From NCBI GenBank assembly GCA_017437755.1, contig JAFRXI010000065.1:1-64000 (forward strand): a stretch of 64,000 bases of DNA. The letters are read 5' to 3'. The position numbers and the translations under genes were made by a program. The notes beneath the pieces are model-generated. The model was not told the DNA's origin and did not search any database. It worked only from the letters and a program-made list of their open reading frames with translations. Each line of letters begins with the position of its first letter. Within the stretch, counting starts at the first letter, position 1. Positions 1 to 64,000 of this stretch are shown here, piece after piece. The DNA is from Bacteroidales bacterium. Lineage in GTDB: Bacteria > Bacteroidota > Bacteroidia > Bacteroidales > UBA932.

Positions 1-174
1 AACTGCAATAAGGGCCGATAAATACATGCGCCCCGTCGGGAGGTCCCAGAAGGCGGGCCATCCGGAAACCAGCCACATCAGGGCCGGAATCCCTGCGATG
101 AAAATGGCAAAGCCAAGAAAGTATCCCAGAACCTGTTTCATACCCAAGAAAGTCTGACTCTCAAAGGTAATCAT
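1..174 (-). CDS. Partial membrane protein, probably isoprenylcysteine methyltransferase-like
   Basis: Only the N-terminal 58 codons are inside the window; the gene runs off the left edge. The visible protein has one hydrophobic segment after the second Met (LGYFLGFAIFIAGIPALMWL) and a second one beginning at the edge. The pattern resembles the N-terminus of ICMT-type membrane methyltransferases common in Bacteroidales, but no catalytic part is visible, so the family name is an inference. Two in-frame starts exist, at 174 and at 141; the latter (MKQVLGYF) gives a more typical membrane N-terminus. It follows the gene at 182-640 by a few bases and is likely the last visible member of the operon that starts at 4081. 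Confidence 0.5.
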   Translation of the reverse strand, partial: MITFESQTFLGMKQVLGYFLGFAIFIAGIPALMWLVSGWPAFWDLPTGRMYLSALIAV

Positions 175-181
175 TTTTTGG

Positions 182-640
182 TCACTTTTGGTCACCCTTC
201 TTCCTGAGCAGAAAAATGCTTCCGGCAATCATGGCCGCAACAAGCAGAAAGGCCAGGGCCGTGTTGAAGGCGTCGCCCATCTTGATTTTGAGAAGGAGAA
301 TGCCGTAGTTGAGGGCAAAGAGCACCGCACCGCCCAAAAGGCCGGCACCCAGCGCCCGGACAGTGCCGCCGGGGTTCTCCTTCCAGGTCCTGCCCCGGAT
401 GATTTTGTGGCAGATGACCGCCAGTGGAGTGAGGCCGATGAGGATGGACAAAGAGAGCACCAGCTTCCGTCTGGTCCCGGCAGCCGCTTCGGCCTCAGCA
501 GTCCTCTTTTCCGCCTCTTGGAAGCGTTCCATGATGGCCTGAGTTTCCGGAGTAATGTACTCCTGGTATAGCTCCTCAGGCGTTTGTGCGGCGGCCGACC
601 ACGCGGCAAGAAGCGCCAGAAGTAAGAATCTTCCCATCAT
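182..640 (-). CDS. Small exported membrane protein of unknown function
   Basis: The 152-residue product has a signal peptide ending in AAAQ, a charged helical stretch at about residues 25-58 (TPETQAIMERFQEAEKRT), and three hydrophobic segments at about 60-78, 93-113 and 125-145, followed by a basic tail (LLRKKGDQK). I do not recognise the family. Its start overlaps the stop of the upstream lipoprotein gene by four bases, so the two are probably translationally coupled. The last dozen residues (IAGSIFLLRKKG) recur in a vestigial fragment at 13569-13619, so a second copy of this gene once existed in the genome. Function cannot be inferred beyond an envelope location. Confidence 0.65.
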   Translation of the reverse strand: MMGRFLLLALLAAWSAAAQTPEELYQEYITPETQAIMERFQEAEKRTAEAEAAAGTRRKLVLSLSILIGLTPLAVICHKIIRGRTWKENPGGTVRALGAGLLGGAVLFALNYGILLLKIKMGDAFNTALAFLLVAAMIAGSIFLLRKKGDQK

Positions 641-1110
641 TCGAAATCGAAAAAAGCAGCCGTTAGGATATTCTTGCTGTCTCCCGGCAGGTCGGCGTCG
701 TGCTCTTTCAGGAAATGCTCTGCCAGCAAGATGTCAGGAATGGCGGTCCATACTTCATAGGCCACCAGGACCACAATCATATTTCCCGCTTTGAGGGCGT
801 TTTCGGCCACGGGCATCCCCGTATAGGCCCCCCAGTCCCCAGTATACTCTGGTAGACAGCGGTCCAGGAAAATCGGGTAGCTGTCGTCCCAGCCTTCCGG
901 CATGTAGAAGATCATTTTATGGCGGGACGATGTGTCCTCTCCGGCATACAAGACGTCCCCCACCACAAAGAAATCTTTGTAGCTCTCGTCGTCAAAGACT
1001 ATCCGGCAAAGCCAGTGTTGGCCGTTCTCAATATTGGTAAAATAGCGCTTTTCCTTGCAGCCTGCAAGAAGCAGCAAGGCAAGGGGAAGAAGATAGATCA
1101 AGCGTTTCAT
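637..1110 (-). CDS. Small lipoprotein of unknown function
   Basis: A 157-residue protein with a clear lipoprotein signal (MKRLIYLLPLALLLLAGC; lipobox LAGC at about residues 15-18). The mature part is acidic and aromatic-rich (NGQHWLCRIVFDDESYKDF, FYMPEGWDDSYPIF) and shows no motif I recognise. It should be exported and lipid-anchored. The stop overlaps the next gene by four bases, and the gene starts four bases after the FISUMP gene at 1115-1573 ends, so it belongs to the tightly packed operon starting at 4081. Confidence 0.65.
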   Translation of the reverse strand: MKRLIYLLPLALLLLAGCKEKRYFTNIENGQHWLCRIVFDDESYKDFFVVGDVLYAGEDTSSRHKMIFYMPEGWDDSYPIFLDRCLPEYTGDWGAYTGMPVAENALKAGNMIVVLVAYEVWTAIPDILLAEHFLKEHDADLPGDSKNILTAAFFDFE

Positions 1111-1114
1111 AGGA

Positions 1115-1573
1115 CTATTCTTTAACTAAACGGACAGGGTATTTTCTTTGGCCCAGGCTAGTCTCTCCCAGCTCCTCCCACGTGTAATACCCATCCCGAC
1201 CCGGCGCCTTCAGCAAGGGATTCAGGATGATGACTTTCAGGTAACACCCGTCTGAGCCCGCGATGCAGAGCTCCCTCGCGGAGCGGCTTCCCATGGGATA
1301 GAGGAAGGAGATGCTGTTGCCGTTTTTCCCGGTAAAGACCACCCACTCCTGTCCGTCTTTGTCCTCTATGGACTGCGTACAGCCCTCGCGGAGTTCCTTG
1401 ATTTCCGCCAGCGTTGGCAACCGCCATCCTTCGGGGATATCGGTTTCGGGTGCGATGTCTTTATCTGCCCACTGTACACTCAGCCCCAGGTTCACAGCCC
1501 TGGGCGCCTCCTGGGCACCGGCACACGCTGTGCTCAGCACCAGCATAGCGAGAATAATCGATAGCTTTTTCAT
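1115..1573 (-). CDS. FISUMP-domain exported protein
   Basis: A 152-residue protein with a signal peptide (MKKLSIILAMLVLSTACAGAQ) and a short FISUMP-type domain (Fibrobacter succinogenes major paralogous domain). The diagnostic pieces are AVNLGLSVQWADKDIAPE near residue 26 and EGWRLPTLAEIKEL near residue 48. This family is common in Bacteroidota surface proteins, but its role is unknown. It lacks the usual middle and end of a full FISUMP domain, so this is a compact version. The next gene upstream (1603-2631) carries a fuller copy of the same domain, which points to local duplication. Confidence 0.7.
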   Translation of the reverse strand: MKKLSIILAMLVLSTACAGAQEAPRAVNLGLSVQWADKDIAPETDIPEGWRLPTLAEIKELREGCTQSIEDKDGQEWVVFTGKNGNSISFLYPMGSRSARELCIAGSDGCYLKVIILNPLLKAPGRDGYYTWEELGETSLGQRKYPVRLVKE

Positions 1574-1602
1574 ATGGATTCTGTGTTTATGGACAAATAG
1601 GC

Positions 1603-2631
1603 CTATTTCCCGCCTTTTGGCAAAACGGGCCGAAGGCTCATTTTTTGGTACAGATGATAAGAGCGGATATAGTGACGATACTTCTCAGTGGTGCTTTGGG
1701 TCATCTGGAGGAAAACGGTGTAGTTGTTATCCCGATAGTATTTCTCGGGGTCGCGCTCCGAGGACCAGATAGAGCCGCTTTCGCCATCGCGGTCCAGTTC
1801 TCCGTCGCTCCAGACAGCGCCTGCGAGCGGAAGGAAAATGGAGTTTCCGTTGGGGCCGGTAACTTTGTAGCCGGCAATGCCTTCAAGCGCAGTCAGTTCC
1901 CATGAACATTTATTTGAGAGGTCCTCCAGTTCGGCCGCTGTAGGCGTGCGCCACTCTCCGCCCCAGGGCACGGATGCTCTGAAAGGGAAATAGTCGCCGT
2001 ATGCCTGGGGGGCGTCGGCCCCAACATTCCGGTCGGCCCAGAATACGCTGAGACCGATATCAACCGCTCGCGTATCTTCCACACGGAGCGTCCGGTCTGC
2101 AACGCCTGAGGGAGGATTCACTGCCGGAATATCCACCAACTTGCCATCCTCTCCCACCCAGAAAACCCAGGAGTTTCTCTGGACGAGGACGACAAGTGTA
2201 TCGCCGAAGTAGCCCAGATTCAGGATACGGCCATCGGAGCCCACAAAGATACGGGGCTCTACCACATAGCAGAAACTGCCCAATTTGGGATCTGTCTCCG
2301 GTCCCTTCACCTCCTGAAGGGCCATCACGCCGGAAATATAGGGATCGGCCCGGACTTCCAGGAAATTGGCGCCGGCGCCAGGCAGCCAGCGCATCCCACT
2401 GGCCTCCACAGGGACCATGGCAAGGGAAAAATGGCACTGCCCCACCGCATCTGTTTCGGAATAGGCAATCCCCAGTCCGCCCGCTTCCGAACGGAAAATC
2501 TGGTATCCGTTTCCCCGCGCCAGGGCGTTAAGGTTCATTTTATAGGCCCGGAGCAGATCGGACCAGGTGTCGGCGGCACACACCAGCTGTGCGCCAAGCA
2601 CAATCAGGACAAACAGGAAACACTTTTTCAT
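1603..2631 (-). CDS. Two-part exported FISUMP-domain protein
   Basis: The 342-residue product begins with a signal peptide (MKKCFLFVLIVLGAQLVCA). Residues of about 22-180 form a domain I do not recognise. Residues of about 190-342 are a FISUMP domain, seen in RAVDIGLSVFWADRNVGADA, EWRTPTAAELEDLSNKCSWE and the final LRPVLPKGGK. The start overlaps the stop of the upstream paralogue gene (2628-3452) by four bases. The protein is predicted to be periplasmic or surface exposed. The C-terminal half is homologous to the downstream small FISUMP gene. Confidence 0.7.
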   Translation of the reverse strand: MKKCFLFVLIVLGAQLVCAADTWSDLLRAYKMNLNALARGNGYQIFRSEAGGLGIAYSETDAVGQCHFSLAMVPVEASGMRWLPGAGANFLEVRADPYISGVMALQEVKGPETDPKLGSFCYVVEPRIFVGSDGRILNLGYFGDTLVVLVQRNSWVFWVGEDGKLVDIPAVNPPSGVADRTLRVEDTRAVDIGLSVFWADRNVGADAPQAYGDYFPFRASVPWGGEWRTPTAAELEDLSNKCSWELTALEGIAGYKVTGPNGNSIFLPLAGAVWSDGELDRDGESGSIWSSERDPEKYYRDNNYTVFLQMTQSTTEKYRHYIRSYHLYQKMSLRPVLPKGGK

Positions 2632-3452
2632 AGCCTGGTTACGTTTAGAATCCGGTAGCGGATGCTATTGTCGGTATAAACGCCAAGGCTGTTGTTGTAA
2701 ACACTTGGCTCATTGATCCTTGCCGGTGGCATATGGACAATCTTATGCGCCTGCCGGGTTGCACCGTCCTTGCCGTATTTGACCTCATATTCCACCCGGA
2801 TGGAGATTTCCTTTCCGGAAGGGTTTGTGAAGCGAAGTTCGTTGAACCAGCCATCCTCGCCGGGGATGGCGCCGAATGCAAAATACCTGCTTTCCTGCAC
2901 CTTGCCTTCCAGCGTCCCGTCCGGGAGTTTATTCCAGACCGTATCCCTGTATACGGGATAGTCCAGCGTGATATGCCTGGGAATGTTGTTGGGAATAACC
3001 ATTCTGGGAACAGTTGTGCCCGAAGGATTCTCCCTCAGGGGCTGGACATCTTTCAATTTGAAACGGCCAGTGCGTGTGTAACTCTGGGCGCTTTCCCGAA
3101 TCTTCCTGGACCGGCCGTTCCACTTTTTCAGTTTGCGGGCATACTCCTTTTGGGCCCTTGAAGGCCGCGGCGGACGGTATTCCGGGGTTCGGACAGACGG
3201 CTTTTTGAATTTACCCTTGGCATCCCGGATGGCATCGGCCCCGGTGCTACCGGAGCTATAACAGGGATTGCCGGAAGAGGTGCTGTAACTTTCCGAGCTA
3301 TAGGAAGAGCCACCGACACTTTGCCCTGACATCTCCTCCAGCTGGCCGATGGCCGAGCTGGAATGGAAGCCGGTGTCGAACAGGTCCGTATTAACCTGCG
3401 CCCAGGACGCAAGGGGCAGCAGCAGGCATACCAGTAGCGTCAATCGTTTCAT
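2628..3452 (-). CDS. Secreted protein of the FDTG/SALGQLEE family
   Basis: The 274-residue product has a signal peptide (MKRLTLLVCLLLPLASWAQ), a short conserved block just after it (LFDTGFHSSSAIGQLEEMSG), a Ser/Tyr-rich linker, a basic segment at about 80-120 (FKKPSVRTPEYRPPRPSRAQ), and a C-terminal beta-rich domain (about 150-274) ending in IRYRILNV. The same arrangement occurs in the protein encoded at 7148-7825, in which the mature protein starts with FDTGTKATSALGQLEEISG and ends with STRYKIEKI. I know no named family. Start and stop each overlap a neighbouring gene by four bases, so it is embedded in the operon starting at 4081. Confidence 0.7.
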   Translation of the reverse strand: MKRLTLLVCLLLPLASWAQVNTDLFDTGFHSSSAIGQLEEMSGQSVGGSSYSSESYSTSSGNPCYSSGSTGADAIRDAKGKFKKPSVRTPEYRPPRPSRAQKEYARKLKKWNGRSRKIRESAQSYTRTGRFKLKDVQPLRENPSGTTVPRMVIPNNIPRHITLDYPVYRDTVWNKLPDGTLEGKVQESRYFAFGAIPGEDGWFNELRFTNPSGKEISIRVEYEVKYGKDGATRQAHKIVHMPPARINEPSVYNNSLGVYTDNSIRYRILNVTRL

Positions 3453-4081
3453 TTTCCGAATTCAAATCCAATTCTAAATGATGCAAACCAGTCGTTCCTT
3501 ATCTTGACATCGCTTTTTGAGCAGCGGTCAATGAAGCCGTGGTCGGCGGTCAAGGTAAAGCTCCATTTTCCTTTGACAACATAGACACCTGCCCCGGCAA
3601 CGACATTGAGCGGCCTGTACCCGTAATCCTGTTTCATAAAGGAGAAGCTGCGGTCAAAGCCGTTGTGCGACACAATGCACCAGTCCAGCCTTGGACCAGC
3701 GTAAGCGCCCAGATAATCGAGAAAGCGCAGCATTCCCAAATCCTCCGTAGAGATGACGAAATCAAGGTTCAGCGGGACTGTGATATATTCTTCGTGGAAG
3801 CTTTCTCCGGCAGGAAGGCCGGATACGGGATGAGTGCCGCCGGATGGAAATCTAATAGACTGGAAGCGCCATTCCGTCCCGAAATCCAGATCCAGATAGT
3901 AGGAAAAATCAATGCTCCAGCGGGCGTGGACCACGGGGCCGTGCGAGATATACCTTTGTGTCCCCAGCGCATCAGAGCGCGTCGTCCCTCCCACCAGATA
4001 GCCCGCTCCGACCCGTCCGCGCGCGGATGCGGCGGAAACGCATACCAGAATGAATGCCATGACAAAAAGAAGCTTTCTCAT
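3449..4081 (-). CDS. Outer-membrane beta-barrel protein (PorT/OMP_b-brl-like)
   Basis: A 210-residue protein with a signal peptide (MRKLLFVMAFILVCVSAASA) followed by alternating hydrophobic strands and glycine or aromatic turns, ending in the typical outer-membrane strand FRIGFEFGK. It resembles the small beta-barrel families frequent in Bacteroidota, but has no diagnostic catalytic feature. It is the first gene of the operon that runs to the left edge. Upstream lie a TATTTTTG box and the palindrome shared with the operons starting at 9987 and 19561. The start at 4081 is supported by the signal peptide and by the 19-base distance from the promoter box. Confidence 0.75.
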   Translation of the reverse strand: MRKLLFVMAFILVCVSAASARGRVGAGYLVGGTTRSDALGTQRYISHGPVVHARWSIDFSYYLDLDFGTEWRFQSIRFPSGGTHPVSGLPAGESFHEEYITVPLNLDFVISTEDLGMLRFLDYLGAYAGPRLDWCIVSHNGFDRSFSFMKQDYGYRPLNVVAGAGVYVVKGKWSFTLTADHGFIDRCSKSDVKIRNDWFASFRIGFEFGK

Positions 4082-4100
4082 AAGCCTTCTGCATTTTCCG

Positions 4101-4144
4101 CAAAAATAGCCTATATGAGAAATACTCTTGTGGCGGATTCCACC
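4101..4144 (-). promoter_or_regulatory. Promoter with palindromic operator, copy A
   Basis: On the minus strand the core GGTGGAATCCGCCAC (4144-4130) is followed after exactly 21 bases by TATTTTTG (4108-4101), a match to the Bacteroidota -7 box TAnnTTTG, and after a further 19 bases by the start codon of the beta-barrel gene. The core has GTGG/CCAC half-sites, extended here to TGTGG and CCACA. No TTG -33 element is present; the palindrome takes its place. Copy B upstream of 9987 has the same 21-base spacing. An activator or repressor site is inferred. Confidence 0.7.
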
Positions 4145-4177
4145 ACAGGACCCGTTTATCGCGTACGTCCTTGCCCG

Positions 4178-4765
4178 TCAGTGATAAAACAGGAATCCTA
4201 CGTACACATGGGGGCCGTGGGGAAGGAGACTTGATTGACTCAGTGCACATAGATAGTCCAGCTTGAGGGTCAAGTGCATCGGACCGGAAACAATGAAATC
4301 GCATCCCACAAAAGGGTCGACAGCCATGAAGCCTTGTTTATGATAACGGGTTCCGTCTATGGGAGCCCAATCCGATGTCGGCGCCTCCATCATCAAAAGG
4401 GTCGTCATCGACCCGCCCCCCAGGGTCAGGCCGGCATAAGGCTGGAATCGGCCTATAACCGTATAGGTATCGGCCAGTAAGCCGCCCCATCCATACTTAA
4501 GGTAACTGCCATTACTCAGCTGGCTCAGATTGGACACATAACCTTCGCTGCCCACACGGAAATGCTCCCCAAGATGAAGCCGGATAACACCGCCTATCCC
4601 AAATGGGGCGCCCTTTGCCTGATAGCTTATCGCATCCAGCATACCGGAAAGGTATCCGCTGTGAACCATCATTCCCCCGTCAAAGCCGCGAAGAATCTTC
4701 TTCTGCTGTGCCGTAGCGGTCACTGCAAGCAGCAGGCAGAGTGAAGCCGTAATCAACCTTTTCAT
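4178..4765 (-). CDS. Outer-membrane beta-barrel protein
   Basis: Reading from ATG 4765 gives a 195-residue protein with a good signal peptide (MKRLITASLCLLLAVTATAQ) and a beta-barrel-like body rich in Gly and aromatic residues, ending in the strand HVYVGFLFYH. An in-frame ATG at 4849 would add 28 residues (MNKKLLYCIAAAIWGI and so on); that stretch looks like the start of another small membrane protein, so I prefer 4765. A TATTTTTG box lies upstream of the 4849 start on the same strand. The gene is separated from the next operon by about 100 bases, which hold palindrome copy A. Function unknown. Confidence 0.65.
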   Translation of the reverse strand: MKRLITASLCLLLAVTATAQQKKILRGFDGGMMVHSGYLSGMLDAISYQAKGAPFGIGGVIRLHLGEHFRVGSEGYVSNLSQLSNGSYLKYGWGGLLADTYTVIGRFQPYAGLTLGGGSMTTLLMMEAPTSDWAPIDGTRYHKQGFMAVDPFVGCDFIVSGPMHLTLKLDYLCALSQSSLLPHGPHVYVGFLFYH

Positions 4766-4917
4766 ACCTAAAATCTGTAATAGTGCCCTCCAGTACGATC
4801 GGATGCCCCAGATAGCCGCTGCGATGCAGTATAGGAGTTTCTTGTTCATACCGAGCTTTTAATGGCAGCAAAGTTCGGCATAACGGACAAAAATATTTAG
4901 GACGGGCAGGAGATTAA

Positions 4918-5433
4918 TTAGGATTATCCATGCATCTTCTTACGAAAGGCCGCATTGTCCGCATCATCTGTGACAGCAATACAGATTGCAGCCGTACCCT
5001 TTACTATAATGACGAAGGATTGCTTGCCTGTTCCGAGGGCACTGCCAGGACGGGCGACGGAACTCTTGTGACCAGCGAGTACTTTGTCTTCACCTGGGAA
5101 GACGGCAATGTTGTCAAGACCATCCGCCAGACGATAAAAGACGGCAACATCACCGAAGAAACCGAATACAACTACGAATACAGCACTGCCGCCAACCCTC
5201 TGCATGGTTTCATCTTCCTCATCCATTCCAACAGCGGCATCATATTCGACTACGAGGGTATCGACGCACTGAGCAAGAACCTGCCGTCGCGCATTACTTC
5301 TCAAAAACACAGATATGAATTCAGCTTCTCCGGCGAGCAAGTCAGTTCCGGCGAAAAGCATTTGATTGCGGACTCAAGTCCCATCTTGCGCATGACCACG
5401 GATTACAGCCTGGATTTCGAGTACCTGAAATAA
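4918..5433 (+). pseudogene. Fragment of a DUF4595-like exported protein
   Basis: An open frame on the plus strand, with its first ATG at 4930, encodes about 167 residues rich in Tyr, Asn and Gly (RTLYYNDEGLLACSEG, FTWEDGNVVKTI, YEYSTAANPLHGF). This pattern is typical of the C-terminal part of DUF4595-type lipoproteins of Bacteroidota. There is no signal peptide or lipobox, and a stop codon lies just upstream of 4918, so the 5' half of the gene appears to be lost. It is the only plus-strand gene among minus-strand neighbours. It could alternatively be a small intact cytoplasmic protein, but the family is normally exported. Confidence 0.5.
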
Positions 5434-5461
5434 GTGTACACGGGATCCTAATATTTCGCCA

Positions 5462-6916
5462 TCAAATCCGGATTGAAGCCTTCTTCACCCTTTTTGCCGA
5501 CGAAACGGCCCCGACAGGGCATACGAGCCGGCAGAGATGGCACCCGACGCATCTGGATCCTGTCAACTGGGGCTTCCGGGTTTCCTGGTTGAAGACGAGG
5601 GCCTGGTGGCCGCCGTCTGAGCAGGAAATGACACATCTGCCGCAGCCTATACACCTGGAAGTGTCAAACTTTGGATATACGATGGTACTGCGGTCAAGGT
5701 CGGCGGGAAGGCGGAAGGAGGGCAGAAGCTCTCCAACAAGGTCCGAGAGATGCTCGATGCCCCTGTCTGCCATATAGTTCTGAAGGCCTAGGGTCAGGTC
5801 CTCTATGATGCGGTAGCCGTACTGCATGACAGCCGTGCATACCTGAACATTACGGCAACCGAGCCGGATGAACTCCAGGGCGTCATGCCAGGTCTCAATG
5901 CCTCCCACGCCGCTGTACTGGGTGTTTTTCATCATGGGGTTCAGTACCATGGAAAGGATATGCCGCAGTGCTATGGGTTTCACGGCCCTGCCGGAATAAC
6001 CCGACCCGGTCTGGTAGCCGCTCACCTCGGATCCGTCTCCCATCGTGATGCTCTTGATGGTGTTGATTGCGGATATCGCATCAGCCCCGGCAAAGTATGC
6101 ACCCATTGCCGGTCCGGAGATGTGGGTGATATTGGGAGTCATCTTGGGGATGACGGGGATTGAAACGCTGCGCTTCACGTAGGCGGTGAAGAATGTGACC
6201 AGTTCAGAGTCCTGTCCCACGTCTGAACCCATACCCGACTCTCGCATCTGGGGGCATGAAAAATTCAGTTCCACGGCATCACAGCCGGCTTCTTCCGCCA
6301 TTTTGGCAAGCACCGTCCACTCCTCTTCCGTCTTTCCCATGATGGAGGCTATGATAACCTTGGACGGGTAATTCCGCTTCAGGCGCCTGAGGATATCGAA
6401 GTCCATCTCCACGGTATTCTCGCTGAGCTGCTCCATGTTGCGGAATCCATAGAAATCTCCCCTCTTCCCGTTGCCGTAAACGGCGTCGAAACGCGGAGAC
6501 ACCTCATTGATTTCCTGCATGCAGATGGTTTTGTAAAACACACCGCCCCATCCGTCTTCAAAAGCCCGTGCAACCATCTCATAGTTGGTACATACGGCCG
6601 ATGAAGCCAGGAAGAAGGGATTCTCACAGCGGATGCCGCAAAAGTCAATCTCAAGGCTGGGAAGCGGCCTTGCAGGCGCTTCAGGGAGCTCTTTTACCAT
6701 CTCGCGGATGCGGATGGGGAAGTCGTAGTGGATGCAGGCTTTCCCTGCCGCTTCCAGATCCTCCTCGGTGCAGTCCTCCACCCACTTGCGGGCGATGGCC
6801 TGGTTGCCGAAACGGATGGCCCGGACAGCTCTGGCAGGGTCTCCACCTCTGCAGGCTCTGCTGCAGGGCGCATCGGCGCAAAGCAGGCAGCGTGAGGCTT
6901 CTTCAAGTATATGCAT
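5462..6916 (-). CDS. preA: PreA-like dihydropyrimidine dehydrogenase with extra N-terminal Fe-S segment
   Basis: The 484-residue protein has three parts. Residues 1-90 contain CLLCADAPCSRAC, the N-terminal iron-sulfur motif otherwise found in PreT and the N-terminus of eukaryotic dihydropyrimidine dehydrogenase. Residues of about 95-410 are a dihydroorotate-dehydrogenase-like FMN barrel (ELNFSCPQMRESGMG, KMTPNITHI, GVGGIETWHDALEFI). The C-terminus carries two 4Fe-4S motifs (CIGCGRCVISC and CVGCHLCRLVCP). The family reduces uracil and thymine with NAD(P)H. No preT or other pyrimidine gene is adjacent, so the electron-input partner is not local. Where animal enzymes have a catalytic Cys in ACGQ, this one reads DVGQ; the consequence is uncertain. 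Confidence 0.85.
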   Translation of the reverse strand: MHILEEASRCLLCADAPCSRACRGGDPARAVRAIRFGNQAIARKWVEDCTEEDLEAAGKACIHYDFPIRIREMVKELPEAPARPLPSLEIDFCGIRCENPFFLASSAVCTNYEMVARAFEDGWGGVFYKTICMQEINEVSPRFDAVYGNGKRGDFYGFRNMEQLSENTVEMDFDILRRLKRNYPSKVIIASIMGKTEEEWTVLAKMAEEAGCDAVELNFSCPQMRESGMGSDVGQDSELVTFFTAYVKRSVSIPVIPKMTPNITHISGPAMGAYFAGADAISAINTIKSITMGDGSEVSGYQTGSGYSGRAVKPIALRHILSMVLNPMMKNTQYSGVGGIETWHDALEFIRLGCRNVQVCTAVMQYGYRIIEDLTLGLQNYMADRGIEHLSDLVGELLPSFRLPADLDRSTIVYPKFDTSRCIGCGRCVISCSDGGHQALVFNQETRKPQLTGSRCVGCHLCRLVCPVGAVSSAKRVKKASIRI

Positions 6917-7083
6917 AATCTTCTATAATTCAACCCTTTCTGCGAAGTTAGGAAAAAAGATTCACTTAGAAGCCATAATTATGCATATTTATCCGGACAA
7001 TGTGCCCGCCGCCTGTGGCATGCGGCAGGATACACGGTCACCGGCGATACTGCCATATCAGCCAGGGGCACAAATCGTTAAAG

Positions 7084-7120
7084 TGCTCCTACCGTCCCAA
7101 AAATATGGACGATAGGAGCA
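7084..7120 (-). terminator. Hairpin after the 9987-7148 operon
   Basis: TGCTCCTACCGTCC (7084-7097) and GGACGATAGGAGCA (7107-7120) form a 14-bp stem with one G-U or mismatch and a nine-base A/T loop. It lies 28 bases after the stop of the gene ending at 7148. There is only a short T run on the minus strand, so it is a plausible but imperfect intrinsic terminator. The rest of the 231-base gap before preA shows nothing else I can name. Confidence 0.55.
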
Positions 7121-7147
7121 TTCTGGGGGGCGTAGCAGTGAGTTGCT

Positions 7148-7825
7148 TCAGTCGTTGTAGATAATCTTCTCGATTTTGTACCGGGTAGAAAGGGTGCCGG
7201 TGTCGTAATGGCCGTTCACGCTGATTCCCAGAAGGGGATCGTGGATGCGGTTCCCGGGCAGGCCGCTGCGGAGCACCTTGAGCCGGGGAGTGCCGTACTT
7301 CCCTTCCTTCTCCCAATAGATTATGGTGAAGTCGTGGTCCACGTTGCTCTGGTTGGTCATGTTCAGTTCCAGGTACCAGTCCTTGTCTCCGGGAACAGGA
7401 TAGTGGCGCTCGAATGTGCAGCCGGGAGGGAATTTGTTCACTATGCCCGCATCACATTCGTCAATGACGTCGGGGGCCACCGGATCCGGCTGCAGCTCAT
7501 AGGTGTCAACTGGAGCGGAAGCGCTTGAGCGGCTGTCTTCCAGATAGTCCAGGGCGCTGAAGAGCATCGGGGTAAGGATTCCGAAGGCGAGACCCAACGC
7601 ACTGCTTCCGCCGCCCCGGGATGCAGAACTGGCAGCGCTGACGGCGCGCGCTGCCGGAATCACGATGCGATGGTCGCCGGTGGGCTTTGAAAACTTCTGG
7701 CCGCTGATTTCTTCCAGCTGGCCAAGGGCCGAGGTGGCCTTTGTTCCGGTGTCGAATTTTGACTGCGCTCCGGCCGCCAGGGAAAGGACGGCAAACAGCG
7801 CTATTGCGAAAAACTTTTTCATCAT
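7148..7825 (-). CDS. Secreted protein of the FDTG/SALGQLEE family (second copy)
   Basis: A 225-residue protein with a signal peptide (MMKKFFAIALFAVLSLAAGAQ), the conserved block FDTGTKATSALGQLEEISG, an Ala/Ser/Gly-rich stretch at about 55-80 that may be a weakly hydrophobic segment (SALGLAFGILTPML), and a C-terminal beta-rich domain (CTFERHYPVPGDKDWYLELN to STRYKIEKIIYND). It is the paralogue of the protein at 2628-3452: the same position of the conserved block and a similar last strand, with a divergent middle. It overlaps the upstream WG-repeat gene by four bases and is the last gene of the operon starting at 9987. Confidence 0.7.
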   Translation of the reverse strand: MMKKFFAIALFAVLSLAAGAQSKFDTGTKATSALGQLEEISGQKFSKPTGDHRIVIPAARAVSAASSASRGGGSSALGLAFGILTPMLFSALDYLEDSRSSASAPVDTYELQPDPVAPDVIDECDAGIVNKFPPGCTFERHYPVPGDKDWYLELNMTNQSNVDHDFTIIYWEKEGKYGTPRLKVLRSGLPGNRIHDPLLGISVNGHYDTGTLSTRYKIEKIIYND

Positions 7826-9327
7826 TGTATCAGGTCAAGGTCCTTGAGCGAAGGCTGGGAACAGTCCCGCGCGGCGGGGTTGTCAAAGCGGAAAGTCTTC
7901 CCTTCCGCCGTAGTGAAAGTAATGCTTCTGAGTGAAAGCATATCGTTATGTATGAAGTACTTGGCCGTTGCGAGGGCCTCGGATGAGATGCTGTCGAATT
8001 CTGCCTTGAAAAGGGGGGCATCGGAGCGGGGAACCCGGATTTTGTAAGTGTCATGCAGGATTTTGTCCACGGAGAAAATGAAGGTCTCCTCTTCGGCATC
8101 GTAGCGGCTGAGGATAAGCTTGGCGTCCTTCCCTATCATGGCCGACACGAAAGCCCTCTCTGCCGCCGGCATCAGCGAGGCGATATATCCCTCCGTCTTG
8201 GAAGGATCCCTGCGGCGGGCCTCAAAGTCGGCGGCGGACTCAAATTCTCCCTTGGCCCAGAGTCTATAGTTGTTCCAGGTAAAGACGGAGAAGGAGTTCC
8301 GGGGATAGAACATCACCAGCAGGTCGAACATATCCTTATCTTTCATAAAGGGAATCAGCTCGTGACCTTTGTGGTTAAGCAGGGCGCGCTCGTTTCCACG
8401 TCCTGCGACGATGGCGAAGGGAAGACGCAGGTTCCCGCTCACGTGAGCGTTGAAACTGTAAGGCGACAGGCCGTCGTAGTCTTCCGGAAGGATTTGCCGG
8501 CCGCTGGTTTCCATCATCCCCCACTTGCTCCCGGACTTGCGGTAGCACCAGGTGTCCGGGGCTGTGGGCCAATATGACAATCCGTCATAGACAGGAGGAA
8601 GGGCTTCGACGCCATTGTCGCCCCTGACGCCCCAGAGGCCCCCTTTGTTCACATAGAGCCAGTTGGCGTCGGCCCATTTCCCGCCCCACTGACGCAGCGA
8701 GGCCGTCAGGAAGAGGGTGTCGTACTGGATGGGAACCACAACCCGGGCGTCCGAGGCCATAGCGCCCCACTTTCCGCCGGTCTTGACGGCAACCACATCG
8801 CCGTGGGCCCGGTAGATGACCGCATCGTCATAATGCTCCGGCGTGCCTTGGATGTGCTTTCCGCCCTCGTCTATCCAACTGAAGTAACCGTTCTTGTCCC
8901 GCACCAGCAGTTGGGCTTTTGCGCCCTCGGCATGCCCGCAGGCGACGATTCTGCAGTTGTAGCCGCTGAGGGTCTGCTTCCATTTCCCACCCACCAGGCA
9001 GAGGGCGGAATACTTGTTCCCCTTGTTGTAGACGACCAGTCCGTCGGAGAGCCGCCACATGTCGTCGCAGCGCACCGGACCGAAGGCGAGCGTTGCGATA
9101 AAGTTCTTCTCCGCTTTTCTGATTTGGGCGATTCCGCACCAGATTTCGGGCGTGACACCCGGTATGGCCACATTCTTTTTCACGACGGTCCATCCCTCCT
9201 CCGCGGGAAGCGTGCTGCCTTCGCAGAGGCGCTTGAAATCCGCTCCTCCGCTCACAATCACGTCCTGGGCGGCCAGAGGCAGAATGCCCAGGACCAGAAA
9301 TAATGCCGTCAGGATAAAGCTACGCAT
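7822..9327 (-). CDS. Exported WG-repeat protein
   Basis: A 501-residue protein with a signal peptide (MRSFILTALFLVLGILPLAAQ) and several WG-type repeats in the middle, seen as GGKWKQTL, GGKWGAMASDARVVVPIQYD, GGLWGVRGDNGVEALPPVYD and GSKWGMMETSGRQILPEDYD. In this family each unit ends with an aromatic plus Asp, and the units probably stack as a beta-rich repeat domain. The C-terminal 170 residues, after FESAADFEARRRDPSKTEGY, form a separate uncharacterised domain. The substrate or partner is unknown. It lies six bases after the beta-barrel gene and overlaps the next gene, so it is the middle member of the operon. Confidence 0.75.
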   Translation of the reverse strand: MRSFILTALFLVLGILPLAAQDVIVSGGADFKRLCEGSTLPAEEGWTVVKKNVAIPGVTPEIWCGIAQIRKAEKNFIATLAFGPVRCDDMWRLSDGLVVYNKGNKYSALCLVGGKWKQTLSGYNCRIVACGHAEGAKAQLLVRDKNGYFSWIDEGGKHIQGTPEHYDDAVIYRAHGDVVAVKTGGKWGAMASDARVVVPIQYDTLFLTASLRQWGGKWADANWLYVNKGGLWGVRGDNGVEALPPVYDGLSYWPTAPDTWCYRKSGSKWGMMETSGRQILPEDYDGLSPYSFNAHVSGNLRLPFAIVAGRGNERALLNHKGHELIPFMKDKDMFDLLVMFYPRNSFSVFTWNNYRLWAKGEFESAADFEARRRDPSKTEGYIASLMPAAERAFVSAMIGKDAKLILSRYDAEEETFIFSVDKILHDTYKIRVPRSDAPLFKAEFDSISSEALATAKYFIHNDMLSLRSITFTTAEGKTFRFDNPAARDCSQPSLKDLDLIQ

Positions 9328-9333
9328 GGGGCG

Positions 9334-9987
9334 CTACAGATTGATGTGGAAGTCCATGCCCACGGTCCAGCGGTGCAGCGGGCTGCCCTTGTCCGGGGCC
9401 AGGTTCAAAAGCCCGTAAGCGGCGGTAAGCTTGAAGGAGAAGCCCTTGGTACCCACCCCGCCACCGGCTTTCAGATAGACATTGAAGGGCTTGATACCCA
9501 GGTCTTTAATGGTATTCATCTTCATTCCCTTGCCGTTCTCGTCTTTAAACGGCCAGTCCTTATCCGTACTGGAGGTGGTCGATGCCAGGCAGTAGTCAAG
9601 AACGGGCCCGGCAAAGAAACTCCATCCTTTCCTGGTGCCATAGTTGAACGATACCGGAAGTTGCAGGTGGTGTTCCCGGATGGACGTGTCGTAGTTCCCC
9701 AGGGTGATCACATCCAGTTTGGTTTCATCGTACCAGGCGCCCATCGCCCCCCAGAGAATGTCGTATTTGTAGTTGATGCCCAAGTTGACCATACCGGACA
9801 TGCTCACGGGGATGCCGTAGATGATGCCGGCGTAAGGACCCATGCCGAAACCACCCGATTTGAATCCCTCCGGGACCTTGCGGCTCAGCATTTCAAAGTT
9901 CATCCCGAAATCAAAGCCCAGCTGGGCGGATGCCTTTGGGACCGCAAAAAGCAGGAATGCCAAAAAGAGAAGAAGTATCTTTTTCAT
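9334..9987 (-). CDS. Outer-membrane beta-barrel (porin-like) protein
   Basis: From ATG 9987 the protein has 217 residues with a signal peptide (MKKILLLFLAFLLFAVPKASAQ) and a body of alternating strands with aromatic girdles (GFKSGGFGMGPYAGIIYGIP, FNVYLKAGGGVGTKGFSFKL), ending in GMDFHINL. An in-frame upstream ATG exists at 10053, but it would place the promoter and palindrome inside the coding region, so 9987 is preferred. It is the first gene of the operon 9987-7148 and lies divergent to the histidine kinase at 10104. Together with 3449-4081 it is one of two small barrels that head operons with the same palindrome. Confidence 0.75.
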   Translation of the reverse strand: MKKILLLFLAFLLFAVPKASAQLGFDFGMNFEMLSRKVPEGFKSGGFGMGPYAGIIYGIPVSMSGMVNLGINYKYDILWGAMGAWYDETKLDVITLGNYDTSIREHHLQLPVSFNYGTRKGWSFFAGPVLDYCLASTTSSTDKDWPFKDENGKGMKMNTIKDLGIKPFNVYLKAGGGVGTKGFSFKLTAAYGLLNLAPDKGSPLHRWTVGMDFHINL

Positions 9988-10005
9988 ACGTCTTGGTGTT
10001 TTCTG

Positions 10006-10049
10006 CAAAAGTAAACCATATGAATGTCCCCCTTGTGGCGGATTCCACC
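10006..10049 (-). promoter_or_regulatory. Promoter with palindromic operator, copy B
   Basis: On the minus strand the core GGTGGAATCCGCCAC (10049-10035) sits inside a longer perfect palindrome, CTTGTGG-N9-CCACAAG. It is followed after 21 bases by TACTTTTG (10013-10006) and, 18 bases later, by the start codon at 9987. Core sequence and spacing are identical to copy A at 4101-4144. No -33 TTG is present. Confidence 0.7.
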
Positions 10050-10088
10050 ACAAGGGCTGATTTGCAAGGATTTTCCGGGAGGAAATGA

Positions 10089-10096
10089 TATCTTTG
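10089..10096 (+). promoter_or_regulatory. -7 box of the histidine kinase gene
   Basis: TATCTTTG fits the Bacteroidota consensus TAnnTTTG and ends only seven bases before the ATG at 10104, which implies a very short or absent 5' leader. A possible TTG at 10062-10064 lies 24 bases upstream, which is longer than usual. Confidence 0.5.
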
Positions 10097-10103
10097 CAAA
10101 GCT

Positions 10104-12929
10104 ATGCGCCGTTTTGCCGTCATATTTTCCTTACTTGTGCTTGCAGCGCCTGGTCATGCCCGGTCGGACCCGGGCATGACCAGGCGTTTTGTGAACTATA
10201 ACGCGGCCGACGGCATGCCTTCCAATACCGTCTACGCCATTGTCCAGGATGCCCACGGAGTCCTCTGGACAGGCACCCGGAACGGGCTGGCCAGTTTTGA
10301 CGGCTCCCGATTCAGGAGCTGGAAGGAGTACGGAAGGGTGAATGCCCTTGCGGTGGATCGTGACGGCCGGCTGTGGGTCGGGACCTCGGAAGGGCTGACG
10401 GTGATGCCCGATCCGGTCGGGCATGACGCCCCGGATTCCGTCATTGCCGGCCCCGACCGGCAATCCTACGACACAGTCCGCGCCCTGTACGCCGACAAAG
10501 AAGGGTTTGTATGGGCCACCGTCGGTGACACCCTGCTGCTGAAACTCTCATACAAGGAGGGCATCCGGGAGGAGGCCCGCTGCTTCTACGACAAACGGGA
10601 CTCGGAGGGTGACTACCCCTATTACCAGATATACGAGGCCGGGGACGGGAAACTCTGGCTTGCGGGCCGCCTGGTCCACAACCAGTATGTGGGAGACAGG
10701 AATGCCCCGCACATCACGCTTCCCTCCTGGGAGGGCATGTACTGCAACGGAAGTTACTCTGAAACCGGCGGAAAACTCTACTCTTTTGAAGACCACACCT
10801 CCCTCCTGCACGCCTATGAGGCCGGCCGCCCCATTCCCCTGGGCCGACTGCCCGTAGCCCACGCCAGGCTGCTCACGGACCGCAGCGGAAACCTCTGGGC
10901 GGCGGGATCGTACGGCTTGGGCATCGTAGACACGGCTCATCCTGAGGATTCGGAGGTATTCCGCCACAAGGCCGATGACCCCTCCAGCCTTTCCTCCGGG
11001 GAACTCTACTGCATATTCCAGGACCGGCAGGGCAATATATGGGCGGGCGGCGACAACGGCCTCTCAGTGCTGTCTCCGGCCTTGCAGCAGGTGAAGACGG
11101 TCTCTGCCGCCCAGGTGTCGGCCATCATGGAGGACCATAGCGGCAAGCTCTGGATCGGGACCGCGGAAGAACGCGTGTCGGCCCTCTATGAAGACCGCGC
11201 CGGCAACGTTTACGTGGGCCTCTGGAACAATACCGGATGGGAGGTCTGGAAGGACGGGATAATGCTGCACAAGGACCGCCTCACCGGTCCTCTTCCCAAA
11301 GAGCAGACAGAAGCCCGGGACCTTGACGGGGCCAACTGGATATCGGACTTCCTGGAAGACAGCGAGGGCCGGTTCTGGGTCATATCCTGGGAAGGCGCAG
11401 GCATCAACGAATGGGACCGCCAGGCCAGGAAAAGCCTCCCTCCGCGGTGGCTGAGCCCCTTCAGATACCCTTCGCCGCAGGTTGACTCCAACATATACGT
11501 CAGTTCAAGGCTCGGAAGCAGGATCATCGAGGATGCCCAGGGCAATCTGGTCTATGCCACCACCCATGCCGGGCTCAATATAATAGACCGCAACACCGGC
11601 CTTGTCACAAAGTACTTCAAGGGCAATTCCTCCATCCCCGACGATTACGTCACCGACCTTTGCCTCACCCCGGACGGCACTGTCTGGGCCGCCACACGCA
11701 GCGGGCTGTGGAGATGCCCGGCTCCGGCCGGGCATGACAGGGAAGGAGCCGGGCATGATGGCGTCACTGACGGCCCCCACCGGCAATCTTTCCTGGACGG
11801 CATGCTGGTGCAGTCCGTGGAGGCCGACGGGAAAGGCCGCCTCTGGGCCGGAACGGAGGACGGGCTATGGTTCGTGGACACCGACGGCAGCACCGGCCGT
11901 GTCCCCAAAGAACTGGGATTCCCCTCCGACATCTACGGAGAGCGCGTTTCCTGCCACCTGAAAGGCGGCGCCCTGGCCTTTGGCGGCGCCGCCGGCGCAG
12001 CCTCTTTCCACCCCGACAGCCTTCTTTCCATCAAGGCAGTCGGAAACCTGCCGCTGGAGGGCCTTATCCGGCACCGGTACCGCCTGAACGGAGGAGACTG
12101 GACCGACGGACGCTTCACCGGGCTGCCGGAAAACATCCGCCCCGGGCGCTATCTCCTCCAGGAGCAGGATTCCGATATCTTCGGCCGATGGGACCGCGGC
12201 GAAATCCGGGAGCAGACCCTCCGCATGCCGCAGCCGCTGTGGCTCCGATGGCCCTTCCTGCTGCTGTATGCCCTCCTTCTTACGGCTGTTGCATGGACTG
12301 TACTCCGCCTGAGGGGAAGGCGCCTTCTGGTGAAAGAACTGGAGATGAGGAACCGCCTGTTCTCCATTATTTCCCACGACCTCCGGAATCCCATCTCCGG
12401 GAACCGGATGCTGACCCGCCAACTGCTGGAACGGGTCAGGGACCTGACACCAGCACAGCTGGAAGAAGGGCTTGTGCAGCTGGCACATTCGGCCGACAAT
12501 ACATCATCCCTGCTGGAAAACCTTCTTATTTGGTCCCTCAACCAGGAGGGGATGCTGGAGCCGGTGATGCGGGACGAGGACCTGACCTCCCTGGCGGCCG
12601 AAGCCATAGGCACCATCCCCGATGGAGCAGCCATCAAGGTAGATATTCCCTCCGGCCTTACCGTGCGCACCGACCGCAACATGCTCCTCACCGTCCTCAG
12701 GAACCTCCTGGACAACGCCGTGAAGGCCAGTCCGGAAAGCGTAGTCCTGCACTCCCGCGGGAAAAGGATTATCATTTCCGATAACGGTCCCGGACTCAGG
12801 GAGGGAGATGCCCGATGGGGGCACGGCCTCGGCCTTGTGATTACCCGCGAGCTACTGGATAAATTGGGAGCGGTAATGGAAATGCATAACCGGCCCGAAG
12901 GAGGCCTTCAAATAACCATCAACCTATGA
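10104..12929 (+). CDS. Propeller-type sensor histidine kinase
   Basis: The 941-residue product has a signal peptide, a long periplasmic region of two-component-regulator propeller repeats (DGMPSNTVYAIVQDAHGVLW, DRDGRLWVGTSEGLTV, DRQGNIWAGGDNGLSVLS), one membrane span at about residues 713-730 (WPFLLLYALLLTAVAW), a HisKA domain with the phosphoacceptor His in SIISHDLRNPISG, and an ATPase domain (LRNLLDNAVKAS, DNGPGL, GHGLGLV). It lacks receiver and DNA-binding domains of its own; those are supplied by the response regulator that overlaps its stop by four bases. It probably senses an envelope or glycan signal. Three palindromic genome repeats lie in frame inside the periplasmic part (10148, 10403, 11713), adding peptides such as APGHARSDPGMTRR. 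Confidence 0.9.
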   Translation: MRRFAVIFSLLVLAAPGHARSDPGMTRRFVNYNAADGMPSNTVYAIVQDAHGVLWTGTRNGLASFDGSRFRSWKEYGRVNALAVDRDGRLWVGTSEGLTVMPDPVGHDAPDSVIAGPDRQSYDTVRALYADKEGFVWATVGDTLLLKLSYKEGIREEARCFYDKRDSEGDYPYYQIYEAGDGKLWLAGRLVHNQYVGDRNAPHITLPSWEGMYCNGSYSETGGKLYSFEDHTSLLHAYEAGRPIPLGRLPVAHARLLTDRSGNLWAAGSYGLGIVDTAHPEDSEVFRHKADDPSSLSSGELYCIFQDRQGNIWAGGDNGLSVLSPALQQVKTVSAAQVSAIMEDHSGKLWIGTAEERVSALYEDRAGNVYVGLWNNTGWEVWKDGIMLHKDRLTGPLPKEQTEARDLDGANWISDFLEDSEGRFWVISWEGAGINEWDRQARKSLPPRWLSPFRYPSPQVDSNIYVSSRLGSRIIEDAQGNLVYATTHAGLNIIDRNTGLVTKYFKGNSSIPDDYVTDLCLTPDGTVWAATRSGLWRCPAPAGHDREGAGHDGVTDGPHRQSFLDGMLVQSVEADGKGRLWAGTEDGLWFVDTDGSTGRVPKELGFPSDIYGERVSCHLKGGALAFGGAAGAASFHPDSLLSIKAVGNLPLEGLIRHRYRLNGGDWTDGRFTGLPENIRPGRYLLQEQDSDIFGRWDRGEIREQTLRMPQPLWLRWPFLLLYALLLTAVAWTVLRLRGRRLLVKELEMRNRLFSIISHDLRNPISGNRMLTRQLLERVRDLTPAQLEEGLVQLAHSADNTSSLLENLLIWSLNQEGMLEPVMRDEDLTSLAAEAIGTIPDGAAIKVDIPSGLTVRTDRNMLLTVLRNLLDNAVKASPESVVLHSRGKRIIISDNGPGLREGDARWGHGLGLVITRELLDKLGAVMEMHNRPEGGLQITINL
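10148..10185. repeat. Perfect palindrome inside the kinase gene, unit 1
   Basis: Two perfect 16-base arms (GCCTGGTCATGCCCGG and its complement CCGGGCATGACCAGGC) enclose a six-base loop. The element lies at the signal-peptide cleavage region of the kinase and keeps the frame open. It belongs to the GTCATGCCCG repeat family that also occurs intergenically at 63781. Confidence 0.8.
10403..10465. repeat. Composite palindromic repeat inside the kinase gene, unit 2
   Basis: Two hairpins follow each other: ATGCCCGA...TCGGGCAT (10404-10424) and ATTGCCGG...CCGGCAAT (10443-10464). The same two-hairpin arrangement is found at 63781-63872. It is translated in frame as part of the sensor domain (GHDAPDSVIAGPDRQS), between two propeller repeats. 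Confidence 0.75.
11713..11788. repeat. Composite palindromic repeat inside the kinase gene, unit 3
   Basis: ATGCCCGGC (11714-11722) pairs with GCCGGGCAT (11727-11735). A further GCCGGGCATGATG follows, and the block ends in CACCGGCAATC. It is translated in frame as PAPAGHDREGAGHDGV between propeller repeats. The insertion respects the reading frame and codes for a Gly/His/Asp-rich loop. Confidence 0.7.
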
Positions 12930-13594
12930 TAAATGTCCTTCTCATAGAAGATTCCGCCGTGTTTGTGATGGGGCTCAAACTGGCCCTGGGCGCAAACCCA
13001 TCCTTTGGCAGTATCGATTCAGTGGCTTCTCCTGGGGCGGCGGTGGCCTACCTCAACGCCCACCCGGAAACCGACATTGCCGTAGTGGACATAACGCTGG
13101 AGTCGGAGACCGACGGCCTCACCCTGCTGGGGATCCTCCGGGATGCTTTCCCGCGGGTAAAGTCCCTGGTGCTCTCCCATTACAAGATCCCCGCGTATAT
13201 CATCAAGGCCATCACCTCCGGGGCCTGCGCCTATCTGGCCAAGGATTCCTCGCCGGAATCGATTGTGGATGCCGTCGGAGACGTTGCCGCCGGCAAATAC
13301 CTGTTCTTTGGGGAGACCATAGACTCGGGCAAGATTCTCCGCTCCTTTGGCGGCCAGGAGAACCTTCAGGCGCGAAAGCCGCAGGGGCTCACGCCCCGGG
13401 AACTGGAAGTGCTGCAGCTGACATCCTCCGGCTACAGCAATTCCCAGATCGCCTCGGCCCTTGAGATTTCCGTAAACACCGTAGACAGCTACAAAGAGCG
13501 CATCAAGGGGAAATTCGGCCTTGACAGCATTGTGGAATGCGTTGCCACCGCCGCCGTCAAGGGGATCGTTACGGTTGGCCGCCTTTCTTTCTGA
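12926..13594 (+). CDS. NarL/LuxR-type response regulator
   Basis: A 222-residue protein with an N-terminal receiver domain (acidic pair in LLIEDSA, phosphoacceptor Asp in DIAVVDITLES, Lys in AYLAKDSS) and a C-terminal LuxR helix-turn-helix (LTPRELEVLQLTSSGYSNSQ, ISVNTVDSYKERIKGKFGL). The ATG overlaps the kinase stop by four bases, so the two form a cognate pair. Targets cannot be read directly; the palindrome next to the divergent porin operon (copy B at 10035) is the obvious candidate. The last codons overlap a vestigial minus-strand fragment (13569-13619). Confidence 0.9.
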   Translation: MINVLLIEDSAVFVMGLKLALGANPSFGSIDSVASPGAAVAYLNAHPETDIAVVDITLESETDGLTLLGILRDAFPRVKSLVLSHYKIPAYIIKAITSGACAYLAKDSSPESIVDAVGDVAAGKYLFFGETIDSGKILRSFGGQENLQARKPQGLTPRELEVLQLTSSGYSNSQIASALEISVNTVDSYKERIKGKFGLDSIVECVATAAVKGIVTVGRLSF

Positions 13595-13619
13595 GCAGGA
13601 AGATGCTTCCGGCGATGCG
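13569..13619 (-). pseudogene. Vestigial 3' end of a paralogue of the 182-640 gene
   Basis: On the minus strand this stretch encodes RIAGSIFLLRKKGGQP and a stop, almost identical to the C-terminus IAGSIFLLRKKGDQK of the protein at 182-640. About 30 of 36 bases match and most differences are at third codon positions. Nothing homologous continues upstream. It overlaps the 3' end of the response regulator gene, suggesting that an old rearrangement joined the kinase/regulator cassette to the remains of such a gene. Confidence 0.55.
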
Positions 13620-13636
13620 ATTCGCCGAAAAATGCG

Positions 13637-13644
13637 TAAATTTG
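13637..13644 (+). promoter_or_regulatory. -7 box of greA
   Basis: TAAATTTG fits TAnnTTTG and ends four bases before the ATG at 13649, implying an almost leaderless transcript. No convincing -33 TTG at the right distance. Confidence 0.45.
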
Positions 13645-13648
13645 AGGC

Positions 13649-14116
13649 ATGGAATACCTGTCAAAGCAACGATACGACGAGATTGCAGCCGAGTTGAAGC
13701 ATCTCATAGGCGAGGTCTACCCCAAGGTGACTGAAGACCTTGCAGAGGCCAGCGCCCAGGGGGACCGAAGCGATAATGCGGGATACCGTGAAGCAAGGCG
13801 GATCCAGGGGAAGACCATCAGCCGTATCCGTTTCCTGCAGAAAATCCTGGAGCATTCACGCGTGATCGACCCCGATGTCCTCCCCAAAGACAGGGTCTGT
13901 CTTCTGAGCCGGGTGGAATTCACGAACCTCTCCACAAATACCCGCATGGAATTCAAGATAGTCAGCCCCCACGAGATGGACCTCGAGGCCGGCAAGATTT
14001 CGCTGAATTCCCCTATCGGCGCCGCCCTGATGGGAAAGAAAGCCGGTGAAATCGCCGAGGCCCGGGTCCCCTCCGGAATCCTGCGCCTGAGAATAGAAAG
14101 CATCACGCTCGACTGA
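13649..14116 (+). CDS. greA: GreA/GreB-family transcript cleavage factor
   Basis: The 155-residue length and order fit the GreA family: an N-terminal coiled coil (residues 1-75; RYDEIAAELKHLIGEVYP, SAQGDRSDNAGYREAR) with the acidic tip, and a C-terminal FKBP-like domain (VSPHEMDLEAGKISLNSPIG, ALMGKKAGEIAEARVPSG). The family binds RNA polymerase in the secondary channel and stimulates cleavage of backtracked RNA. The gene stands alone after the two-component pair, with its own -7 box. An orthologue closer to GreB cannot be excluded. Confidence 0.85.
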   Translation: MEYLSKQRYDEIAAELKHLIGEVYPKVTEDLAEASAQGDRSDNAGYREARRIQGKTISRIRFLQKILEHSRVIDPDVLPKDRVCLLSRVEFTNLSTNTRMEFKIVSPHEMDLEAGKISLNSPIGAALMGKKAGEIAEARVPSGILRLRIESITLD

Positions 14117-14146
14117 GGCCGGGACCTGTCCAGCGCAAGTCCCGAT

Positions 14147-14230
14147 GCTTATAGGGGTCCATTGAATAAGCAGGGTATAAGCATTTTCGGCCCTTTTTGC
14201 TTATAGGGGTGCAGAAAAAATGCAGGGTAT
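14147..14230. repeat. Two 32-bp direct repeats
   Basis: Units at 14147-14178 and 14199-14230 share GCTTATAGGGGT at the start and GCAGGGTAT at the end, with a less conserved middle. They lie in the gap between greA and the convergent AraC gene. A related stretch (CCTATAGGGGCCCATTC) occurs at 17353. No function is evident; this is the main content of the 148-base gap. Confidence 0.6.
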
Positions 14231-14264
14231 CGTCACCTGATGGAAGAAAGGGCCCGGCCGGAGG

Positions 14265-14837
14265 CTATTCAGCGGGAGCCTGTCCGCCGGAGGCGGCCAT
14301 GCGGTACTCCGAGGGCGTCATGCCGATCCTCTTCTTGAAAATGGTCTGGAAAGTCTTGCGTGAGCTGAATCCGGAGTCCTGACTGATGCTCTCTATCTTG
14401 AAGAACGGCTTTTGGCTGAGCAGGCGGCAGGCTTCTTCAATCCGTTTTGCCGCCAGGTATTCGTTCAGCGAGCCGTATCTGGGATCCGCCTTGAGGGCCA
14501 TGGATATCTTCCGCTGGGAGACTCCCAGCTCGCCGGAGATGGCTTTAAGTGAAATGTCGCTCCTGAGATACAGTCTGGTCTGGTCCATCCTCAGTTCAAA
14601 CCACTCCATGAAACCGCTGTCGCCCGAGGGCATAGGAGCCGATGCCACCGGAAGCCGGGGCGCGGCGGCAGACTCGCTTTCCCGCAGTTTGCCCACGAGC
14701 TTGTTGTTTTCGTCCACCAGCTTACGCGTGGTCCTCAGGGAGAGGAGCAGCGTGATGACAAGGGCGGCGATGATGCCCAGAATAATCAGAACAATAACGA
14801 AGGGATTAATTGCATTCATCAGAGTAAATTTCGCCAT
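14265..14837 (-). CDS. Membrane-anchored AraC-family regulator
   Basis: The 190-residue product starts with one strong membrane span (NPFVIVLIILGIIAALVITL, about residues 11-30), then a short coiled stretch (RKLVDENNKLVGKLRESES), a linker, and an AraC/XylS double helix-turn-helix (about 85-185; ISLKAISGELGVSQRKISMA, SGFSSRKTFQTIFKKRIGMT, PSEYR). DNA binding by a protein tethered to the inner membrane is inferred. Two starts are possible, 14837 and 14819 (MNAINPF). It is divergent to the membrane protein at 14964, and the short region between them repeats GGCCAAA twice (14875, 14895). Confidence 0.8.
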   Translation of the reverse strand: MAKFTLMNAINPFVIVLIILGIIAALVITLLLSLRTTRKLVDENNKLVGKLRESESAAAPRLPVASAPMPSGDSGFMEWFELRMDQTRLYLRSDISLKAISGELGVSQRKISMALKADPRYGSLNEYLAAKRIEEACRLLSQKPFFKIESISQDSGFSSRKTFQTIFKKRIGMTPSEYRMAASGGQAPAE

Positions 14838-14963
14838 TTTTGCTCAGATTCGGGCATTCCAGGTGCTTTTCATTGGCCAAAATGCCCAATATGCGGCCAA
14901 ATCGTCGATTTCTGCGGAAAACTACCGTGCAGATTGCTTACATTTGGGAAAAGAAAGCTTGAG

Positions 14964-15524
14964 ATGGAAAAGAACACATGCAGGGTCGACCATATTGACG
15001 CAAGGGTGCCGCGGTGGGTGGTGGAGGCGTCTTTTTGCATTATGGTTGCGGCGGCCGTGAGCTGCGTAGCCCCGTTGCGGGACCATATCCTGACTCACGT
15101 TCCGTTGTTGAATGCAGTGCTGCAGACCGTTGGTATGACGGTCATGTATTATTGCATGATGAGGGGAATGAAGCCGCTTTACCATCCGCTGACGATCCTC
15201 TGGTGGGTGGCCATCGCCTTCTGTCTGTTCGGATTCGTGACCATGGTGCCCGGCCTCGAGGGTCTGGAATTCTCCGCCGCAACCGCCGCGTTCCTTCCGC
15301 TCATCTATCTGCCCCTCGGGATCCTTCTGTGCATCTGGTACCGCGGGCGCCTTGCGCAGGCTGGCATGCTTATGGTGTTAAGGGTGTTTGTCACCCTACT
15401 GCTTCCGGTGCTTTTCTTCCTGCCCGGATGGCTCGACCACGCTGCCGGGAATTACATCCTGGACGGCATCACGCTGGTGGTTGAAATCCTATACGCCTGG
15501 GCCCTCCGGAGGGTGCTGGTATAA
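14964..15524 (+). CDS. Polytopic membrane protein of unknown function
   Basis: From ATG 14964 the protein has 186 residues with about six hydrophobic segments (ASFCIMVAAAVSCV, LLNAVLQTVGMTVMYYCMM, ILWWVAIAFCLFGFVTMV, FLPLIYLPLGILLCIWY, VFVTLLLPVLFFLPG and the final one). I do not recognise the family. An upstream in-frame ATG at 14934 precedes a TACATTTG box (14939-14946), so the start at 14964, 17 bases after that box, is preferred. The gene is divergent to the membrane-anchored AraC regulator, which may control it, and is closed by the hairpin at 15527. Confidence 0.65.
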   Translation: MEKNTCRVDHIDARVPRWVVEASFCIMVAAAVSCVAPLRDHILTHVPLLNAVLQTVGMTVMYYCMMRGMKPLYHPLTILWWVAIAFCLFGFVTMVPGLEGLEFSAATAAFLPLIYLPLGILLCIWYRGRLAQAGMLMVLRVFVTLLLPVLFFLPGWLDHAAGNYILDGITLVVEILYAWALRRVLV

Positions 15525-15526
15525 AA

Positions 15527-15562
15527 CAATCAGGGGCCGCCCAAATGGGTGGCCCCTGATTG
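15527..15562. terminator. Strong bidirectional hairpin
   Basis: CAATCAGGGGCC and GGCCCCTGATTG form a 12-bp perfect outer stem, with an inner CCC/GGG pairing around AAAT. It lies between convergent genes ending at 15524 and 15589 and can stop transcription from both sides, although T runs are short. Confidence 0.85.
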
Positions 15563-15588
15563 GGATTTATTGTCCTTAGTAATTTGGA

Positions 15589-17025
15589 CTATTGATCGAC
15601 CGGAACAAGGCGTATCGGCATTCTGAAGTCTGTCATTTGATTATCCCATGCTTCATTAATATAGAAGCCCTGATCACCATTGGTATAATACCAGGTTGCA
15701 CGATCAACAATCTTTTCTCCGTACCAGAGATAAACTCCGTTTGAATGACGAGTACCCCACGGAAAGTCTACACCGGCCGAAGGCAAGATAAGGAAACTAC
15801 CCCCGTTTACGATAACGAAGCATTCTTTACCCTTGATGTCCATATGATATGTAGTTCCATCTAAGGTGCCTAAGTCACCACCGCCAATCCCACCAGTGTA
15901 TTTATTTCCGTCCGGGAGTTTCCAGCCCTCCGGCAACTCAAGGGCAACAGCTTCATAAAAATTATAGAAATTGCCGTTTTCCCAAGGCCACTTAGCTCCG
16001 TAGTTGACCGTGCTGAATACCTGATCAAATTGAGCCGGAGCTCCGTGTCCCTCTCCGAGTTCCCACCAACATTTCTTAGTGGCGTCGGTCTCCTTCAGAT
16101 TGCCGAGTTTGAGGGCGGCGTGAGGAGCGATCACATTTTTGATAGCAGTGAACTTGCCATAGGTATGTTCCGCGTCATCTATATTTTCCGCGTCAGATAG
16201 CAGGAACAGGTAACCATAACCACCGTCACCCCAAATCGGTATAGGGTTATCCTCTTCATCCCAATCGTACTCACCCGTTGGCATCTCAGCAACAATTGCT
16301 TGCTCCGCGTCGGAGTTCCCTACCAGCCCGCTGAAAAGGTATCCGGTTTCGGTTCCGTTATTATAAACGTAACCCGGCATGGGATCGCCGCAATTGCCCT
16401 CAACGGCGGAGACGGTGCCGTCAGCGTTCACTGAGCCAAAACCGAACGGCTTCACGGTATCGTTGAAGAGGGAATAGGTGTAAGTGCCGTCAGCGGTGGT
16501 GTTGCCGGCATCCGGATCCACCACATAGAACTGGACGGAGTTCGCCACGTTGTTCCTTACGGTCACGCTTGCCTGAACAACGGTGTTGTTGTCTTCATCG
16601 ACATCGGTTGTGTAGGAGACATTCTCGTCTGTCATGAAGTAAGACATGATGTCCTTGCCGCCCTTCTGGAATTTCCAGCCGTTATTGTATGCAGGTGTGA
16701 CGTTGCTCGCAAACGGCATGAAAACGGCGGTGAGTTTCTTGTCGGTGGCACCGGTGACGTCACTGTCGGAACCGGTGAGTGCGTATTCCCAACTGCCGCT
16801 GACCCTTGAAAGTTTCAGATAGGTCTGCGTGGAACCTTTAAAGAACAGGAACACTGCGTCGCCGTCCTCCCATGCATCCTTGGAGGCCTTGGTAAGAGGG
16901 TTCACGGTGATTTCAAATTTGATGGAAGATTTCTCTGCAACGGGGGCGTTGTTCTCCATCGGGGCTTCCTTTGTGCAGGCGGCTGCAGCAAGCAGGCCGC
17001 AAAGCATTGCCAATGATTTCTTCAT
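15589..17025 (-). CDS. Fimbrillin-like lipoprotein with FISUMP-like C-terminus
   Basis: From ATG 17025 the product has 478 residues: a lipoprotein signal (MKKSLAMLCGLLAAAACTKE), then a fimbrillin/Mfa-type N-terminal region (IKFEITVNPLTKASKDAWED, GDAVFLFFKG), a large middle beta-rich part, and a C-terminal block with FISUMP features (AVALELPEGWKLPDGNKY, MTDFRMPIRLVPVDQ). A surface or fimbrial role is inferred from the family. An AGGAAAGGAA stretch precedes the start, unusual for this phylum. Farther in-frame Met codons upstream overlap the small gene at 17045-17185 and are not needed. That mini-gene ends 20 bases upstream and is probably cotranscribed. Confidence 0.75.
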   Translation of the reverse strand: MKKSLAMLCGLLAAAACTKEAPMENNAPVAEKSSIKFEITVNPLTKASKDAWEDGDAVFLFFKGSTQTYLKLSRVSGSWEYALTGSDSDVTGATDKKLTAVFMPFASNVTPAYNNGWKFQKGGKDIMSYFMTDENVSYTTDVDEDNNTVVQASVTVRNNVANSVQFYVVDPDAGNTTADGTYTYSLFNDTVKPFGFGSVNADGTVSAVEGNCGDPMPGYVYNNGTETGYLFSGLVGNSDAEQAIVAEMPTGEYDWDEEDNPIPIWGDGGYGYLFLLSDAENIDDAEHTYGKFTAIKNVIAPHAALKLGNLKETDATKKCWWELGEGHGAPAQFDQVFSTVNYGAKWPWENGNFYNFYEAVALELPEGWKLPDGNKYTGGIGGGDLGTLDGTTYHMDIKGKECFVIVNGGSFLILPSAGVDFPWGTRHSNGVYLWYGEKIVDRATWYYTNGDQGFYINEAWDNQMTDFRMPIRLVPVDQ

Positions 17026-17044
17026 TTCCTTTCCTCCTTGTGTC

Positions 17045-17185
17045 TTAGAGTTCTTCTTCATCATTGAAGGGTTTTTCAAACTGGGGGTCCACTGGCGAGG
17101 CTGCAATCATTTCCTCGAGGCAGACGTCTATCGCTTCGCACTCCGGCTGGCAATAGGGCATCGGGCGTTTTTGTCCAAACATCAT
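17045..17185 (-). CDS. 46-residue mini-gene upstream of the fimbrillin-like lipoprotein
   Basis: The frame ATG 17185 (or 17182) to TAA 17045 encodes a 46-residue peptide starting MMFGQKRPMPYCQPECEAID and ending in the acidic tail FNDEEEL. It has no signal peptide or membrane segment. Short acidic-tailed peptides of this style (K/R-rich start, a PECE/E-I-D-V-type middle, acidic end) often precede surface lipoprotein genes in Bacteroidales. A second one, at 49404-49526, is placed in the same way before another lipoprotein in this window. Function unknown. Confidence 0.6.
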   Translation of the reverse strand: MMFGQKRPMPYCQPECEAIDVCLEEMIAASPVDPQFEKPFNDEEEL

Positions 17186-17338
17186 ATTTATATTATTAGT
17201 TTTTCAAAAAAAAGTTCGCGAATTTAGCCTTGCAAACCGAACAGGGCAACAATCACGGCAAATGCTGTGGCCAAATACGCCATTTCTTTATCGAATATGG
17301 CCAAAGCGGCCTGAATTCGGCGTCTATAATACGATTTT

Positions 17339-17364
17339 GGGCCCCTATTCGCCTATAGGGGCCC
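17339..17364. other. 10-bp perfect inverted repeat
   Basis: GGGCCCCTAT and ATAGGGGCCC flank a six-base loop in the 233-base gap between the mini-gene and the lipoprotein gene ending at 17419. There is no T run on either side, so it may be an operator, a processing site or a weak terminator. Confidence 0.5.
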
Positions 17365-17377
17365 ATTCCATGGGTGT

Positions 17378-17404
17378 GCGCCGCGCAAACCGGAGCGGCG
17401 CGGC
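17378..17404 (-). terminator. GC-rich hairpin after the 19561-17419 operon
   Basis: GCGCCGC (17378-17384) pairs with GCGGCGC (17395-17401), and the pairing can slide to GCCGCGC/GCGCGGC. It lies 15 bases past the stop at 17419. No T tract follows, so this is a low-confidence terminator. Confidence 0.4.
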
Positions 17405-17418
17405 ATGTGTACGGTCAG

Positions 17419-18021
17419 TTACTCGACGCCTCCAAGGATCTCCTTTACCAGGACACCGGCACCGATGTATTTTTCACCATAGTCCTTGACAAACTTGCGG
17501 AAATAGGCCTTGTGCCCGGCACTCACATAGAACCAGGTTCCGTCGTGCTGATAGAGATACATGACGGAAGCCGCCGGCTTATCCGTAACGGGAGCTTCCT
17601 TTGCCTCTTCCCCGCGCTGATTGTCAAACGTGCCTTTCTGATAATAGACCACCCCGTTGTCGGCCGCCTTCTTGACCGCCGCGTAAACTTTCTGGAGATA
17701 TGCCTGGACCTTTGCCGCAGGGATGGCGGTAATGTCGGGGCCGGTGTAGAAGAACGCCTCGTCCTTCATGGGTTTGGCCTCCGAGCGGGGATTTGTGGCC
17801 AGCTCGCTGAGTTCTATCGCAAAATCCGGGACCAGCTGGTCGCTTTCCAGGCCGGCAAAGGCGAATTTGTCGCCTATGCTCAGCTTGCCCTTGGTTGCGG
17901 GAGCCTCGGTCTTGTCGTTTTGGGCACCTTGGGAGGCCTTTTTCTGATTGTTGCCGCCGCATGACAGCACCATGGCCGTCACGGCGATGAGGAACAGTAC
18001 TTTTTTCATGGTATATTTCAT
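17419..18021 (-). CDS. Lipoprotein of unknown function
   Basis: A protein of about 200 residues with a lipoprotein signal (MKKVLFLIAVTAMVLSCGG). The mature part begins with a Gln/Lys/Ala-rich linker and continues as an alpha/beta domain (GDKFAFAGLESDQLVPDFAI, AAKVQAYLQKVYAAVKKAAD, KAYFRKFVKDYGEKYIGAGV). No family recognised. The ATG at 18021 overlaps the stop of the OmpA-type gene by four bases; an internal ATG at 18009 gives the cleaner signal peptide. It is the last gene of the operon controlled from the palindrome at 19620. Confidence 0.65.
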   Translation of the reverse strand: MKYTMKKVLFLIAVTAMVLSCGGNNQKKASQGAQNDKTEAPATKGKLSIGDKFAFAGLESDQLVPDFAIELSELATNPRSEAKPMKDEAFFYTGPDITAIPAAKVQAYLQKVYAAVKKAADNGVVYYQKGTFDNQRGEEAKEAPVTDKPAASVMYLYQHDGTWFYVSAGHKAYFRKFVKDYGEKYIGAGVLVKEILGGVE

Positions 18022-19331
18022 TTTTTGACAAACTCAACCCTGCGGTTCCTGGCGCGGCCCTCGTCGGTGCCGTTGGAGGCGATGGGCTCATGCGAACCCT
18101 TGCCCACCGGGGTAAGGCGGGTCTGGGCGATGCCCTGCTCCACCAGGGCGGCGACGATTGCCTCGGCACGTTTCTGCGAGAGCGGATCGTTAACCCTGTC
18201 GGAACCGGTGGCGTCGCAGTGGCCCTGGACCTCGAATTCCAGCCCGGGATTCTCCTGCATCAATTTGGCGATGCGGTTTATTTCAATCATGGCTTCGGGC
18301 TTGAGGTCGGCCTTTCCGGTCTCGAAGGTGATAGCGTAGGTGACTATCTTGCCATCGCTCATCAGCCGGTCATACAGCGGAACTGCACCCTTGGCCATGC
18401 GGATGTTCTTCAGGTAGAAACGGTCCTTCTCGTCACAGTTGGAGACGGACCGCAGGGCCATCCTGGTGGGACGCATCACATTTGGGAGATTGACCATCCG
18501 CACGCCATTCACATAGTACTTGAACGCCCGCTTGTTGAAAGAGGCGGCCACGTGGAGCCAGGCGTCGGGCTGTATGAGCGGGGCCAGGGTCTCTCCCTTG
18601 GCCCGTCCTTCCCGGGGATCCCCGGAAGGGGACAAGAAATTATAGATGACGTCCGCCTGGGATCCTTCCAGCGGCTCTTCATTGAAAGCCGGATTGAGCA
18701 TGACCACGACGATTTCGGAATTCTCTTCCGAGCTCAGGATCAGGTCGATATGGTCATTGTTGCTGGACCCGCCGGTGGCCGGGGACCATACGTCGAACTC
18801 GATGGTAAACTCTTCGGGAAGATAGTCCGCCTCCTTCATGAGCGGGGCGATGGTGCCGTACCAGCCGGAGAGCTTGATGACCTGCTCCCCGTTCAGTGTG
18901 ATTATTTCACACTCCTCTCCGCTCAGGAAATCCCAATGCAGCGGGAATTCGCCCACCTTTTCGTTCTCCACCGGATCATCAAAGAATATTTCGTCGCCGG
19001 GGACAAAGTCTGTCTTGGCGTAACCGGTCTGGACCTGCTTCCGCTCAGACGCCCGGTCGGAGCCGGACATGACGGCAGCTTCGGATCCGGGCATGACGGC
19101 AGCTTCAGTGCCGGGCATGACGGCGGCATCGGCCTCCTCGCCGGCCTTCTTCCGGCTTTTTTTGCCCGAATTGCCCTCGAGCATATCATTCACGCCTTTT
19201 TCAACCTTATTGCCTATCTTCTGCTCCAAGGCACTCTTGGCGCGCTCGCCCAGCCTTCCCAGAAGCCCCTGGGCCCCTGCATAACCGCTCAGAAGCGAGA
19301 GCATAGCGACGGAGATGAACAACTTTTTCAT
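18018..19331 (-). CDS. OmpA-family outer-membrane protein with insertion of 8-residue repeats
   Basis: The 437-residue protein has a signal peptide (MKKLFISVAMLSLLSGYAGA), a helical N-terminal segment (GRLGERAKSALEQKIGNKVE), three tandem copies of an eight-residue unit (about residues 68-91; EAAVMPGS type), a lectin/laminin-G-like central domain (about 115-320; ITLNGEQVIKLSGWYGTIAP, EFTIEFDVWSP) and a C-terminal OmpA peptidoglycan-binding domain (ITFETGKADLKPEAM, VQGHCDATGS, LSQKRAEAIVAALVEQGI, ARNRRVEFV). It probably links the outer membrane to the cell wall. It lies between a frame-shifted HTH gene and a lipoprotein gene in one operon. Confidence 0.8.
   Translation of the reverse strand: MKKLFISVAMLSLLSGYAGAQGLLGRLGERAKSALEQKIGNKVEKGVNDMLEGNSGKKSRKKAGEEADAAVMPGTEAAVMPGSEAAVMSGSDRASERKQVQTGYAKTDFVPGDEIFFDDPVENEKVGEFPLHWDFLSGEECEIITLNGEQVIKLSGWYGTIAPLMKEADYLPEEFTIEFDVWSPATGGSSNNDHIDLILSSEENSEIVVVMLNPAFNEEPLEGSQADVIYNFLSPSGDPREGRAKGETLAPLIQPDAWLHVAASFNKRAFKYYVNGVRMVNLPNVMRPTRMALRSVSNCDEKDRFYLKNIRMAKGAVPLYDRLMSDGKIVTYAITFETGKADLKPEAMIEINRIAKLMQENPGLEFEVQGHCDATGSDRVNDPLSQKRAEAIVAALVEQGIAQTRLTPVGKGSHEPIASNGTDEGRARNRRVEFVKK
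19059..19130. repeat. Three tandem 24-bp repeats within the OmpA gene
   Basis: Units at 19059-19082, 19083-19106 and 19107-19130 share the core CCGG[A/G]CATGACGGC[A/G]GC. Each adds exactly eight residues, so the frame is kept. The CCGGGCATGAC core is that of the palindromic GTCATGCCCG repeat family found in the kinase gene and at the right edge. Confidence 0.8.
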
Positions 19332-19346
19332 AATAATATACTGGTA

Positions 19347-19561
19347 TTAAATGATTCCGTTCTGAATTGCCTTCCTCACCACTTCGGCGGAAGTAGCGGC
19401 AGAAATTTGACCAAAAGCTGTTTACGGTACCACTTGACCGTTTCCGAACTCAGGCCGAGCTTTGCCGCAATCTGCGGGGTTGTCCTCCCGGCGGCAATTT
19501 CATGCAGGATGGACTTTTCCCGCCCTGTCAACTTGATGATATCTGCAGCATTATCTTCCAT
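19347..19561 (-). pseudogene. Stand-alone LuxR helix-turn-helix with a frameshift
   Basis: From ATG 19561 the frame encodes a LuxR-type DNA-binding domain (LTGREKSILHEIAAGRTTPQ, LGLSSETVKWYRKQLLVKF) and then runs into an unrelated tail, stopping at 19376. A single-base shift at the TTT after VKF restores the expected ending AATSAEVVRKAIQNGII and a stop at 19347. This matches the end of the TPR-LuxR protein next door (LLVKFDVANTAELVNLAREY). There is no receiver or sensor domain. The gene is first in the operon with the OmpA-like protein. Either it is a decayed regulator or the shift is programmed or a sequence error. Confidence 0.65.
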
Positions 19562-19619
19562 CTGTGGTTTGTTTTTGCAAATTTCGCAGATTTCATTGTC
19601 ATAAACACCACCCTTTCGG

Positions 19620-19634
19620 GTGGCTGATTCCACC
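19620..19634 (-). promoter_or_regulatory. Palindromic operator, copy C
   Basis: GGTGGAATCAGCCAC on the minus strand differs from copies A and B at one base. Outer bases form a longer imperfect palindrome (CCCTTAGGGTGG...CCACCCGAAAGGG). It lies 58 bases before the start at 19561, about one helical turn farther than in A and B. It is also in the divergent region facing the TPR-LuxR gene at 19709. The minus-strand -7 box here is weak (GAAATTTG). Confidence 0.6.
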
Positions 19635-19695
19635 CTAAGGGGTTGATTTTGGCTATTATATTGCCGCCGCTGCCAAAGAATCAAAGGACTATTCC

Positions 19696-19703
19696 TATCT
19701 TTG
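19696..19703 (+). promoter_or_regulatory. -7 box of the TPR-LuxR gene
   Basis: TATCTTTG fits TAnnTTTG and ends five bases before ATG 19709, so the transcript would be nearly leaderless. No TTG at 19-21 bases upstream. Confidence 0.5.
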
Positions 19704-19708
19704 TATAT

Positions 19709-20923
19709 ATGAGAAGATTCATTACCTGCCTGCTGGCAGCGACCGCTTGCCTGCTGTCCCATTCCTATAACGACTACCGCGGTCATAACCTGGATTCCCT
19801 GGAAAGGGAGGTGGGCCGATGGACTCCCCAGGACATTGACGTGGCTTCCGACGGGCAGCTGCTCGCACTTAACCGCGCCTGCCGGGACCTGATGCTGGGC
19901 TACAGCCAGCTGAACGGTGACAAATGCCTGTTCTACGCACGCAAAGCCCTGGAAATCAGCCGCCGGAAAGGCTGGGTATATGCCGATTCCGACGCATACC
20001 GGTACATCGGGCAGCAATTCTACGGGCGGGAACAGTTTGACAGCGCCCTGGTCTATTACCGGAAATCCATGGAATGCGTGGAGCAGATGGCGGGCGGCGC
20101 CGTATCCGTCACCAATCCGGAAGGATATTCGGAAAAGGAGATCGACGACCAGCTGTCGGCGCTCTACGGCTCCATAGGCAACGTGTACAACCTGATGGAT
20201 TCCATTCCCCAGGCGATGGACTGGTACGGGAAAGCCGGTGCCATCTTTGAAAAATACGGATGGAGGGAAAGCAGCTCGGTGCTGTACTACAATATCGGCG
20301 AAACCTGGGTGGATGAAGGCAACCCGCGGAAGGCCATCCAGGCTTATGGGAAAGCCCTTCAATACGCCAGGGGCGACTCCCTGATGGTGGCCAATGCGCA
20401 GAAAGGCCTGGGGCGCGCCTATATGGAACTCGGCAAGACCGGGAAAGCACTCCATTTCCTGCATGAGGCCGACAGATACTACTCCGCCCACGACAAGGAG
20501 GAACCCGTATTCACCAAAGAGAACTACGAATATATGTCGGCCGCGCTGATCGCCCAAAGGAAGCAGATACTGCTGATGGCCGGCGAAACAGTCCTAATCC
20601 TGCTCATGCTCCTCGGAATCCTGCTCCTGAGGAAGAAACTCCGCCGTTCCCGGATAGAGCAGACGGAAGTATCGGAAGTCCTGGAAGAGACCATCCGGGA
20701 GATAAGGCATCCCGCCTCCGCCGAGGATGCCCCGCAGGTTTCCGCTCGTGAAAAGGAAATCCTGGACCTTCTGGCAAAGGGATACACCACGCCCCAGATT
20801 GCAGGGGCCCTGGTCCTTAGCCCGGAAACCATCAAATGGTACCGGAAGAAGCTCCTGGTCAAATTCGACGTGGCCAACACGGCCGAACTGGTGAATCTGG
20901 CGCGGGAGTACGGGATTCTCTGA
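19709..20923 (+). CDS. TPR-containing LuxR-type transmembrane regulator
   Basis: From ATG 19709 the protein has 404 residues: a signal peptide or anchor, a periplasmic TPR region (CLFYARKALEISRRKGWVYA, FDSALVYYRKSMECVEQMA, AMDWYGKAGAIFEKYG, AIQAYGKALQYARGD), one membrane span (LLMAGETVLILLMLLGILLL, about residues 288-307) and a C-terminal LuxR helix-turn-helix (VSAREKEILDLLAKGYTTPQ, LSPETIKWYRKKLLVKF). The ATG gives a better N-terminus than an in-frame one at 19643 and fits the -7 box. The DNA-binding domain is closely related to the frame-shifted one encoded divergently at 19347-19561. It presumably transmits an envelope signal across the inner membrane. Confidence 0.85.
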   Translation: MRRFITCLLAATACLLSHSYNDYRGHNLDSLEREVGRWTPQDIDVASDGQLLALNRACRDLMLGYSQLNGDKCLFYARKALEISRRKGWVYADSDAYRYIGQQFYGREQFDSALVYYRKSMECVEQMAGGAVSVTNPEGYSEKEIDDQLSALYGSIGNVYNLMDSIPQAMDWYGKAGAIFEKYGWRESSSVLYYNIGETWVDEGNPRKAIQAYGKALQYARGDSLMVANAQKGLGRAYMELGKTGKALHFLHEADRYYSAHDKEEPVFTKENYEYMSAALIAQRKQILLMAGETVLILLMLLGILLLRKKLRRSRIEQTEVSEVLEETIREIRHPASAEDAPQVSAREKEILDLLAKGYTTPQIAGALVLSPETIKWYRKKLLVKFDVANTAELVNLAREYGIL

Positions 20924-20945
20924 CACCGCCCCGAGCCGGTCGCTA

Positions 20946-20976
20946 TTGGATAATCGGCCGAATAAGATTATATTTG
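20946..20976 (+). promoter_or_regulatory. Consensus Bacteroidota promoter of the kinase-like gene
   Basis: TTG (20946-20948), a 20-base spacer and TATATTTG (20969-20976) give a full match to the phylum consensus. The ATG at 20997 follows after 20 bases. Confidence 0.8.
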
Positions 20977-20996
20977 TACGATAAATACATCATTCC

Positions 20997-21638
20997 ATGA
21001 ATAAGAAAGAGCCCTTTGTCATCACTCTCAGCCGCGAAGTCGGTTCAGGAGGTCATACCGTAGGCAGCATCCTGGCCAGGAAACTGAATGTAAGATACTG
21101 CGACAAACTGCTGCTGGAAACCCTCCAGAAGCAGTTCAACCTGACTGCAAGCCAGATTGAAAAGCTCAAGGGAGAGAAGAAAAGCTGGCTGGCCGACTTC
21201 ATCAAGACGGTCTCCCCCATCCCTTCGGCCAAGGCTTTGGGGCTGGAGCGCAAATACGCCCAGGAATTCATCCTCGACGTCACCACCGACGACATCTTCA
21301 AGGCCGAGGTGGAGATTCTCAACGGGTTTGCCGAGATGGGCTCCTGCGTCATTGCCGGACGTTCCGGATTCTTTGTCTTCAAGGACCATCCCAATACGCT
21401 GAACGTGTTCATCACCGCGTCCAAGGCCCATCGCATGGAGCGTATCATGAGAAAGCAGGGCCTTCCGGAGGAGTCGGCCGAGGTCCTGATCAAGGAAATC
21501 GACCAGGAACGCGACAATTATACCAGGCGGTATGCGGGCGTGAGCCGTTTCGATGCCCGCAACTACGACATCGTACTGAATGCCGACGGCCACACCGAGG
21601 AAGAGCTGGCCGACATCATCTTGTCTTATATCGGATAG
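20997..21638 (+). CDS. Cytidylate kinase-like family protein
   Basis: The 213-residue protein matches the cytidylate-kinase-like family (cmk2 type). It has an N-terminal nucleotide-binding start (FVITLSREVGSGGHTVG; the usual P-loop is replaced by SREVGSGG), then LARKLNVRYCDKLLLE, CVIAGRSGFFVFKDHP, and a lid-like region (HRMERIMRKQGLPEES). True CMP kinases are encoded elsewhere in most Bacteroidales, so the substrate of this paralogue is not certain. It has its own strong promoter and is monocistronic, convergent with the SGNH hydrolase gene that ends at 21657. Confidence 0.8.
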   Translation: MNKKEPFVITLSREVGSGGHTVGSILARKLNVRYCDKLLLETLQKQFNLTASQIEKLKGEKKSWLADFIKTVSPIPSAKALGLERKYAQEFILDVTTDDIFKAEVEILNGFAEMGSCVIAGRSGFFVFKDHPNTLNVFITASKAHRMERIMRKQGLPEESAEVLIKEIDQERDNYTRRYAGVSRFDARNYDIVLNADGHTEEELADIILSYIG

Positions 21639-21656
21639 TCCCCGGCAGGGACCTCC

Positions 21657-22745
21657 CTACCAGGTTCTCCTGATCCCGTATTTCCTGAGGATCTTCAGTA
21701 TGGGTTTTTCGATGGATGCTTCCCAAAGGGAGTATCCATTGTCATTGGGGTGCGTGCCGTCGGCCGTTGACGACTCCCCGTTATGCAGGGCGGCGTCGGG
21801 CTTGATGTAGTAAACGTCCCTGTACTTCTTGCACGCAATCTTCATCAGGCTGTCGGAAAGGGCCCTGCGCCCGCCGAACTCGGCCTGGGCGGAAGTGTTG
21901 AAATTCTCCTTCTCCCAATATATGGTACGCTGGATTATTATCGGCTTGCCGGGATGCGCCTTCACCATCCTGTCGATGAAGGGAAGCAGCCGTTTGCGGA
22001 TCATGGGGATGTTGGGGTTGGAAAAAGGGTCGAAAACATACGCATCCGCCTCGATGTCTTCCATCACGTCGGCAAAATAAGGCTGCATCTTGCAATTGCC
22101 GCTGAATCCCATGGGGATGACCTGCAGGCCGGTCTTGCGCATGAACTGCATCGGGTAGCTCATGCCCGCGCGGGTGCAGCTGATGCCGTGGGTGAAACTG
22201 CTGCCGTGGAACACGATCCTGTGCCTGAACGGGGATTCCAGCGGTTCCAGCATGCTGCCTGCCGGCACACAGACCTGGCATGAATTCAATTCCGTATACA
22301 AGGGAAGATAAAGCAGGCACTCCTTCTCGCCGGGAGCCATATCCTTGACGATGCTCACCACCCTGTCCTTGTCACGGTGGTCCCTGTCGAAGGTGGACGC
22401 TCCGGCCCAGAGCCACTTCCCGTCCTTCTTTATGTAAAGGTCGAATCCCCGGTACGAACGGTATGCGTCCCGGTTCACCCAGCCGAACTCCACGCTGGTA
22501 CCTATCTCCGTGGCATCGGTCCTGAACATCACGGTAAGCCCCGCCGGAACCCGGCACTGGTTGTTCTCACCGGGGGTGAAGCCCTTGTAGACGCAAGTAT
22601 CGATCCTGTGATAAGGATTGGGGGTGGCAAAAGCCTTTCCGCAAAGGTTGAGAGATGATGCCTCGACCTTCTTCCAGGCCGATGTCTGGGCCGCAGCATT
22701 CAGGCACAATGCAATCGCGGCGATGGTGAAGATGAATCGTTTCAT
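21657..22745 (-). CDS. Exported SGNH/GDSL-type hydrolase
   Basis: From ATG 22745 the protein has 362 residues with a signal peptide (MKRFIFTIAAIALCLNAAAQ). An N-terminal jelly-roll-like domain spans about 30-175. A C-terminal SGNH hydrolase domain follows, with the nucleophile block IVFHGSSFTHGISCTRAG, an oxyanion Gly/Asn region (MGFSGNCKM) and the catalytic Asp/His block DGTHPNDNGYSLWE. The two-domain layout is that of bacterial carbohydrate esterases acting on acetylated glycans. It is monocistronic and divergent to the DUF4153 gene. The upstream in-frame extension without a signal peptide is rejected. Confidence 0.8.
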   Translation of the reverse strand: MKRFIFTIAAIALCLNAAAQTSAWKKVEASSLNLCGKAFATPNPYHRIDTCVYKGFTPGENNQCRVPAGLTVMFRTDATEIGTSVEFGWVNRDAYRSYRGFDLYIKKDGKWLWAGASTFDRDHRDKDRVVSIVKDMAPGEKECLLYLPLYTELNSCQVCVPAGSMLEPLESPFRHRIVFHGSSFTHGISCTRAGMSYPMQFMRKTGLQVIPMGFSGNCKMQPYFADVMEDIEADAYVFDPFSNPNIPMIRKRLLPFIDRMVKAHPGKPIIIQRTIYWEKENFNTSAQAEFGGRRALSDSLMKIACKKYRDVYYIKPDAALHNGESSTADGTHPNDNGYSLWEASIEKPILKILRKYGIRRTW

Positions 22746-22841
22746 ATCGCAAATATACTCATTTTTTAATTGACCGTCCAGCCCCGCCGGGGAATTGCTA
22801 CGCCCGGCGCTGGTATAATTGTTGCTTCGATTCCGGCCGTT

Positions 22842-24527
22842 ATGCGAAATTTCATGGAACGCCTCAAAGCCCTCGGACTGGGGGTTGCGCGCAGTTTCCG
22901 GGAATACCCGGTGGAAGCGCTTCTGGGATTGACATTCTTTATCCTTTTCATCCTTGCCGACCAGGACGTCACCCTCTTGGGAAGGAAGATCGGGGAGGCC
23001 CCGTTCGTGTATTTCCTGCCGCTGATGATACTGACCTTCTGCCTGCACCGGCTGGTATCCGCAAGTACCCGGAAGGGGGGCCGCACGGTCTGGACGGTCC
23101 TCTACGCTGCCTCGTGGGCCCTCTGGATCCCCATCTGGCTGTCAGTAACCTCCCCGCGCGGCACCGAGACCGTAATAACATATCTCCTCTCGTTCATCCT
23201 GCTTTTTGCGGGGACCCGGAGGCAGGACAATGAAACTTATGCCCGCACCATCCTCCACACCCTGATCAAGGGTGCCGCAGCCTGCATCGTCGCGGGGATA
23301 CTGGCGGGACTTCTGTCCGGAATAACCGGCTCGGTGGATTTCCTGCTTGTCAAGGGCGATATCCCCAAAGAAGCATATTCATATCCCGCCGCCCTGATCG
23401 GACTGGTCATCGCCCCGCTGCTCTGCTGCCTCTTCATCTCCGAAGACCTTATGGAACTCAAGGGGAAGCGCTTCCTGAGCGTCCTGGTGGATTATCTGCT
23501 GTCTCCGGCCCTGCTGGTTTACACGGTCATCCTGTACCTGTATATAATCCGCATCCTGATCCAATGGCAGCTTCCCGACGGCGGCGTCGCGTATCTGGTG
23601 GGCTCCTACATCGGTGTGGCCCTGGCCTGCCGGCTCCTTCAGGAACTGCTCGTCACAAGGCATTTCGACTGGTTCTACAAGTACTTCCCGTTCATCGCCC
23701 TGGCACCGCTGGCCCTGCTCTGGACAGGGATTTTCCGGCGCATCGGCGAATACGGACTATCCGAGTCCAGGTGCTTCCTGGTGGCCGGTTCCGCCCTTCT
23801 GACGGTCTTCTCTCTGATGCTTGTCTCCCCCAGGACCCGGTCATTCCGCCTGATGTCCTTTATCCTCGGCGGATGTGCCGCCCTGCTGACATTCGTCCCC
23901 GGCATAAGGGCAAGGGACCTGGGCATCCTGAGCCAGCGGACAAGGCTGGAGAAGGTCCTGCCCCGGCTCCTGGTGGACGGACGCCTGCCGGAAACCGTGC
24001 CTTACCGCCAGATTGCGGCCACTCCCCTGCTGGAAGCTGACTGGAAAGCCGCCGACGGCGCGTGGACCTACCTGCAGAGGGAAATGGGGATCACCGGATT
24101 TGAAGCCATATACGGCCGGTATGGCGTCATGTCCTTCAATGCATGGGAACTGGACCAGGCCCGGGAGCGGATCGCCGCCGGTATTCCCGAGCCGGAGGCT
24201 GGAACCCCTGAAACCACGTATGAACTCACCGGGCCCGTGGACCTTGGCGAGTACACCCGCATGCTTTCCAAGGACGACTACTGGTGCTACGAGGACACCT
24301 CGGAAGTGGTCTTCTATGCCGACCCCACCCGCCGGACAGAACTGCTCCGATGCAGGATTACGGAGCGTCTGGACTCCTGCACCGATGCCTCCACTCCGGC
24401 CGATGCCCTGGTGTACTACAACGGCCGTTACATGGCAGTCTTCGAGCGGATATCGGACTACCGCCGCTCCGCCAGCCATTCCGCCTCCTTCACCACCGGC
24501 CGCAAACTGCTGTTCGCCAAGCCGTAG
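22842..24527 (+). CDS. DUF4153 polytopic membrane protein
   Basis: From ATG 22842 the 561-residue product has about ten membrane segments in the first 360 residues (EALLGLTFFILFILAD, FVYFLPLMILTFCL, ALLVYTVILYLYIIRILI, YFPFIALAPLALLW) and a soluble C-terminal part of about 190 residues. The core block with VILYLYIIRILIQW and VGSYIGVALACRLLQE is characteristic of DUF4153 proteins of Bacteroidota, whose function is unknown. It is convergent with the small gene ending at 24539. An earlier in-frame ATG at 22770 would overlap the divergent signal peptide region and is less likely. Confidence 0.75.
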   Translation: MRNFMERLKALGLGVARSFREYPVEALLGLTFFILFILADQDVTLLGRKIGEAPFVYFLPLMILTFCLHRLVSASTRKGGRTVWTVLYAASWALWIPIWLSVTSPRGTETVITYLLSFILLFAGTRRQDNETYARTILHTLIKGAAACIVAGILAGLLSGITGSVDFLLVKGDIPKEAYSYPAALIGLVIAPLLCCLFISEDLMELKGKRFLSVLVDYLLSPALLVYTVILYLYIIRILIQWQLPDGGVAYLVGSYIGVALACRLLQELLVTRHFDWFYKYFPFIALAPLALLWTGIFRRIGEYGLSESRCFLVAGSALLTVFSLMLVSPRTRSFRLMSFILGGCAALLTFVPGIRARDLGILSQRTRLEKVLPRLLVDGRLPETVPYRQIAATPLLEADWKAADGAWTYLQREMGITGFEAIYGRYGVMSFNAWELDQARERIAAGIPEPEAGTPETTYELTGPVDLGEYTRMLSKDDYWCYEDTSEVVFYADPTRRTELLRCRITERLDSCTDASTPADALVYYNGRYMAVFERISDYRRSASHSASFTTGRKLLFAKP

Positions 24528-24538
24528 CGCTATGGTCG

Positions 24539-24784
24539 TCAGGCCTCGGCCTTGTCTTCCTTCTTGGCCTTGAGGTCGGCTATCTTGTCTTTTGCCTTGT
24601 CGGCGAGGCTGGCGCCTTTCTCCTTTACTTCCGCAAAAGCGACCTGGGCCTTGTCCTTCACTTCGCCGGCCACTTCGCTGAGCTTCTCACCTGCCTTTGA
24701 GGCAGCATACTTGATTTTTTCGTCGAGGGTCACCTTGCCGTCGCCGTTGAGATCGCGGGGATCCTTGATAGTTTCTTCAGCCAT
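24539..24784 (-). CDS. Small EF-hand plus amphipathic-helix protein
   Basis: An 81-residue protein with one calcium-binding EF-hand or dockerin-like loop near the N-terminus (DLNGDGKVTLDEKI, residues 12-25), followed by an 11-residue-periodic Ala/Lys/Glu helix (SEVAGEVKDKAQVAFAEVKE) resembling LEA or YtxH-type proteins. There is no signal peptide. The combination could bind Ca2+ and a membrane or protein surface, but no function is known to me. It is monocistronic and stands between the DUF4153 gene and the AbrB-type gene. Confidence 0.6.
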   Translation of the reverse strand: MAEETIKDPRDLNGDGKVTLDEKIKYAASKAGEKLSEVAGEVKDKAQVAFAEVKEKGASLADKAKDKIADLKAKKEDKAEA

Positions 24785-24857
24785 AATATCAGGGTTTTAA
24801 GAATTTTTTCCAATATAAGCAAAAAAGTCTTATAATCTCCAATCTCATGCACAGGAC

Positions 24858-24888
24858 TTGCAATTTCAAAAAAATCAGGATATATTTG
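24858..24888 (+). promoter_or_regulatory. Consensus promoter of the AbrB-acyltransferase operon
   Basis: TTG (24858-24860), a 20-base spacer and TATATTTG (24881-24888). The ATG at 24915 follows after 26 bases. Confidence 0.8.
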
Positions 24889-24914
24889 TGGGAAATTTCT
24901 AACTTTTCCTACAA

Positions 24915-25124
24915 ATGCAAGAAAACGACGGCAAATACATCTTCGGGGTGGTCAAGGTTGGCGACAAGGGACAGATCGTGATCCCGCGCGACGCCCGCAA
25001 GGTATACGGCATCAAAGCCGGCGACGCCCTGCTGATGCTGGGCGACCAGAAGGGCATGGCCCTGCTGAAGACGGAAGTGTTCCAGAGCGCCATCGAACAG
25101 GCCATGGAGGGCCTGCCGAAATGA
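24915..25124 (+). CDS. AbrB/MazE/SpoVT-family transcriptional regulator
   Basis: A 69-residue protein with the swapped-hairpin AbrB fold signature (GVVKVGDKGQIVIPRDARKV, YGIKAGDALLMLGD) followed by a short helix. Such proteins bind DNA as dimers and often regulate their own operon. Its stop overlaps the start of the acyltransferase gene by four bases, and both are served by the consensus promoter at 24858. No toxin gene is adjacent, so it is more likely a regulator than an antitoxin. Confidence 0.8.
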   Translation: MQENDGKYIFGVVKVGDKGQIVIPRDARKVYGIKAGDALLMLGDQKGMALLKTEVFQSAIEQAMEGLPK

Positions 25125-26266
25125 GAAAGCACTGGATGGACAACCTGCGGTGGGTGACAGTCCTGCTGGTCCTGCTCTACCACGTAATCTATTTCTATAA
25201 CAACACGGGGGTATTCGGGGGCATCGGCGGTTTTGGCGACGGACCGCAGTACCAGGATGTTGTGATGTACATACTTTATCCCTGGTTCATGCCGCTGCTG
25301 TTCATCCTCGCGGGCATCGGTTCACGCTACGCACTGGAAAGGCAACCGGCCGGGGAATGGTTTCGCTCACGCACACGGAAACTACTGGTTCCCAGCACAA
25401 TAGGCCTGTTTGTCTTCCATTGGATGGTGGGTTGGTTCAATACCGCCGTGGCGGCCAGGACGGGTGCTCTTGACGGGATGCCAGCCCTGGCGAAGTACAT
25501 CATGATGGCCCTGAGCGGCACGGGTCCGCTATGGTTCATCCAGGTCCTGTGGCTGCTTTGCATCGTGTTGCTGATAATCCGCGCCATCGACCGTAAGGAC
25601 AGGTTCCATGCATGGTGCGGCAAGGCCGGAATCGTCTGGATAATCCTCCTGGGCGTGCTGTTCTGGGCCGGCGAGCAGACCCTCGTCAGGAATCCCCGCC
25701 CGCAGAGCGCAGACGGCCTCTGGAACCTCTACAAGCCCCTGTTCTACATGATTCCGTTCCTGCTGGGATATTTTGTCTTCTCCCATGACGAGGTCCAGGA
25801 AAATGTGAAGCAGGCATGGATCCCGCTGATGGCATGCGCGGTTATTTCCGGTGGAATCCTCATCGGCACCACCTTCGGGCAGGACAACACGTCACCGCAG
25901 TACCTCGGCAGCCCGATGAACTGCATCTACGGCTGGCTGATGTGCCTAGCCATGATGGGCTGGTTCATGGCTAGGTTCAACCGCACCGGCATCTTCGCCG
26001 GCTATATGACACGCTCCAGTTTTGGAATCTACATCGTCCATTACCTGGTCATCGCCAGCCTGGGCTATATGATGAAAACCCACACGGAACTGCCTCCGGC
26101 AGCCATGTATCTCATCCTCGGGGTGGCGGTTTTCACCCTGTCTCCGCTGATTTACGAGATAATCCGGAGGATTCCCCTCATCCGCTGGTGCGTGCTGGGG
26201 ATAAAACCGGCCCGACGTCTTAATGCCCACCGAGCCGATGGCGCCGAGGCATCGGACGGATGCTAA
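25121..26266 (+). CDS. Membrane acyltransferase (acyltransferase 3 family)
   Basis: The 381-residue protein has the acyltransferase-3 start MDNLRWVTVLLVLLYHVIYF (with the conserved His) and about ten membrane spans, including PWFMPLLFILAGIGSRYAL and the R-rich loop WFRSRTRKLLVP. The family transfers acyl groups to glycans or lipids at the inner membrane. It is coupled to the AbrB-type regulator. Its stop overlaps the stop of the polysaccharide deacetylase gene on the other strand by four bases. The acceptor is unknown; OpgC-like use on a periplasmic glycan is possible. Confidence 0.8.
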   Translation: MRKHWMDNLRWVTVLLVLLYHVIYFYNNTGVFGGIGGFGDGPQYQDVVMYILYPWFMPLLFILAGIGSRYALERQPAGEWFRSRTRKLLVPSTIGLFVFHWMVGWFNTAVAARTGALDGMPALAKYIMMALSGTGPLWFIQVLWLLCIVLLIIRAIDRKDRFHAWCGKAGIVWIILLGVLFWAGEQTLVRNPRPQSADGLWNLYKPLFYMIPFLLGYFVFSHDEVQENVKQAWIPLMACAVISGGILIGTTFGQDNTSPQYLGSPMNCIYGWLMCLAMMGWFMARFNRTGIFAGYMTRSSFGIYIVHYLVIASLGYMMKTHTELPPAAMYLILGVAVFTLSPLIYEIIRRIPLIRWCVLGIKPARRLNAHRADGAEASDGC

Positions 26267-26913
26267 TCCGGCAGGTTGTCCCTTCCATCGGGTATAGGAC
26301 AGCTGCGGAAGCCATGGGAGGATAGCCAGTCGAGATATCGGGGAAGAATAGCCCTTGTATTGGCCTCATGCTGTTTGCAGCAGTGGAAGAGCACGATATC
26401 CCCCGGACGGGTTGACCGGCACAACTTCTCTACAAGGAGATTCGGATCGTTAATCTCCCGTCGCGAATCTCCGGAGTCAAGACTCCAGTAAACCAGCCTG
26501 TAATGCCGCCTCAGCCGGGCCAGTTGGGAAAAACGGATACTGCCGAATGGCGGCCGGGCGATTCCAGTATGAAGGAGAGCCTCGGCCCTCTCAATATCCT
26601 CGACATATTCCCTCGCAGAAGTGTCATAGGCGTGGATGTGGCAGAATGTATGATTTCCGATGGAGTGGCCGGCGGCGACCAATTGTTGCAGCAAATCCGG
26701 ATACCTGGCGGCATTGTCGCCCCTGCAAAAAAAAGTTGCCAGGAAACCATGTCTTCCAAGTTCTGAAAGGATAAAGGGAGCAATCCCTTCCTCGGGCCCG
26801 TCATCAAAAGTGAGAAACACTTCTTTTTGGCGGGTCTTTATCCGGACGGTCATGAACAGATTCTTGGCAATCAGGTTCTGCATCCGGAAAAAGAGAGTCC
26901 TTATCTTATTCAT
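26263..26913 (-). CDS. Polysaccharide deacetylase (CE4)
   Basis: From ATG 26913 the protein has 216 residues and contains the NodB motifs: TFDDGPEEG (motif 1), HSIGNHTFCH (motif 2, metal-binding His pair), RPPFGSIR (motif 3), WSLDSGDSR (motif 4) and IVLFH (motif 5). It removes N- or O-acetyl groups from a glycan. No signal peptide is evident, only a weakly hydrophobic N-terminus, so the location is uncertain. The ATG overlaps the stop of the FkbH-like gene by four bases; an in-frame TTG lies three codons upstream. Together with the two upstream genes it forms a small surface-glycan operon. Confidence 0.85.
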   Translation of the reverse strand: MNKIRTLFFRMQNLIAKNLFMTVRIKTRQKEVFLTFDDGPEEGIAPFILSELGRHGFLATFFCRGDNAARYPDLLQQLVAAGHSIGNHTFCHIHAYDTSAREYVEDIERAEALLHTGIARPPFGSIRFSQLARLRRHYRLVYWSLDSGDSRREINDPNLLVEKLCRSTRPGDIVLFHCCKQHEANTRAILPRYLDWLSSHGFRSCPIPDGRDNLPD

Positions 26914-28634
26914 CCTGTACAATCCGAAATTTCAACGATGCCCGGGTATTCCACAAACCCATGTCTGTATGTATTGTTGCCGCCGTCTGCCTGTACAAGC
27001 GTCATGTTCAAGTCATCAATGACCTTTCTCATGGGGCCGTTCAGCCCAGTTTCCTTATAATTGAACAGTATCTCTCCGCCATACTTGCCCGCCAGATAAT
27101 TGATTACCGACGGCTCAATCCTTTTGTTGGCTACACGACAGGAAATCACAAAATCAGTTATGCATGCAGTCCTCTTCCCCACGATCATGAATCCCACGAT
27201 TCCATAATCCCCAAACCTGTCGCCTGACCGTAGGACATAGCAATCAAACGCAGGAGAAGCCACCATTTCCTTCACTTCCGCCAAAGAAAGCCGCCGCCCC
27301 GATGCGTTAAGCTGATTGGTCCGCTGAAGAAGTTCGTAACAGCGAGGCAGCTCCGTACCGGACGGATGGCTCAAGAAGACCTTGATCTGACAGGAAATCA
27401 GGAAATCATCGATGGAGCCATCCCATGACGCCTCCTCCTTCTTGAATTTTTCCAGCATAACATATGTCTTCCTCCGTCCCTGTGATTCCGGACTCACGGG
27501 AACGTCAAACCTCGGACCGGCCGCATAATCAGCAATTTCTTCAGGACTGACACATGTGATGGATGGGATTGCACGCTTGACTTCCTCCCTTTCAAAGGGA
27601 TTGTCATCCACGAATACCACAGTATCCGGATTGATGTTCATCTGACGGATCGTCTTCTGGATATTCACGCTCTTAGGGTCCCAGTTGATTTTCCTGAAAA
27701 CAAAATATTCCTCCAGACCAAACTCCTGCAAACGGGCCATCGCCTGCTGCTCATCATTCTTGGAAGCGACACTGCTGACGATTCCCTTTTTATCCAAAGA
27801 AACTATCAAATCCGCAAGTTCCGAACGCAACGTCAGATGATCATTCTCCACCAGAACCCCTTTCCATATAGTATCGTCCAGATCCCAGATGACACATTTC
27901 ACCTTCTTCTCATTCATCACCGGCGGCCGGTCAATGCAAGGGATCACATCCCAATCGGCGAACACAAGAGTGATGGAATCCTCCGCGCCGGAGGGATGGA
28001 CATTGATCAACCGTGTCAGATCCGGTTTACCGATTGGAATGGAGATACGGGTATCGCCCGTTGGGAGAATAACCTTCGTCCGTTGCAGCAATGTCCGGTC
28101 TTTCTTCATAAAATCCACGAACACGGATGTTTCCACTCCGTCGTTATAGATAAGGCCTTCCAGGTTGAACGCCTCGGCAGGATAAGACCCACATCGCCCG
28201 ATGAGCCGGGACATATATTGATTCCAAACACCCGTCCACTTTGACTTCAGGAAGAAGCCCGGCATCATTGTGCTCATGACCGTACAAAGGCGGCCCGCCC
28301 CAATCGATTTCTTATAAATGGAAATATAATCCCTGGCCGAAACGGAAAGCGGAATGAATTCAGCCTCCATTTTTGCCCATGACTTGAAAGAAACCCTCGC
28401 CGCAACCATATCGGCATAGATTACGGGCTCAATCCCCGCCTCAAAGCGCCGGCAATGCCCATCCTTTCTGGCCGCAAACCGGGGACAGGTCGAATAACAC
28501 TGGGGAGCCGAGCATTCCAGACAATGCTCGCCCCATATCACGGGAACGATATTGCCCTTGTCGGCATATTGTTTTTCCAACATGCCTTTTATCCGCCTGT
28601 CAACAGGACTATTTGAAAACCGATACTCGAACAT
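26910..28634 (-). CDS. FkbH-like HAD-IIIC protein with N-terminal Cys-rich segment
   Basis: The 574-residue product has a Cys-rich N-terminal segment (CLECSAPQCYSTCPRF and DGHCRRF, residues 38-66), a carbohydrate-binding-like or linker region, a HAD-IIIC phosphatase domain at about 245-395 (CVIWDLDDTIWKGVLVEND, SSVASKNDEQQAM, VFVDDNPFEREEV) and a C-terminal GNAT-like domain (RTNQLNASGRRLS, FGDYGIVGFMIV). FkbH proteins load glyceryl units onto acyl carriers in polyketide pathways; similar proteins occur in glycan loci. No acyl carrier gene is adjacent. It sits between a glycosyltransferase and a deacetylase, so a glycan-modifying role is inferred. Confidence 0.8.
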   Translation of the reverse strand: MFEYRFSNSPVDRRIKGMLEKQYADKGNIVPVIWGEHCLECSAPQCYSTCPRFAARKDGHCRRFEAGIEPVIYADMVAARVSFKSWAKMEAEFIPLSVSARDYISIYKKSIGAGRLCTVMSTMMPGFFLKSKWTGVWNQYMSRLIGRCGSYPAEAFNLEGLIYNDGVETSVFVDFMKKDRTLLQRTKVILPTGDTRISIPIGKPDLTRLINVHPSGAEDSITLVFADWDVIPCIDRPPVMNEKKVKCVIWDLDDTIWKGVLVENDHLTLRSELADLIVSLDKKGIVSSVASKNDEQQAMARLQEFGLEEYFVFRKINWDPKSVNIQKTIRQMNINPDTVVFVDDNPFEREEVKRAIPSITCVSPEEIADYAAGPRFDVPVSPESQGRRKTYVMLEKFKKEEASWDGSIDDFLISCQIKVFLSHPSGTELPRCYELLQRTNQLNASGRRLSLAEVKEMVASPAFDCYVLRSGDRFGDYGIVGFMIVGKRTACITDFVISCRVANKRIEPSVINYLAGKYGGEILFNYKETGLNGPMRKVIDDLNMTLVQADGGNNTYRHGFVEYPGIVEISDCTG

Positions 28635-28644
28635 GGCTGTCCCT

Positions 28645-29787
28645 TTACGCTTTTCCGTTTATCATATCCAGCACCCTGCGCACCTGTACCACGGCGTTTT
28701 TGGTGCGGAGGACATACTCCTGCGCCGCATTTCCAAAAGAGCGCAATTCCTCGGGAGGAAGGGACAGAAGCCTGCGAATGGTAGCCGCGAATCCTACTTT
28801 CGTCTCTTCGTCAAAGGTATATATGTAAGGCATATGATCTTCCGGTATCCCCACCAGACGAGTCGTAACGATGGGTGTTCCGGTCACCATATACTCAATA
28901 TTCTTGGAAGGGAAAGAATACCTCGTATAGTCCGCTCCCGTGAAACGGGGATTCACCAGCAAGGTGGCCCTTTTCTCCGCCTCGAATACCACATCGTTCT
29001 TTGCCGTCCCCATATAAACTATCCGGTCATCTTTCTGCGAATAATCTTTAATGGCGGGGACATAGGGGCCGTCGCCGTAAAATACAAGCCGGAGGTCCGG
29101 GTCCTCCAGGGTCATGAAAGCATCACACAAAACCCCCAGTCCGTACGATTCCACGATTCCTCCCGCATAAAGGATGTCGCGGGTGATGTTCTTTACGGGA
29201 TGGGCGGCTCCCGCCCCGGCTGAAACCAGAGCCTCTACGACAATGGACGGATGATGGTAAGGATTAAGGACGGGATCCATCTGCCTGGTCAGGAAAACAA
29301 AGAAATCGGACCGGTATATACTTTTGACCCTTTTTCCTCCGCTAAGTCCAGGCATGTCAGTGACCAGCGCAACCGTCTTTCCCCGCCCCAGCAAAGCGCC
29401 CAGGGATGTTCCCAGGCAACGGCTTGGGATCAGCACGTCATAAAACACAAAGCCATCCTTTCTGTTACGCAGGCACCAGCCCCAAACCCTGAACAATATG
29501 TAAAAGAAAACGAAGATATGATAGACGGCGGCGCTCCTGATGAACGGGACATACCGATATGTCACGCCCTCCTCGGTTTCCATGGGGAAACGCTTGATCC
29601 GATACGGCATCTTCCTGGCGGCAACAGGAATAAGGGAGAGGACCTCCACATCCACATTGTTTGCCTTGAAGCCCTCCAGGTAGAGATGGCAAAACTTCTG
29701 CACGGCAAACCCAAAAGGGATACCCTGCTTGAAGAATTGATCCTGAAGCCGGTTGCTCAGCGTTCCTGAAACGAACAATACCTTCAT
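28645..29787 (-). CDS. Glycosyltransferase family 4
   Basis: The 380-residue protein has the GT-B layout: an N-terminal domain starting MKVLFVSGTLSNRLQDQFF, and a C-terminal nucleotide-sugar domain with ILYAGGIVESYGLGVLCDAF, LVFYGDGPYVPAIKDY and a donor-binding block YSFPSKNIEYMVTGTPIVT (Glu in the EX7E region). It probably transfers a sugar in surface-glycan synthesis. It is the first gene of a three-gene operon with the FkbH-like protein and the deacetylase. No promoter is evident in the AT-rich 85 bases upstream. Confidence 0.85.
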   Translation of the reverse strand: MKVLFVSGTLSNRLQDQFFKQGIPFGFAVQKFCHLYLEGFKANNVDVEVLSLIPVAARKMPYRIKRFPMETEEGVTYRYVPFIRSAAVYHIFVFFYILFRVWGWCLRNRKDGFVFYDVLIPSRCLGTSLGALLGRGKTVALVTDMPGLSGGKRVKSIYRSDFFVFLTRQMDPVLNPYHHPSIVVEALVSAGAGAAHPVKNITRDILYAGGIVESYGLGVLCDAFMTLEDPDLRLVFYGDGPYVPAIKDYSQKDDRIVYMGTAKNDVVFEAEKRATLLVNPRFTGADYTRYSFPSKNIEYMVTGTPIVTTRLVGIPEDHMPYIYTFDEETKVGFAATIRRLLSLPPEELRSFGNAAQEYVLRTKNAVVQVRRVLDMINGKA

Positions 29788-29872
29788 TTCCTAAAAAACG
29801 ACCTGCAATTTAATAAAAAATGAAATCATAAAAAAAAAGGACGACACGGACTGCCCTAAGGGGTGTGCTTTC

Positions 29873-31213
29873 CTACTTGCAAAGCATGATGTCAAGGATC
29901 ATCCTGTCGGTCGTCTTCATGCCCACCGAGCCGATGGCGCCGAGGTTCCGGATGGTTTTTTCAACGTCATCCTCGATGATGCCGTCGGTGGAAGGGATGC
30001 AGGTGCCCCTCAGGGCAAGCACGGCCGACTGGACGGCGCATGAAACGCCCGACGCGACCTTCATGGCGCATCCCACCTTAGCCCCGTCACAGACCATTCC
30101 GGTGATGTTTCCGGCCATATTCTGTATGGCCGCGCACACCTGCTCAAGTCCCCCGCCCTGCAGATAGACAATCCCGCAGGCGGAACCGGTGGAAGCCACA
30201 ACGCAACCGCATAGGGCCGACAGTCGGCCCAGGTAGCTCTTTATGTGGATTGCCACCAGGTTGCTGAGTATCAAGGCCCTGGCAAGGCGCTCGTCGTCCA
30301 CCCCATATTTAAGGGCATAGGCGATTACCGGCATGCTGGCGGTAATTCCCTGGTTGCCGCTTCCGCTGTTTGACATTGCCGGCAGGGTGCACCCTGCCAT
30401 TCGGGCATCCGAGGCCGCGGCCGTAAGACCCATTGCATAGCTCATGAAATCGTCGCCGAAAACCTCCTGCTGGTTTTCCCGGATGGCCTTTCCCACCCTC
30501 AGTCCGTAATCTCCCCGGAGTCCCTCGCGGGCAAGGGCCAGGTTCAGCGTCCTGTCCTCCAGGATAAACGAGATATCGTCAAACGAAGCGGTGCATGCAA
30601 AATCGTATATCTCCTTGACTGTCAGCCCATAATCCTTATTATCGGTATCGCTTGAGGCGGCCCCGGACTCGGAACTCATCAGGATATTGCCGGCAAAACT
30701 GGTTTCCACAATGCGGTCGTGGTCGTCCTCGATTACGGCATAGGCATGGGGATTGACCTCGGCGCTGGCGCTGGTCCCTCCCTCCAGGGAAACCGTAGCC
30801 TTGACATACAGCAGCAGGTCCACCTCCGATACCGTGATCCTCACCGCCCTGGCGTCCAGGAGTTCCTTCGCCCTCCCCACGGCCCCGGGGGTTACATCCC
30901 TCAGCACTTCCAAGCCAAGGGACGAGTCGCCGCAAACCGCCCCCAGCGCGGCGGCAACCGGAAGACCTATCATCCCGGTACCGGGAATGCCCACTCCCAT
31001 CCCGTTCTTCAGGATGTTTGCACTGACCTCCACGTCTATGCAAAAATCAGCAGTCTTCCTCCAGCAGCCGGGGGTGCATTCATGGCAGTTCTCCATGATT
31101 ATTTCCACCGCCTTGGCCACGGCAATGGCCACTGCGATGGGCTCGGTGCAACCCAGGGCCGGTTTCACCTCCCTGTGAATCAGCCCGATAATCTCTTCCT
31201 GACGCTTTGTCAT
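29873..31213 (-). CDS. cyuA: L-cysteine desulfidase / serine dehydratase-like protein (UPF0597)
   Basis: The 446-residue length and conserved blocks (EVKPALGCTEPIAVAIAVAK near the N-terminus, GVGIPGTGMIGLPVAAALGA, MSNSGSGNQGITASMPVIAY, GAIGSVGMKTTDRMILDIML) fit the CyuA/YhaM family, which uses an iron-sulfur cluster to break L-cysteine into pyruvate, ammonia and sulfide. Conserved Cys residues occur in GCTEP, GCTLP and LCGCVVAS. It is followed only by the glycan operon and has no apparent pathway partner here. A weak hairpin and a nine-T run lie past its stop near 29830-29870. Confidence 0.8.
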   Translation of the reverse strand: MTKRQEEIIGLIHREVKPALGCTEPIAVAIAVAKAVEIIMENCHECTPGCWRKTADFCIDVEVSANILKNGMGVGIPGTGMIGLPVAAALGAVCGDSSLGLEVLRDVTPGAVGRAKELLDARAVRITVSEVDLLLYVKATVSLEGGTSASAEVNPHAYAVIEDDHDRIVETSFAGNILMSSESGAASSDTDNKDYGLTVKEIYDFACTASFDDISFILEDRTLNLALAREGLRGDYGLRVGKAIRENQQEVFGDDFMSYAMGLTAAASDARMAGCTLPAMSNSGSGNQGITASMPVIAYALKYGVDDERLARALILSNLVAIHIKSYLGRLSALCGCVVASTGSACGIVYLQGGGLEQVCAAIQNMAGNITGMVCDGAKVGCAMKVASGVSCAVQSAVLALRGTCIPSTDGIIEDDVEKTIRNLGAIGSVGMKTTDRMILDIMLCK

Positions 31214-31222
31214 CAGCCCCGG

Positions 31223-31561
31223 CTAATACATGAGATGCTGTTTCTCCTTGCGGCGCCAGCACGCATCCGACTTGTAATTGGTGAAATAGATCACCAGGTC
31301 GGCGTCGCTCTTGTATTCCACGAAATAAATCTTCTTCTTGGCGTCGCTCTTATAGTTCACAAAATGCCAGAGGCCCTTGTTGCCCTGGGCGTCCGACTTG
31401 TAGCTGCACTTGTACACGACCAGGTCGGCGTCGCTCTTGTTGTTGGTCACATACACCTTGACATCAGCGTCGCTCTTGTAACTGACGGAATACACCGTCT
31501 GCGCCGACACCGCCGCGGCGAAAGCTACCAGTAATGCCAGAATTGAAACAATTTTTTTCAT
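31223..31561 (-). CDS. DUF6150-type exported protein with six KSDA repeats
   Basis: From ATG 31561 the 112-residue product has a signal peptide (MKKIVSILALLVAFAAAVSA) and six repeats that end in KSDA, spaced by about 10-19 residues (VSYKSDADVKVYVT, NNKSDADLVVYKC, FVNYKSDAKKKIYFVEYKSD). Each repeat is a pair of short beta strands with Asp at the turn, so a small repeat fold is likely. DUF6150 has no assigned function. The gene follows hisIE by 60 bases on the same strand but probably has its own promoter. Farther upstream ATG codons lack the signal peptide. Confidence 0.75.
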   Translation of the reverse strand: MKKIVSILALLVAFAAAVSAQTVYSVSYKSDADVKVYVTNNKSDADLVVYKCSYKSDAQGNKGLWHFVNYKSDAKKKIYFVEYKSDADLVIYFTNYKSDACWRRKEKQHLMY

Positions 31562-31621
31562 AATCACGGTTTTATATGTCTTTTTCGAACAAAAATCGTG
31601 CAACCAGCCAGATTTCCGGCC

Positions 31622-32221
31622 TTATTTGTGCCTCATCATGAGTTCCTGCTCCAGGTCGGAGACGCTCACCCCCATGGACTCCATGAGGACCAGCATGTGA
31701 TAGGCCAGGTCGGCGGTCTCATACATGAAACGGCTGCGGTTGCCGGAGGCGGCCTCTATCACGGCCTCGACGGCCTCCTCCCCCACCTTCTTTCCGATGA
31801 CCTTGGGGCCCTTTATGAAAAGCGACGTGGTATAAGACCCGTCGGGCATCTCCCTGTGACGGCCGGCCACCACGGAGGACAGTTTCCTCACAAAGCCTTC
31901 TGCTTCAGGAGTGTCAAAGCAGGATGTGGTTCCCCTGTGGCACACCGGACCGGCAGGATCGGCCATGACAAGCAGCGTATCCATGTCGCAATCGGGATAC
32001 ATCTTCTTCACTGTCAGATAGTTCCCGCTGGTCTCACCCTTGGTCCAGAGGCAGCCGCGGCTGCGGGAGAAGAAGGTAACCCTCCCCTCGGCGACGGTCT
32101 TGTCAAAGGCCTCGGCATTCATGTATCCAAGCATCAGCACCTTCAGGGTGGTTGCGTCCTGGACAATCACGGGGAGCAGTCCGTCGCCCGTTTTCTCAAG
32201 ATTAAAATCGCTGAATATCAT
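31622..32221 (-). CDS. hisI: Bifunctional phosphoribosyl-AMP cyclohydrolase / phosphoribosyl-ATP pyrophosphatase
   Basis: The 199-residue protein is a HisI-HisE fusion. HisI features: VLMLGYMNAEAFDKT, LWTKGETSGNYL, DCDMDTLLVMADP and CHRGTTSCF with zinc Cys/His residues. HisE features: KVGEEAVEAVIEAA and ETADLAYHMLVLM. It catalyses steps 2 and 3 of histidine synthesis. The ATG overlaps the hisF stop by four bases. It is the last gene of the his operon. Confidence 0.95.
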   Translation of the reverse strand: MIFSDFNLEKTGDGLLPVIVQDATTLKVLMLGYMNAEAFDKTVAEGRVTFFSRSRGCLWTKGETSGNYLTVKKMYPDCDMDTLLVMADPAGPVCHRGTTSCFDTPEAEGFVRKLSSVVAGRHREMPDGSYTTSLFIKGPKVIGKKVGEEAVEAVIEAASGNRSRFMYETADLAYHMLVLMESMGVSVSDLEQELMMRHK

Positions 32222-32976
32222 AATCTTACAGGTATTTCAAGTTCTTTCAAGCGCGTCTTCACCTCGCGTACCGTATAGTTCCCGTAATGGAAGATACTGG
32301 CGGCAAGTGCGGCATCGGCCCTGCCTGCGGTAAGGACCTCGGCAATATCCTCTACCCCGCCAGCACCGCCGGAAGCGATAACCGGAATCCCCAGCCGGTC
32401 CCACAACGCAGCATAAACACCGCAGGGATAACCGTTCCTGGTACCGTCGTGGTCCATGGAGGTGAACAGTATCTCTCCTGCACCGCGCTCCTCGGCCTCA
32501 CGGGCCCAGGAAAACAGTTCCTTATCCGTCCGGACGCTGCCGCCGTGGGTGGTGACATGCCACAGGCCGTCGTCCCCGGTAGCCGCGTCAATGGCCACCA
32601 CAACGAACTGCGAACCGTATTTCGAGGCTATATCGCCTATGATATCCGGATTGTAAACCGCTGCGCTGTTTATTGTTATCTTGTCGGCGCCGCTGTCGAG
32701 CAGCAGGGAGGCATCGTCCAGGGTCCTTATTCCCCCCCCTACCGTAAACGGGATATTGATCACATCGGCAATCCTCCCAACCAGCGACGCAAAGGTCCCC
32801 CGACCCTCGCGGGTTGCCGTAATGTCCAGGAAAACAAGCTCGTCGGCGCCATCCAGGGCATACCGGCGCCCCAGTTCCACGGCATCGCCCACTTCCTGAA
32901 GGCCAAGGAAATTGATTCCCTTCACCACCTTCCCCTCCTTGACGTCCAGACACGGTATTATCCTCTTTGCAAGCAT
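32218..32976 (-). CDS. hisF: Imidazole glycerol phosphate synthase, cyclase subunit
   Basis: A 252-residue TIM barrel with the HisF signatures RIIPCLDVKEGKVVKG (catalytic Asp11 type), VGGGIRTLDDASLLLDSGAD and VVAIDAATGD (second catalytic Asp). It closes the imidazole ring using ammonia channelled from HisH. It overlaps hisA upstream by 19 bases and hisI downstream by four, in the usual hisH-A-F-I order. Confidence 0.97.
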   Translation of the reverse strand: MLAKRIIPCLDVKEGKVVKGINFLGLQEVGDAVELGRRYALDGADELVFLDITATREGRGTFASLVGRIADVINIPFTVGGGIRTLDDASLLLDSGADKITINSAAVYNPDIIGDIASKYGSQFVVVAIDAATGDDGLWHVTTHGGSVRTDKELFSWAREAEERGAGEILFTSMDHDGTRNGYPCGVYAALWDRLGIPVIASGGAGGVEDIAEVLTAGRADAALAASIFHYGNYTVREVKTRLKELEIPVRL

Positions 32977-33683
32977 GACGACAGTTCCTCCAAAGTTATT
33001 TTTCCTTCATACAGGGCCTTGCCCACGATGATTCCGTCCATCCCCAGTTCCCCGGCCCGGAGAATGTCCCCAATTCCGGAAACCCCGCCGCTGACAACCA
33101 GTTCCACCGACGGAAATCTCTCTTTCAGAGCCGTATAGAGGGGGAACGACGGTCCTCCAAGCATCCCGTCACGGGAAATATCGGTGACTATCGTCCTCTT
33201 CAGACCGGCCGCCGCGAACCTTTCAATCAGATCCTCGAGTCCGGTTCCTCCGTCCTCGAGCCAGCCCTTGACCGCCACGCGGCCGTTCCTGACGTCGGCC
33301 CCCAGGATTATCCGTTCCGGCCACTTCCCAAGCCACCGTTCCATAAGAACCGGATCCGTTGCCGCCACGCTTCCTATTATCGCCCAGTCGGCACCGGCAT
33401 TCCACACCGATTCCAGCGCCTCGCCGCCCTTGATTCCACCGCCCCATTCAATCTTCACAATCCCCAGTGAAGCAATGGTTTCCAAGGTCCTGAGGTTCTT
33501 TGGCGACGATGCCTTGGCACCGTCCAAATCAACGAGGTGGAGCCTTCCGGCGCCGCAGTCCGCGAAGCGACGGGCCCATTCCGACGGGTCCCCGCCATAG
33601 GTCCTGCGGAGGGAATAGTCGCCCTGGGAAAGCCTTACGGCCTTACCTTCAATGATATCAATAGCGGGGATGATCTCGATCAT
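32958..33683 (-). CDS. hisA: Phosphoribosylformimino-AICAR ribotide isomerase
   Basis: A 241-residue TIM barrel with IIPAIDIIEGKAVRLSQGDY (catalytic Asp), IEWGGGIKGGEALESV and VTDISRDGMLGG (second Asp). It catalyses the Amadori-type isomerisation in step 4. The ATG overlaps the hisH stop by four bases. Confidence 0.97.
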   Translation of the reverse strand: MIEIIPAIDIIEGKAVRLSQGDYSLRRTYGGDPSEWARRFADCGAGRLHLVDLDGAKASSPKNLRTLETIASLGIVKIEWGGGIKGGEALESVWNAGADWAIIGSVAATDPVLMERWLGKWPERIILGADVRNGRVAVKGWLEDGGTGLEDLIERFAAAGLKRTIVTDISRDGMLGGPSFPLYTALKERFPSVELVVSGGVSGIGDILRAGELGMDGIIVGKALYEGKITLEELSSCLQRG

Positions 33684-34270
33684 AACTCCAGGAAGTTTTT
33701 AAGTATCGCCTCTCCGGCATCGCCGCTCTTTTCCGGATGGAACTGGGTCCCGTAGAAATTCTCGTACCTCAGTACGGCGCTGAACATTATGCCGGCATAG
33801 GAGCATGTGGCCACGGTATCGGTACAAGTGGAGGCATAATATGAATGCACAAAATAGAACCAGGGATTCTGCGGCAGGCCATTCAGCAACTTCCCCTCCA
33901 TGTTTGAAAGGGTATTCCATCCCATGTGTGGGACCTTGTCGGACGATGTGGCCGGAAAGCGCCGTACCCGGGTGTCGAAAATCCCAAGTCCTTCTTTTCC
34001 AGGAGCTTCCTCGCTGCTCAGGCAAAGCACCTGCATCCCCACGCAAATACCCAGGACCGGACGGCGGACAGATTTTATCACATCCACAAGCCCCCGCTCC
34101 TGAAGGTTGTCCACGGCCTTTCCCGCATTGCCCACGCCGGGCAGGACCACCCTGTCGGCAGAAAGGATGACCGACGGGTCGGACGTTACCTCAAACTCCG
34201 CCCCAAGGCGCCCGAGCGCATTTTCCAGGGAACGCAGGTTCCCCATTCCGTAATCGATGATAGCAATCAT
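33680..34270 (-). CDS. hisH: Imidazole glycerol phosphate synthase, glutaminase subunit
   Basis: A 196-residue class I glutamine amidotransferase with start IAIIDYGMGNLRSLENAL, nucleophile Cys in LGICVGMQVL and the His/Glu pair in YGTQFHPEKSG. It supplies ammonia to HisF. The start overlaps hisB by four bases. Confidence 0.97.
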   Translation of the reverse strand: MIAIIDYGMGNLRSLENALGRLGAEFEVTSDPSVILSADRVVLPGVGNAGKAVDNLQERGLVDVIKSVRRPVLGICVGMQVLCLSSEEAPGKEGLGIFDTRVRRFPATSSDKVPHMGWNTLSNMEGKLLNGLPQNPWFYFVHSYYASTCTDTVATCSYAGIMFSAVLRYENFYGTQFHPEKSGDAGEAILKNFLEL

Positions 34271-35325
34271 ATAAGTCCCTTTGACGAAGGCAGTTCATAT
34301 TTGAAAACATCCCTTTTGACTCCCTGCCGGAGAGCCCTGGCAAAGGCCTTGAAAACGGCCTCGGCAAGGTGATGGTTATTCTCGCCGGAAGCCTCTATCC
34401 TCAGGTTGCACCTTGCCGACGACGAGAGCGACTTGAAGAAATGGCTGAACATCTCGGTGGGAGTATCGCCAACATATTCCCTTGTGAAAGGGACATCCCA
34501 CACAAAGTCGGAGCGGCCCCCGAAGTCGATGAGTACCAACGCATTGGCCTCATCCATCGGAAGGACAAAGCCGTAGCGGTCAATCCCCCTGCGGTCGCCG
34601 AGGGCCTTGTTTATGGCCTCTCCGAGGACTATTCCCACGTCTTCCATGGTATGATGCTCATCCACGTCCAGGTCGCCCTTGCACTTCAGGGAAAGGCTCA
34701 CCCCTCCATGGTGGGGGATCTGCTCCAGCATGTGGTCAAAGAAGCGGAGCCCCGTGCTTATCGCGGATTCCCCCCTGCCGTCCAGGTCCAGGGTCAGGTC
34801 TATGTCGGTCTCGCTGGTCCTGCGGGTGATCCTCACCTGCCTGGATGTGCGGCGGACGGTCTCCGCTATCTCCTCCCAGCTCATGGGCCCGACCTGAAGC
34901 CCCCTGGCCCCAAGATTCGCTGCCAGGGCAAGGTCACTCTCCCGGTCACCGATTACAAAGCTTCCTTCAAGGTCGTACGAACCGTCGAGATACTGCCCCA
35001 TAAGGCCCAGACCGGGCTTCCGCGTAGGGGCATTCTCGTAAGGGAAGGTCCTGTCTATCAGGATATTGTCAAAGAATATCCCCTCCCCGGAAAGGATCCT
35101 GAGCATAAGGTCCTGAAGAGGCTGGAAGTCTTCCTCCGGGAACGACGGAGTGCCAAGCCCGTCCTGGTTGGTTACCATTACCAGTTCGTAACCCAGGCCG
35201 GAAAGGGACTTGAGGGCGGAGATTGCTCCGGGCACAAAGTCAAACTTTTCCAGCGAATCTATCTGCTCGTCCTCCGGTTCCACCAGTATGGTCCCGTCCC
35301 TGTCAATGAACAATGCTTTTTTCAT
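34267..35325 (-). CDS. hisB: Bifunctional histidinol-phosphatase / imidazoleglycerol-phosphate dehydratase
   Basis: A 352-residue fusion. Residues 1-165 are a HAD phosphatase (FIDRDGTILVEPEDEQID, VTNQDGLG, FVIGDRESDLALA); residues 166-352 are the dehydratase (DLDGRGESAISTGLRFFDHM, DEHHTMEDVGIVLGEA, HHLAEAVFKAFARALRQ). It catalyses steps 6 and 8. A 125-base gap holding a 115-bp inverted-repeat element separates it from hisC; all other his junctions overlap. Confidence 0.97.
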   Translation of the reverse strand: MKKALFIDRDGTILVEPEDEQIDSLEKFDFVPGAISALKSLSGLGYELVMVTNQDGLGTPSFPEEDFQPLQDLMLRILSGEGIFFDNILIDRTFPYENAPTRKPGLGLMGQYLDGSYDLEGSFVIGDRESDLALAANLGARGLQVGPMSWEEIAETVRRTSRQVRITRRTSETDIDLTLDLDGRGESAISTGLRFFDHMLEQIPHHGGVSLSLKCKGDLDVDEHHTMEDVGIVLGEAINKALGDRRGIDRYGFVLPMDEANALVLIDFGGRSDFVWDVPFTREYVGDTPTEMFSHFFKSLSSSARCNLRIEASGENNHHLAEAVFKAFARALRQGVKRDVFKYELPSSKGLI

Positions 35326-35340
35326 CTTTCTATTTTTTTA

Positions 35341-35455
35341 AATGACCTGTCTGTTTCTCCACCCTCGGCCTTCGGCCTCGTCCTTCCCAGCCTGACGGCC
35401 GGGTCCCTCCCGCTACATGCGCGGGTGCATACGGTTCCGAAACAGACAGGTCATT
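35341..35455. repeat. 115-bp element with 17-bp perfect terminal inverted repeats
   Basis: AATGACCTGTCTGTTTC (35341-35357) is exactly complementary to GAAACAGACAGGTCATT (35439-35455). The interior is GC-rich with smaller hairpins (CGGCCTTCGGCC type). It fills the only non-overlapping junction of the his operon, and its end supplies the last bases and stop codon of hisC. It looks like a MITE or a structured genomic repeat; no coding capacity is seen. Confidence 0.75.
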
Positions 35456-36473
35456 CATAATCTTCTAATGCTTTTAAAAGCGAGCGGTTTTCTTCGGGGA
35501 GGCCGACGGTTATCCGGAGGCATCCCTCGCAAAGGGGCACCCGGTTGCGGTTGCGTACGATAATGCCCCGGCTGATGAGGTGGTCATAAAGCCCGTCGGC
35601 ATCCCTGACCTTCACAAGAAGGAAGTTGGCGTCGCTGTCAAACACCCTCTCCACAAAAGGGAAACCGGCCAGGGCCACAGTCAGTCCAGCTCTCTCCGAG
35701 ATAATGGTCTCCACCTTGTCATCTATCGGAGTATCAAGAAGTTCCATTGCCTTCTCCATGGCCGCCAGGCTGATGTTGTAGGGATATTTTACCATGTTCA
35801 TCAGCCGTATTACAGCCTCGCAGGAGATTGCCATGCCTATCCTGAGGCCCGCCATGGCCCTGGCCTTGGAAAGGGTCTGGAGAATGATAAGGTTTTCCCT
35901 TGAAACAGCCTCGGCGGCAAGGCTTCCCTTGAGTGAAAAGTCCACGTAGGCCTCGTCCAGCACCACTATTCCGGAGAAGCGGTCCACCACCTCCAGTATC
36001 TGCTCCCGGGGGAAGGCATTGCCTGAGGGATTGTTGGGAGAACAGAGGAAGATCACCCTGGTGTTACCGTCGCAAGCCGAGAGGATGGCCTCCGGGTCGA
36101 GCGAGAAATCCGGTCCCAGGGGCACCCCCTTAACTATGACGTCGTTGATGGCCGCGGCCACTGTATACATCCCGTAACTGGGGACGATGGCAACGGCATT
36201 GTCCTTCCCGGGCTCGCAGAATATCCTGAATACCAGGTCGATGGCCTCGTCGCTGCCGTTCCCGAGGAAAAGGTTCTCCTCCTTGAGGCCTTTCAGGGCG
36301 CAGATACGCGCTTTCAGGGCCTTCTGACGGGGATCCGGATAACGGTTGAAGCCGTTCTCATAGGGGCTCTCGTTGGCGTCCAGGAAAATCCCCAATGAGC
36401 CGGAATACTCGTCGCGTGCAGTGGAATACGGCAGGAGTGACGCTATGTTCGGTCTTACGAAAATACCACTCAT
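35451..36473 (-). CDS. hisC: Histidinol-phosphate aminotransferase
   Basis: From ATG 36473 the protein has 340 residues of the type I aminotransferase fold: FLGNGSDEAIDLVFRIFCEP, LCSPNNPSGNAFPREQI, VVLDEAYVDFSL, and the PLP lysine in TLSKARAMAGLRIG. It catalyses step 7. The start overlaps hisD by four bases; longer in-frame starts would lie deep inside hisD. The last codon and stop fall inside the inverted-repeat element at 35341-35455. Confidence 0.96.
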   Translation of the reverse strand: MSGIFVRPNIASLLPYSTARDEYSGSLGIFLDANESPYENGFNRYPDPRQKALKARICALKGLKEENLFLGNGSDEAIDLVFRIFCEPGKDNAVAIVPSYGMYTVAAAINDVIVKGVPLGPDFSLDPEAILSACDGNTRVIFLCSPNNPSGNAFPREQILEVVDRFSGIVVLDEAYVDFSLKGSLAAEAVSRENLIILQTLSKARAMAGLRIGMAISCEAVIRLMNMVKYPYNISLAAMEKAMELLDTPIDDKVETIISERAGLTVALAGFPFVERVFDSDANFLLVKVRDADGLYDHLISRGIIVRNRNRVPLCEGCLRITVGLPEENRSLLKALEDYE

Positions 36474-37747
36474 ATCTTTGACAGTCTTATGGTTACAGCA
36501 TTTGCGTGGGCGTCCAGCCCCTCGGCCCGGGCCATTGCGGTTATCACGGGGGAAAGTCCCTTCAACCCTTCCCGGGACAGGCGCTGCAAGGTCATCTTGC
36601 GGAAGAAGCTGTCCATGTTCACCCCGCTGCAGGAACGGGCCCAGCCACCGGTGGGAAGGGTATGGTTGGTTCCGGATGCATAGTCGCCGGCGCTTTCCGG
36701 AGACCACGGCCCGATGAATACGCTTCCGGCGGTGGTTATCTTTCCGGCAATCGAGTCGGCATTCCCCGTGGCTATGATAAGATGCTCGGGGGCGTAGGCC
36801 TCGGAAAATGCGATACGGTCTTCTTCGCTTTCAAGGACCACGGCGAAAGAGTGGCTGAGCGCCCCGTCCACCTGGGTGGTTCTTGGAAGCGCTTTCCGCT
36901 GATTTTCAATTTCTTCCATAACCGCTTCCGCATAGGCGACGGTATCGCAGACTAGGACGGCGGTGCTGTCGGCGCCGTGCTCGGCCTGCGAAAGCAGGTC
37001 GGCCGCCACGAATTCTGCCGGGGTGCTTTTGTCCGCGATGACCAGCACCTCCGACGGTCCCGCCGGCATGTCGATCGAGGTCCCGATACCTGAAACGAGC
37101 TGCTTGGCAAGCGTTACATAAGGGTTCCCCGGACCAAATATCTTGTCTACCCTGGGCACCGTGGCCGTCCCGAAGGCCATGGCCGCCACCGCCTGGGCTC
37201 CCCCAAGGCGGAAAATCCTCGTCACACCGCATTCACTGGCGGCATACAGGACCTCCGGGGCAACCTCACCGCTGCGACGGCACGGCGTGCACAGTATCCT
37301 TTCCCTGCATCCCGCCAGGGCTGCGGGGACCGCCAGCATCAGTACCGTGGAAAACAGCGGAGCACTGCCGCCGGGGACATACAGCCCCACGCTGCCGATG
37401 GGAATGGGACGCTGGATACAGGTTACTCCCGGTGCCGTCTCAACGGTTATTTCCCGTGGCATCTGGGCCCGGTGGAAAGCCTCGATATCGGCCTTGGCCG
37501 CAAGGATGGCCTCCTTGACCTCGGGGCTGACCAATTCTCCGGCACGGGCGATTTCCTCCCGGCTGACTTCCAGCGGGGCTTCCACCCCGTCGATTTCTTT
37601 CATAAGGCGCCTCAGAGCCGCGTCGCCTTTGTCGGAAACCGCGGCGAGGATGGCTTCAACGCGAGGCCTTATTCCCTGATAATCAACCGCTTTCCTCTTA
37701 ACGAGAAGATCCCATTCTCTCCTCGGAGGGTTCAGAACAATTCTCAT
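36470..37747 (-). CDS. hisD: Histidinol dehydrogenase
   Basis: A 425-residue protein with LYVPGGSAPLFSTVLMLAVP, the motif SQAEHGADSTAVLVCD, the Glu/His pair region AYAPEHLIIATGN, and GVNMDSFFRKMTLQRLS near the C-terminus. It catalyses the final two oxidation steps with NAD. The start overlaps hisG by four bases. Confidence 0.97.
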   Translation of the reverse strand: MRIVLNPPRREWDLLVKRKAVDYQGIRPRVEAILAAVSDKGDAALRRLMKEIDGVEAPLEVSREEIARAGELVSPEVKEAILAAKADIEAFHRAQMPREITVETAPGVTCIQRPIPIGSVGLYVPGGSAPLFSTVLMLAVPAALAGCRERILCTPCRRSGEVAPEVLYAASECGVTRIFRLGGAQAVAAMAFGTATVPRVDKIFGPGNPYVTLAKQLVSGIGTSIDMPAGPSEVLVIADKSTPAEFVAADLLSQAEHGADSTAVLVCDTVAYAEAVMEEIENQRKALPRTTQVDGALSHSFAVVLESEEDRIAFSEAYAPEHLIIATGNADSIAGKITTAGSVFIGPWSPESAGDYASGTNHTLPTGGWARSCSGVNMDSFFRKMTLQRLSREGLKGLSPVITAMARAEGLDAHANAVTIRLSKI

Positions 37748-38595
37748 AATATAATCTTGTCAACGTCCAAAACCAGTATTCCTTCCGCCCCGATGGCCTT
37801 TATCTGGCGGACCTTTTCCCAAAGTTCAGAGGCATCCACCACCGAATGCAGCGAACACCAGCCCTCGGTTGCAAGGGGCATCACGGTGGGGCTGCGCATG
37901 GCCGGGAGTATGCGGATGGCCTCGTCGAGCGATGCCTGGGGAAGGTTCATCATCAGATATTTCTTGCCCCGGCTTTCCACCTCCGACGCGATGCGGAACA
38001 AAAGGTCTTCCAGAATCTCCTTCTCCTGCTCCGGAAGGTCTTTCCTGGCAATCAGGACCGCCTCGGATTCAAGCAGCGTCTCCACTTCCTTCAAACCGTT
38101 GGCAACCAGGGTGCTGCCGGACGAGACGATATCCATTATGGCATCGGCAATCCCCACGGCAGGGGCAATTTCCACCGAGCCGGTAATGACTTCCACCGAG
38201 GCATCCAACCCATTGTCGTCCAGATACTTCCGTAGGATGTTGGGATACGAGGTTGCAATCCTCCTGCCATTGAACCAGGCGGGGCCGGTATAGTCAGAGG
38301 CCTTTGGCACGGCAAGGCACAGGCGGCATTCGCCAAAGCCCAGGCGGGCGGCAATCTCCACGGGGGCCGCACGTTCCACCACCTCGTTGAGTCCCACTAT
38401 TCCCAGCGAAGCGGTTCCCGCGGCAACCACCGCAGGTATGTCGTCATCCCTGAGGTACAGGGCCTCAACCGGGTAATTCCTTGATTTTGAGACAAGCTTG
38501 CGCTTTGGGGAATCAACATCGATTCCTATGCTGGAAAGCAACTGAAGGCTTTCCTCGTTCAACCGCCCCTTGGACTGGATAGCTATACGTATCAT
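37744..38595 (-). CDS. hisG: ATP phosphoribosyltransferase (long form)
   Basis: The 283-residue length is that of the long HisG with a C-terminal regulatory domain. Blocks include IRIAIQSKGRLNEESLQLLS, VGLNEVVERAAPVEIAARLG, ATSYPNILRKYLDDNG, and GSVEIAPAVGIADAIMDIVS. It catalyses the first committed step and is normally feedback-inhibited by histidine. It is the first enzyme gene of the operon, downstream of the leader peptide and attenuator at 38613-38740. Confidence 0.96.
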   Translation of the reverse strand: MIRIAIQSKGRLNEESLQLLSSIGIDVDSPKRKLVSKSRNYPVEALYLRDDDIPAVVAAGTASLGIVGLNEVVERAAPVEIAARLGFGECRLCLAVPKASDYTGPAWFNGRRIATSYPNILRKYLDDNGLDASVEVITGSVEIAPAVGIADAIMDIVSSGSTLVANGLKEVETLLESEAVLIARKDLPEQEKEILEDLLFRIASEVESRGKKYLMMNLPQASLDEAIRILPAMRSPTVMPLATEGWCSLHSVVDASELWEKVRQIKAIGAEGILVLDVDKIIL

Positions 38596-38612
38596 GATGT
38601 TTCAGGTTATTA

Positions 38613-38687
38613 CAAAAAAGACTTGCCTTTTGAAGGGCAAGTCATTATTAAACATAAACTTATGCTATACTATGGCAATGCTTACCC
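38613..38687 (-). promoter_or_regulatory. his attenuator (terminator and antiterminator)
   Basis: On the transcript, GACTTGCC (38643-38636) pairs with GGCAAGTC (38627-38620) and is followed by six U (38619-38614), an intrinsic terminator. The alternative antiterminator is GGGUAAG (38687-38681, starting in the leader stop codon) pairing with CUUGCCC (38641-38635). The same upstream strand also contains UUGCCAU (38678-38672), which can pair with AUGGCAA inside the leader gene (38730-38724). These mutually exclusive pairings are the classic attenuator design. Confidence 0.85.
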
Positions 38688-38740
38688 TATCTTTTTGAGA
38701 TATGGTGATGATGATGGATGTTGTTGCCATTGTTACGCAT
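38687..38740 (-). CDS. hisL: Histidine operon leader peptide
   Basis: ATG 38740 to TAG 38687 encodes the 17-residue peptide MRNNGNNIHHHHHISKR with five consecutive His codons. It is directly followed by the attenuator hairpins and then hisG. Ribosome stalling at the His codons when charged tRNA-His is scarce would free the antiterminator. The ATG begins only six bases after the -7 box, so its mRNA is nearly leaderless. Confidence 0.9.
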   Translation of the reverse strand: MRNNGNNIHHHHHISKR

Positions 38741-38746
38741 ACGGAA

Positions 38747-38777
38747 CAAATATAGGCAAAAAATCCTTGTTTCCAAA
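38747..38777 (-). promoter_or_regulatory. Promoter of the his operon
   Basis: On the minus strand TTTG (38777-38774), a 19-base spacer and TATATTTG (38754-38747) match the phylum consensus. The -33 part lies inside the 40-bp repeat shared with 39546-39585. Confidence 0.85.
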
Positions 38778-38793
38778 TTTTTTGTAAATTTAG
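38754..38793. repeat. 40-bp direct repeat, copy 1 (his promoter side)
   Basis: It starts AGGCAAAAAATCC and includes TGTTTCCAAATTTTTTGTAA. It matches 39546-39585 at 37 of 40 positions in the same orientation. The two copies flank the hicAB cassette. Confidence 0.85.
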
Positions 38794-38807
38794 GATTATC
38801 CGCCCGG

Positions 38808-39323
38808 CTACTCCAGGTCCCAGCCCAGGCGCCTGGCAAGGTCTTTGGCAAAGGCCATGTCCTTTCTTGGGATTGAAAGCCTCAGGATTTCCCTGGATCC
38901 GTATTTTGAGTCTGGTTCCGGCTCCATAAGCATTGCCGGTTCAGGCCGATCCGCACCGTAGCCCTGTACCAAAGTGCCGGGGTCCACCCAGGGATGCTTT
39001 ACTGCTTCATTAAGCGCCCGTTTCACAAAAGCATTGATGGAAATGCCGGCTTCCGCCGCCAGGTTGGCGATGTCCCGGTGAGTTCCGGGAGCAATACGCA
39101 CATTGAAAGTTCCCGTATAGCTCTTTTCCGGCTTGCACCCATATTCCTCACAAAAAATAAGGTAATCCTCCACCGCCTCATGGAACGCGGCGGTAAGTTC
39201 CTGTACAGACTCGCCTTCATAATTGACCAGTCCGTCTATTCCCTCTATCTTGCCGAAGAATATCTTGTCAGGCTCGCTATAAGAAACCGATCCTATGTAC
39301 CCCTTGTACTTAAGCGTGTTCAT
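38808..39323 (-). CDS. hicB: HicB-type antitoxin with C-terminal extension
   Basis: The 171-residue protein has the HicB N-terminal partial RNase-H fold (YKGYIGSVSYSEPDKIFFGK, YEGESVQELTAAFHEAVEDY) and a ribbon-helix-helix DNA-binding region (GTFNVRIAPGTHRDIANLAA, ISINAFVKRALNEAV). Typical members end near residue 112; here about 60 more residues follow, with a final block ILRLSIPRKDMAFAKDLARR that resembles small stand-alone antitoxin-like peptides. Its start overlaps the toxin gene stop by four bases. It should neutralise HicA and repress the promoter at 39491, where a 7-bp inverted repeat lies. Confidence 0.85.
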   Translation of the reverse strand: MNTLKYKGYIGSVSYSEPDKIFFGKIEGIDGLVNYEGESVQELTAAFHEAVEDYLIFCEEYGCKPEKSYTGTFNVRIAPGTHRDIANLAAEAGISINAFVKRALNEAVKHPWVDPGTLVQGYGADRPEPAMLMEPEPDSKYGSREILRLSIPRKDMAFAKDLARRLGWDLE

Positions 39324-39487
39324 ACTTCTATATCACCATTTTTATAGAACATAACCCGCGATCCGGAAGTTTTACCTTTGTTGGATCTGATGTATCCAAA
39401 CAAGGTCAACAGCCTTTCCGCTTCATCAAAAGTGAAGTCCTTTGGCAGTTTTTTCAACCGCTCAATCAGTTTTTCCTTCGTCCCCAT
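39320..39487 (-). CDS. hicA: HicA-type toxin, apparently truncated
   Basis: ATG 39487 to TGA 39320 encodes 55 residues: KEKLIERLKKLPKDFTFDEA, LLTLFGYI and NKGKTSGSRVMFYKNGDIEV. This is the N-terminal double-stranded-RNA-binding-like fold of HicA proteins of the GSR subclass. Relatives continue with an HKPHP-type block and a final helix of about 25 residues, which are missing here. The toxin may therefore be inactive, or this may be a short natural variant. It is coupled to hicB by a four-base overlap. Confidence 0.75.
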   Translation of the reverse strand: MGTKEKLIERLKKLPKDFTFDEAERLLTLFGYIRSNKGKTSGSRVMFYKNGDIEV

Positions 39488-39490
39488 ATG

Positions 39491-39522
39491 CAAAAGTAAC
39501 TAAATAATAGTTACAATACAAA
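39491..39522 (-). promoter_or_regulatory. hicAB promoter with operator
   Basis: On the minus strand TTTG (39522-39519), a 20-base spacer and TACTTTTG (39498-39491). Between the boxes lies GTAACTA-N5-TAGTTAC (39496-39514), a perfect 7-bp inverted repeat, a likely HicB autoregulation site. The ATG follows after three bases. Confidence 0.75.
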
Positions 39523-39545
39523 TAAAAGTGATTGTTTTTCCTGTG

Positions 39546-39585
39546 AGGCAAAAAATCCCTGTTTCCAAATTTTTTGTAACTTTGG
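39546..39585. repeat. 40-bp direct repeat, copy 2 (esterase side)
   Basis: Same orientation as copy 1 at 38754-38793, with 37 of 40 bases identical. Its end contains TAACTTTG (39577-39584), a -7 box facing the esterase gene; copy 1 reads TAAATTTA there. Confidence 0.85.
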
Positions 39586-39600
39586 CCAAATACTATATCC

Positions 39601-40443
39601 ATGAAAAGAATCCTCGCATTTGTACTCCTGTCTTTGGCACTTATCCCCGCCCGGGCAGGAAAAATAGTTACCGATACGCTCAGGAGCGACATTCTGGGAG
39701 CCGATGTCGTATACAACGTCTATCTCCCTGACGGCTTTTCAGAGTCGTCGGACAAGTATCCTGCGGTATACCTCCTGCACGGCCTCTACGGGACCTATTC
39801 CGACTGGCAGAACACCGGCAGGATGAAAGAAGTGGCCGACGAGTTCATCCGCTCCGGCGAGATCCGTAAGATGATAATCGTCATGCCCAATGCCGGCCAT
39901 CCCGATGTCCACAACGAGTGGAACGGCTATTTCAACATGCCGGGATGGAATTACGAGGACTTCTTCTTCCAGGAATTCATCCCCGCTGTGGAAAAGGAAT
40001 ACCGCGCCGTCGGCGACAAGGGACACCGTGCCATAATGGGCCTCTCAATGGGCGGAGGCGGGTCTACGGTCTATGCCCAGAGGCATCCCGACATGTTCTC
40101 CAGCTGCTATGCCATGAGTGCATGGCTGGACCAGGTGATGGACGAGAACGATCCCAAGGACAAACTGTACTACACCCGTAAATCGGTCCGGGAGCATTCC
40201 GCTCTGGATTTTGTGGCCGGGGCCGACGAAGCCACGATAGGGAAACTTCGCAGCATCAAGTGGTTCTTCGACTGCGGCGACGACGATTTCCTGCTGGACC
40301 TCTCGGTTGCCCTTTACCAGAAGATGAGGTCTGCCAAAATCAAGAGCGAACTCCGCGTACGCGACGGCGTGCACAACTGGGAATACTGGCACCTGGCGCT
40401 CAGGACGGCGCTTCCTTTCGCCTCCAGGAACTTCGAGCAATAG
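39601..40443 (+). CDS. Exported alpha/beta-hydrolase esterase
   Basis: The 280-residue protein has a signal peptide (MKRILAFVLLSLALIPARAG) and an esterase D/CE1-like alpha/beta-hydrolase domain: oxyanion region YLLHGLYGTYSDW, nucleophile Ser in GLSMGGGGS, acid Asp in FDCGDDDFL and the catalytic His in DGVHNWEYW. Such enzymes release feruloyl, acetyl or similar esters from glycans, or hydrolyse thioesters. It is monocistronic, with a TAACTTTG box 16 bases upstream inside the direct repeat, and convergent with tcdA. Confidence 0.85.
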   Translation: MKRILAFVLLSLALIPARAGKIVTDTLRSDILGADVVYNVYLPDGFSESSDKYPAVYLLHGLYGTYSDWQNTGRMKEVADEFIRSGEIRKMIIVMPNAGHPDVHNEWNGYFNMPGWNYEDFFFQEFIPAVEKEYRAVGDKGHRAIMGLSMGGGGSTVYAQRHPDMFSSCYAMSAWLDQVMDENDPKDKLYYTRKSVREHSALDFVAGADEATIGKLRSIKWFFDCGDDDFLLDLSVALYQKMRSAKIKSELRVRDGVHNWEYWHLALRTALPFASRNFEQ

Positions 40444-40445
40444 TT

Positions 40446-41156
40446 TCAGCCGACCAGGTCTCTCAGGGCCAGCCCGGCAAGGGTGTGGCCAAAGATAGCC
40501 GTAATGTGGGCCATGGTACCGTTCACCCTGCCTTCATCCTCATTCCGGCTCCCCATCATGGGCAGAATCTCCTCTGAATAAACACATTGGAACTTCCGGG
40601 AAGGGGTCCGGCCTTCCTTGTGGAAACGCTTCCGCAGCATCCTTGCCAGATGATCGCCCCTGACGTCCCAAAACTCGGCGACCCGGATCCTTGTGGGATC
40701 CATCTTCAGCGCCGCACCCATTGACGAATAGAAAAACGCACCGGTATCGCAGGCCTGCTCAATCAGCAGCATCTTGTCTTTCAGGGAATCTATGCAGTCT
40801 ATTATGCAATCGTACCCGTCCAGGCCGAAGGTCGTGGCGCTTTGCGCATCAAACCTCCGGCAACAGGCCGTGATTTCCGCATCGGGGCTGATCTCCAGCA
40901 ACCGCTGCCGGAAAACCGCCACCTTTTCCTTTCCGATGGTGGCCGAGGTAGCCATCAGCTGACGGTTTATGTTCGACGGGGATACCACGTCGTGGTCGAC
41001 CATTGTCAGATGCCCCACACCCGAACGGACAAGGCTCTCGGCGCACCATGAGCCCACGCCGCCCACGCCAAAGAGTATCACCCTGGCTTCCTCTAACCTC
41101 TGCATGGCCTCCCCGCCCAGCAGCAGCTCCGTCCTCCGCAAGTATTCCTTATTCAT
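40446..41156 (-). CDS. tcdA: tRNA threonylcarbamoyladenosine dehydratase
   Basis: The 236-residue protein is an E1-like enzyme with the ATP-binding Rossmann motif ILFGVGGVGSWCAESLVRSG, the block VDHDVVSPSNINRQ and the C-terminal region AEFWDVRGDHLARMLRKRF to FGHTLAGLALRDL. TcdA cyclises t6A at position 37 of ANN-decoding tRNAs. It is the intact parent of the internally deleted copy at 63323-63652. Confidence 0.9.
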   Translation of the reverse strand: MNKEYLRRTELLLGGEAMQRLEEARVILFGVGGVGSWCAESLVRSGVGHLTMVDHDVVSPSNINRQLMATSATIGKEKVAVFRQRLLEISPDAEITACCRRFDAQSATTFGLDGYDCIIDCIDSLKDKMLLIEQACDTGAFFYSSMGAALKMDPTRIRVAEFWDVRGDHLARMLRKRFHKEGRTPSRKFQCVYSEEILPMMGSRNEDEGRVNGTMAHITAIFGHTLAGLALRDLVG

Positions 41157-41179
41157 GGCCTTTGAAAAAACGCTGCAAG

Positions 41180-42778
41180 TTAGCGATTTTTCAGGAATTT
41201 GCCATTTTGTTTACCGGAAAGGCAGATGAGGGTGGTGAAGATTGAACCTATAGGGCACCACCAGGTCCAGGCGATGTAATTGGCGCCGAAGAGTTCCTTC
41301 TGGAACATCAACGGAATGACTATCAGCATGCCTGCCACAAGGGCGGCGATGACGCTGCGGCTGTTGCCGCGTTTGGAGAAGATTGCCGTGAGGAAAACTC
41401 CAAGCATTCCTACGTAGGCGAAGCACATTACCCCGAGAGAAAAGTCCACCAGGTTGAGCCCGCTGCTGCGTTGCATTACGCATGTGAGCACGGCGAATGC
41501 TGTGAGCAGCGCACCCATGAGCGCCGCCATCCAGCGTGAAGAAGCAATCTGTTCGCTGTCCTGCTCCAGGGCCTTGCCGCGACGCCGGCTGAAAGGCAGC
41601 CAGAGGTCCGCCACGAAACTCGAAGCCATTGAGTTTATGGCGGAATTGAAACTGGAGAGGGCCGCTGCAAGCAGTCCCGTTATCATGAGGCCGCGGAGTC
41701 CCGTGGGTATATGGTTCTTGATGTACTGCGGAAACACATCGCGGGCGTCGGAGAAGAAACCTTCGCTCAAGGCCCCGTCGGAACTGGGGCTGTGGCTGTA
41801 TTTAACCCATAGCAGAAGTCCTATGAAAAGGAAAATAAGGACTGTCGGGAGCGTTAGCAATTGCGATGCGACGAGAGAGCGTCCTGCCTTCCGGACATCC
41901 TTGCAGGCAAGCTGCCGCTGGACGAACTCCTGGTCGGTAGTGAACTGTGCAATCTTGAAAACAGCCACGCCTATGAGGCCTCCGAGTATCGTATATGGTT
42001 TGCTGAAATCCAGCGAAGGATCAAAAACCTGCATCTTGCTTCCGGGAACCCAGCCAAAAAGCGTCCCGTCGGCTGCGAGTCCGGGTGCCGCACCGGCAGA
42101 TGCAGGAGCCTTGACCATGCCCCCGGACGTGAGCGAATGCCATACTTCCGTAAGGCTGAGGCCACCGAGGTCGCAGGCTACCATCACAAGGGCCAAAAGG
42201 CCGGTGAATATCAGCAGGAGCGTCTGGAACGTGTCGATATACAGCAGCCCCTTTATGCCGCCCATCATCGTATAGAATGTGGAGACCAGCCCGAGTATGA
42301 GTATGCTCCAGACCATGAAATGGAATTGTATGCTCCCGAAGGCTATGACGCTTATGGCGATTGCGGCTATGAAAAGCCTGCTCCCGGATGTGAACAGCTG
42401 CCCGATCAGGAACATGACCGATGTGGCTTTTCTGGAGGGCTCCCCGAAGCGTTCGCCTATGAATCCGTAGATGGTAATGGTTCTGGCATTGTAGAGTTTA
42501 GGAAGGATGAGGGCGGCCACCACGCATCCTCCAAAGACGGCCCCCACAAGGTTCATCACATAGGTGAGGTTGGAATTGAAGCCCAGCTCCGGCGAGCCCA
42601 CGAATGTCCCCGCGCTTATGGAGGTGCCGGTGGCGGCGATGGCAACAAGCCAGCCCGGCATCGAACGCCCGGCCAGGAAGTAATCCTCCATGTTCCGGTT
42701 TTTCCTGGAGAAAAACCAGCCTGTTCCGATGAGGGCCCCGAGGAAGAGCGCCACTATGAGCCAGTCTGCAACAGTCAT
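41180..42778 (-). CDS. Sodium/solute symporter (SSS family)
   Basis: The 532-residue protein has about 13 membrane segments and SSS features: WLIVALFLGALIGTGWFFSR, YFLAGRSMPGWLVAIAATGT, the sugar-type block GGIKGLLYIDTFQTLLL, and GLLAAALSSFNSAINSMASS with the sodium-site Ser/Asn residues. It imports a sugar, polyol or acid with Na+. It is the last gene of the utilisation operon, with a start overlapping the dehydrogenase gene by four bases, so it probably brings in the product released by the exported enzymes. Confidence 0.9.
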   Translation of the reverse strand: MTVADWLIVALFLGALIGTGWFFSRKNRNMEDYFLAGRSMPGWLVAIAATGTSISAGTFVGSPELGFNSNLTYVMNLVGAVFGGCVVAALILPKLYNARTITIYGFIGERFGEPSRKATSVMFLIGQLFTSGSRLFIAAIAISVIAFGSIQFHFMVWSILILGLVSTFYTMMGGIKGLLYIDTFQTLLLIFTGLLALVMVACDLGGLSLTEVWHSLTSGGMVKAPASAGAAPGLAADGTLFGWVPGSKMQVFDPSLDFSKPYTILGGLIGVAVFKIAQFTTDQEFVQRQLACKDVRKAGRSLVASQLLTLPTVLIFLFIGLLLWVKYSHSPSSDGALSEGFFSDARDVFPQYIKNHIPTGLRGLMITGLLAAALSSFNSAINSMASSFVADLWLPFSRRRGKALEQDSEQIASSRWMAALMGALLTAFAVLTCVMQRSSGLNLVDFSLGVMCFAYVGMLGVFLTAIFSKRGNSRSVIAALVAGMLIVIPLMFQKELFGANYIAWTWWCPIGSIFTTLICLSGKQNGKFLKNR

Positions 42779-43803
42779 AACTCAATCATAACCTTCATCG
42801 AGGCGGTACGGTTCCGTGCGATATATTTGTAGGCCTTGTCGTACTGGTCGAAACTGAAACGGTTGGAGATAAGGGGCTCCAGCTTCAAGCTTCCGGAGGC
42901 GATGTTCCGCACGGTGCATACAAAATCCTCATGCCTGTACATCATGGTTCCTACGAGATTGAGTTCGTGTTCCCCCAGATAGAACATGCTCAGGGCCGGG
43001 TCCTTGGCAAATACCGCCACTACCACTATGGTGCCGCCTTTCTCAATCGTTTCCATGAGACTGCGTATGCTGCTTTCAACCCCGGCCACTTCAAATCCCA
43101 CCTGAAAACCTTCGTCGCCGAAGACTTCCTTCACGGCATCCTTGAGGGGCGTCATGGAAACATTGGCAGTATAGTGTATGCCGCACTGCCTGGCGATATC
43201 CAGACGCAAGTCGCTTACATCGGTGATGAGCACTTTCTTCGCACCTGCCGAGATGACCGCCTGGGCTACCAGGTTACCTATGGTTCCAGCGCCCGACACG
43301 ACCACGTTCTTTCCGCGGAGATCTCCGGCACGGGCAGCTGCGTGGGCCCCCACGGCCGCCGGCTCAACCATGGCGCCATAGTCCAGAGGCATGTCGTCCG
43401 GAAGAAGCACGATACGGTCGTCATCCACCACGAAGTAATCCTGCGCGGCGCCGTCGGCCTGGAAGGCCTGCACCCTCAGGTGCTCACAAACATTGTACTG
43501 TCCCCGACGGCAGGGGGCACATTCCCCGCATACCAGCTGGGGCCTGGCGGTTACTTTATCACCCGGTTTGCAGACGGTGACGTCCGCTCCGGCTGCCGTG
43601 ACTATGCCCGCATATTCATGCCCTTGTACCACCGGGTAGAAAGTGGCGGGGTGCTGCCCGAAATAAGAGTGGATTTCGCTTCCGCAAATTCCGATGCGTT
43701 TTATGTTCACCAGAACCTCATGCGGCCCCAGTCCTTCCGCCTTCGGGGCGGGCACTTCCCGGAACTCGATATGTTCCGGCTCAAGTAGTACAGCCTGTCT
43801 CAT
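42775..43803 (-). CDS. Zinc-dependent alcohol/polyol dehydrogenase
   Basis: A 342-residue medium-chain dehydrogenase with catalytic zinc ligands in RIGICGSEIHSYFG and QGHEYAG, the structural zinc Cys set CGECAPCRRGQYNVC, and the NAD Rossmann motif VVVSGAGTIGNLVAQAV. It resembles sorbitol or L-idonate dehydrogenases and should oxidise a sugar or polyol in the cytoplasm. It overlaps both neighbours by four bases. Confidence 0.88.
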   Translation of the reverse strand: MRQAVLLEPEHIEFREVPAPKAEGLGPHEVLVNIKRIGICGSEIHSYFGQHPATFYPVVQGHEYAGIVTAAGADVTVCKPGDKVTARPQLVCGECAPCRRGQYNVCEHLRVQAFQADGAAQDYFVVDDDRIVLLPDDMPLDYGAMVEPAAVGAHAAARAGDLRGKNVVVSGAGTIGNLVAQAVISAGAKKVLITDVSDLRLDIARQCGIHYTANVSMTPLKDAVKEVFGDEGFQVGFEVAGVESSIRSLMETIEKGGTIVVVAVFAKDPALSMFYLGEHELNLVGTMMYRHEDFVCTVRNIASGSLKLEPLISNRFSFDQYDKAYKYIARNRTASMKVMIEL

Positions 43804-45359
43804 CTCATCAGTTTCAGAATGGAAAGGTCGGTGAGTATGAGCGGATAATCCACGCAGAAAAGCGGCTGGAACGTTTCCACGCCGTGAGGATACATGCGTT
43901 TCAGTGCCGAAGCGTCCCAGACGGTGCGTCTCACCGGGTCGATAATAATGGGGACGGTGAATTTGGAACTCACTCCGGTTACCACCTGAAGCATACCTTT
44001 AAGGGGATGGGCGTTTAGATCCAGGTGCTCCTTCTGCCAGAAAGCAAGCACCGGAATCCCTTTTTTCTTGAGGCTCACGGTCTCAATGGCATTATATGCC
44101 AGGAGCGAAGTCATCGTGCGCTGCGTCTTTGGCGTAGTGAAACGTATGAAATTCTCCGGGGCCGGCTCGATGTCCTCCAGAAGCGAAGCGAGCAGCTGCA
44201 TGGTATAGTAGCCGGGTTTGGGCTTGTTCTCACGCCCGTTTATTACGCCGTAGTACTGGTCGCTGCCGTCCGGATAGTAGGAAAGGAAGTCGGTAACGGA
44301 GAAAATGCTTGACATCTCGGCGCCGCATGCGGCGTCCATCATGAGCCTCCTGGCGATGAACTTGGCCTGTCCGTATTCGCCGAGTTTTCCGTAGGCTTCA
44401 AGTGCAGGACCGGTAGGATAGCCGCTTTCTCCCTGCCAGATGCGGACAGGCTTGCCGTCATGACGGACGAAAAGGGCTTTTGTCTGGTCAAGCGACATAC
44501 GGAGGTTCTCTTCGGGCGTGCGGTTGTAGACGTGATAGTTGAAGATGTCTATCACGTCCGCTATTCCGGCCTCGGCAAGGGCCGGCCGCCAGGCGCTGCC
44601 GGTGTGGCAAAGGTCGATGGAGATGAGTGCATCCGGAATCACCTTGTGGATTTCGTCGGCCGTGACGCGGACGAAGTCGGCAAAATCGTGCGCCGCTTTC
44701 TCCACTCCGTAAAGGGTGCCCGCCCTCTGGGCCTGGTAGAGCCAGAAGCCCTCGGGTTCGTTCCACACCTCCCAGACCGTCACCCGCCCCTTGAAATGCT
44801 TCGCAAGCGCCCTTACATAGCGGAACCAGCCCTTCATGGCCTCTTCGCCATGGTAATAAGGCGATTCGCCCACATAGCCGCGAGGGCGCCCGGGAGCGAT
44901 TTCCCCTTTGGCGGCAGCTACGGCGAGCAGTGAATCGTACTGTGCGCACGGCGTGTAGTGAGGATGGCCGAAACTCACGGAAAACCATGTCTCTATGCCC
45001 TGTGCGGACAAGCCGTCCACCACCTCGTCCAGCCACGCGAAATCGTACTTTCCGACCTTTTTCTCGCATTTCATCCATCCTGTCTGGCAGCGGGCATACT
45101 TCACGCCGCTCTCACCGAGCAGATCGAAGGTCTTTGACGGGTCGAACGTGTCGCGGTCCAGGGTTTCAAAACCAATTCCCACGAAACCTTTACCTATGTC
45201 GCGGCTGTGCCTGTGGGGAATGGGCTGGCTGATTTTCCTGAGCCCCGGTATTCCTGCAAGAGGATCCGGCGTGTCGGAAAAGGCGGATTGCGCCTGCATC
45301 AGTGCAACGGGACATGACAGAATGGTGATTGCAATGAGTTTTTTTAGTGCAGCGTTCAT
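43800..45359 (-). CDS. Exported clan GH-A glycoside hydrolase
   Basis: The 519-residue product has a signal peptide and a TIM barrel: VKYARCQTGWMKCEKKVGKY, GIETWFSVSFGHP, the acid/base Glu in VWEVWNEPEGFW, and the nucleophile Glu in VRIWQGESGYP, followed by a C-terminal beta domain. The spacing fits retaining GH-A enzymes such as GH39 or GH5-like families, but I cannot assign the family or substrate. It ends overlapping the dehydrogenase gene by four bases. Confidence 0.8.
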   Translation of the reverse strand: MNAALKKLIAITILSCPVALMQAQSAFSDTPDPLAGIPGLRKISQPIPHRHSRDIGKGFVGIGFETLDRDTFDPSKTFDLLGESGVKYARCQTGWMKCEKKVGKYDFAWLDEVVDGLSAQGIETWFSVSFGHPHYTPCAQYDSLLAVAAAKGEIAPGRPRGYVGESPYYHGEEAMKGWFRYVRALAKHFKGRVTVWEVWNEPEGFWLYQAQRAGTLYGVEKAAHDFADFVRVTADEIHKVIPDALISIDLCHTGSAWRPALAEAGIADVIDIFNYHVYNRTPEENLRMSLDQTKALFVRHDGKPVRIWQGESGYPTGPALEAYGKLGEYGQAKFIARRLMMDAACGAEMSSIFSVTDFLSYYPDGSDQYYGVINGRENKPKPGYYTMQLLASLLEDIEPAPENFIRFTTPKTQRTMTSLLAYNAIETVSLKKKGIPVLAFWQKEHLDLNAHPLKGMLQVVTGVSSKFTVPIIIDPVRRTVWDASALKRMYPHGVETFQPLFCVDYPLILTDLSILKLMR

Positions 45360-45360
45360 A

Positions 45361-47448
45361 TTACTCTGGCAAAATGTCCGACAGGACCACTTGGTAGAGG
45401 CCCATGCGGTTGAAATTCATATAAACTTTTCCTTCGCTTATGCACACGGACTGCGGCTCGCAGTTTGAAGGCATGACGGTCGAAAGGTCCGTAAGGGAAA
45501 CCGTCTTCCCGGTTTCCAGATCGTATCCGGTCACCCCTGTCGAGATTCCGTCACGGTCCGGGCTGACGCCATGGCTTAAAAGCAGCACTCCGTCGAAGAT
45601 GCAGGCGCCCTGGTAGATCGGTTCGTAACGGTCCAGGACATATTCCCTGAGGACGTCCTTTTCCGTGAATGTGACATCCCCGCCGTACGGGGGCGGCAGA
45701 GGAAATTCATAGATGTGGAAACGGTTGTCCGGCGCCTTTATGTCCAGATCCTCCCTCTGCATGTAAACTATCCGGGAACGCGCCGTATCCAGGACGGCCT
45801 GCGATCCTCCGTACCCGTTGTCAAGGCTGAAGGTGATGGTCTGTACCCACTGCGAGCCCGTGGGATAGACCTTCTCCACATAACAGGCTTTGGTTGTGAG
45901 GTCTCCCGATACGTACATGAGACCGTCGGGGCCGAAGTTCACATTGCCTCCGTGAAGGGTGGGATGGGCGCAGCCGAGCATGAAGGATCCGGTTTGCCGG
46001 CAGGTCTTCATGGACCAGGTGCGGCACAGACCTCCGTCATTCACGACATACGCCGTTTCTCCGCTGATGGAGAAGGCCTGCATCGAATGGCCGTCTATCC
46101 TGTTGGTTATATGGAAAAGACGGTTGCATGCCGGTTTCGCAAGGTTATTCCGGGCTTCGGCTATTACGCTGCGGTAATGTCCGCAAAAATCCGTCCACCT
46201 GTAATACGGCCCGCTTGAGGCTTCCAGCGGAAGAGTGAGCGGCTCGTTGTTCAGGAGAACCTTGACGAGCACTTCCAGATTGCGCCTGCTGCGGTAGAGC
46301 ACCATTTCCAGGTGAGATGCCATGGGGATGCGCCAGTTCTGCCATACGCACGCCACATCCGGCCAGTCTCGGGCGCACCCGCTCCACTCGGGAAGCCCCA
46401 TCAGAGACAGCAGGCCCATCAGGGGCATGTCGTGGCCGAAGCGAAGTTTCACCGACGGCTTGTCAGAGGCGATGGCCGCCTCCGCCCCGTCCAGGAAATC
46501 TTCCAGAAGGTGCCACATCAGAAGAGGCTGGCGCCGGTTCCCTTCGAGTCCGGGACCTTCATCCATATAGAATATGATGTTTTCCGCTTCCCAAAGGGAA
46601 CAGAGCTCATCGGCGGTAAAGAAGCCTGAAAAGTCGGATCCTTCAAAATCCATCGAGGACGAAAGACCGCTCACAAAGTACAGGTCCATCGCAAACCGCA
46701 TCGGGGAACAAAAGTCCCGTATATCGGCCGGTCTCTTGAAAAACCTTGAAGCAAACTCCGGGGCGATGAACAACTCACTGCGATACTGCTCCCAACTCCG
46801 CATCCACGTCTGGCCGTCGAGTATCCTCAGGCATTCGGCATCAAGCTCGGGATTGTCCTTGGAATATGGATTGAGCATGGGAAGATATGTTGCCGAGGCG
46901 CTGCTGCGGATTGCGAGTGAAGGCCTGCGCCGCACCAACTCCTCCGTGAAAGAGGCCATGCTCATAACGCAGCGGGGCGACGTGGTGGCTATGGCTTCGA
47001 TAGCGGCGTCCCGGACAAAGACCCCCGGATAATCCTCAACCATGTCGGCGGCAATCTGCATGTGCTGGGCCCTGCCCTTGAAGGTGAGGTCCCCGGAATG
47101 GTTCCTAAGCAAGGGGAACACCTTCCCGTACATCCTCCGGAGGGAATCTCCTGCCGGAGTCAGGTTGCCATTCGCCGCAGCGCCCTCGAGGACGTCGTGC
47201 AGGCGCTGATACACCGCCGGATTCGTGGCGTATCGGGACCCATGCCGGCCGTAGTGGCTGACGGCGAATGCCCTGTATCCCTTAGGGGGTCCCGGAGAGA
47301 CGTCGCGGTGAAGGGGCCTGACGCTCTGCGTGCCGCCCGTACGCTCCGGGACGGAAAGGGTCACTCTCCGTATGGAGTCCCTGCACTGCCCCATCCCTGG
47401 GGCAGTTGCAAGGACAAGCAGCAATATTGTCGTCAGAGAAAATCGCAT
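45361..47448 (-). CDS. Exported histidine acid phosphatase fused to a C-terminal propeller-like domain
   Basis: From ATG 47448 the 695-residue product has a signal peptide and a histidine-phosphatase domain (about residues 45-415) with the catalytic RHG in VSHYGRHGSRYATN and the proton-donor HD in LRFGHDMPLMGLLSLMGL, a pattern used by phytases and MINPP enzymes. About 270 further residues (HITNRIDGHSMQAFSISGET to MGLYQVVLSDI) form repeats with Gly/Asp turns, probably a propeller, not usual in this family. It would strip phosphate from a periplasmic or surface substrate. It lies two bases upstream of the GH gene. Confidence 0.85.
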   Translation of the reverse strand: MRFSLTTILLLVLATAPGMGQCRDSIRRVTLSVPERTGGTQSVRPLHRDVSPGPPKGYRAFAVSHYGRHGSRYATNPAVYQRLHDVLEGAAANGNLTPAGDSLRRMYGKVFPLLRNHSGDLTFKGRAQHMQIAADMVEDYPGVFVRDAAIEAIATTSPRCVMSMASFTEELVRRRPSLAIRSSASATYLPMLNPYSKDNPELDAECLRILDGQTWMRSWEQYRSELFIAPEFASRFFKRPADIRDFCSPMRFAMDLYFVSGLSSSMDFEGSDFSGFFTADELCSLWEAENIIFYMDEGPGLEGNRRQPLLMWHLLEDFLDGAEAAIASDKPSVKLRFGHDMPLMGLLSLMGLPEWSGCARDWPDVACVWQNWRIPMASHLEMVLYRSRRNLEVLVKVLLNNEPLTLPLEASSGPYYRWTDFCGHYRSVIAEARNNLAKPACNRLFHITNRIDGHSMQAFSISGETAYVVNDGGLCRTWSMKTCRQTGSFMLGCAHPTLHGGNVNFGPDGLMYVSGDLTTKACYVEKVYPTGSQWVQTITFSLDNGYGGSQAVLDTARSRIVYMQREDLDIKAPDNRFHIYEFPLPPPYGGDVTFTEKDVLREYVLDRYEPIYQGACIFDGVLLLSHGVSPDRDGISTGVTGYDLETGKTVSLTDLSTVMPSNCEPQSVCISEGKVYMNFNRMGLYQVVLSDILPE

Positions 47449-47464
47449 CACGCGAATATAGCAA

Positions 47465-49390
47465 TTATTTTCGGGCTTCAATTTTGAAAATCATGAAGCG
47501 GTTCGCACCTGCGGGAGTGGTATTGTACGGATACAGTTTGATCTGCGTATCGCTGTCCGCTCCGGAGATGCTGAAGGTAAAATGCGACACAGGCTTGTCC
47601 AAATCCGCGTTGACAGCCTTCGGACATTCGGATTCCACAATCTTATAGACTTTATTCCCTGATTCAAAAGCGGAGGCAAGGCTCTTGCTGCTGCCGGTTC
47701 CCACTATGACGCTTCCCCCGGAGAAGGTGCCGGATCCGAGTATCTCTACGGCAATCGGGCCGTTGGCGTTACCTCCGAAATGAGATACGTCCACGTACAG
47801 CGTGAGGGCGGTACTTCCAGTGAGGGCGGAAAGCGCCGGAGTCGTAACCGAACCGTTGATACTGCTGGCGGAAACCTGGATGCAACCTGCCATTTCGGCA
47901 CAATACTCGATGCTCCATCCTTCCATATCCCTGTTTTTCAGATAGGCTGCAGGAGCCAGGGTTCCTCTTCCGCCGGAGCTTGAATCGAAGTATCCGTAGC
48001 CTCTTTGAGTATACGTTTTTGTGTCACTTCCCGCCTCGGTTCCGTCGCTGACGCTCGAGGGAGCCTTGCCAGCCGCCCTTGCATTGTAGTCGCCTCCCCA
48101 TACGAACAGGTCGAAGTTCTGGGAAAGAATCAGACCGTCATCGGATATGACCTTTTCCAAATAGTATTTTGGCGTATCGGAACTGAGATCGACCTTTACA
48201 TACAGGGACGCGGATGCCGCCATATTGAGCCAGAAATCGTTTCCTGAAGGGCTCATGCGCCCGACAGACTTGTTGACGGAATAAACCCTGGTGGAACCCT
48301 CTCCGTTTGTGGATATGCTGTAATACGGCATGCATGACTTGACGTTGTTCACCAAGCCCACGCCTCCGTTGCCGGAGTAATCCATGAATCCGTATCCGGT
48401 GCCGTCAATACTGATGGTGAAGGAACCGGTGGCGGGAACGGGGAATGTCCCTTCAAACACATCGGAATTCGGAATCCTGGTCATGGGTGAGGGTGACTCG
48501 CCTGAAAGGCAGAACTTTACCTCCCTTGAAAGGTCCATGTCCGCATCGCTTCCCGGAATCGTGGTAATCTTCCCGCGTACCACCTTGAGTGTATTGACGG
48601 TAGTGCGGCTCTTCACTCCCTGGGAGGTTTTGTAAGTCAGCGTGAACCCTTCTATGTCACCCGGCCAGGCAGTCATATAATAGGTCCCCGGAGTGAAGTA
48701 CGATCCCTCAGAGGGAGACAGCCTCACGAAATTGCGCAGCGTGGTCGCCTCAGGTGCGCTGTGGTCGTAATAGACGTTGGCGGTTCCGGCAACAAGCTGG
48801 CTTGAAGAACTCGCCTTGAGTTCCACCTGGGACACGTCGCTTCCGCTGATTGAAATGCGGATGAGCCCGGTGGCCTGGCTGAAGGTAAGCCCTCCTGTAA
48901 CATCGCCGGTAGCAGTCATGACCACCAGCCCGTCATCGAAGGAATCCTTGACTCCCTTCTGGGCGGAACTGAGGTTGATATTGACATATGTGCTACCGAA
49001 TGTCACACTCTTGGGCGGATAGACGGCAAATACTTCTTCCGTTCCTTCCGGAATCTCTCCGGTAAAACCGACCTTTGTTCCGGTACCCCCGGCGGTCATC
49101 TGATAAACAGTCCCCTCCGACAGCGCCTCCGCGGTCGCGGGAATGAGTTTTATCTGGTTGCCGCTGTTCCAGTAGACTTTTCCGTTGCTGTCATCGAGAT
49201 AGGTTTTTGACATGACGGATGCGGGATGGGCCGCTTCCTGTGAAATGGTACAGGGGATCGTGACTTCCACAAGGCTTCCGCCCGAGCGCGGGGAGTTCTG
49301 CCCGTCATCGGATGCGGGTGCCTGCTCCTTCACACAGCCTGCCGCCAGGACAAGGGAACAGAGAGTTACATAATATACAAGTCCTTTCAT
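47465..49390 (-). CDS. Surface lipoprotein with fimbrillin-like N-terminus and SusE-like C-terminal module
   Basis: From ATG 49390 the 641-residue product has a lipobox (LVLAAGC) and a fimbrillin-type N-terminal region (SKTYLDDSNGKVYWNSGNQI, EVFAVYPPK). A large C-terminal part (about 315-641) is shared with the lipoprotein at 56004-57845: YSGNGGVGLVNN, VGRM...FWLNMAAS, NRDMEGWSIE, VTTPALSALTGSTALTL and DKPVSHFTFSISGA. It is probably a surface glycan-binding protein. The mini-gene at 49404-49526 lies 13 bases upstream. Confidence 0.75.
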   Translation of the reverse strand: MKGLVYYVTLCSLVLAAGCVKEQAPASDDGQNSPRSGGSLVEVTIPCTISQEAAHPASVMSKTYLDDSNGKVYWNSGNQIKLIPATAEALSEGTVYQMTAGGTGTKVGFTGEIPEGTEEVFAVYPPKSVTFGSTYVNINLSSAQKGVKDSFDDGLVVMTATGDVTGGLTFSQATGLIRISISGSDVSQVELKASSSSQLVAGTANVYYDHSAPEATTLRNFVRLSPSEGSYFTPGTYYMTAWPGDIEGFTLTYKTSQGVKSRTTVNTLKVVRGKITTIPGSDADMDLSREVKFCLSGESPSPMTRIPNSDVFEGTFPVPATGSFTISIDGTGYGFMDYSGNGGVGLVNNVKSCMPYYSISTNGEGSTRVYSVNKSVGRMSPSGNDFWLNMAASASLYVKVDLSSDTPKYYLEKVISDDGLILSQNFDLFVWGGDYNARAAGKAPSSVSDGTEAGSDTKTYTQRGYGYFDSSSGGRGTLAPAAYLKNRDMEGWSIEYCAEMAGCIQVSASSINGSVTTPALSALTGSTALTLYVDVSHFGGNANGPIAVEILGSGTFSGGSVIVGTGSSKSLASAFESGNKVYKIVESECPKAVNADLDKPVSHFTFSISGADSDTQIKLYPYNTTPAGANRFMIFKIEARK

Positions 49391-49403
49391 ATTCGTTCCT
49401 TTT

Positions 49404-49526
49404 TTACCATGTGAATACTTCCTCATTCTCTACGAAAGCTTCGGTTTCGTAGTTGGAACTGGCGCAAATCAGCCGTTCTGTCTTAACGACCAGCAACATG
49501 GCTGAGGGTGTGGAGTAACTTTTCAT
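49404..49526 (-). CDS. 40-residue mini-gene upstream of the SusE-like lipoprotein
   Basis: ATG 49526 to TAA 49404 encodes 40 residues starting MKSYSTPSAMLLVVKTERLI and ending in FVENEEVFTW. The ATG overlaps the stop of the phosphoesterase gene as ATGA, so it is translationally coupled. Like the 46-residue peptide at 17045-17185, it has a short basic start and an acidic end and directly precedes a lipoprotein gene. Its function is unknown. Confidence 0.6.
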   Translation of the reverse strand: MKSYSTPSAMLLVVKTERLICASSNYETEAFVENEEVFTW

Positions 49527-51109
49527 AAATATGTTTTGTTTATATAATTGTCAGGCCAGTCTTTCTCTTCATTGCCGGTTATATAACTCTGCTCGTAAAC
49601 ATTTCCGTACTCGTCGCGGGCCACGAACTTCACATGGCTCTCCGGCGAAGACATCTTGTACCAGAACATGTGCATACGCCTTTGGCAGAAGGATGTGGTG
49701 CTTCGGTTCTTCTGCTCGTAGAAATACTTGCAGGCCCATACGTCGTACATGTCATCGTTCCTCGTGGGCGCTCCTTTCAACACCCCGTCTTCGTAGACCT
49801 CCAGCGTCCAGAGCGGATCGTAATTCCATATGTTCGCAGCGATTATGTCCGTGCCGTACTTGACGAAACTGCAGTTGACAGTAATGCCCCTGCTTCCGGT
49901 AAGGACTCTTTTGAACGCCGGAAAATCGGAAGTGCGGTAAAGCCTTATCTGGAATGCAGGATCGATGCATGTCGGTTTGTAGTAATGGTTTTTCACGCTG
50001 CCGCCCTTCAATTCCATCACCGCGTATCCCATAGGGGCTCCGTCGCCGCATACGGTAGCCGCCCAGTCCACTCCGTTGGCGGTGCCCACCACGTTGCCGT
50101 AGATCTTCCTGCCGTCGTCCGTATACTCGATGTGGTTGCGGACGGAATGCGAGTGCCCCGCGATTATGCGCGCCTCCTTGAACTCCTTGAGGAGAGCCCA
50201 TATCCGGTCGTTCTCCTCAGTGGGGTCGAGGTAGCCGTGAACGGCCAGCAGGAGAGTCTTTCCCCTGTCCACTGTCCTCAGGTCCTCTTCGAGGAAGGCC
50301 TGAAGTTCTTCGGTAAGACCCACAGAACACGAGCTTTCGCTGTAGCCCTGATGTATTATGTCATCCATCACAACGATGTGAACCCCGCCCCTTTCCAGGG
50401 AGTAGTTCACAGGCCCGGCTACGGCCTCGTACTTGTGCTGTCCCTTTATGTCCGGGATGGGATTGTCTATGTCCTTGAATTCGTGGTCGTGGTTGCCTAT
50501 GACCGAGAAACACGGAACGCCGAGCTTCTCCTTGGACAGCAGGGCGAACAACTCGGGATACTGGTCCCATGTGTTGTGGACCATGTCTCCCATGCAGAAG
50601 GCGTAGGTGGGAATGTCCCCTCCTTTGGATTCCACGAACTTCTTGATGTCCGGAACGGTTTCCGAGCCGAAACGCTCCAGTCCGTTGTTGGACGGCCTCA
50701 CCTGCGGATCACCGATGAACAGCAGACGCACGTCGTTTTCCACCGCCTGCTTCCTGATGGTAAAGTCGTATACGGTCTTTGAAAGCGACAGCCTTTGGAA
50801 GAAGTCCGGCCTTCCAGCCTTGTTATCGTCTATTACGGCGTCCGCCGGGATAGAGTAATAAATATAGAACGCATCCCTGTTGCGGGACGGGATCCTGTAT
50901 TTCCCGTCCTTCCCGGTGCGGACCTGGGTGAAACCGTCCGACATGAGTATGCCGGAAAGGGGATTCCCGTTCTGGTCTTTTACGGTACCTGTGATTTCGG
51001 CCGTGACATTGCCGTAATTCAGCCCGCTGCCGTTGTCGTCGCCCATGCCGCACGCTGAAAGGGATACGGCAAGGGCTGTTGCGATTAACGAAGAAAATAT
51101 CTTTTTCAT
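49523..51109 (-). CDS. Calcineurin-like metallophosphoesterase lipoprotein
   Basis: From ATG 51109 the 528-residue product has a lipobox (AVSLSACG), an N-terminal carboxypeptidase-regulatory-like domain (ITGTVKDQNGNPLSGILMSD, TGKDGKYRIPSR), a metallophosphoesterase core with LLFIGDPQ, CMGDMVHNTWDQ, VIGNHDHEF and IAGHSHSVRNH, and a C-terminal domain typical of Bacteroidota members. It hydrolyses phosphomono- or diesters outside the cytoplasm. Neighbours are SusD upstream and the mini-gene downstream. A longer in-frame start lacks a signal peptide. Confidence 0.88.
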   Translation of the reverse strand: MKKIFSSLIATALAVSLSACGMGDDNGSGLNYGNVTAEITGTVKDQNGNPLSGILMSDGFTQVRTGKDGKYRIPSRNRDAFYIYYSIPADAVIDDNKAGRPDFFQRLSLSKTVYDFTIRKQAVENDVRLLFIGDPQVRPSNNGLERFGSETVPDIKKFVESKGGDIPTYAFCMGDMVHNTWDQYPELFALLSKEKLGVPCFSVIGNHDHEFKDIDNPIPDIKGQHKYEAVAGPVNYSLERGGVHIVVMDDIIHQGYSESSCSVGLTEELQAFLEEDLRTVDRGKTLLLAVHGYLDPTEENDRIWALLKEFKEARIIAGHSHSVRNHIEYTDDGRKIYGNVVGTANGVDWAATVCGDGAPMGYAVMELKGGSVKNHYYKPTCIDPAFQIRLYRTSDFPAFKRVLTGSRGITVNCSFVKYGTDIIAANIWNYDPLWTLEVYEDGVLKGAPTRNDDMYDVWACKYFYEQKNRSTTSFCQRRMHMFWYKMSSPESHVKFVARDEYGNVYEQSYITGNEEKDWPDNYINKTYL

Positions 51110-51113
51110 GCTG

Positions 51114-52934
51114 CTAATATCCGGGGTTCTGGTCTTCCGGCGAAATTGCGTTGTTGGAGTCGATTTCCTCCTGCGGGATGGGCCAGAGCTCGTCGCGCCC
51201 CACGGTGAAGCGATGGCGTTGGAAAACCCTGAGGTTACCCGCATTTCCATCCCAGGTCTCATCACCATACGTAACGACGCAGTCTTCGTCGATAATTGGT
51301 TTGACATTGGAGATGAAGTTCCTTGGAGCGGTTTCGGATGAATATCCCGGAGCCATCACATCGTGCCCGGTGGCTTTTTCGGCGATACCCCAGCGCCTGA
51401 GGTCGTACCAGCGTACGCCTTCGTCGCATAGTTCAACCGTCCTTTCATAACGGAGAGCCTTGCGCAGTCCGGCCTTGTCCGTTACGGTCAGGTCAGGCAT
51501 ATCTGCCCTGTTGCGAACTGAATTGATCAGTTCTGCCGCACGTACCAGACTGCCATTCGCGCTCTCGATGTTTGCCTCGGCGGCGATAAGGTAGAGTTCC
51601 GCCAGGCGCAGCATGCCCACGTTGATATCGTCCTGGGTCTTGTCGGTACTTGAACCGGTGATTTTGCCGTAGAAGGCATCGTCATATCCTTTCCTCCACA
51701 GATATCCTCCGGGGCCCTGCTTGCCGTTGGGTCCGTACTCGCTCTTGTTGCCTACCGCATCTGCGTTGCTGATCATGGCTCCCGTATGATAGTCTTTGAC
51801 CTTTGACTTGGTGATGTCAATGCTGTATTCCACTCCCATGGTCCTGGAACCGTCACGAACGCAGAAAAGGTCGAGCCGGGGATCCCTGTTAGCCCAAGGG
51901 TCCTGCCAGTTGTAAAGCGGAGATTCGTTGATGTACAGGCCGTCCTTGCATTGGAAAAGGTCGATGAATGCCTGGGACGGCCCCGTCCATGAAGCGCCGT
52001 TGAGGACCCGCGGAGCTATGTAATAAACGTTAACCGTACGGAGGTTTTCAATGAGTTTGTTGTATTGGAGAGCCCATATCCACTCGTCGTCAGTCTGGCC
52101 TGCATATGAGAAGAGTTTGCAGTTCGGCTCGCCTGAATCGGCGTTTGGATAATATTTCGTGTCGTACTTGGCGAGCGTGTGCCCGGCCTCTATGGCCAGG
52201 GTGATGGCCTTCTCGGAATACTCAAGGGCCTTGTCCATATAATCTGGAGACAGGTCGGCATGGTTAAGGTATATCCTCGCCTTGAGCATGAGCGCGGCTA
52301 CGCGGGACAAACGGGTGGTTCCGTAGGTAGCCTTGTTCCAGCGCAGCGGCAGGGCGTCTATCACCTCATCCGACAGGTCATTGAGGATATTCGCGACAAT
52401 GGTGGCCTTATCGGTGCGGGGGTAATACCTGTCTTCCAATGTAAGGCTATGGTCTATCCATGGAACGGCACCGAAGTATTGCACAAGCTGGTCATAATAG
52501 AAGGCCCTCATGAGCAGGAGTTCCGCCTTCATGCAGTCGATAGACTCATCGGAGACTTTTCCCCGGAGTCCCTCCAGATTGTCCAGGACAAGGTGTATCC
52601 TCGAGATAGTAGAGTATCCCCTGGAGTACATCTTGGTCGACCAGCTGAAAGAGGGAGTGGCCGTGGACATCATTATGTCCTTGATGCCGGAAGTTACCCT
52701 GTATGTGCCGATATCGGTCATACAGTCGATGATGCGCCACCAGGTAACGCTGATTATGCTGCGGTTCGAAGATATCTCCTTGTAAGCCGCATAGACACCT
52801 GCAAGCGCTTCCTCTTCCGTGGAAGGAAAACCTTCGGTGGACGGGCCGTTCAGCGGAAGCCTTTCGAGCGTGCAGGAGGTAACAAGGGCGATTCCGAGCA
52901 CAGCCGTCATTACGTGTAAAAGTATCTGTTTCAT
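51114..52934 (-). CDS. susD: SusD/RagB-like nutrient-binding lipoprotein
   Basis: A 606-residue lipoprotein (VLGIALVTSCTLERLPLNGP) of the SusD TPR-like fold: FPSTEEEALAGVYAAYKEIS near the N-terminus, a helical core, and the C-terminal block NVGMLRLAELYLIAAEANIE, ALRYERTVELCDEGVRWYDL RRWG-type ending. It forms the lid of the SusC channel and binds the substrate on the cell surface. It starts seven bases after the susC stop. Confidence 0.95.
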   Translation of the reverse strand: MKQILLHVMTAVLGIALVTSCTLERLPLNGPSTEGFPSTEEEALAGVYAAYKEISSNRSIISVTWWRIIDCMTDIGTYRVTSGIKDIMMSTATPSFSWSTKMYSRGYSTISRIHLVLDNLEGLRGKVSDESIDCMKAELLLMRAFYYDQLVQYFGAVPWIDHSLTLEDRYYPRTDKATIVANILNDLSDEVIDALPLRWNKATYGTTRLSRVAALMLKARIYLNHADLSPDYMDKALEYSEKAITLAIEAGHTLAKYDTKYYPNADSGEPNCKLFSYAGQTDDEWIWALQYNKLIENLRTVNVYYIAPRVLNGASWTGPSQAFIDLFQCKDGLYINESPLYNWQDPWANRDPRLDLFCVRDGSRTMGVEYSIDITKSKVKDYHTGAMISNADAVGNKSEYGPNGKQGPGGYLWRKGYDDAFYGKITGSSTDKTQDDINVGMLRLAELYLIAAEANIESANGSLVRAAELINSVRNRADMPDLTVTDKAGLRKALRYERTVELCDEGVRWYDLRRWGIAEKATGHDVMAPGYSSETAPRNFISNVKPIIDEDCVVTYGDETWDGNAGNLRVFQRHRFTVGRDELWPIPQEEIDSNNAISPEDQNPGY

Positions 52935-52941
52935 GGTCTTG

Positions 52942-55900
52942 TCAGAATTTAATTTCTATACCTGCGGTAAATGTTTTCACCTGGGGATAATTGCTGCCGA
53001 TAGTACCCATGGCCACACCGTTGGTGGCGCTTGAGTCATAGGCCACTTCCGGATCGTATCCCTGGTGGAACTTGGTGAAAGTAAACAAGTTGTCCGCATT
53101 TACGAAAAGAGTGGCCCGCTTCATCCAAATCTTGCGGGTTATCCTTTCGGGAATGGTGTATGACAGTTGCAGGGTCTTTAGCCTCAGGTATGAGGCATCG
53201 CCCAGCCAGAAGTCCGATACCCGTCGGTTATGGTCGCTGGTGTAGGACAGCCTGGGATAGTGCGCGTCCGTATTATCCGGATTCCATCTGTCAAGCTGTT
53301 CCTTGCGGAACGTTCCTCCGTTGATACACGGATAGATGTAAGACGAGGAGAGGTATGCATCGGCTTTGCCCACCCCCTGGAAGAAGGCCATGAAGTCCCA
53401 TCCTTTCCAGCCCAGGCTGAGATTGATTCCGTAAGTGTAACGCGGAATGGCACATCCAATACGGGTCTTGTCATCATCGTTTACCCTCCCGTCGCCAGTC
53501 ACGTCCTCATATATGAGATCGCCGGCCTTTATGGGAGCGTTGAACTGGGGCAGGTTTTCATTGACCCAGTCGGCTTCATCATCGGAACGGGCAATCCCAA
53601 GGCATTTCAGGCCGTAGATGGTATTGATGCTCCAACCTTCCTGGTTGCGGATGATTCCGTCGCTGTGGGAGTCGGTCTGACCTTTCATGTCGGTAACGGT
53701 ATTGCGGACATCGGAAAGGTTGGCGTCTACGCCCAGAGTGAAGTCTCCGAACCTGTCGTGGTAGCCAAGACTCAGTTCCCATCCCACGTTGCGCACTTCG
53801 CCGGCATTCTGGTATGGTTCTCCAACGCCTGTAGACGCCGGAATGGTCACAGTCATGAGAATGCCGTGGGTCATTTTGTGATACCAGTCAAAAGTGAACG
53901 ACAGCTTGTTGAACAGGGAGAAATCCACGCCTCCGTCAACCATTTCGGAGGTCTCCCATGTGATATTCTTGTTCGCGAGGGTGGTTCTCGTTGCAGAAGG
54001 GACAAGCGTTTCGTTGACTGAGAAAGACTCCATTGCCAGCAACTCGGCGAAAGGATAATTTGACGAACTGATGTTCTGGTTGCCCAACTGTCCGTACGAA
54101 GCCCTGAACTTAAGTTCGGAGAGGATGTCTTTGATGCCGGCCATGAACGGTTCTTCACTGACTCGCCATGCTCCGGAAACAGAGGGGAAAACGCCCCATC
54201 GTCGGCCTTCGGCAAAGCGTGAAGATCCGTCAAAACGTATGTTCGCCTCAAAGAGATAGCGCTCCTTATAATTGTAATTCAAGCGTCCGAAATAGGAGAG
54301 GAGGGCCCATTCGCTGCGCTTGCCGGCGTTATCCTTAGTCTCGTCATCGAGACCCACGTTCAGCACGTCGTACTGTGTGTAGGCAAGTCCCTGGCGCTGA
54401 GCGCTGTACGTGCGCTGTCCAAGGGTCTCGTACGAAGTGCCCGCAAGCAGTTTCACGTCGTGCGATCCCCATTTCTTGTGGGCGGATGCAGTTAACTGCG
54501 AGGTGGTGTAGAAATTCTGGGTATGGGATTCCGTGAGCTGGTTGTAAAGACGGCTGACCACCGGTGACGGGGTCCCGAACGCGTCGGCGGCATAGTGGAT
54601 CTGGTCGTCGAACTGATGAGTGTGCGAAATGTAGAACCTGGGAGCGAACTTGCCTTCGACTGTGAGCCAACTGAACGGCCGCACGTTCAGGGAGATGGCC
54701 CCGGTGAGGTTTATCACATCCACCTGTTTATTGCCTCCCTCGCCCTGGGTCACAGGCAGGATGTTGGTGGTTCCTCCCGTCATGGGGGCATAATAACCTG
54801 TGGAATAACGGGTGAGGATGAGAGGGTCGCGGGTGTTCATCATGTTGAACAGACTGGCTGCCAGGGGAACGGCATCCCTGTGACCATAGCTGAGCGCCGC
54901 ATCAAACTTGAAATCAACCTTGGGGCTTATCGTCACGTTCATGTTGTTGCGGACATTGTACCTGTGGTAATTCTGCCTTTTTATAATACCGTTCTGTTCA
55001 AGGTATCCCAAAGACGTGACGGAACTGACGCGGTTGCTGCCTGCAGTTATGGTAACGTTATGCTGGTGAAGGAAGCCGGAGCCGTTCAGGATTTCCTTCT
55101 GCCAGTCGGTAATGGGGTAGTTGTCCGGATCCAGCCTGTGGTTTTCCATATACCTGGCTATATATTCCTCGGTATAGACGGGTGTGCTGCCGTCATTGAG
55201 TGAAGCCTCCCTGCTGAGCGTCATATACTCTACGGCATCCACAAGTTCAGGGATATCGGTGGGGCGGGCGATGCCTGCATAGCCCTTGTAAGTAACTGAA
55301 AAGTCATCTTTTTGGGCCCTGTTGGTTGTCACCAGGACGACTCCGTTCGCAGCCCTGGACCCGTAGATGGAAGCGGAGGCAGCGTCCTTGAGGACAGAAA
55401 CCTGGTCTATTGTGGACGGATCAAGGTCATCAAGCGAGCCCTGAACGCCGTCGATGAGGATTAACGGGCTGGCATTCGATCCTCCGAAGGTTCCGATGCC
55501 ACGGATCCGAATGGTGCCTCCCGAATCGCCGGGATTGCCGCTTCGTGTAGTTACCGTAACGCCAGGCATCATGCCCTGGAGTGCGGTGGACGCTGAAGTT
55601 ATGGGCCGTTTTTCCATTTTATCCATGGACATTGATGCAACCGCGCCGGTGAGGTTGACTTTTTTCCGTACGTCGTAACCCACCACCACAAGGTCATCGA
55701 GATAGATGGTGTCTTCTGACAGGGTGATGTTCAGGCCGGAGCTTTTCCCTACCTTCACCTTATTAGTTTCGTATCCCATGCAGGATATCTCAAGGGTCTG
55801 GCCTTCAGTTGCTTTCAGCTCAAACGAGCCGTCGGCGCCAACCGATGTGCCGATATTGGTTCCGGAGACGACTACGACAGCGCCCACCACAGGCCGCCCC

Positions 55901-56007
55901 GCCGAGTCGCGGACATATCCCTTTATCAAAGGCTGCGCGAATGCAGTCACACATGCAAGAAGCGACGCTGCGCAAAGGGCGATTATCTTATTTGCTTTCA
56001 TGGTCAT
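52942..56007 (-). CDS. susC: SusC/RagA-family TonB-dependent transporter
   Basis: A 1021-residue outer-membrane transporter with a signal peptide, an N-terminal carboxypeptidase-like domain (LIKGYVRDSAGRPVVGAVVV), the plug (TGAVASMSMDKMEKRPITSA, LIDGVQGSLDDLDP, VLKDAASASIYGSRAANGVV) and a beta barrel ending in TFTAGIEIKF. The ATG at 56007 overlaps the preceding gene by four bases; a second ATG at 56001 is equally good. With SusD it imports an oligomeric ligand using TonB energy. Confidence 0.96.
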   Translation of the reverse strand: MTMKANKIIALCAASLLACVTAFAQPLIKGYVRDSAGRPVVGAVVVVSGTNIGTSVGADGSFELKATEGQTLEISCMGYETNKVKVGKSSGLNITLSEDTIYLDDLVVVGYDVRKKVNLTGAVASMSMDKMEKRPITSASTALQGMMPGVTVTTRSGNPGDSGGTIRIRGIGTFGGSNASPLILIDGVQGSLDDLDPSTIDQVSVLKDAASASIYGSRAANGVVLVTTNRAQKDDFSVTYKGYAGIARPTDIPELVDAVEYMTLSREASLNDGSTPVYTEEYIARYMENHRLDPDNYPITDWQKEILNGSGFLHQHNVTITAGSNRVSSVTSLGYLEQNGIIKRQNYHRYNVRNNMNVTISPKVDFKFDAALSYGHRDAVPLAASLFNMMNTRDPLILTRYSTGYYAPMTGGTTNILPVTQGEGGNKQVDVINLTGAISLNVRPFSWLTVEGKFAPRFYISHTHQFDDQIHYAADAFGTPSPVVSRLYNQLTESHTQNFYTTSQLTASAHKKWGSHDVKLLAGTSYETLGQRTYSAQRQGLAYTQYDVLNVGLDDETKDNAGKRSEWALLSYFGRLNYNYKERYLFEANIRFDGSSRFAEGRRWGVFPSVSGAWRVSEEPFMAGIKDILSELKFRASYGQLGNQNISSSNYPFAELLAMESFSVNETLVPSATRTTLANKNITWETSEMVDGGVDFSLFNKLSFTFDWYHKMTHGILMTVTIPASTGVGEPYQNAGEVRNVGWELSLGYHDRFGDFTLGVDANLSDVRNTVTDMKGQTDSHSDGIIRNQEGWSINTIYGLKCLGIARSDDEADWVNENLPQFNAPIKAGDLIYEDVTGDGRVNDDDKTRIGCAIPRYTYGINLSLGWKGWDFMAFFQGVGKADAYLSSSYIYPCINGGTFRKEQLDRWNPDNTDAHYPRLSYTSDHNRRVSDFWLGDASYLRLKTLQLSYTIPERITRKIWMKRATLFVNADNLFTFTKFHQGYDPEVAYDSSATNGVAMGTIGSNYPQVKTFTAGIEIKF

Positions 56008-57845
56008 TTCGTGATTTTGATTCCGAAGATGAAGCAGCGGGAAGCGCTGGATACGCTGGAGTCATATCCCAGGCCATTGGTGTCGATGCTGATTTTTGTG
56101 GATGAAGTGGCTCCTGCCACTTTGAATTTAAAGTGGGACACAGGCTTGTTCTTCACATCATTGTTGACGGATGGAGGGCAGATGTCATCGGCAAAACCGA
56201 TACGGTATTGCTTTCCTGACACTTCCAGCGTTTTCCTGTCCTTCCCGTCAACGGTCACCTCTCCGGAGGTGAGGGTACCGTCTCCGATGACGTTGAAACC
56301 GATGTCGTTCTTCGATGCGGTTGAAAACCGGGCCATGTCCAGCTCAACCGTAATGTCCGTGGCCCCTGTCAGCCTGTCAAGGGCCGGAGTGGTTATTGTG
56401 CCGAGATATCCCTTGCTCACGCAAAGCTGGACAGCGCCCGGTTTTTCACCGACATTGACGAGGGTCCAGCCTTCCATGCCCCTGTTGCGGATGTAGGCTT
56501 CAGTTGCCAGTTTGTTAACGGTAGTCACTTCCGCATCAGGCCAGGAAAACACCGATGATTTGAATGCGGTCAGGTTCTTGTTGCCGCCGGTGGTACCGCT
56601 CTGGGCGGTTTTAAGGCCCACCGGCGTGCCCGCCTCCGTACCGTCAACCATGGAAGGATCCAGGTCCACGTAGCAGCCGTTGGCCGGTGACATGTAGTCT
56701 CCGCTTATGCAGAACAGGTCAAACTGTTCATCAAGCACAACGGAAGGATCGTCCTTTACGATCTCAAGGTAGTATCTGGGTATCCCGTCGGCCTGATCGA
56801 AATTGAAATCAACGGAAACGGTCGCCGCCGCAGGCATATTGAGCCAGAAAGGAACTCCTCCCTCACTGATTTTCGCCATGCGCCCCACTGCCTTGGAGGC
56901 TTCAAACTTGACCGTGACACCCTCTGTCTGGACAACGTTGTAATAGGGTACGGCGGCATACTGGTTGTTGACGACCCCCAGCCCGCCGTTGCCGGAGTAC
57001 GGGAGGAATCCCCATTGTACGCCGTCGAAGTTCAGGGTGAAGTTAGTTTCCGCAGGGACATTCACCGTCCCCGTAAAATGGTCTATTTCAGGATCTTCCT
57101 GCGTAAGGAGGACCGAAGATCCGAAATCTATCGTTACCACGCTCACTGCGGATGCGAATCCCGCCACAAGGTCTCCGTCCTGGCCGGATATGTCCTGGCC
57201 TATGATTGCGATGATTGCTGTCGCCTTGTTTTCCTTGTTTATGGAGAATGTCTGCTCGCCGGAAGCGGTTTTCACATTCCCGCCATCTGATTTCAGAATC
57301 GCGAGCAGTTCTTCAGGGGTCGCCGCAGCATGCTCGAAATCAAAGATATACCTGTAACCCACAACCGAATCGTCCGGTTTCACTGAAGCGTCGTAACGGT
57401 AACTGCCGTCAGAAAGCCGCTCATAGCCGGTCGTTACGGTAATGACGATGTCTTCCGTCTTGAATTCTATGTCAGTGGGAGCGGTTATGATATTCCCGGA
57501 AGCATCGCAGCCTGCCGCAACCACTTTATAGGAGGTGAGTTTCCTGAGCCCGGTGAAGGACCGGGTGAAATCTTCCGAGTTACTCCCTTTTTCTTTCAGC
57601 AGCTCCACTTTCCCGATGGCGTCCATGGAAAGCAGGTTGAGCTGGTCGGAAGGTACCGGAGGCGTCATGATGCATGAAACGACCTCGGCTTGTTTTGATT
57701 CTGCCGTCACGGACACTGATGATGTCCTGACGTCTTCCACGGACAGCCGGATGGCGGCTTTCACGGCCGGGGCTTCGATGTCCTCCGTGGACCGGCACCC
57801 GGCAGCAATCAGCAGGGCGCCAAGCAGGATTGTTTTACAGTTCAT
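56004..57845 (-). CDS. SusE-like surface lipoprotein upstream of susC
   Basis: From ATG 57845 the 613-residue product has a lipobox (LLGALLIAAGC), an N-terminal region with Ig-like repeats (ETYKV-type blocks, e.g. LRKLTSYKVVAAGCDASG) and the C-terminal module shared with 47465-49390 (YSGNGGLGVVNN, VGRMAKI...FWLNMPAA, NRGMEGWTLV, ITTPALDRLTGATDITV, NKPVSHFKFKVAGA). A surface glycan-binding role is inferred. Its position before susC, not after susD, is less usual. Confidence 0.75.
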   Translation of the reverse strand: MNCKTILLGALLIAAGCRSTEDIEAPAVKAAIRLSVEDVRTSSVSVTAESKQAEVVSCIMTPPVPSDQLNLLSMDAIGKVELLKEKGSNSEDFTRSFTGLRKLTSYKVVAAGCDASGNIITAPTDIEFKTEDIVITVTTGYERLSDGSYRYDASVKPDDSVVGYRYIFDFEHAAATPEELLAILKSDGGNVKTASGEQTFSINKENKATAIIAIIGQDISGQDGDLVAGFASAVSVVTIDFGSSVLLTQEDPEIDHFTGTVNVPAETNFTLNFDGVQWGFLPYSGNGGLGVVNNQYAAVPYYNVVQTEGVTVKFEASKAVGRMAKISEGGVPFWLNMPAAATVSVDFNFDQADGIPRYYLEIVKDDPSVVLDEQFDLFCISGDYMSPANGCYVDLDPSMVDGTEAGTPVGLKTAQSGTTGGNKNLTAFKSSVFSWPDAEVTTVNKLATEAYIRNRGMEGWTLVNVGEKPGAVQLCVSKGYLGTITTPALDRLTGATDITVELDMARFSTASKNDIGFNVIGDGTLTSGEVTVDGKDRKTLEVSGKQYRIGFADDICPPSVNNDVKNKPVSHFKFKVAGATSSTKISIDTNGLGYDSSVSSASRCFIFGIKITK

Positions 57846-57873
57846 ATACATGGCATTATATAGTGTTATACAT

Positions 57874-59685
57874 TTAACAGTTTTCACTTCGTTCAGCCGT
57901 GGTGTCCACCAGGGTGTAGGTTTGCACATAGGGAAGGGTCGGGTCTCCGGCGCCTTTGCTCATCATCCGGTCCAGTTCCTCCCAGTGCCCCGGGTAAACG
58001 TCTCCGGGCAGGATGCCGTGCCTGAAACAGATTCCGGCTGCCATCCCGACCACTTCTCCCACCATTGCGCAGGTGCGCATGACACGGGTGGTGCCAAGGG
58101 CCAGATGCGATACGGATATGTCCCTGCCCGCCATGAACAGATTGCAAACAGACCTTGAAAAGAAACACCTGAATGGTATCGGGTAATAATCAAGGGGAGT
58201 CAGGCAGCCGATACTGAGCCACGGGTCCTTGAAATGTGCGGCATTGTACGGATCAGGTTTATGGTCGTCTATATACCAGGATGTGGATACACACCCGTCG
58301 GGATACGTGCGGAATTCCCTCAGGTCCCGTTCGGTCAGGACCACCGGCCCGAGGAGGCGGCGGCTTTCCCGCTTGCCGAGTACATGGCACACCCACGCAA
58401 GGCGGGATTTTGAATACTCCTCCCTGTATGAGGCGTGGTTCTTGACAAAAGACCAGTTGGAATAGGCGACGTACATTCCGTAATCGCGTATCATTTCCGC
58501 CTCGGCTATCTGGTCGTCAAGCATTCCGACCTCCCAGTACCATTGCCCCCGGCGGACTTTCTGCGCCGTACCTTCGCTGATCCTGAGCCCCCAGTCGATA
58601 TCCGGAAATTCCTGCGGCCCGTCTTCTTCCACACAATACCATTGCAGCGATGCTCCGAGGGTCTGTCCGTCCGACTTTTCGGGTGCAGACGGTTCTCCGT
58701 ACACGGATGCCGCCTCCCTGCCCATCGCCCAGTCGGCCCCGGCAAGGACGCCCAGGGTTCCGTCTCCTGTGCAGTCGGCGAACAAATCGCCACCGATACG
58801 GATTCTGGAGTAGTCATCTACGCGTTCCGCACTCACCGAAACTATCCTGCCGTTTATCACTTCGGCTCCGGACACCTTGTATCCGAGGAACAGTGTTATG
58901 TTCTTCTCCTTGAGGATGATATCCATCTTCTTGTCGTCTTCATATATCTCCTGCGGACGGGCGTTCCCTTTGGCGGACGGACCGAATTCGTTCAACAGAT
59001 AACCGAGCGAAGGATATTTCCCTATGTTCAGCCGGCCGCCGAGCCCTACCCGGACTTCGGAGGAGTTGTTCCCGCCCAGCACGTCCCGGTCCTGGATAAG
59101 AGCCACCTTTACGCCGTCTCTCGCAGCAGAGAGCGCCGCACACATACCTGCGCATCCGGCACCCGCCACCACCAGGCCGAAGTGGCCGGCGTCCTTCTCC
59201 TCGTTAGCCGATGAGAGATACTTCTTCCTCAAAGCGCGGATTCCCTCGGTCGAGCCATCCGGTTTTTTATCGGATGTGGTGAGCAGAACTGAATCGAACC
59301 GTGCATCGAATCCGTAAAGGTCGTGAATTTTAATCAAATGTCTGCCATGTTCAAGCATGAGCGAACCTCCGTACTCCCAATCCCAGTCAGGGGATGCGTT
59401 ACCGAAAAGATGCGGAAGAGCCTTTCCGTCTATGTTTGCACTGAAGACTCCGGGCGAATTGGCATCGGACCACCCGGCAATCCAGTTGCGGGTACGGATA
59501 TAAATATGATATTCTCCGTGTCTTTCCACCTTGAATTCCGTAACGGCATCAGCCACCGGATTGCCGAGGCCGTGGGCAAGCAGATAACTTGAACCGGTCT
59601 GTTCGATGAACTGCGAGTCGGCCGTCCAGCCTCCTTTGTCATCGAAGAGTGTCCCAGCAAGGAATATTGAAGAATCGTCGGGCAT
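57874..59685 (-). CDS. FAD-dependent oxidoreductase
   Basis: From ATG 59685 the 603-residue protein has an N-terminal beta-sandwich-like domain (about 1-150; FKVERHGEYHIYIRTRNWI, LEHGRHLIKIHDLYG) and an FAD-binding Rossmann domain (LVVAGAGCAGMCAALSAARD, LGGNNSSEVRVGLGG, DLFADCTGDGTLGVLAGADW) ending in the FAD block LFMAGRDISVSHLALGTTRV. There is no signal peptide. The family is common in glycan loci of Bacteroidota, with substrates mostly unknown. It is the first gene of the utilisation operon. An in-frame TTG at 59730 lies inside a hairpin and is less likely as start. Confidence 0.8.
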   Translation of the reverse strand: MPDDSSIFLAGTLFDDKGGWTADSQFIEQTGSSYLLAHGLGNPVADAVTEFKVERHGEYHIYIRTRNWIAGWSDANSPGVFSANIDGKALPHLFGNASPDWDWEYGGSLMLEHGRHLIKIHDLYGFDARFDSVLLTTSDKKPDGSTEGIRALRKKYLSSANEEKDAGHFGLVVAGAGCAGMCAALSAARDGVKVALIQDRDVLGGNNSSEVRVGLGGRLNIGKYPSLGYLLNEFGPSAKGNARPQEIYEDDKKMDIILKEKNITLFLGYKVSGAEVINGRIVSVSAERVDDYSRIRIGGDLFADCTGDGTLGVLAGADWAMGREAASVYGEPSAPEKSDGQTLGASLQWYCVEEDGPQEFPDIDWGLRISEGTAQKVRRGQWYWEVGMLDDQIAEAEMIRDYGMYVAYSNWSFVKNHASYREEYSKSRLAWVCHVLGKRESRRLLGPVVLTERDLREFRTYPDGCVSTSWYIDDHKPDPYNAAHFKDPWLSIGCLTPLDYYPIPFRCFFSRSVCNLFMAGRDISVSHLALGTTRVMRTCAMVGEVVGMAAGICFRHGILPGDVYPGHWEELDRMMSKGAGDPTLPYVQTYTLVDTTAERSENC

Positions 59686-59702
59686 TTGGTTTAAGTGTTT
59701 AT

Positions 59703-59736
59703 GCGAACTTAACCCGAAAAGGAAAGACAAGTTCGC
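59703..59736. other. 8-bp inverted repeat in the leader of the utilisation operon
   Basis: GCGAACTT (59703-59710) and AAGTTCGC (59729-59736) are perfectly complementary with an 18-base loop, between the start at 59685 and the 17-bp direct repeats. It may be an mRNA hairpin or an operator. Confidence 0.4.
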
Positions 59737-59764
59737 TTATGAAAATATTTTATTATTGGAATCG

Positions 59765-59800
59765 TTCCCGCAAACGTTCCCAATTCCCGCAAACGTTCCC
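59765..59800. promoter_or_regulatory. Two perfect 17-bp direct repeats, probable LacI operators
   Basis: TTCCCGCAAACGTTCCC occurs at 59765-59781 and 59784-59800, 19 bases apart (about two helical turns), in the divergent region between the FAD gene and the LacI gene. GCAAACGTT is a typical LacI-family half-site core. Confidence 0.75.
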
Positions 59801-59836
59801 GAAAGTATTATTGTTCCGCCATTTAACTATTTTATT

Positions 59837-59844
59837 TATCTTTG
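59837..59844 (+). promoter_or_regulatory. -7 box of the lacI-type gene
   Basis: TATCTTTG, 23 bases before ATG 59868; a TTG at 59811-59813 lies 23 bases upstream, a slightly long spacer. Confidence 0.55.
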
Positions 59845-59867
59845 CATCACATCATAATTTGATTGCC

Positions 59868-60890
59868 ATGTACGTCACCATCGTAGATATAGCCAATGCT
59901 CTGGGACTGTCCACGTCCACAGTGTCCAGGGCCCTCTCCGGAGACAGCAAGAATGTTAGCAGGGAGACGGAGAAGATGGTGCTGGAAGCCGCCGAGCGTA
60001 TGGGGTATGTGAGGAACGAACTTGCCGTAAACCTCCGCAAGAGCCGCACGATGACAGTCGGAGTACTTGTCCCCGAACTGTCAACCGACTTCTACAATAA
60101 TTTCATCGCCCAGATACAGCCCGAACTACAGAATCTCGGGTATCGTATAATAGTGGCCCTGTCGAACGAAGATGAGCGCAGGGAACGCTCCAACATCGGC
60201 CTGCTTTCCGATTTCAGGGTGGACGGCATCCTGTTAAGCTGCTGTTCCAACACGGCCAATACCGACATCCTTTCCGACCTGATCCGGAAAAAATTCCCCC
60301 TGGTATGCTTCGACCGCACCATAAAAGGGCTCGGATGCAGCTGCGTCCGGAGTGATGACTACAAGGCGGCTTTCTTCCTGATGGAGCACCTGATTTATTC
60401 AGGCCGAAGGCATATCGCCCATTTCGCAGGCCCCGGTCACATACGCAACAGCGAAGACCGCCTCCATGCATACGTGAACACCCTTTCCAAACACGGGATA
60501 CCGTACGACCCGGCCCTTATCGTGCAGCACGGACTGAATCCGTCCGACGGGGCGGAAGAGATCAATTTCCTGCTGGATCAGGGAATAACCGTGGATGCCG
60601 TTTTCTGTTTCAATGAGATGCAGGCTATCGGCGCTGCTGACGCCTTGCAGAAGCGCGGCTTCCGCATCCCGGAAGACGTTTCGGTGGCCAGCATGTACGG
60701 TACCACGGTGTCCACTTTGGTGAAGCCTGCGATTACTTCCGTGGAAAAGCCGGTCGAGAAGATGGCGAAAGAAGCAGCCAGGATTATTGTAAGCCGTATA
60801 GAGAATCCGGATGCACCTGTGGAAGACGTGGTAATTCCATCCCAGATGTACATCCGCGAGAGTTCCGACATAGTTTTCAAATCCGTCTGA
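59868..60890 (+). CDS. LacI-family transcriptional regulator
   Basis: From ATG 59868 the protein has 340 residues with the LacI helix-turn-helix at the start (VTIVDIANALGLSTSTVSRA, hinge LAVNLRKSRTMTVGVLVPEL) and a periplasmic-binding-protein-like sensor domain (LSSD-type contacts; DGILLSCCSNTANTD, DAVFCFNEMQAIGAADALQK). It probably senses a sugar or sugar phosphate from the locus and regulates the divergent operon, the GH28-PfkB operon and itself. It overlaps the convergent GH28 gene by 14 bases. Confidence 0.9.
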   Translation: MYVTIVDIANALGLSTSTVSRALSGDSKNVSRETEKMVLEAAERMGYVRNELAVNLRKSRTMTVGVLVPELSTDFYNNFIAQIQPELQNLGYRIIVALSNEDERRERSNIGLLSDFRVDGILLSCCSNTANTDILSDLIRKKFPLVCFDRTIKGLGCSCVRSDDYKAAFFLMEHLIYSGRRHIAHFAGPGHIRNSEDRLHAYVNTLSKHGIPYDPALIVQHGLNPSDGAEEINFLLDQGITVDAVFCFNEMQAIGAADALQKRGFRIPEDVSVASMYGTTVSTLVKPAITSVEKPVEKMAKEAARIIVSRIENPDAPVEDVVIPSQMYIRESSDIVFKSV

Positions 60891-62265
60891 CCTTGAAAGG
60901 CTCGTCGGCAGCCTTGATTCCGGCCTGGATTCCGGACAGGCCGCTTATTTCCGTTTCCGGAGCCATGTCCTGCCACTGAAGATAGAACGGGCCGGAAACT
61001 CCTTCCACATGAAGTCCGTCAATTGAGATGCGGCCTATATATGCGCCCCGGAGAAATTCCTGCTGGTCCATCTGGAAGGAAAGTGAACAATTCCTGAACG
61101 AGAGGCTCAATGGCTGTTCCACAGTGCCATACGCGCATACCGGAAACTTCAAGCCGGAGGCTTCCACGTTCTCGAAGGATACGGAAGCGAGTGGCCGTTC
61201 CAGCTGCCACGTTTCACTTCCGGACATGTTGTAGTGCATGAATCTTTCCGCATTACGGCAGATGATGTTCACAAATCTTATTTCGTCCGGTGTTTCGCGT
61301 ATTGGCACCGTCTTGTCGGCATAGTAGGTGAAAAGTCCGAGCATGGTGGTGCGGGCCTTGGTGCCGGTCATGGCGCCTTCAGCCCTCTCTTCCTTTGTCA
61401 AGGTCCCCCTGGCAACATACTCGCAAGGCCCTTCGCAGATGCAGTCCTGCGCCAGAAGGCGCGTCCCACCCCAACGGAAAGCAGAGCAGGCGGAACTCAG
61501 GCGGCAGCCTCGGACAGTCATGTCCCTGTTGTCAAATCCGGCGATGCAGTCGTCGCCGCTTTTGATGACGCATTCCGAAATGCTGACCCTGTCGCAGGTG
61601 TTCATGTGTATTCCGTCATGGCCGCCCAGTATCTCCAGGCCGGAAATGACCACGTCTTCGCAATTCCTGATGATGTGCGCCCAGTTCCCCGTGTGTCGTA
61701 TCGTATAACCCTTGAATACAAGGTTCCTGCATTTGATTGCCGATATGCCGTGTACGCCCCGGAAGTACTCCTCGCCGCTAGGGTCATAACTGTTGCAACC
61801 ATCAATCACAGAGCCTTCCTCCCCTATTATTGAAACGTTGTCAGCCTTATATATCCTTATTACGGCATTGTTCCACCTCGACCAGGCCTTGCTGAAATGG
61901 ACGGCTTTTCCGTCCAGACGGGCACGCGGCGGAATCCACGGGGCCCCGTCACCAGCAAGGTCGCATGAATCCGGCATCTCCAACTGCTCCCTGTCAAGAA
62001 TGCAATAAGCGTCACAGTCCCGGCTTCCGTAAAGTTCCGCGCCCTTCTTAAGATAAAGACAGGTATTGCTCCTGAGCCTCAGTCCGCCTATATGGTATAT
62101 GCCTCGTTTGATTATCACCTTGCCGCCACCGGCGAGAAAGCAAGCGTCAAGCGCCCGCTGGATGTTTTCCGTGGCATCACCCTCAACCGGGGATACGCGC
62201 CATGTCTTCTGTCCGCAAAATGAGAACGGCAACACGAGCAGAAGCAACATAAGGATTCTTTTCAT
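60877..62265 (-). CDS. Exported GH28-like parallel beta-helix enzyme
   Basis: The 462-residue product has a signal peptide or lipobox-like start (LPFSFCGQK) and right-handed beta-helix repeats with GH28-type catalytic blocks: GGHDGIHMNTCDRVSISEC and VIKSGDDCIAGFDNRD, plus an early VIDGCNSYDPSGEEYF. These positions carry the Asp residues of polygalacturonase-type hydrolases, so an uronate- or rhamnose-type linkage is possible. It follows the kinase gene with a four-base overlap. Confidence 0.8.
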   Translation of the reverse strand: MKRILMLLLLVLPFSFCGQKTWRVSPVEGDATENIQRALDACFLAGGGKVIIKRGIYHIGGLRLRSNTCLYLKKGAELYGSRDCDAYCILDREQLEMPDSCDLAGDGAPWIPPRARLDGKAVHFSKAWSRWNNAVIRIYKADNVSIIGEEGSVIDGCNSYDPSGEEYFRGVHGISAIKCRNLVFKGYTIRHTGNWAHIIRNCEDVVISGLEILGGHDGIHMNTCDRVSISECVIKSGDDCIAGFDNRDMTVRGCRLSSACSAFRWGGTRLLAQDCICEGPCEYVARGTLTKEERAEGAMTGTKARTTMLGLFTYYADKTVPIRETPDEIRFVNIICRNAERFMHYNMSGSETWQLERPLASVSFENVEASGLKFPVCAYGTVEQPLSLSFRNCSLSFQMDQQEFLRGAYIGRISIDGLHVEGVSGPFYLQWQDMAPETEISGLSGIQAGIKAADEPFKVRRI

Positions 62266-63119
62266 AACTGATGGGGATTAATGGCACCGGGCAAGGTACA
62301 TAACCAAGCGGAAAGACGTACAGCTTTCTCGTGAGCGGTCACAATCGGCTCGCCATTCAGTAGGGAGGTTGCAAAGGCAGCGGTAAAGCAGTCGCCGGCG
62401 CCCACGGTGTCGGAGACCTTTACTTTCGGAGTTTCGATATGGGACAGCAAACCCTCAGGCCCATACACTTCACTATAGTCGGCGCCATGCGTGAATACAA
62501 TGTTGTCAAGTTCGAATTCGGTGACAAGTTTTCCTATATCACTTATTCCCAATAGTGAAAGGACCAGCGGAAGCTCGTCTTCATTGAGTTTGAGAACGGT
62601 GGCCTGTCGCAGGGAATCTTCTATTATCTCCTTCGAGAAATAGTGCTGACGGAGGTTGATGTCGAAGATTTTCATGGCGGTTTCCGGAACAGCGCAAAGG
62701 ATACGCCATATTGCTTTCCGGGAAGTTGCACAACGCTGTGAAAGGCTGCCCCAGCACACGGCATCTGCTCTCGAGGCAAACGAAAGCGCTTCCGGAGTAG
62801 CTTCCAGCGCATCCCATGCAACGTTCTCCACTATATTGTACTGAGGGACACCGTTGCCGTCCAGGTTGACCAGCACCCTGCTGGTAGGAAGAGAATTGCG
62901 CTGGATGAAGCGAGTCTCCAGTCCGTATCTTCGGCACGATTCCAAAGTTTCATTGCCCAGTTCATCCGTTCCAACGGCGCTCACCGGATAACTATCCGCG
63001 CCCAACTGCATGACATGATATGCGAAGTTGACCGGTGCGCCTCCCAGTTTCATTCCGCCGGGCAGGCAGTCCCACACGATTTCTCCTATTCCAAGGATTA
63101 CAGGTTTACGTCTTGTCAT
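62262..63119 (-). CDS. PfkB-family carbohydrate kinase
   Basis: The 285-residue protein has the PfkB signatures GGAPVNFAYHVMQLGAD near the N-terminus and DTVGAGDCFTAAFATSLLNG (anion hole and catalytic Asp) near the C-terminus. It resembles fructokinases and phosphorylates a monosaccharide after uptake. It is the first gene of a two-gene operon with the GH28-like enzyme. Confidence 0.88.
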   Translation of the reverse strand: MTRRKPVILGIGEIVWDCLPGGMKLGGAPVNFAYHVMQLGADSYPVSAVGTDELGNETLESCRRYGLETRFIQRNSLPTSRVLVNLDGNGVPQYNIVENVAWDALEATPEALSFASRADAVCWGSLSQRCATSRKAIWRILCAVPETAMKIFDINLRQHYFSKEIIEDSLRQATVLKLNEDELPLVLSLLGISDIGKLVTEFELDNIVFTHGADYSEVYGPEGLLSHIETPKVKVSDTVGAGDCFTAAFATSLLNGEPIVTAHEKAVRLSAWLCTLPGAINPHQL

Positions 63120-63237
63120 ATCCTAATAGCAGCTTAAGTGATACTTCTGTCTCAAACACGGTATCGCCCAAACCCTCAAAACTGAGAAAAACCACAAGAT
63201 ACCTGTCAGAAAGTATTCTCCCTGCATCGCCAAGCTG

Positions 63238-63266
63238 CAAAGATACTGCTTTATTCCTATAAACAA
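63238..63266 (-). promoter_or_regulatory. Promoter of the pfkB-GH28 operon
   Basis: On the minus strand TTG (63266-63264), an 18-base spacer and TATCTTTG (63245-63238). The 5' leader would be about 110 bases. Confidence 0.6.
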
Positions 63267-63322
63267 AATCTCACGATTCAAAGTGTTATTCGTGGTTTAT
63301 TCTGCTCGCGCTTCCCTTTGCT

Positions 63323-63652
63323 TCAAGGAGTTTCCAGCCCTGACAATTCTTTCAGGGCCAATCCGGCAAGGGTATGGCCGAATATGGCGGTAACATGGAC
63401 CATGGTGCCGTTCACCCGGGCTTCGTCCTCGCCGGGGATGCCCCTCATGGGCAGGATCTCCTCTGAATAGACGCACTGGAACGGCCTCGACGGGCAGCGC
63501 CCCTCCTTGTGGAAACGCTTGCGGAGCGAGCGTGCGAGCGGGTCGCCCTGGACATCCCAGAACTCGGCCACTTTGACCCTGGCGTTCCACAGCCTTTCAA
63601 CGGCCTCCCCGCCCAGCAGCAGCTCGGTCCTCCGGAAGTATTCCTTATTCAT
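63323..63652 (-). pseudogene. Internally deleted copy of tcdA
   Basis: The 109-residue frame joins the first 26 residues of TcdA (MNKEYFRRTELLLGGEAVER...ARV) directly to its C-terminal part (KVAEFWDVQGDPLARSLRKR to FGHTLAGLALKEL). The whole ATP-binding Rossmann domain (about 128 residues) is missing, in frame. About 40 bases upstream of the start also resemble the flank of the intact gene at 41156. It cannot be a functional dehydratase; the open frame may be recent or may have a regulatory use. Confidence 0.8.
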
Positions 63653-63780
63653 AACGATTCCCTGTCATAACGTTGCAAGATAGTGATTTTTCAGCAATAC
63701 GTACAGCAACTCCCCCTCTTCTGGCGCGAATGCCCCCGGAGCAGCAAGCACATACGTGCCACGGTGCCGAGTGGAGTCGA

Positions 63781-63872
63781 GTCATGCCCGGCCTCCTCAA
63801 CACGTCATGCCCGACCTGATCGGGCATCTCTTTGGAAGGAGATTCCCGGTTAAGCCGGGAATGACAGGGATT
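63781..63872. repeat. Composite GTCATGCCCG palindromic repeat
   Basis: GTCATGCCCGG starts the block, then GTCATGCCCGA...TCGGGCATC forms one hairpin (63808-63830) and GATTCCCGG...CCGGGAATGAC forms a second (63841-63865). Same family as the in-gene units at 10148, 10403, 11713 and 19059. Confidence 0.8.
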
Positions 63873-63873
63873 C

Positions 63874-64000
63874 GGCAACGATTTCGCCGAGCATTTCGGC
63901 CTGTCCAATCCCCAGACCTACCGGTATCTTGCACGCTACAGAGGCATAGACTTCCTGCAGGGATTATTACCATTGACACTTTCTTGGAAGAGCTGAAGTA
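63874..64000 (+). pseudogene. DUF3791-like gene fragment
   Basis: A plus-strand frame reads NDFAEHFGLSNPQTYRYLAR YRGIDFLQ-type sequence, which resembles the middle of DUF3791 proteins (often in putative toxin-antitoxin loci). There is no start codon; the upstream part is replaced by the palindromic repeat. After GIDFLQ the expected HTLSFDD-like block is missing or frame-shifted. Partial at the window edge. Confidence 0.4.

Follow-up and report, generated by a model that had tools for sequence, protein, structure and literature searches.

The sensors of the hybrid two-component systems (HTCS) of Bacteroides contain a Reg_prop propeller, and FimR of Porphyromonas gingivalis carries a LuxR-type HTH domain. 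Further points of reference are the operators of the NarL/FixJ family and class II activation by CRP. According to excerpts of two publications, a single chain comprises both the kinase and the AraC-type regulator of an HTCS, and the motifs predicted for these systems, located in susC/susD loci, are direct repeats (PMC3878776, PMC11253607). FimS/FimR consists of a Bacteroidales kinase and a separate response regulator, FimR activates surface-protein genes, and recombinant FimR shifts the mfa1 promoter; the excerpt of the source gives neither an operator nor a spacing rule (PMC1974823).

The window analyzed here, a stretch of 64,000 nucleotides from a Bacteroidales bacterium, contains a very probable two-component regulon with a rigid operator-promoter spacing. 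A sensor histidine kinase with a Reg_prop propeller, HisKA, and HATPase_c (10104-12929, plus strand) is followed by a NarL-type response regulator with a receiver and a GerE HTH (12926-13594, plus strand; Pfam Response_reg 1.9e-13, GerE 3.5e-16). The receiver and HTH motifs are conserved among the aligned homologs, and the phospho-acceptor Asp, the Ser/Thr, and the Lys of the NarL/FixJ family are present (VD[I][T/S]LE, LSHY, and LAKDS are the commonest variants in 66 aligned sequences). As in the HTCS, the histidine kinase has a large sensor and neighboring operons for exported proteins would be controlled, but kinase and regulator are separate ORFs, the regulator is of the NarL type with a GerE HTH, and the motif is a palindrome instead of a direct repeat. 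Family searches of a sample of the targets, covering part of the 87 first genes, revealed no susC/susD; in G034, visual inspection points to a SusC-like gene past a degraded site that does not have the spacing. The separate kinase and regulator resemble FimS/FimR, and among NCBIfam models FimS ranks second for the kinase, but its score of 69.6 bits is far below the equivalog cut-off of 600, the targets are exported proteins of many families instead of fimbriae, and the spacing of 21 bases is rigid. No account of this kinase-regulator-palindrome system was found among the papers listed by searches of the open literature, and four 13-letter core strings retrieved a single, unrelated paper on a human promoter.

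The first-pass annotation had described a 15-mer on the minus strand at three sites (4144-4130, 10049-10035, and 19634-19620), and a sequence search confirmed all three positions. The 15-mer is only the core of a longer, symmetric element, an odd 21-bp palindrome, TTGTGGYGGAWTCCRCCACAA, with one base pair at its center. Operator 1 (core GTGGTGGAATCCGCCAC at 4130-4146, 21-bp form at 4128-4148) and operator 2 (the same core at 10035-10051, 21-bp form at 10033-10053), both on the minus strand, are followed after exactly 21 bases by the -7 elements TATTTTTG (4108-4101) and TACTTTTG (10013-10006), respectively. TTG was absent from both spacers, and the start codons lie 19 and 18 bases past the -7 element, in agreement with the earlier value of about 18. 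Operator 2 is common to two divergent promoters, that of effector operon 2 and that of the kinase-regulator operon, whose -7 element TATCTTTG (10089-10096, plus strand) is 37 bases away on the other side and precedes the ATG of the kinase gene by 7 bases. This service to the divergent kinase gene had been overlooked.

A search with the 15-mer, allowing up to three mismatches, gave 15 matches, two of which are the same palindromes on the opposite strand (shuffle mean 4.43, maximum 13). In the whole assembly exact matches occur at three places only; of 34 further matches with one or two mismatches 27 were examined, and all 27 are inside ORFs of at least 125 amino acids. The source genome is a MAG of 84.9% completeness, and in it palindrome and promoter occur together exclusively at sites 1 and 2.

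Behind operator 1 lies effector operon 1 (182-4081, minus strand) with six genes (3449-4081, 2628-3452, 1603-2631, 1115-1573, 637-1110, and 182-640). The product of 3449-4081 is barrel-like and similar to that of 9334-9987 (E=2e-5), and a lipobox was seen by eye for 637-1110. Another genome (G180, L072) has homologs of the first four genes, with their order preserved and likewise preceded by an operator at a spacing of 21. Effector operon 2 (7148-9987, minus strand) encodes an OMP_b-brl_2 barrel (9334-9987), a WG-repeat protein (7822-9327), and a protein (7148-7825) homologous to that of 2628-3452 in effector operon 1 (E=2e-6). In a sample of targets, only WG repeats and OMP barrels exceeded the Pfam cut-offs; matches below cut-off were a DnaJ-type zinc ribbon, PDZ/DUF4136, and Fib_succ, and many sampled targets had no family match at all. 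NCBIfam yielded a single, sub-threshold barrel match for eight target proteins. The commonest target is a 506-aa lipoprotein (alignment A3).

Site 3 is not a member of the regulon. Its 17-mer, AGGGTGGAATCAGCCAC, has three mismatches and a broken symmetry, TAnnTTTG is present neither at 21 nor at 37-40 bases, and the best match within 200 bases upstream of 19 TPR-LuxR homologs has 3-6 mismatches of 15. The exported-protein operon postulated behind each site is found at sites 1 and 2, while the minus side of site 3 holds a LuxR-HTH ORF, and the "three operons" are in fact two effector operons and the kinase-regulator operon itself. Two boxes of a different motif, CCACCC-N4-GGG[T/G]GG, which is not part of the regulon, flank site 3 and overlap it (CCACCCTTTCGGGTGG at 19608-19623 and CCACCCTAAGGGGTTG at 19630-19645, plus strand). 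Checks for random scatter and for missing conservation at orthologous operons both spoke for sites 1 and 2 and went against site 3.

The scan for the motif and its spacing suggested in the first-pass annotation was performed with 400 genomes of the genus, including the source genome, using the palindrome, 19-23 bases, and TAnnTTTG as pattern. It gave 72 matches in 54 genomes, counts that are not independent because of common ancestry, and the spacer was exactly 21 bases in all 72; the reversed pattern had no match in the same 400 genomes. The motif-bearing group of Bacteroidales is mostly of ruminant-gut origin. At 47 of 52 kinase loci, a second TAnnTTTG, the kinase promoter, lies 37-40 bases from the other side of the palindrome. 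A survey of 92 distinct palindromes in 80 regions revealed TAnnTTTG at a distance of 21 in 78 cases, a peak that is partly due to choice because most regions were picked by the spaced motif, and at 37-40 in 48 cases, a peak that is free of this selection. Each other distance that occurs was seen once or twice (0.06 expected per distance), and three of the 92 palindromes had no TAnnTTTG around them. At half of the spacing-21 sites (44/87) there is no directly divergent kinase gene, and the first genes behind the 21-side promoters encode exported proteins of many unrelated groups. A member of another genus, with a regulator of 58% identity, has kept a perfect palindrome with spacings of 21 and 38, and no palindrome was found in two relatives with regulators of 39%.

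The link to the NarL-type regulator was also analyzed blind to the motif, with 68 loci picked by regulator homology alone, 55 of which have a readable kinase upstream region. The palindrome (up to two mismatches) is present in 49 of the 55, compared to 4 of 1017 random windows, and its distance from the kinase TAnnTTTG is 37-40 bases in 48 loci and 21 in one. No palindrome is found just upstream of the kinase in the remaining six (L196, L221, L230, L233, L235, and L241); L196 has a perfect copy with spacing 21 further upstream, and L241 a three-mismatch copy with spacing 21 elsewhere. An exact effector-side TAnnTTTG at 21 is missing in 12 of the 49 palindrome-bearing loci. Among genomes at least 92% complete, every motif-positive genome contains the regulator, and 18 of the 25 regulator-carrying genomes other than the source contain the spaced motif. 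The strict motif was not found in seven, five of which have a palindrome with up to two mismatches upstream of the kinase; in G241 the region stops at a contig edge, and G063 has no palindrome upstream of the kinase and a three-mismatch copy with spacing 21 elsewhere. Covariation between recognition-helix residues and palindrome bases was not convincing in 50 rows and is suggestive only: position 7 is A in three loci, all with a TTTxDSY helix, and G in other TTT-type loci.

Very probably, the NarL-type regulator 12926-13594 uses the palindrome as its operator, and it would act by class II activation and autoregulation. The likeness to NarL/FixJ operators and to CRP class II promoters lies in a dimer-suited palindrome whose predicted center, near -42, covers the -35/-33 contact of sigma, and in the absence of a -33 element: TTG near -33 was found in 0 of 69 effector promoters and 3 of 44 promoters on the kinase side versus 55 of 157 other promoters, a lack that is partly built in because the letters of the palindrome itself occupy most of that place. 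Differences are the Bacteroidota promoter with TAnnTTTG, the odd 21-bp palindrome, and the second, divergent promoter on the same operator. The kinase probably senses a signal via its periplasmic propeller, and the regulator would act in a phosphorylation-dependent manner. On effector promoters its dimer would be centered at about -42, a value that presumes a -7 box from -12 to -5, as in an excerpt of PMC9723704. There it would cover the position of the missing -33 TTG, supply that contact to the sigma factor, and thereby activate the effector operons, whose exported products include outer-membrane proteins, lipoproteins, and WG-repeat proteins. Relative to the divergent kinase-regulator operon, this operator would lie at about -58 to -61 and mediate autoregulation. 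The data lend strong support to the proposal of a dedicated regulator at a palindrome that replaces the -33 element, and they favor activation over repression.

Steric repression, in which the same regulator would occupy the promoter and keep RNA polymerase out, is also compatible with overlap of the -33 region, and autoregulation is common among repressors. However, effector promoters without a -33 TTG should be weak unaided, and a base-exact spacing (72/72) is not needed for repression, so that this role of the regulator is unlikely. It is very unlikely that the palindrome is bound by another protein, i.e., the TPR-LuxR protein (19709-20923), the short LuxR ORF (19347), or an unlinked factor. 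The former two have LuxR-type HTH domains, are encoded nearby in the window, and had been named as candidates alongside the NarL-type regulator, which alone holds up. The palindrome accompanies kinase and regulator even where regulator identity falls to 58%. A TPR-LuxR match (E<=1e-40) is missing from 5 of the 25 regulator-carrying genomes that were searched, for which reason this protein was rejected; in relatives the matches are on contigs apart from the pair or 29 kb away on the same contig (G375), and the homologs possess a motif of their own. Copies of the palindrome flank inserted cassettes in three genomes (G265, G382, and G188), in G188 as an exact 28-base direct repeat, as would be expected for a repeat or a recombination site. 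Nevertheless, its distance to two promoters is fixed, it is almost absent elsewhere in the genome, and homologs of the G265/G382 cassette gene occur at nine other places without it (best 4-5 mismatches); the latter two points led us to reject a repeat or mobile element as main function. An RNA hairpin is disfavored because the palindrome lies upstream of the expected start and would not be transcribed from these promoters. All these non-operator functions are extremely improbable.

In addition to activation by the NarL-type regulator, we tentatively suggest a constant module, composed of operator, 21-base spacer, TAnnTTTG, and short leader, behind which unrelated operons for exported proteins would be exchanged, and cassettes that can leave an operator copy on each side. 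First genes of three different families (lipoprotein, barrel 1, and barrel 2), from different species, are preceded by identical 21-base spacers and 18-base leaders. Foreign cassettes (PDDEXK/DUF1016 and HepT-like) have entered the shared divergent region, and in the three split regions (G265, G382, and G188) the two promoters each retain an operator at the spacing typical of their side, so that both would remain controlled. In G034 a cassette destroyed the effector promoter and two working copies were not left. With such a module, one regulator would drive a species-specific, swappable surface coat.

The locus offers a complete and testable regulon, with regulator, operator, spacing rule, and targets, for Bacteroidales that are known here mainly from metagenome assemblies. 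It is a clean case for the way an activator may work on the unusual Bacteroidota promoter, in which a dimer may replace the -33 element at one exact position. A search with the pattern would allow genes without known function in related genomes to be assigned to one signal.

The 15-base core of the palindrome that the first-pass annotation had reported at 4144-4130, 10049-10035 and 19634-19620 (all on the minus strand) is present at all three places, and there are 0 further exact copies in the assembled genome, which is a MAG. At the first two sites, which precede effector operons 1 (182-4081, minus strand) and 2 (7148-9987, minus strand), the reported spacing of 21 bases to the -7 box TAnnTTTG was also confirmed, and the looser pattern GTGG-N9-CCAC-N20-22-TAnnTTTG retrieved only these two sites from the genome. 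In its fuller form the element reads TTGTGGYGGAWTCCRCCACAA. The information content was calculated for 85 distinct sites with spacing 21, which were picked by pattern, so that it is partly by construction: 12 of the 17 core positions carry 1.7-2.0 bits, the values for the outer AA are 1.7 and 1.3 bits, and those for the remaining 21-base spacer do not exceed 0.65 bits.

Among 400 genomes of the genus, which may be GTDB Cryptobacteroides and of which our own genome is one, 128 contain the palindrome when one mismatch is allowed, and the reversed control of this search had matches in 9 rows (our count). The palindrome followed by a -7 box at a gap of 19-23 bases was found 72 times in 54 of these genomes, with a gap of 21 in 72 of 72 cases, and the respective control gave 0 matches. 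For a closer view, 79 regions around spaced sites and regulator homologues were fetched. For 92 distinct palindromes (at most one mismatch), TAnnTTTG starts at 21 bases 78 times and at 37-40 bases 48 times. These counts, like the others given here, share ancestry. The regions were mostly chosen by the spaced motif, so that the peak at 21 is partly due to this choice, but the peak at 37-40 is not. All other occurring distances up to 80 bases were seen once or twice each, with 0.06 expected per distance, and three palindromes lack any TAnnTTTG in this range.

In 47 of 52 kinase loci, a Reg_prop histidine kinase gene orthologous to 10104-12929 (plus strand) has its TAnnTTTG at a distance of 37-40 bases from the palindrome, and a NarL-type response regulator gene (12926-13594, plus strand, in the window) comes next wherever the contig extends far enough. 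The other five comprise one locus with spacing 21, one at a contig edge, and three without a palindrome in the examined stretch, of which one has a partial kinase gene and one a misplaced start. The distance between the palindrome and the kinase ATG is 52-55 bases in 44 of 49 loci (10097-10106, plus strand, in the window; L177-L240), and because the ATG follows the -7 box after only about 7 bases, the kinase mRNA is probably almost leaderless. A conserved GATTTGCAAGG block was also observed between the palindrome and the -7 box of kinase-side promoters (10052-10088, plus strand, in the window).

On the effector side, the ATG follows TAnnTTTG after 16-21 bases at 60 of 87 sites. The 87 first genes form ten multi-member groups and ten singletons, one of the latter being itself a kinase gene and one probably spurious. 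By a crude measure, the N-terminus is hydrophobic in 86 of the 87 first proteins, compared to 502 of 786 background long ORFs; the sole exception is encoded behind an imperfect -7 box, and 35 of 87 have a lipobox. Forty sites are directly divergent from the kinase gene, 44 are not, some of them being located behind an insertion, and three are at a contig edge. In genome G267 the spacing is 21 on both sides of the palindrome, and in G037 one palindrome lies between two effector operons, with TAnnTTTG at 21 bases on each side.

A scan with the regulator alone, covering 84,980 species with a single genome per species, yielded 83 relatives, the best 80 of which represent 79 loci. Among these, 68 loci (L177-L244) show 57-93% identity over the matched segment, which in three cases is only a C-terminal piece; the remaining 11 have 29-51% identity or are contig-edge fragments. 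The titles of the 68 name Bacteroidales or Bacteroidia, in one case Prevotellaceae, and the named sources are all ruminant. The palindrome (at most two mismatches) is present in 49 of their 55 readable kinase upstream regions, compared to 4 of 1017 random windows from the same loci; many of these MAGs are also among the genomes of the genus set, and the comparison is therefore motif-blind, but the sample is not independent. In 144 genomes with a completeness of at least 92%, part of them outside the 400-genome draw, the regulator was found in 25 besides our own, 18 of the 25 contain the strict spaced motif, and 0 motif-positive genomes lack the regulator. Five of the 25 have no match to the TPR-LuxR protein (19709-20923, plus strand) at E ≤ 1e-40, and this second candidate for reading the palindrome is thus not required. 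A search of 249 family genomes (E ≤ 1e-40) found the regulator in our own, in one of the same genus and in four of other genera; none of 247 genomes of the order has a match besides our own. A family relative with a 58% identical regulator has a perfect palindrome with spacings of 21 and 38, two with a 39% identical regulator have no palindrome in the fetched stretch, and for one with 82% the sequence stops before the kinase start.

The third site carries the 15-mer, but its assignment to the same regulon did not hold. It lies between and overlaps two intergenic boxes of a second motif, CCACCC-N4-GGG[T/G]GG (19608-19645, plus strand, between 19376-19561, minus strand, and the TPR-LuxR gene). 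Among the 15 TPR-LuxR homologues that are 49-63% identical (L257-L271), 11 are preceded by this motif or a near form, and it is absent from four remoter homologues (38-42%). Its distance to TAnnTTTG is 39 or 48-49 bases in nine homologues and 22-23 in two; for the two boxes in the window it is 50 and 72 bases. The motif probably serves as the operator of the TPR-LuxR regulator. A short LuxR-HTH ORF, or one resembling the start of the OmpA gene of the window, is frequently located on its opposite side. The short LuxR-HTH ORF 19376-19561 (61 aa) ends early compared to the ORFs of relatives, possibly by a frameshift.

TTG is present in 0 of 69 promoters with the palindrome at 21. In these promoters the letters of the palindrome itself fill most of the TTG place, and it is in this sense that the palindrome replaces the -33 element, as the first-pass annotation had proposed. 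Among other promoters of the same regions, TTG ends 17-22 bases before TAnnTTTG in 55 of 157 (Fisher p 1e-10) and 19-20 bases before it in 27%. Kinase-side promoters have TTG in 3 of 44 cases (Fisher p 1e-4 against the same 157), and a conserved CAAGG stands in its place in 27 of 44. The known Bacteroides promoter carries TTTG near -33 and TAnnTTTG near -7 (PMC7366714), and in Flavobacterium the latter spans -12 to -5 (PMC9723704). On the Flavobacterium scale, the centre of the palindrome would be at -42 in effector promoters and at -58 to -61 in the kinase promoter. Judged by the general positions of class I and class II activator sites in the CRP literature, the predicted binding at -42 would represent class II activation of the effector promoters, and that at -58 to -61 a class I-like autoregulation of the kinase promoter.

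In three genomes the divergent region contains additional genes with a palindrome on each side, a YhcG/DUF1016 PDDEXK gene in G265 and G382, and a HepT-like gene plus a second gene in G188, and each promoter has its own palindrome copy at its own spacing. In G188 the two copies make up an exact direct repeat of 28 bases; in G382 they differ at three core positions, and therefore simple duplication does not cover every case. The YhcG/DUF1016 PDDEXK genes resemble single-gene insertions (L063 2577-3986, L067 8492-9961, L287). A DUF1016 homologue in G048 is bordered by an exact direct repeat of 26 bases that bears no relation to the palindrome (compare the exact 26-base direct repeat on both sides in L287, an arrangement that points to a mobile cassette with long duplications); eight other DUF1016 homologues have no exact repeat of at least 11 bases within about 330 bases. 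In G034, an AAA ATPase gene is located behind a broken effector -7 box, and a second palindrome has no promoter. Near this gene (L064 10545-10579) there is a hairpin with arms that resemble half of the palindrome, CAGCGGAATC...GATTCCGCTG.

To the right of the kinase-side palindrome in G082 (L176), there is an apparent remnant of the barrel gene of operon 2 without promoter or signal peptide, which looks like a trace of cargo loss. Unrelated first genes, defined by the absence of a BLAST hit at 1e-6, share at least 17 spacer bases in 15 of 3076 pairs, and related first genes in 40 of 567 pairs; a single cluster of relatives is thus the source of the strong cases. The spacers are identical at 21 of 21 bases in front of a lipoprotein gene (G221, G289, G125), operon 1 (G180) and operon 2 (G265), and the leaders at these five loci are identical at 18 of 18 bases (17 of 18 in G221). 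This suggests that genes have been replaced behind a standing promoter.
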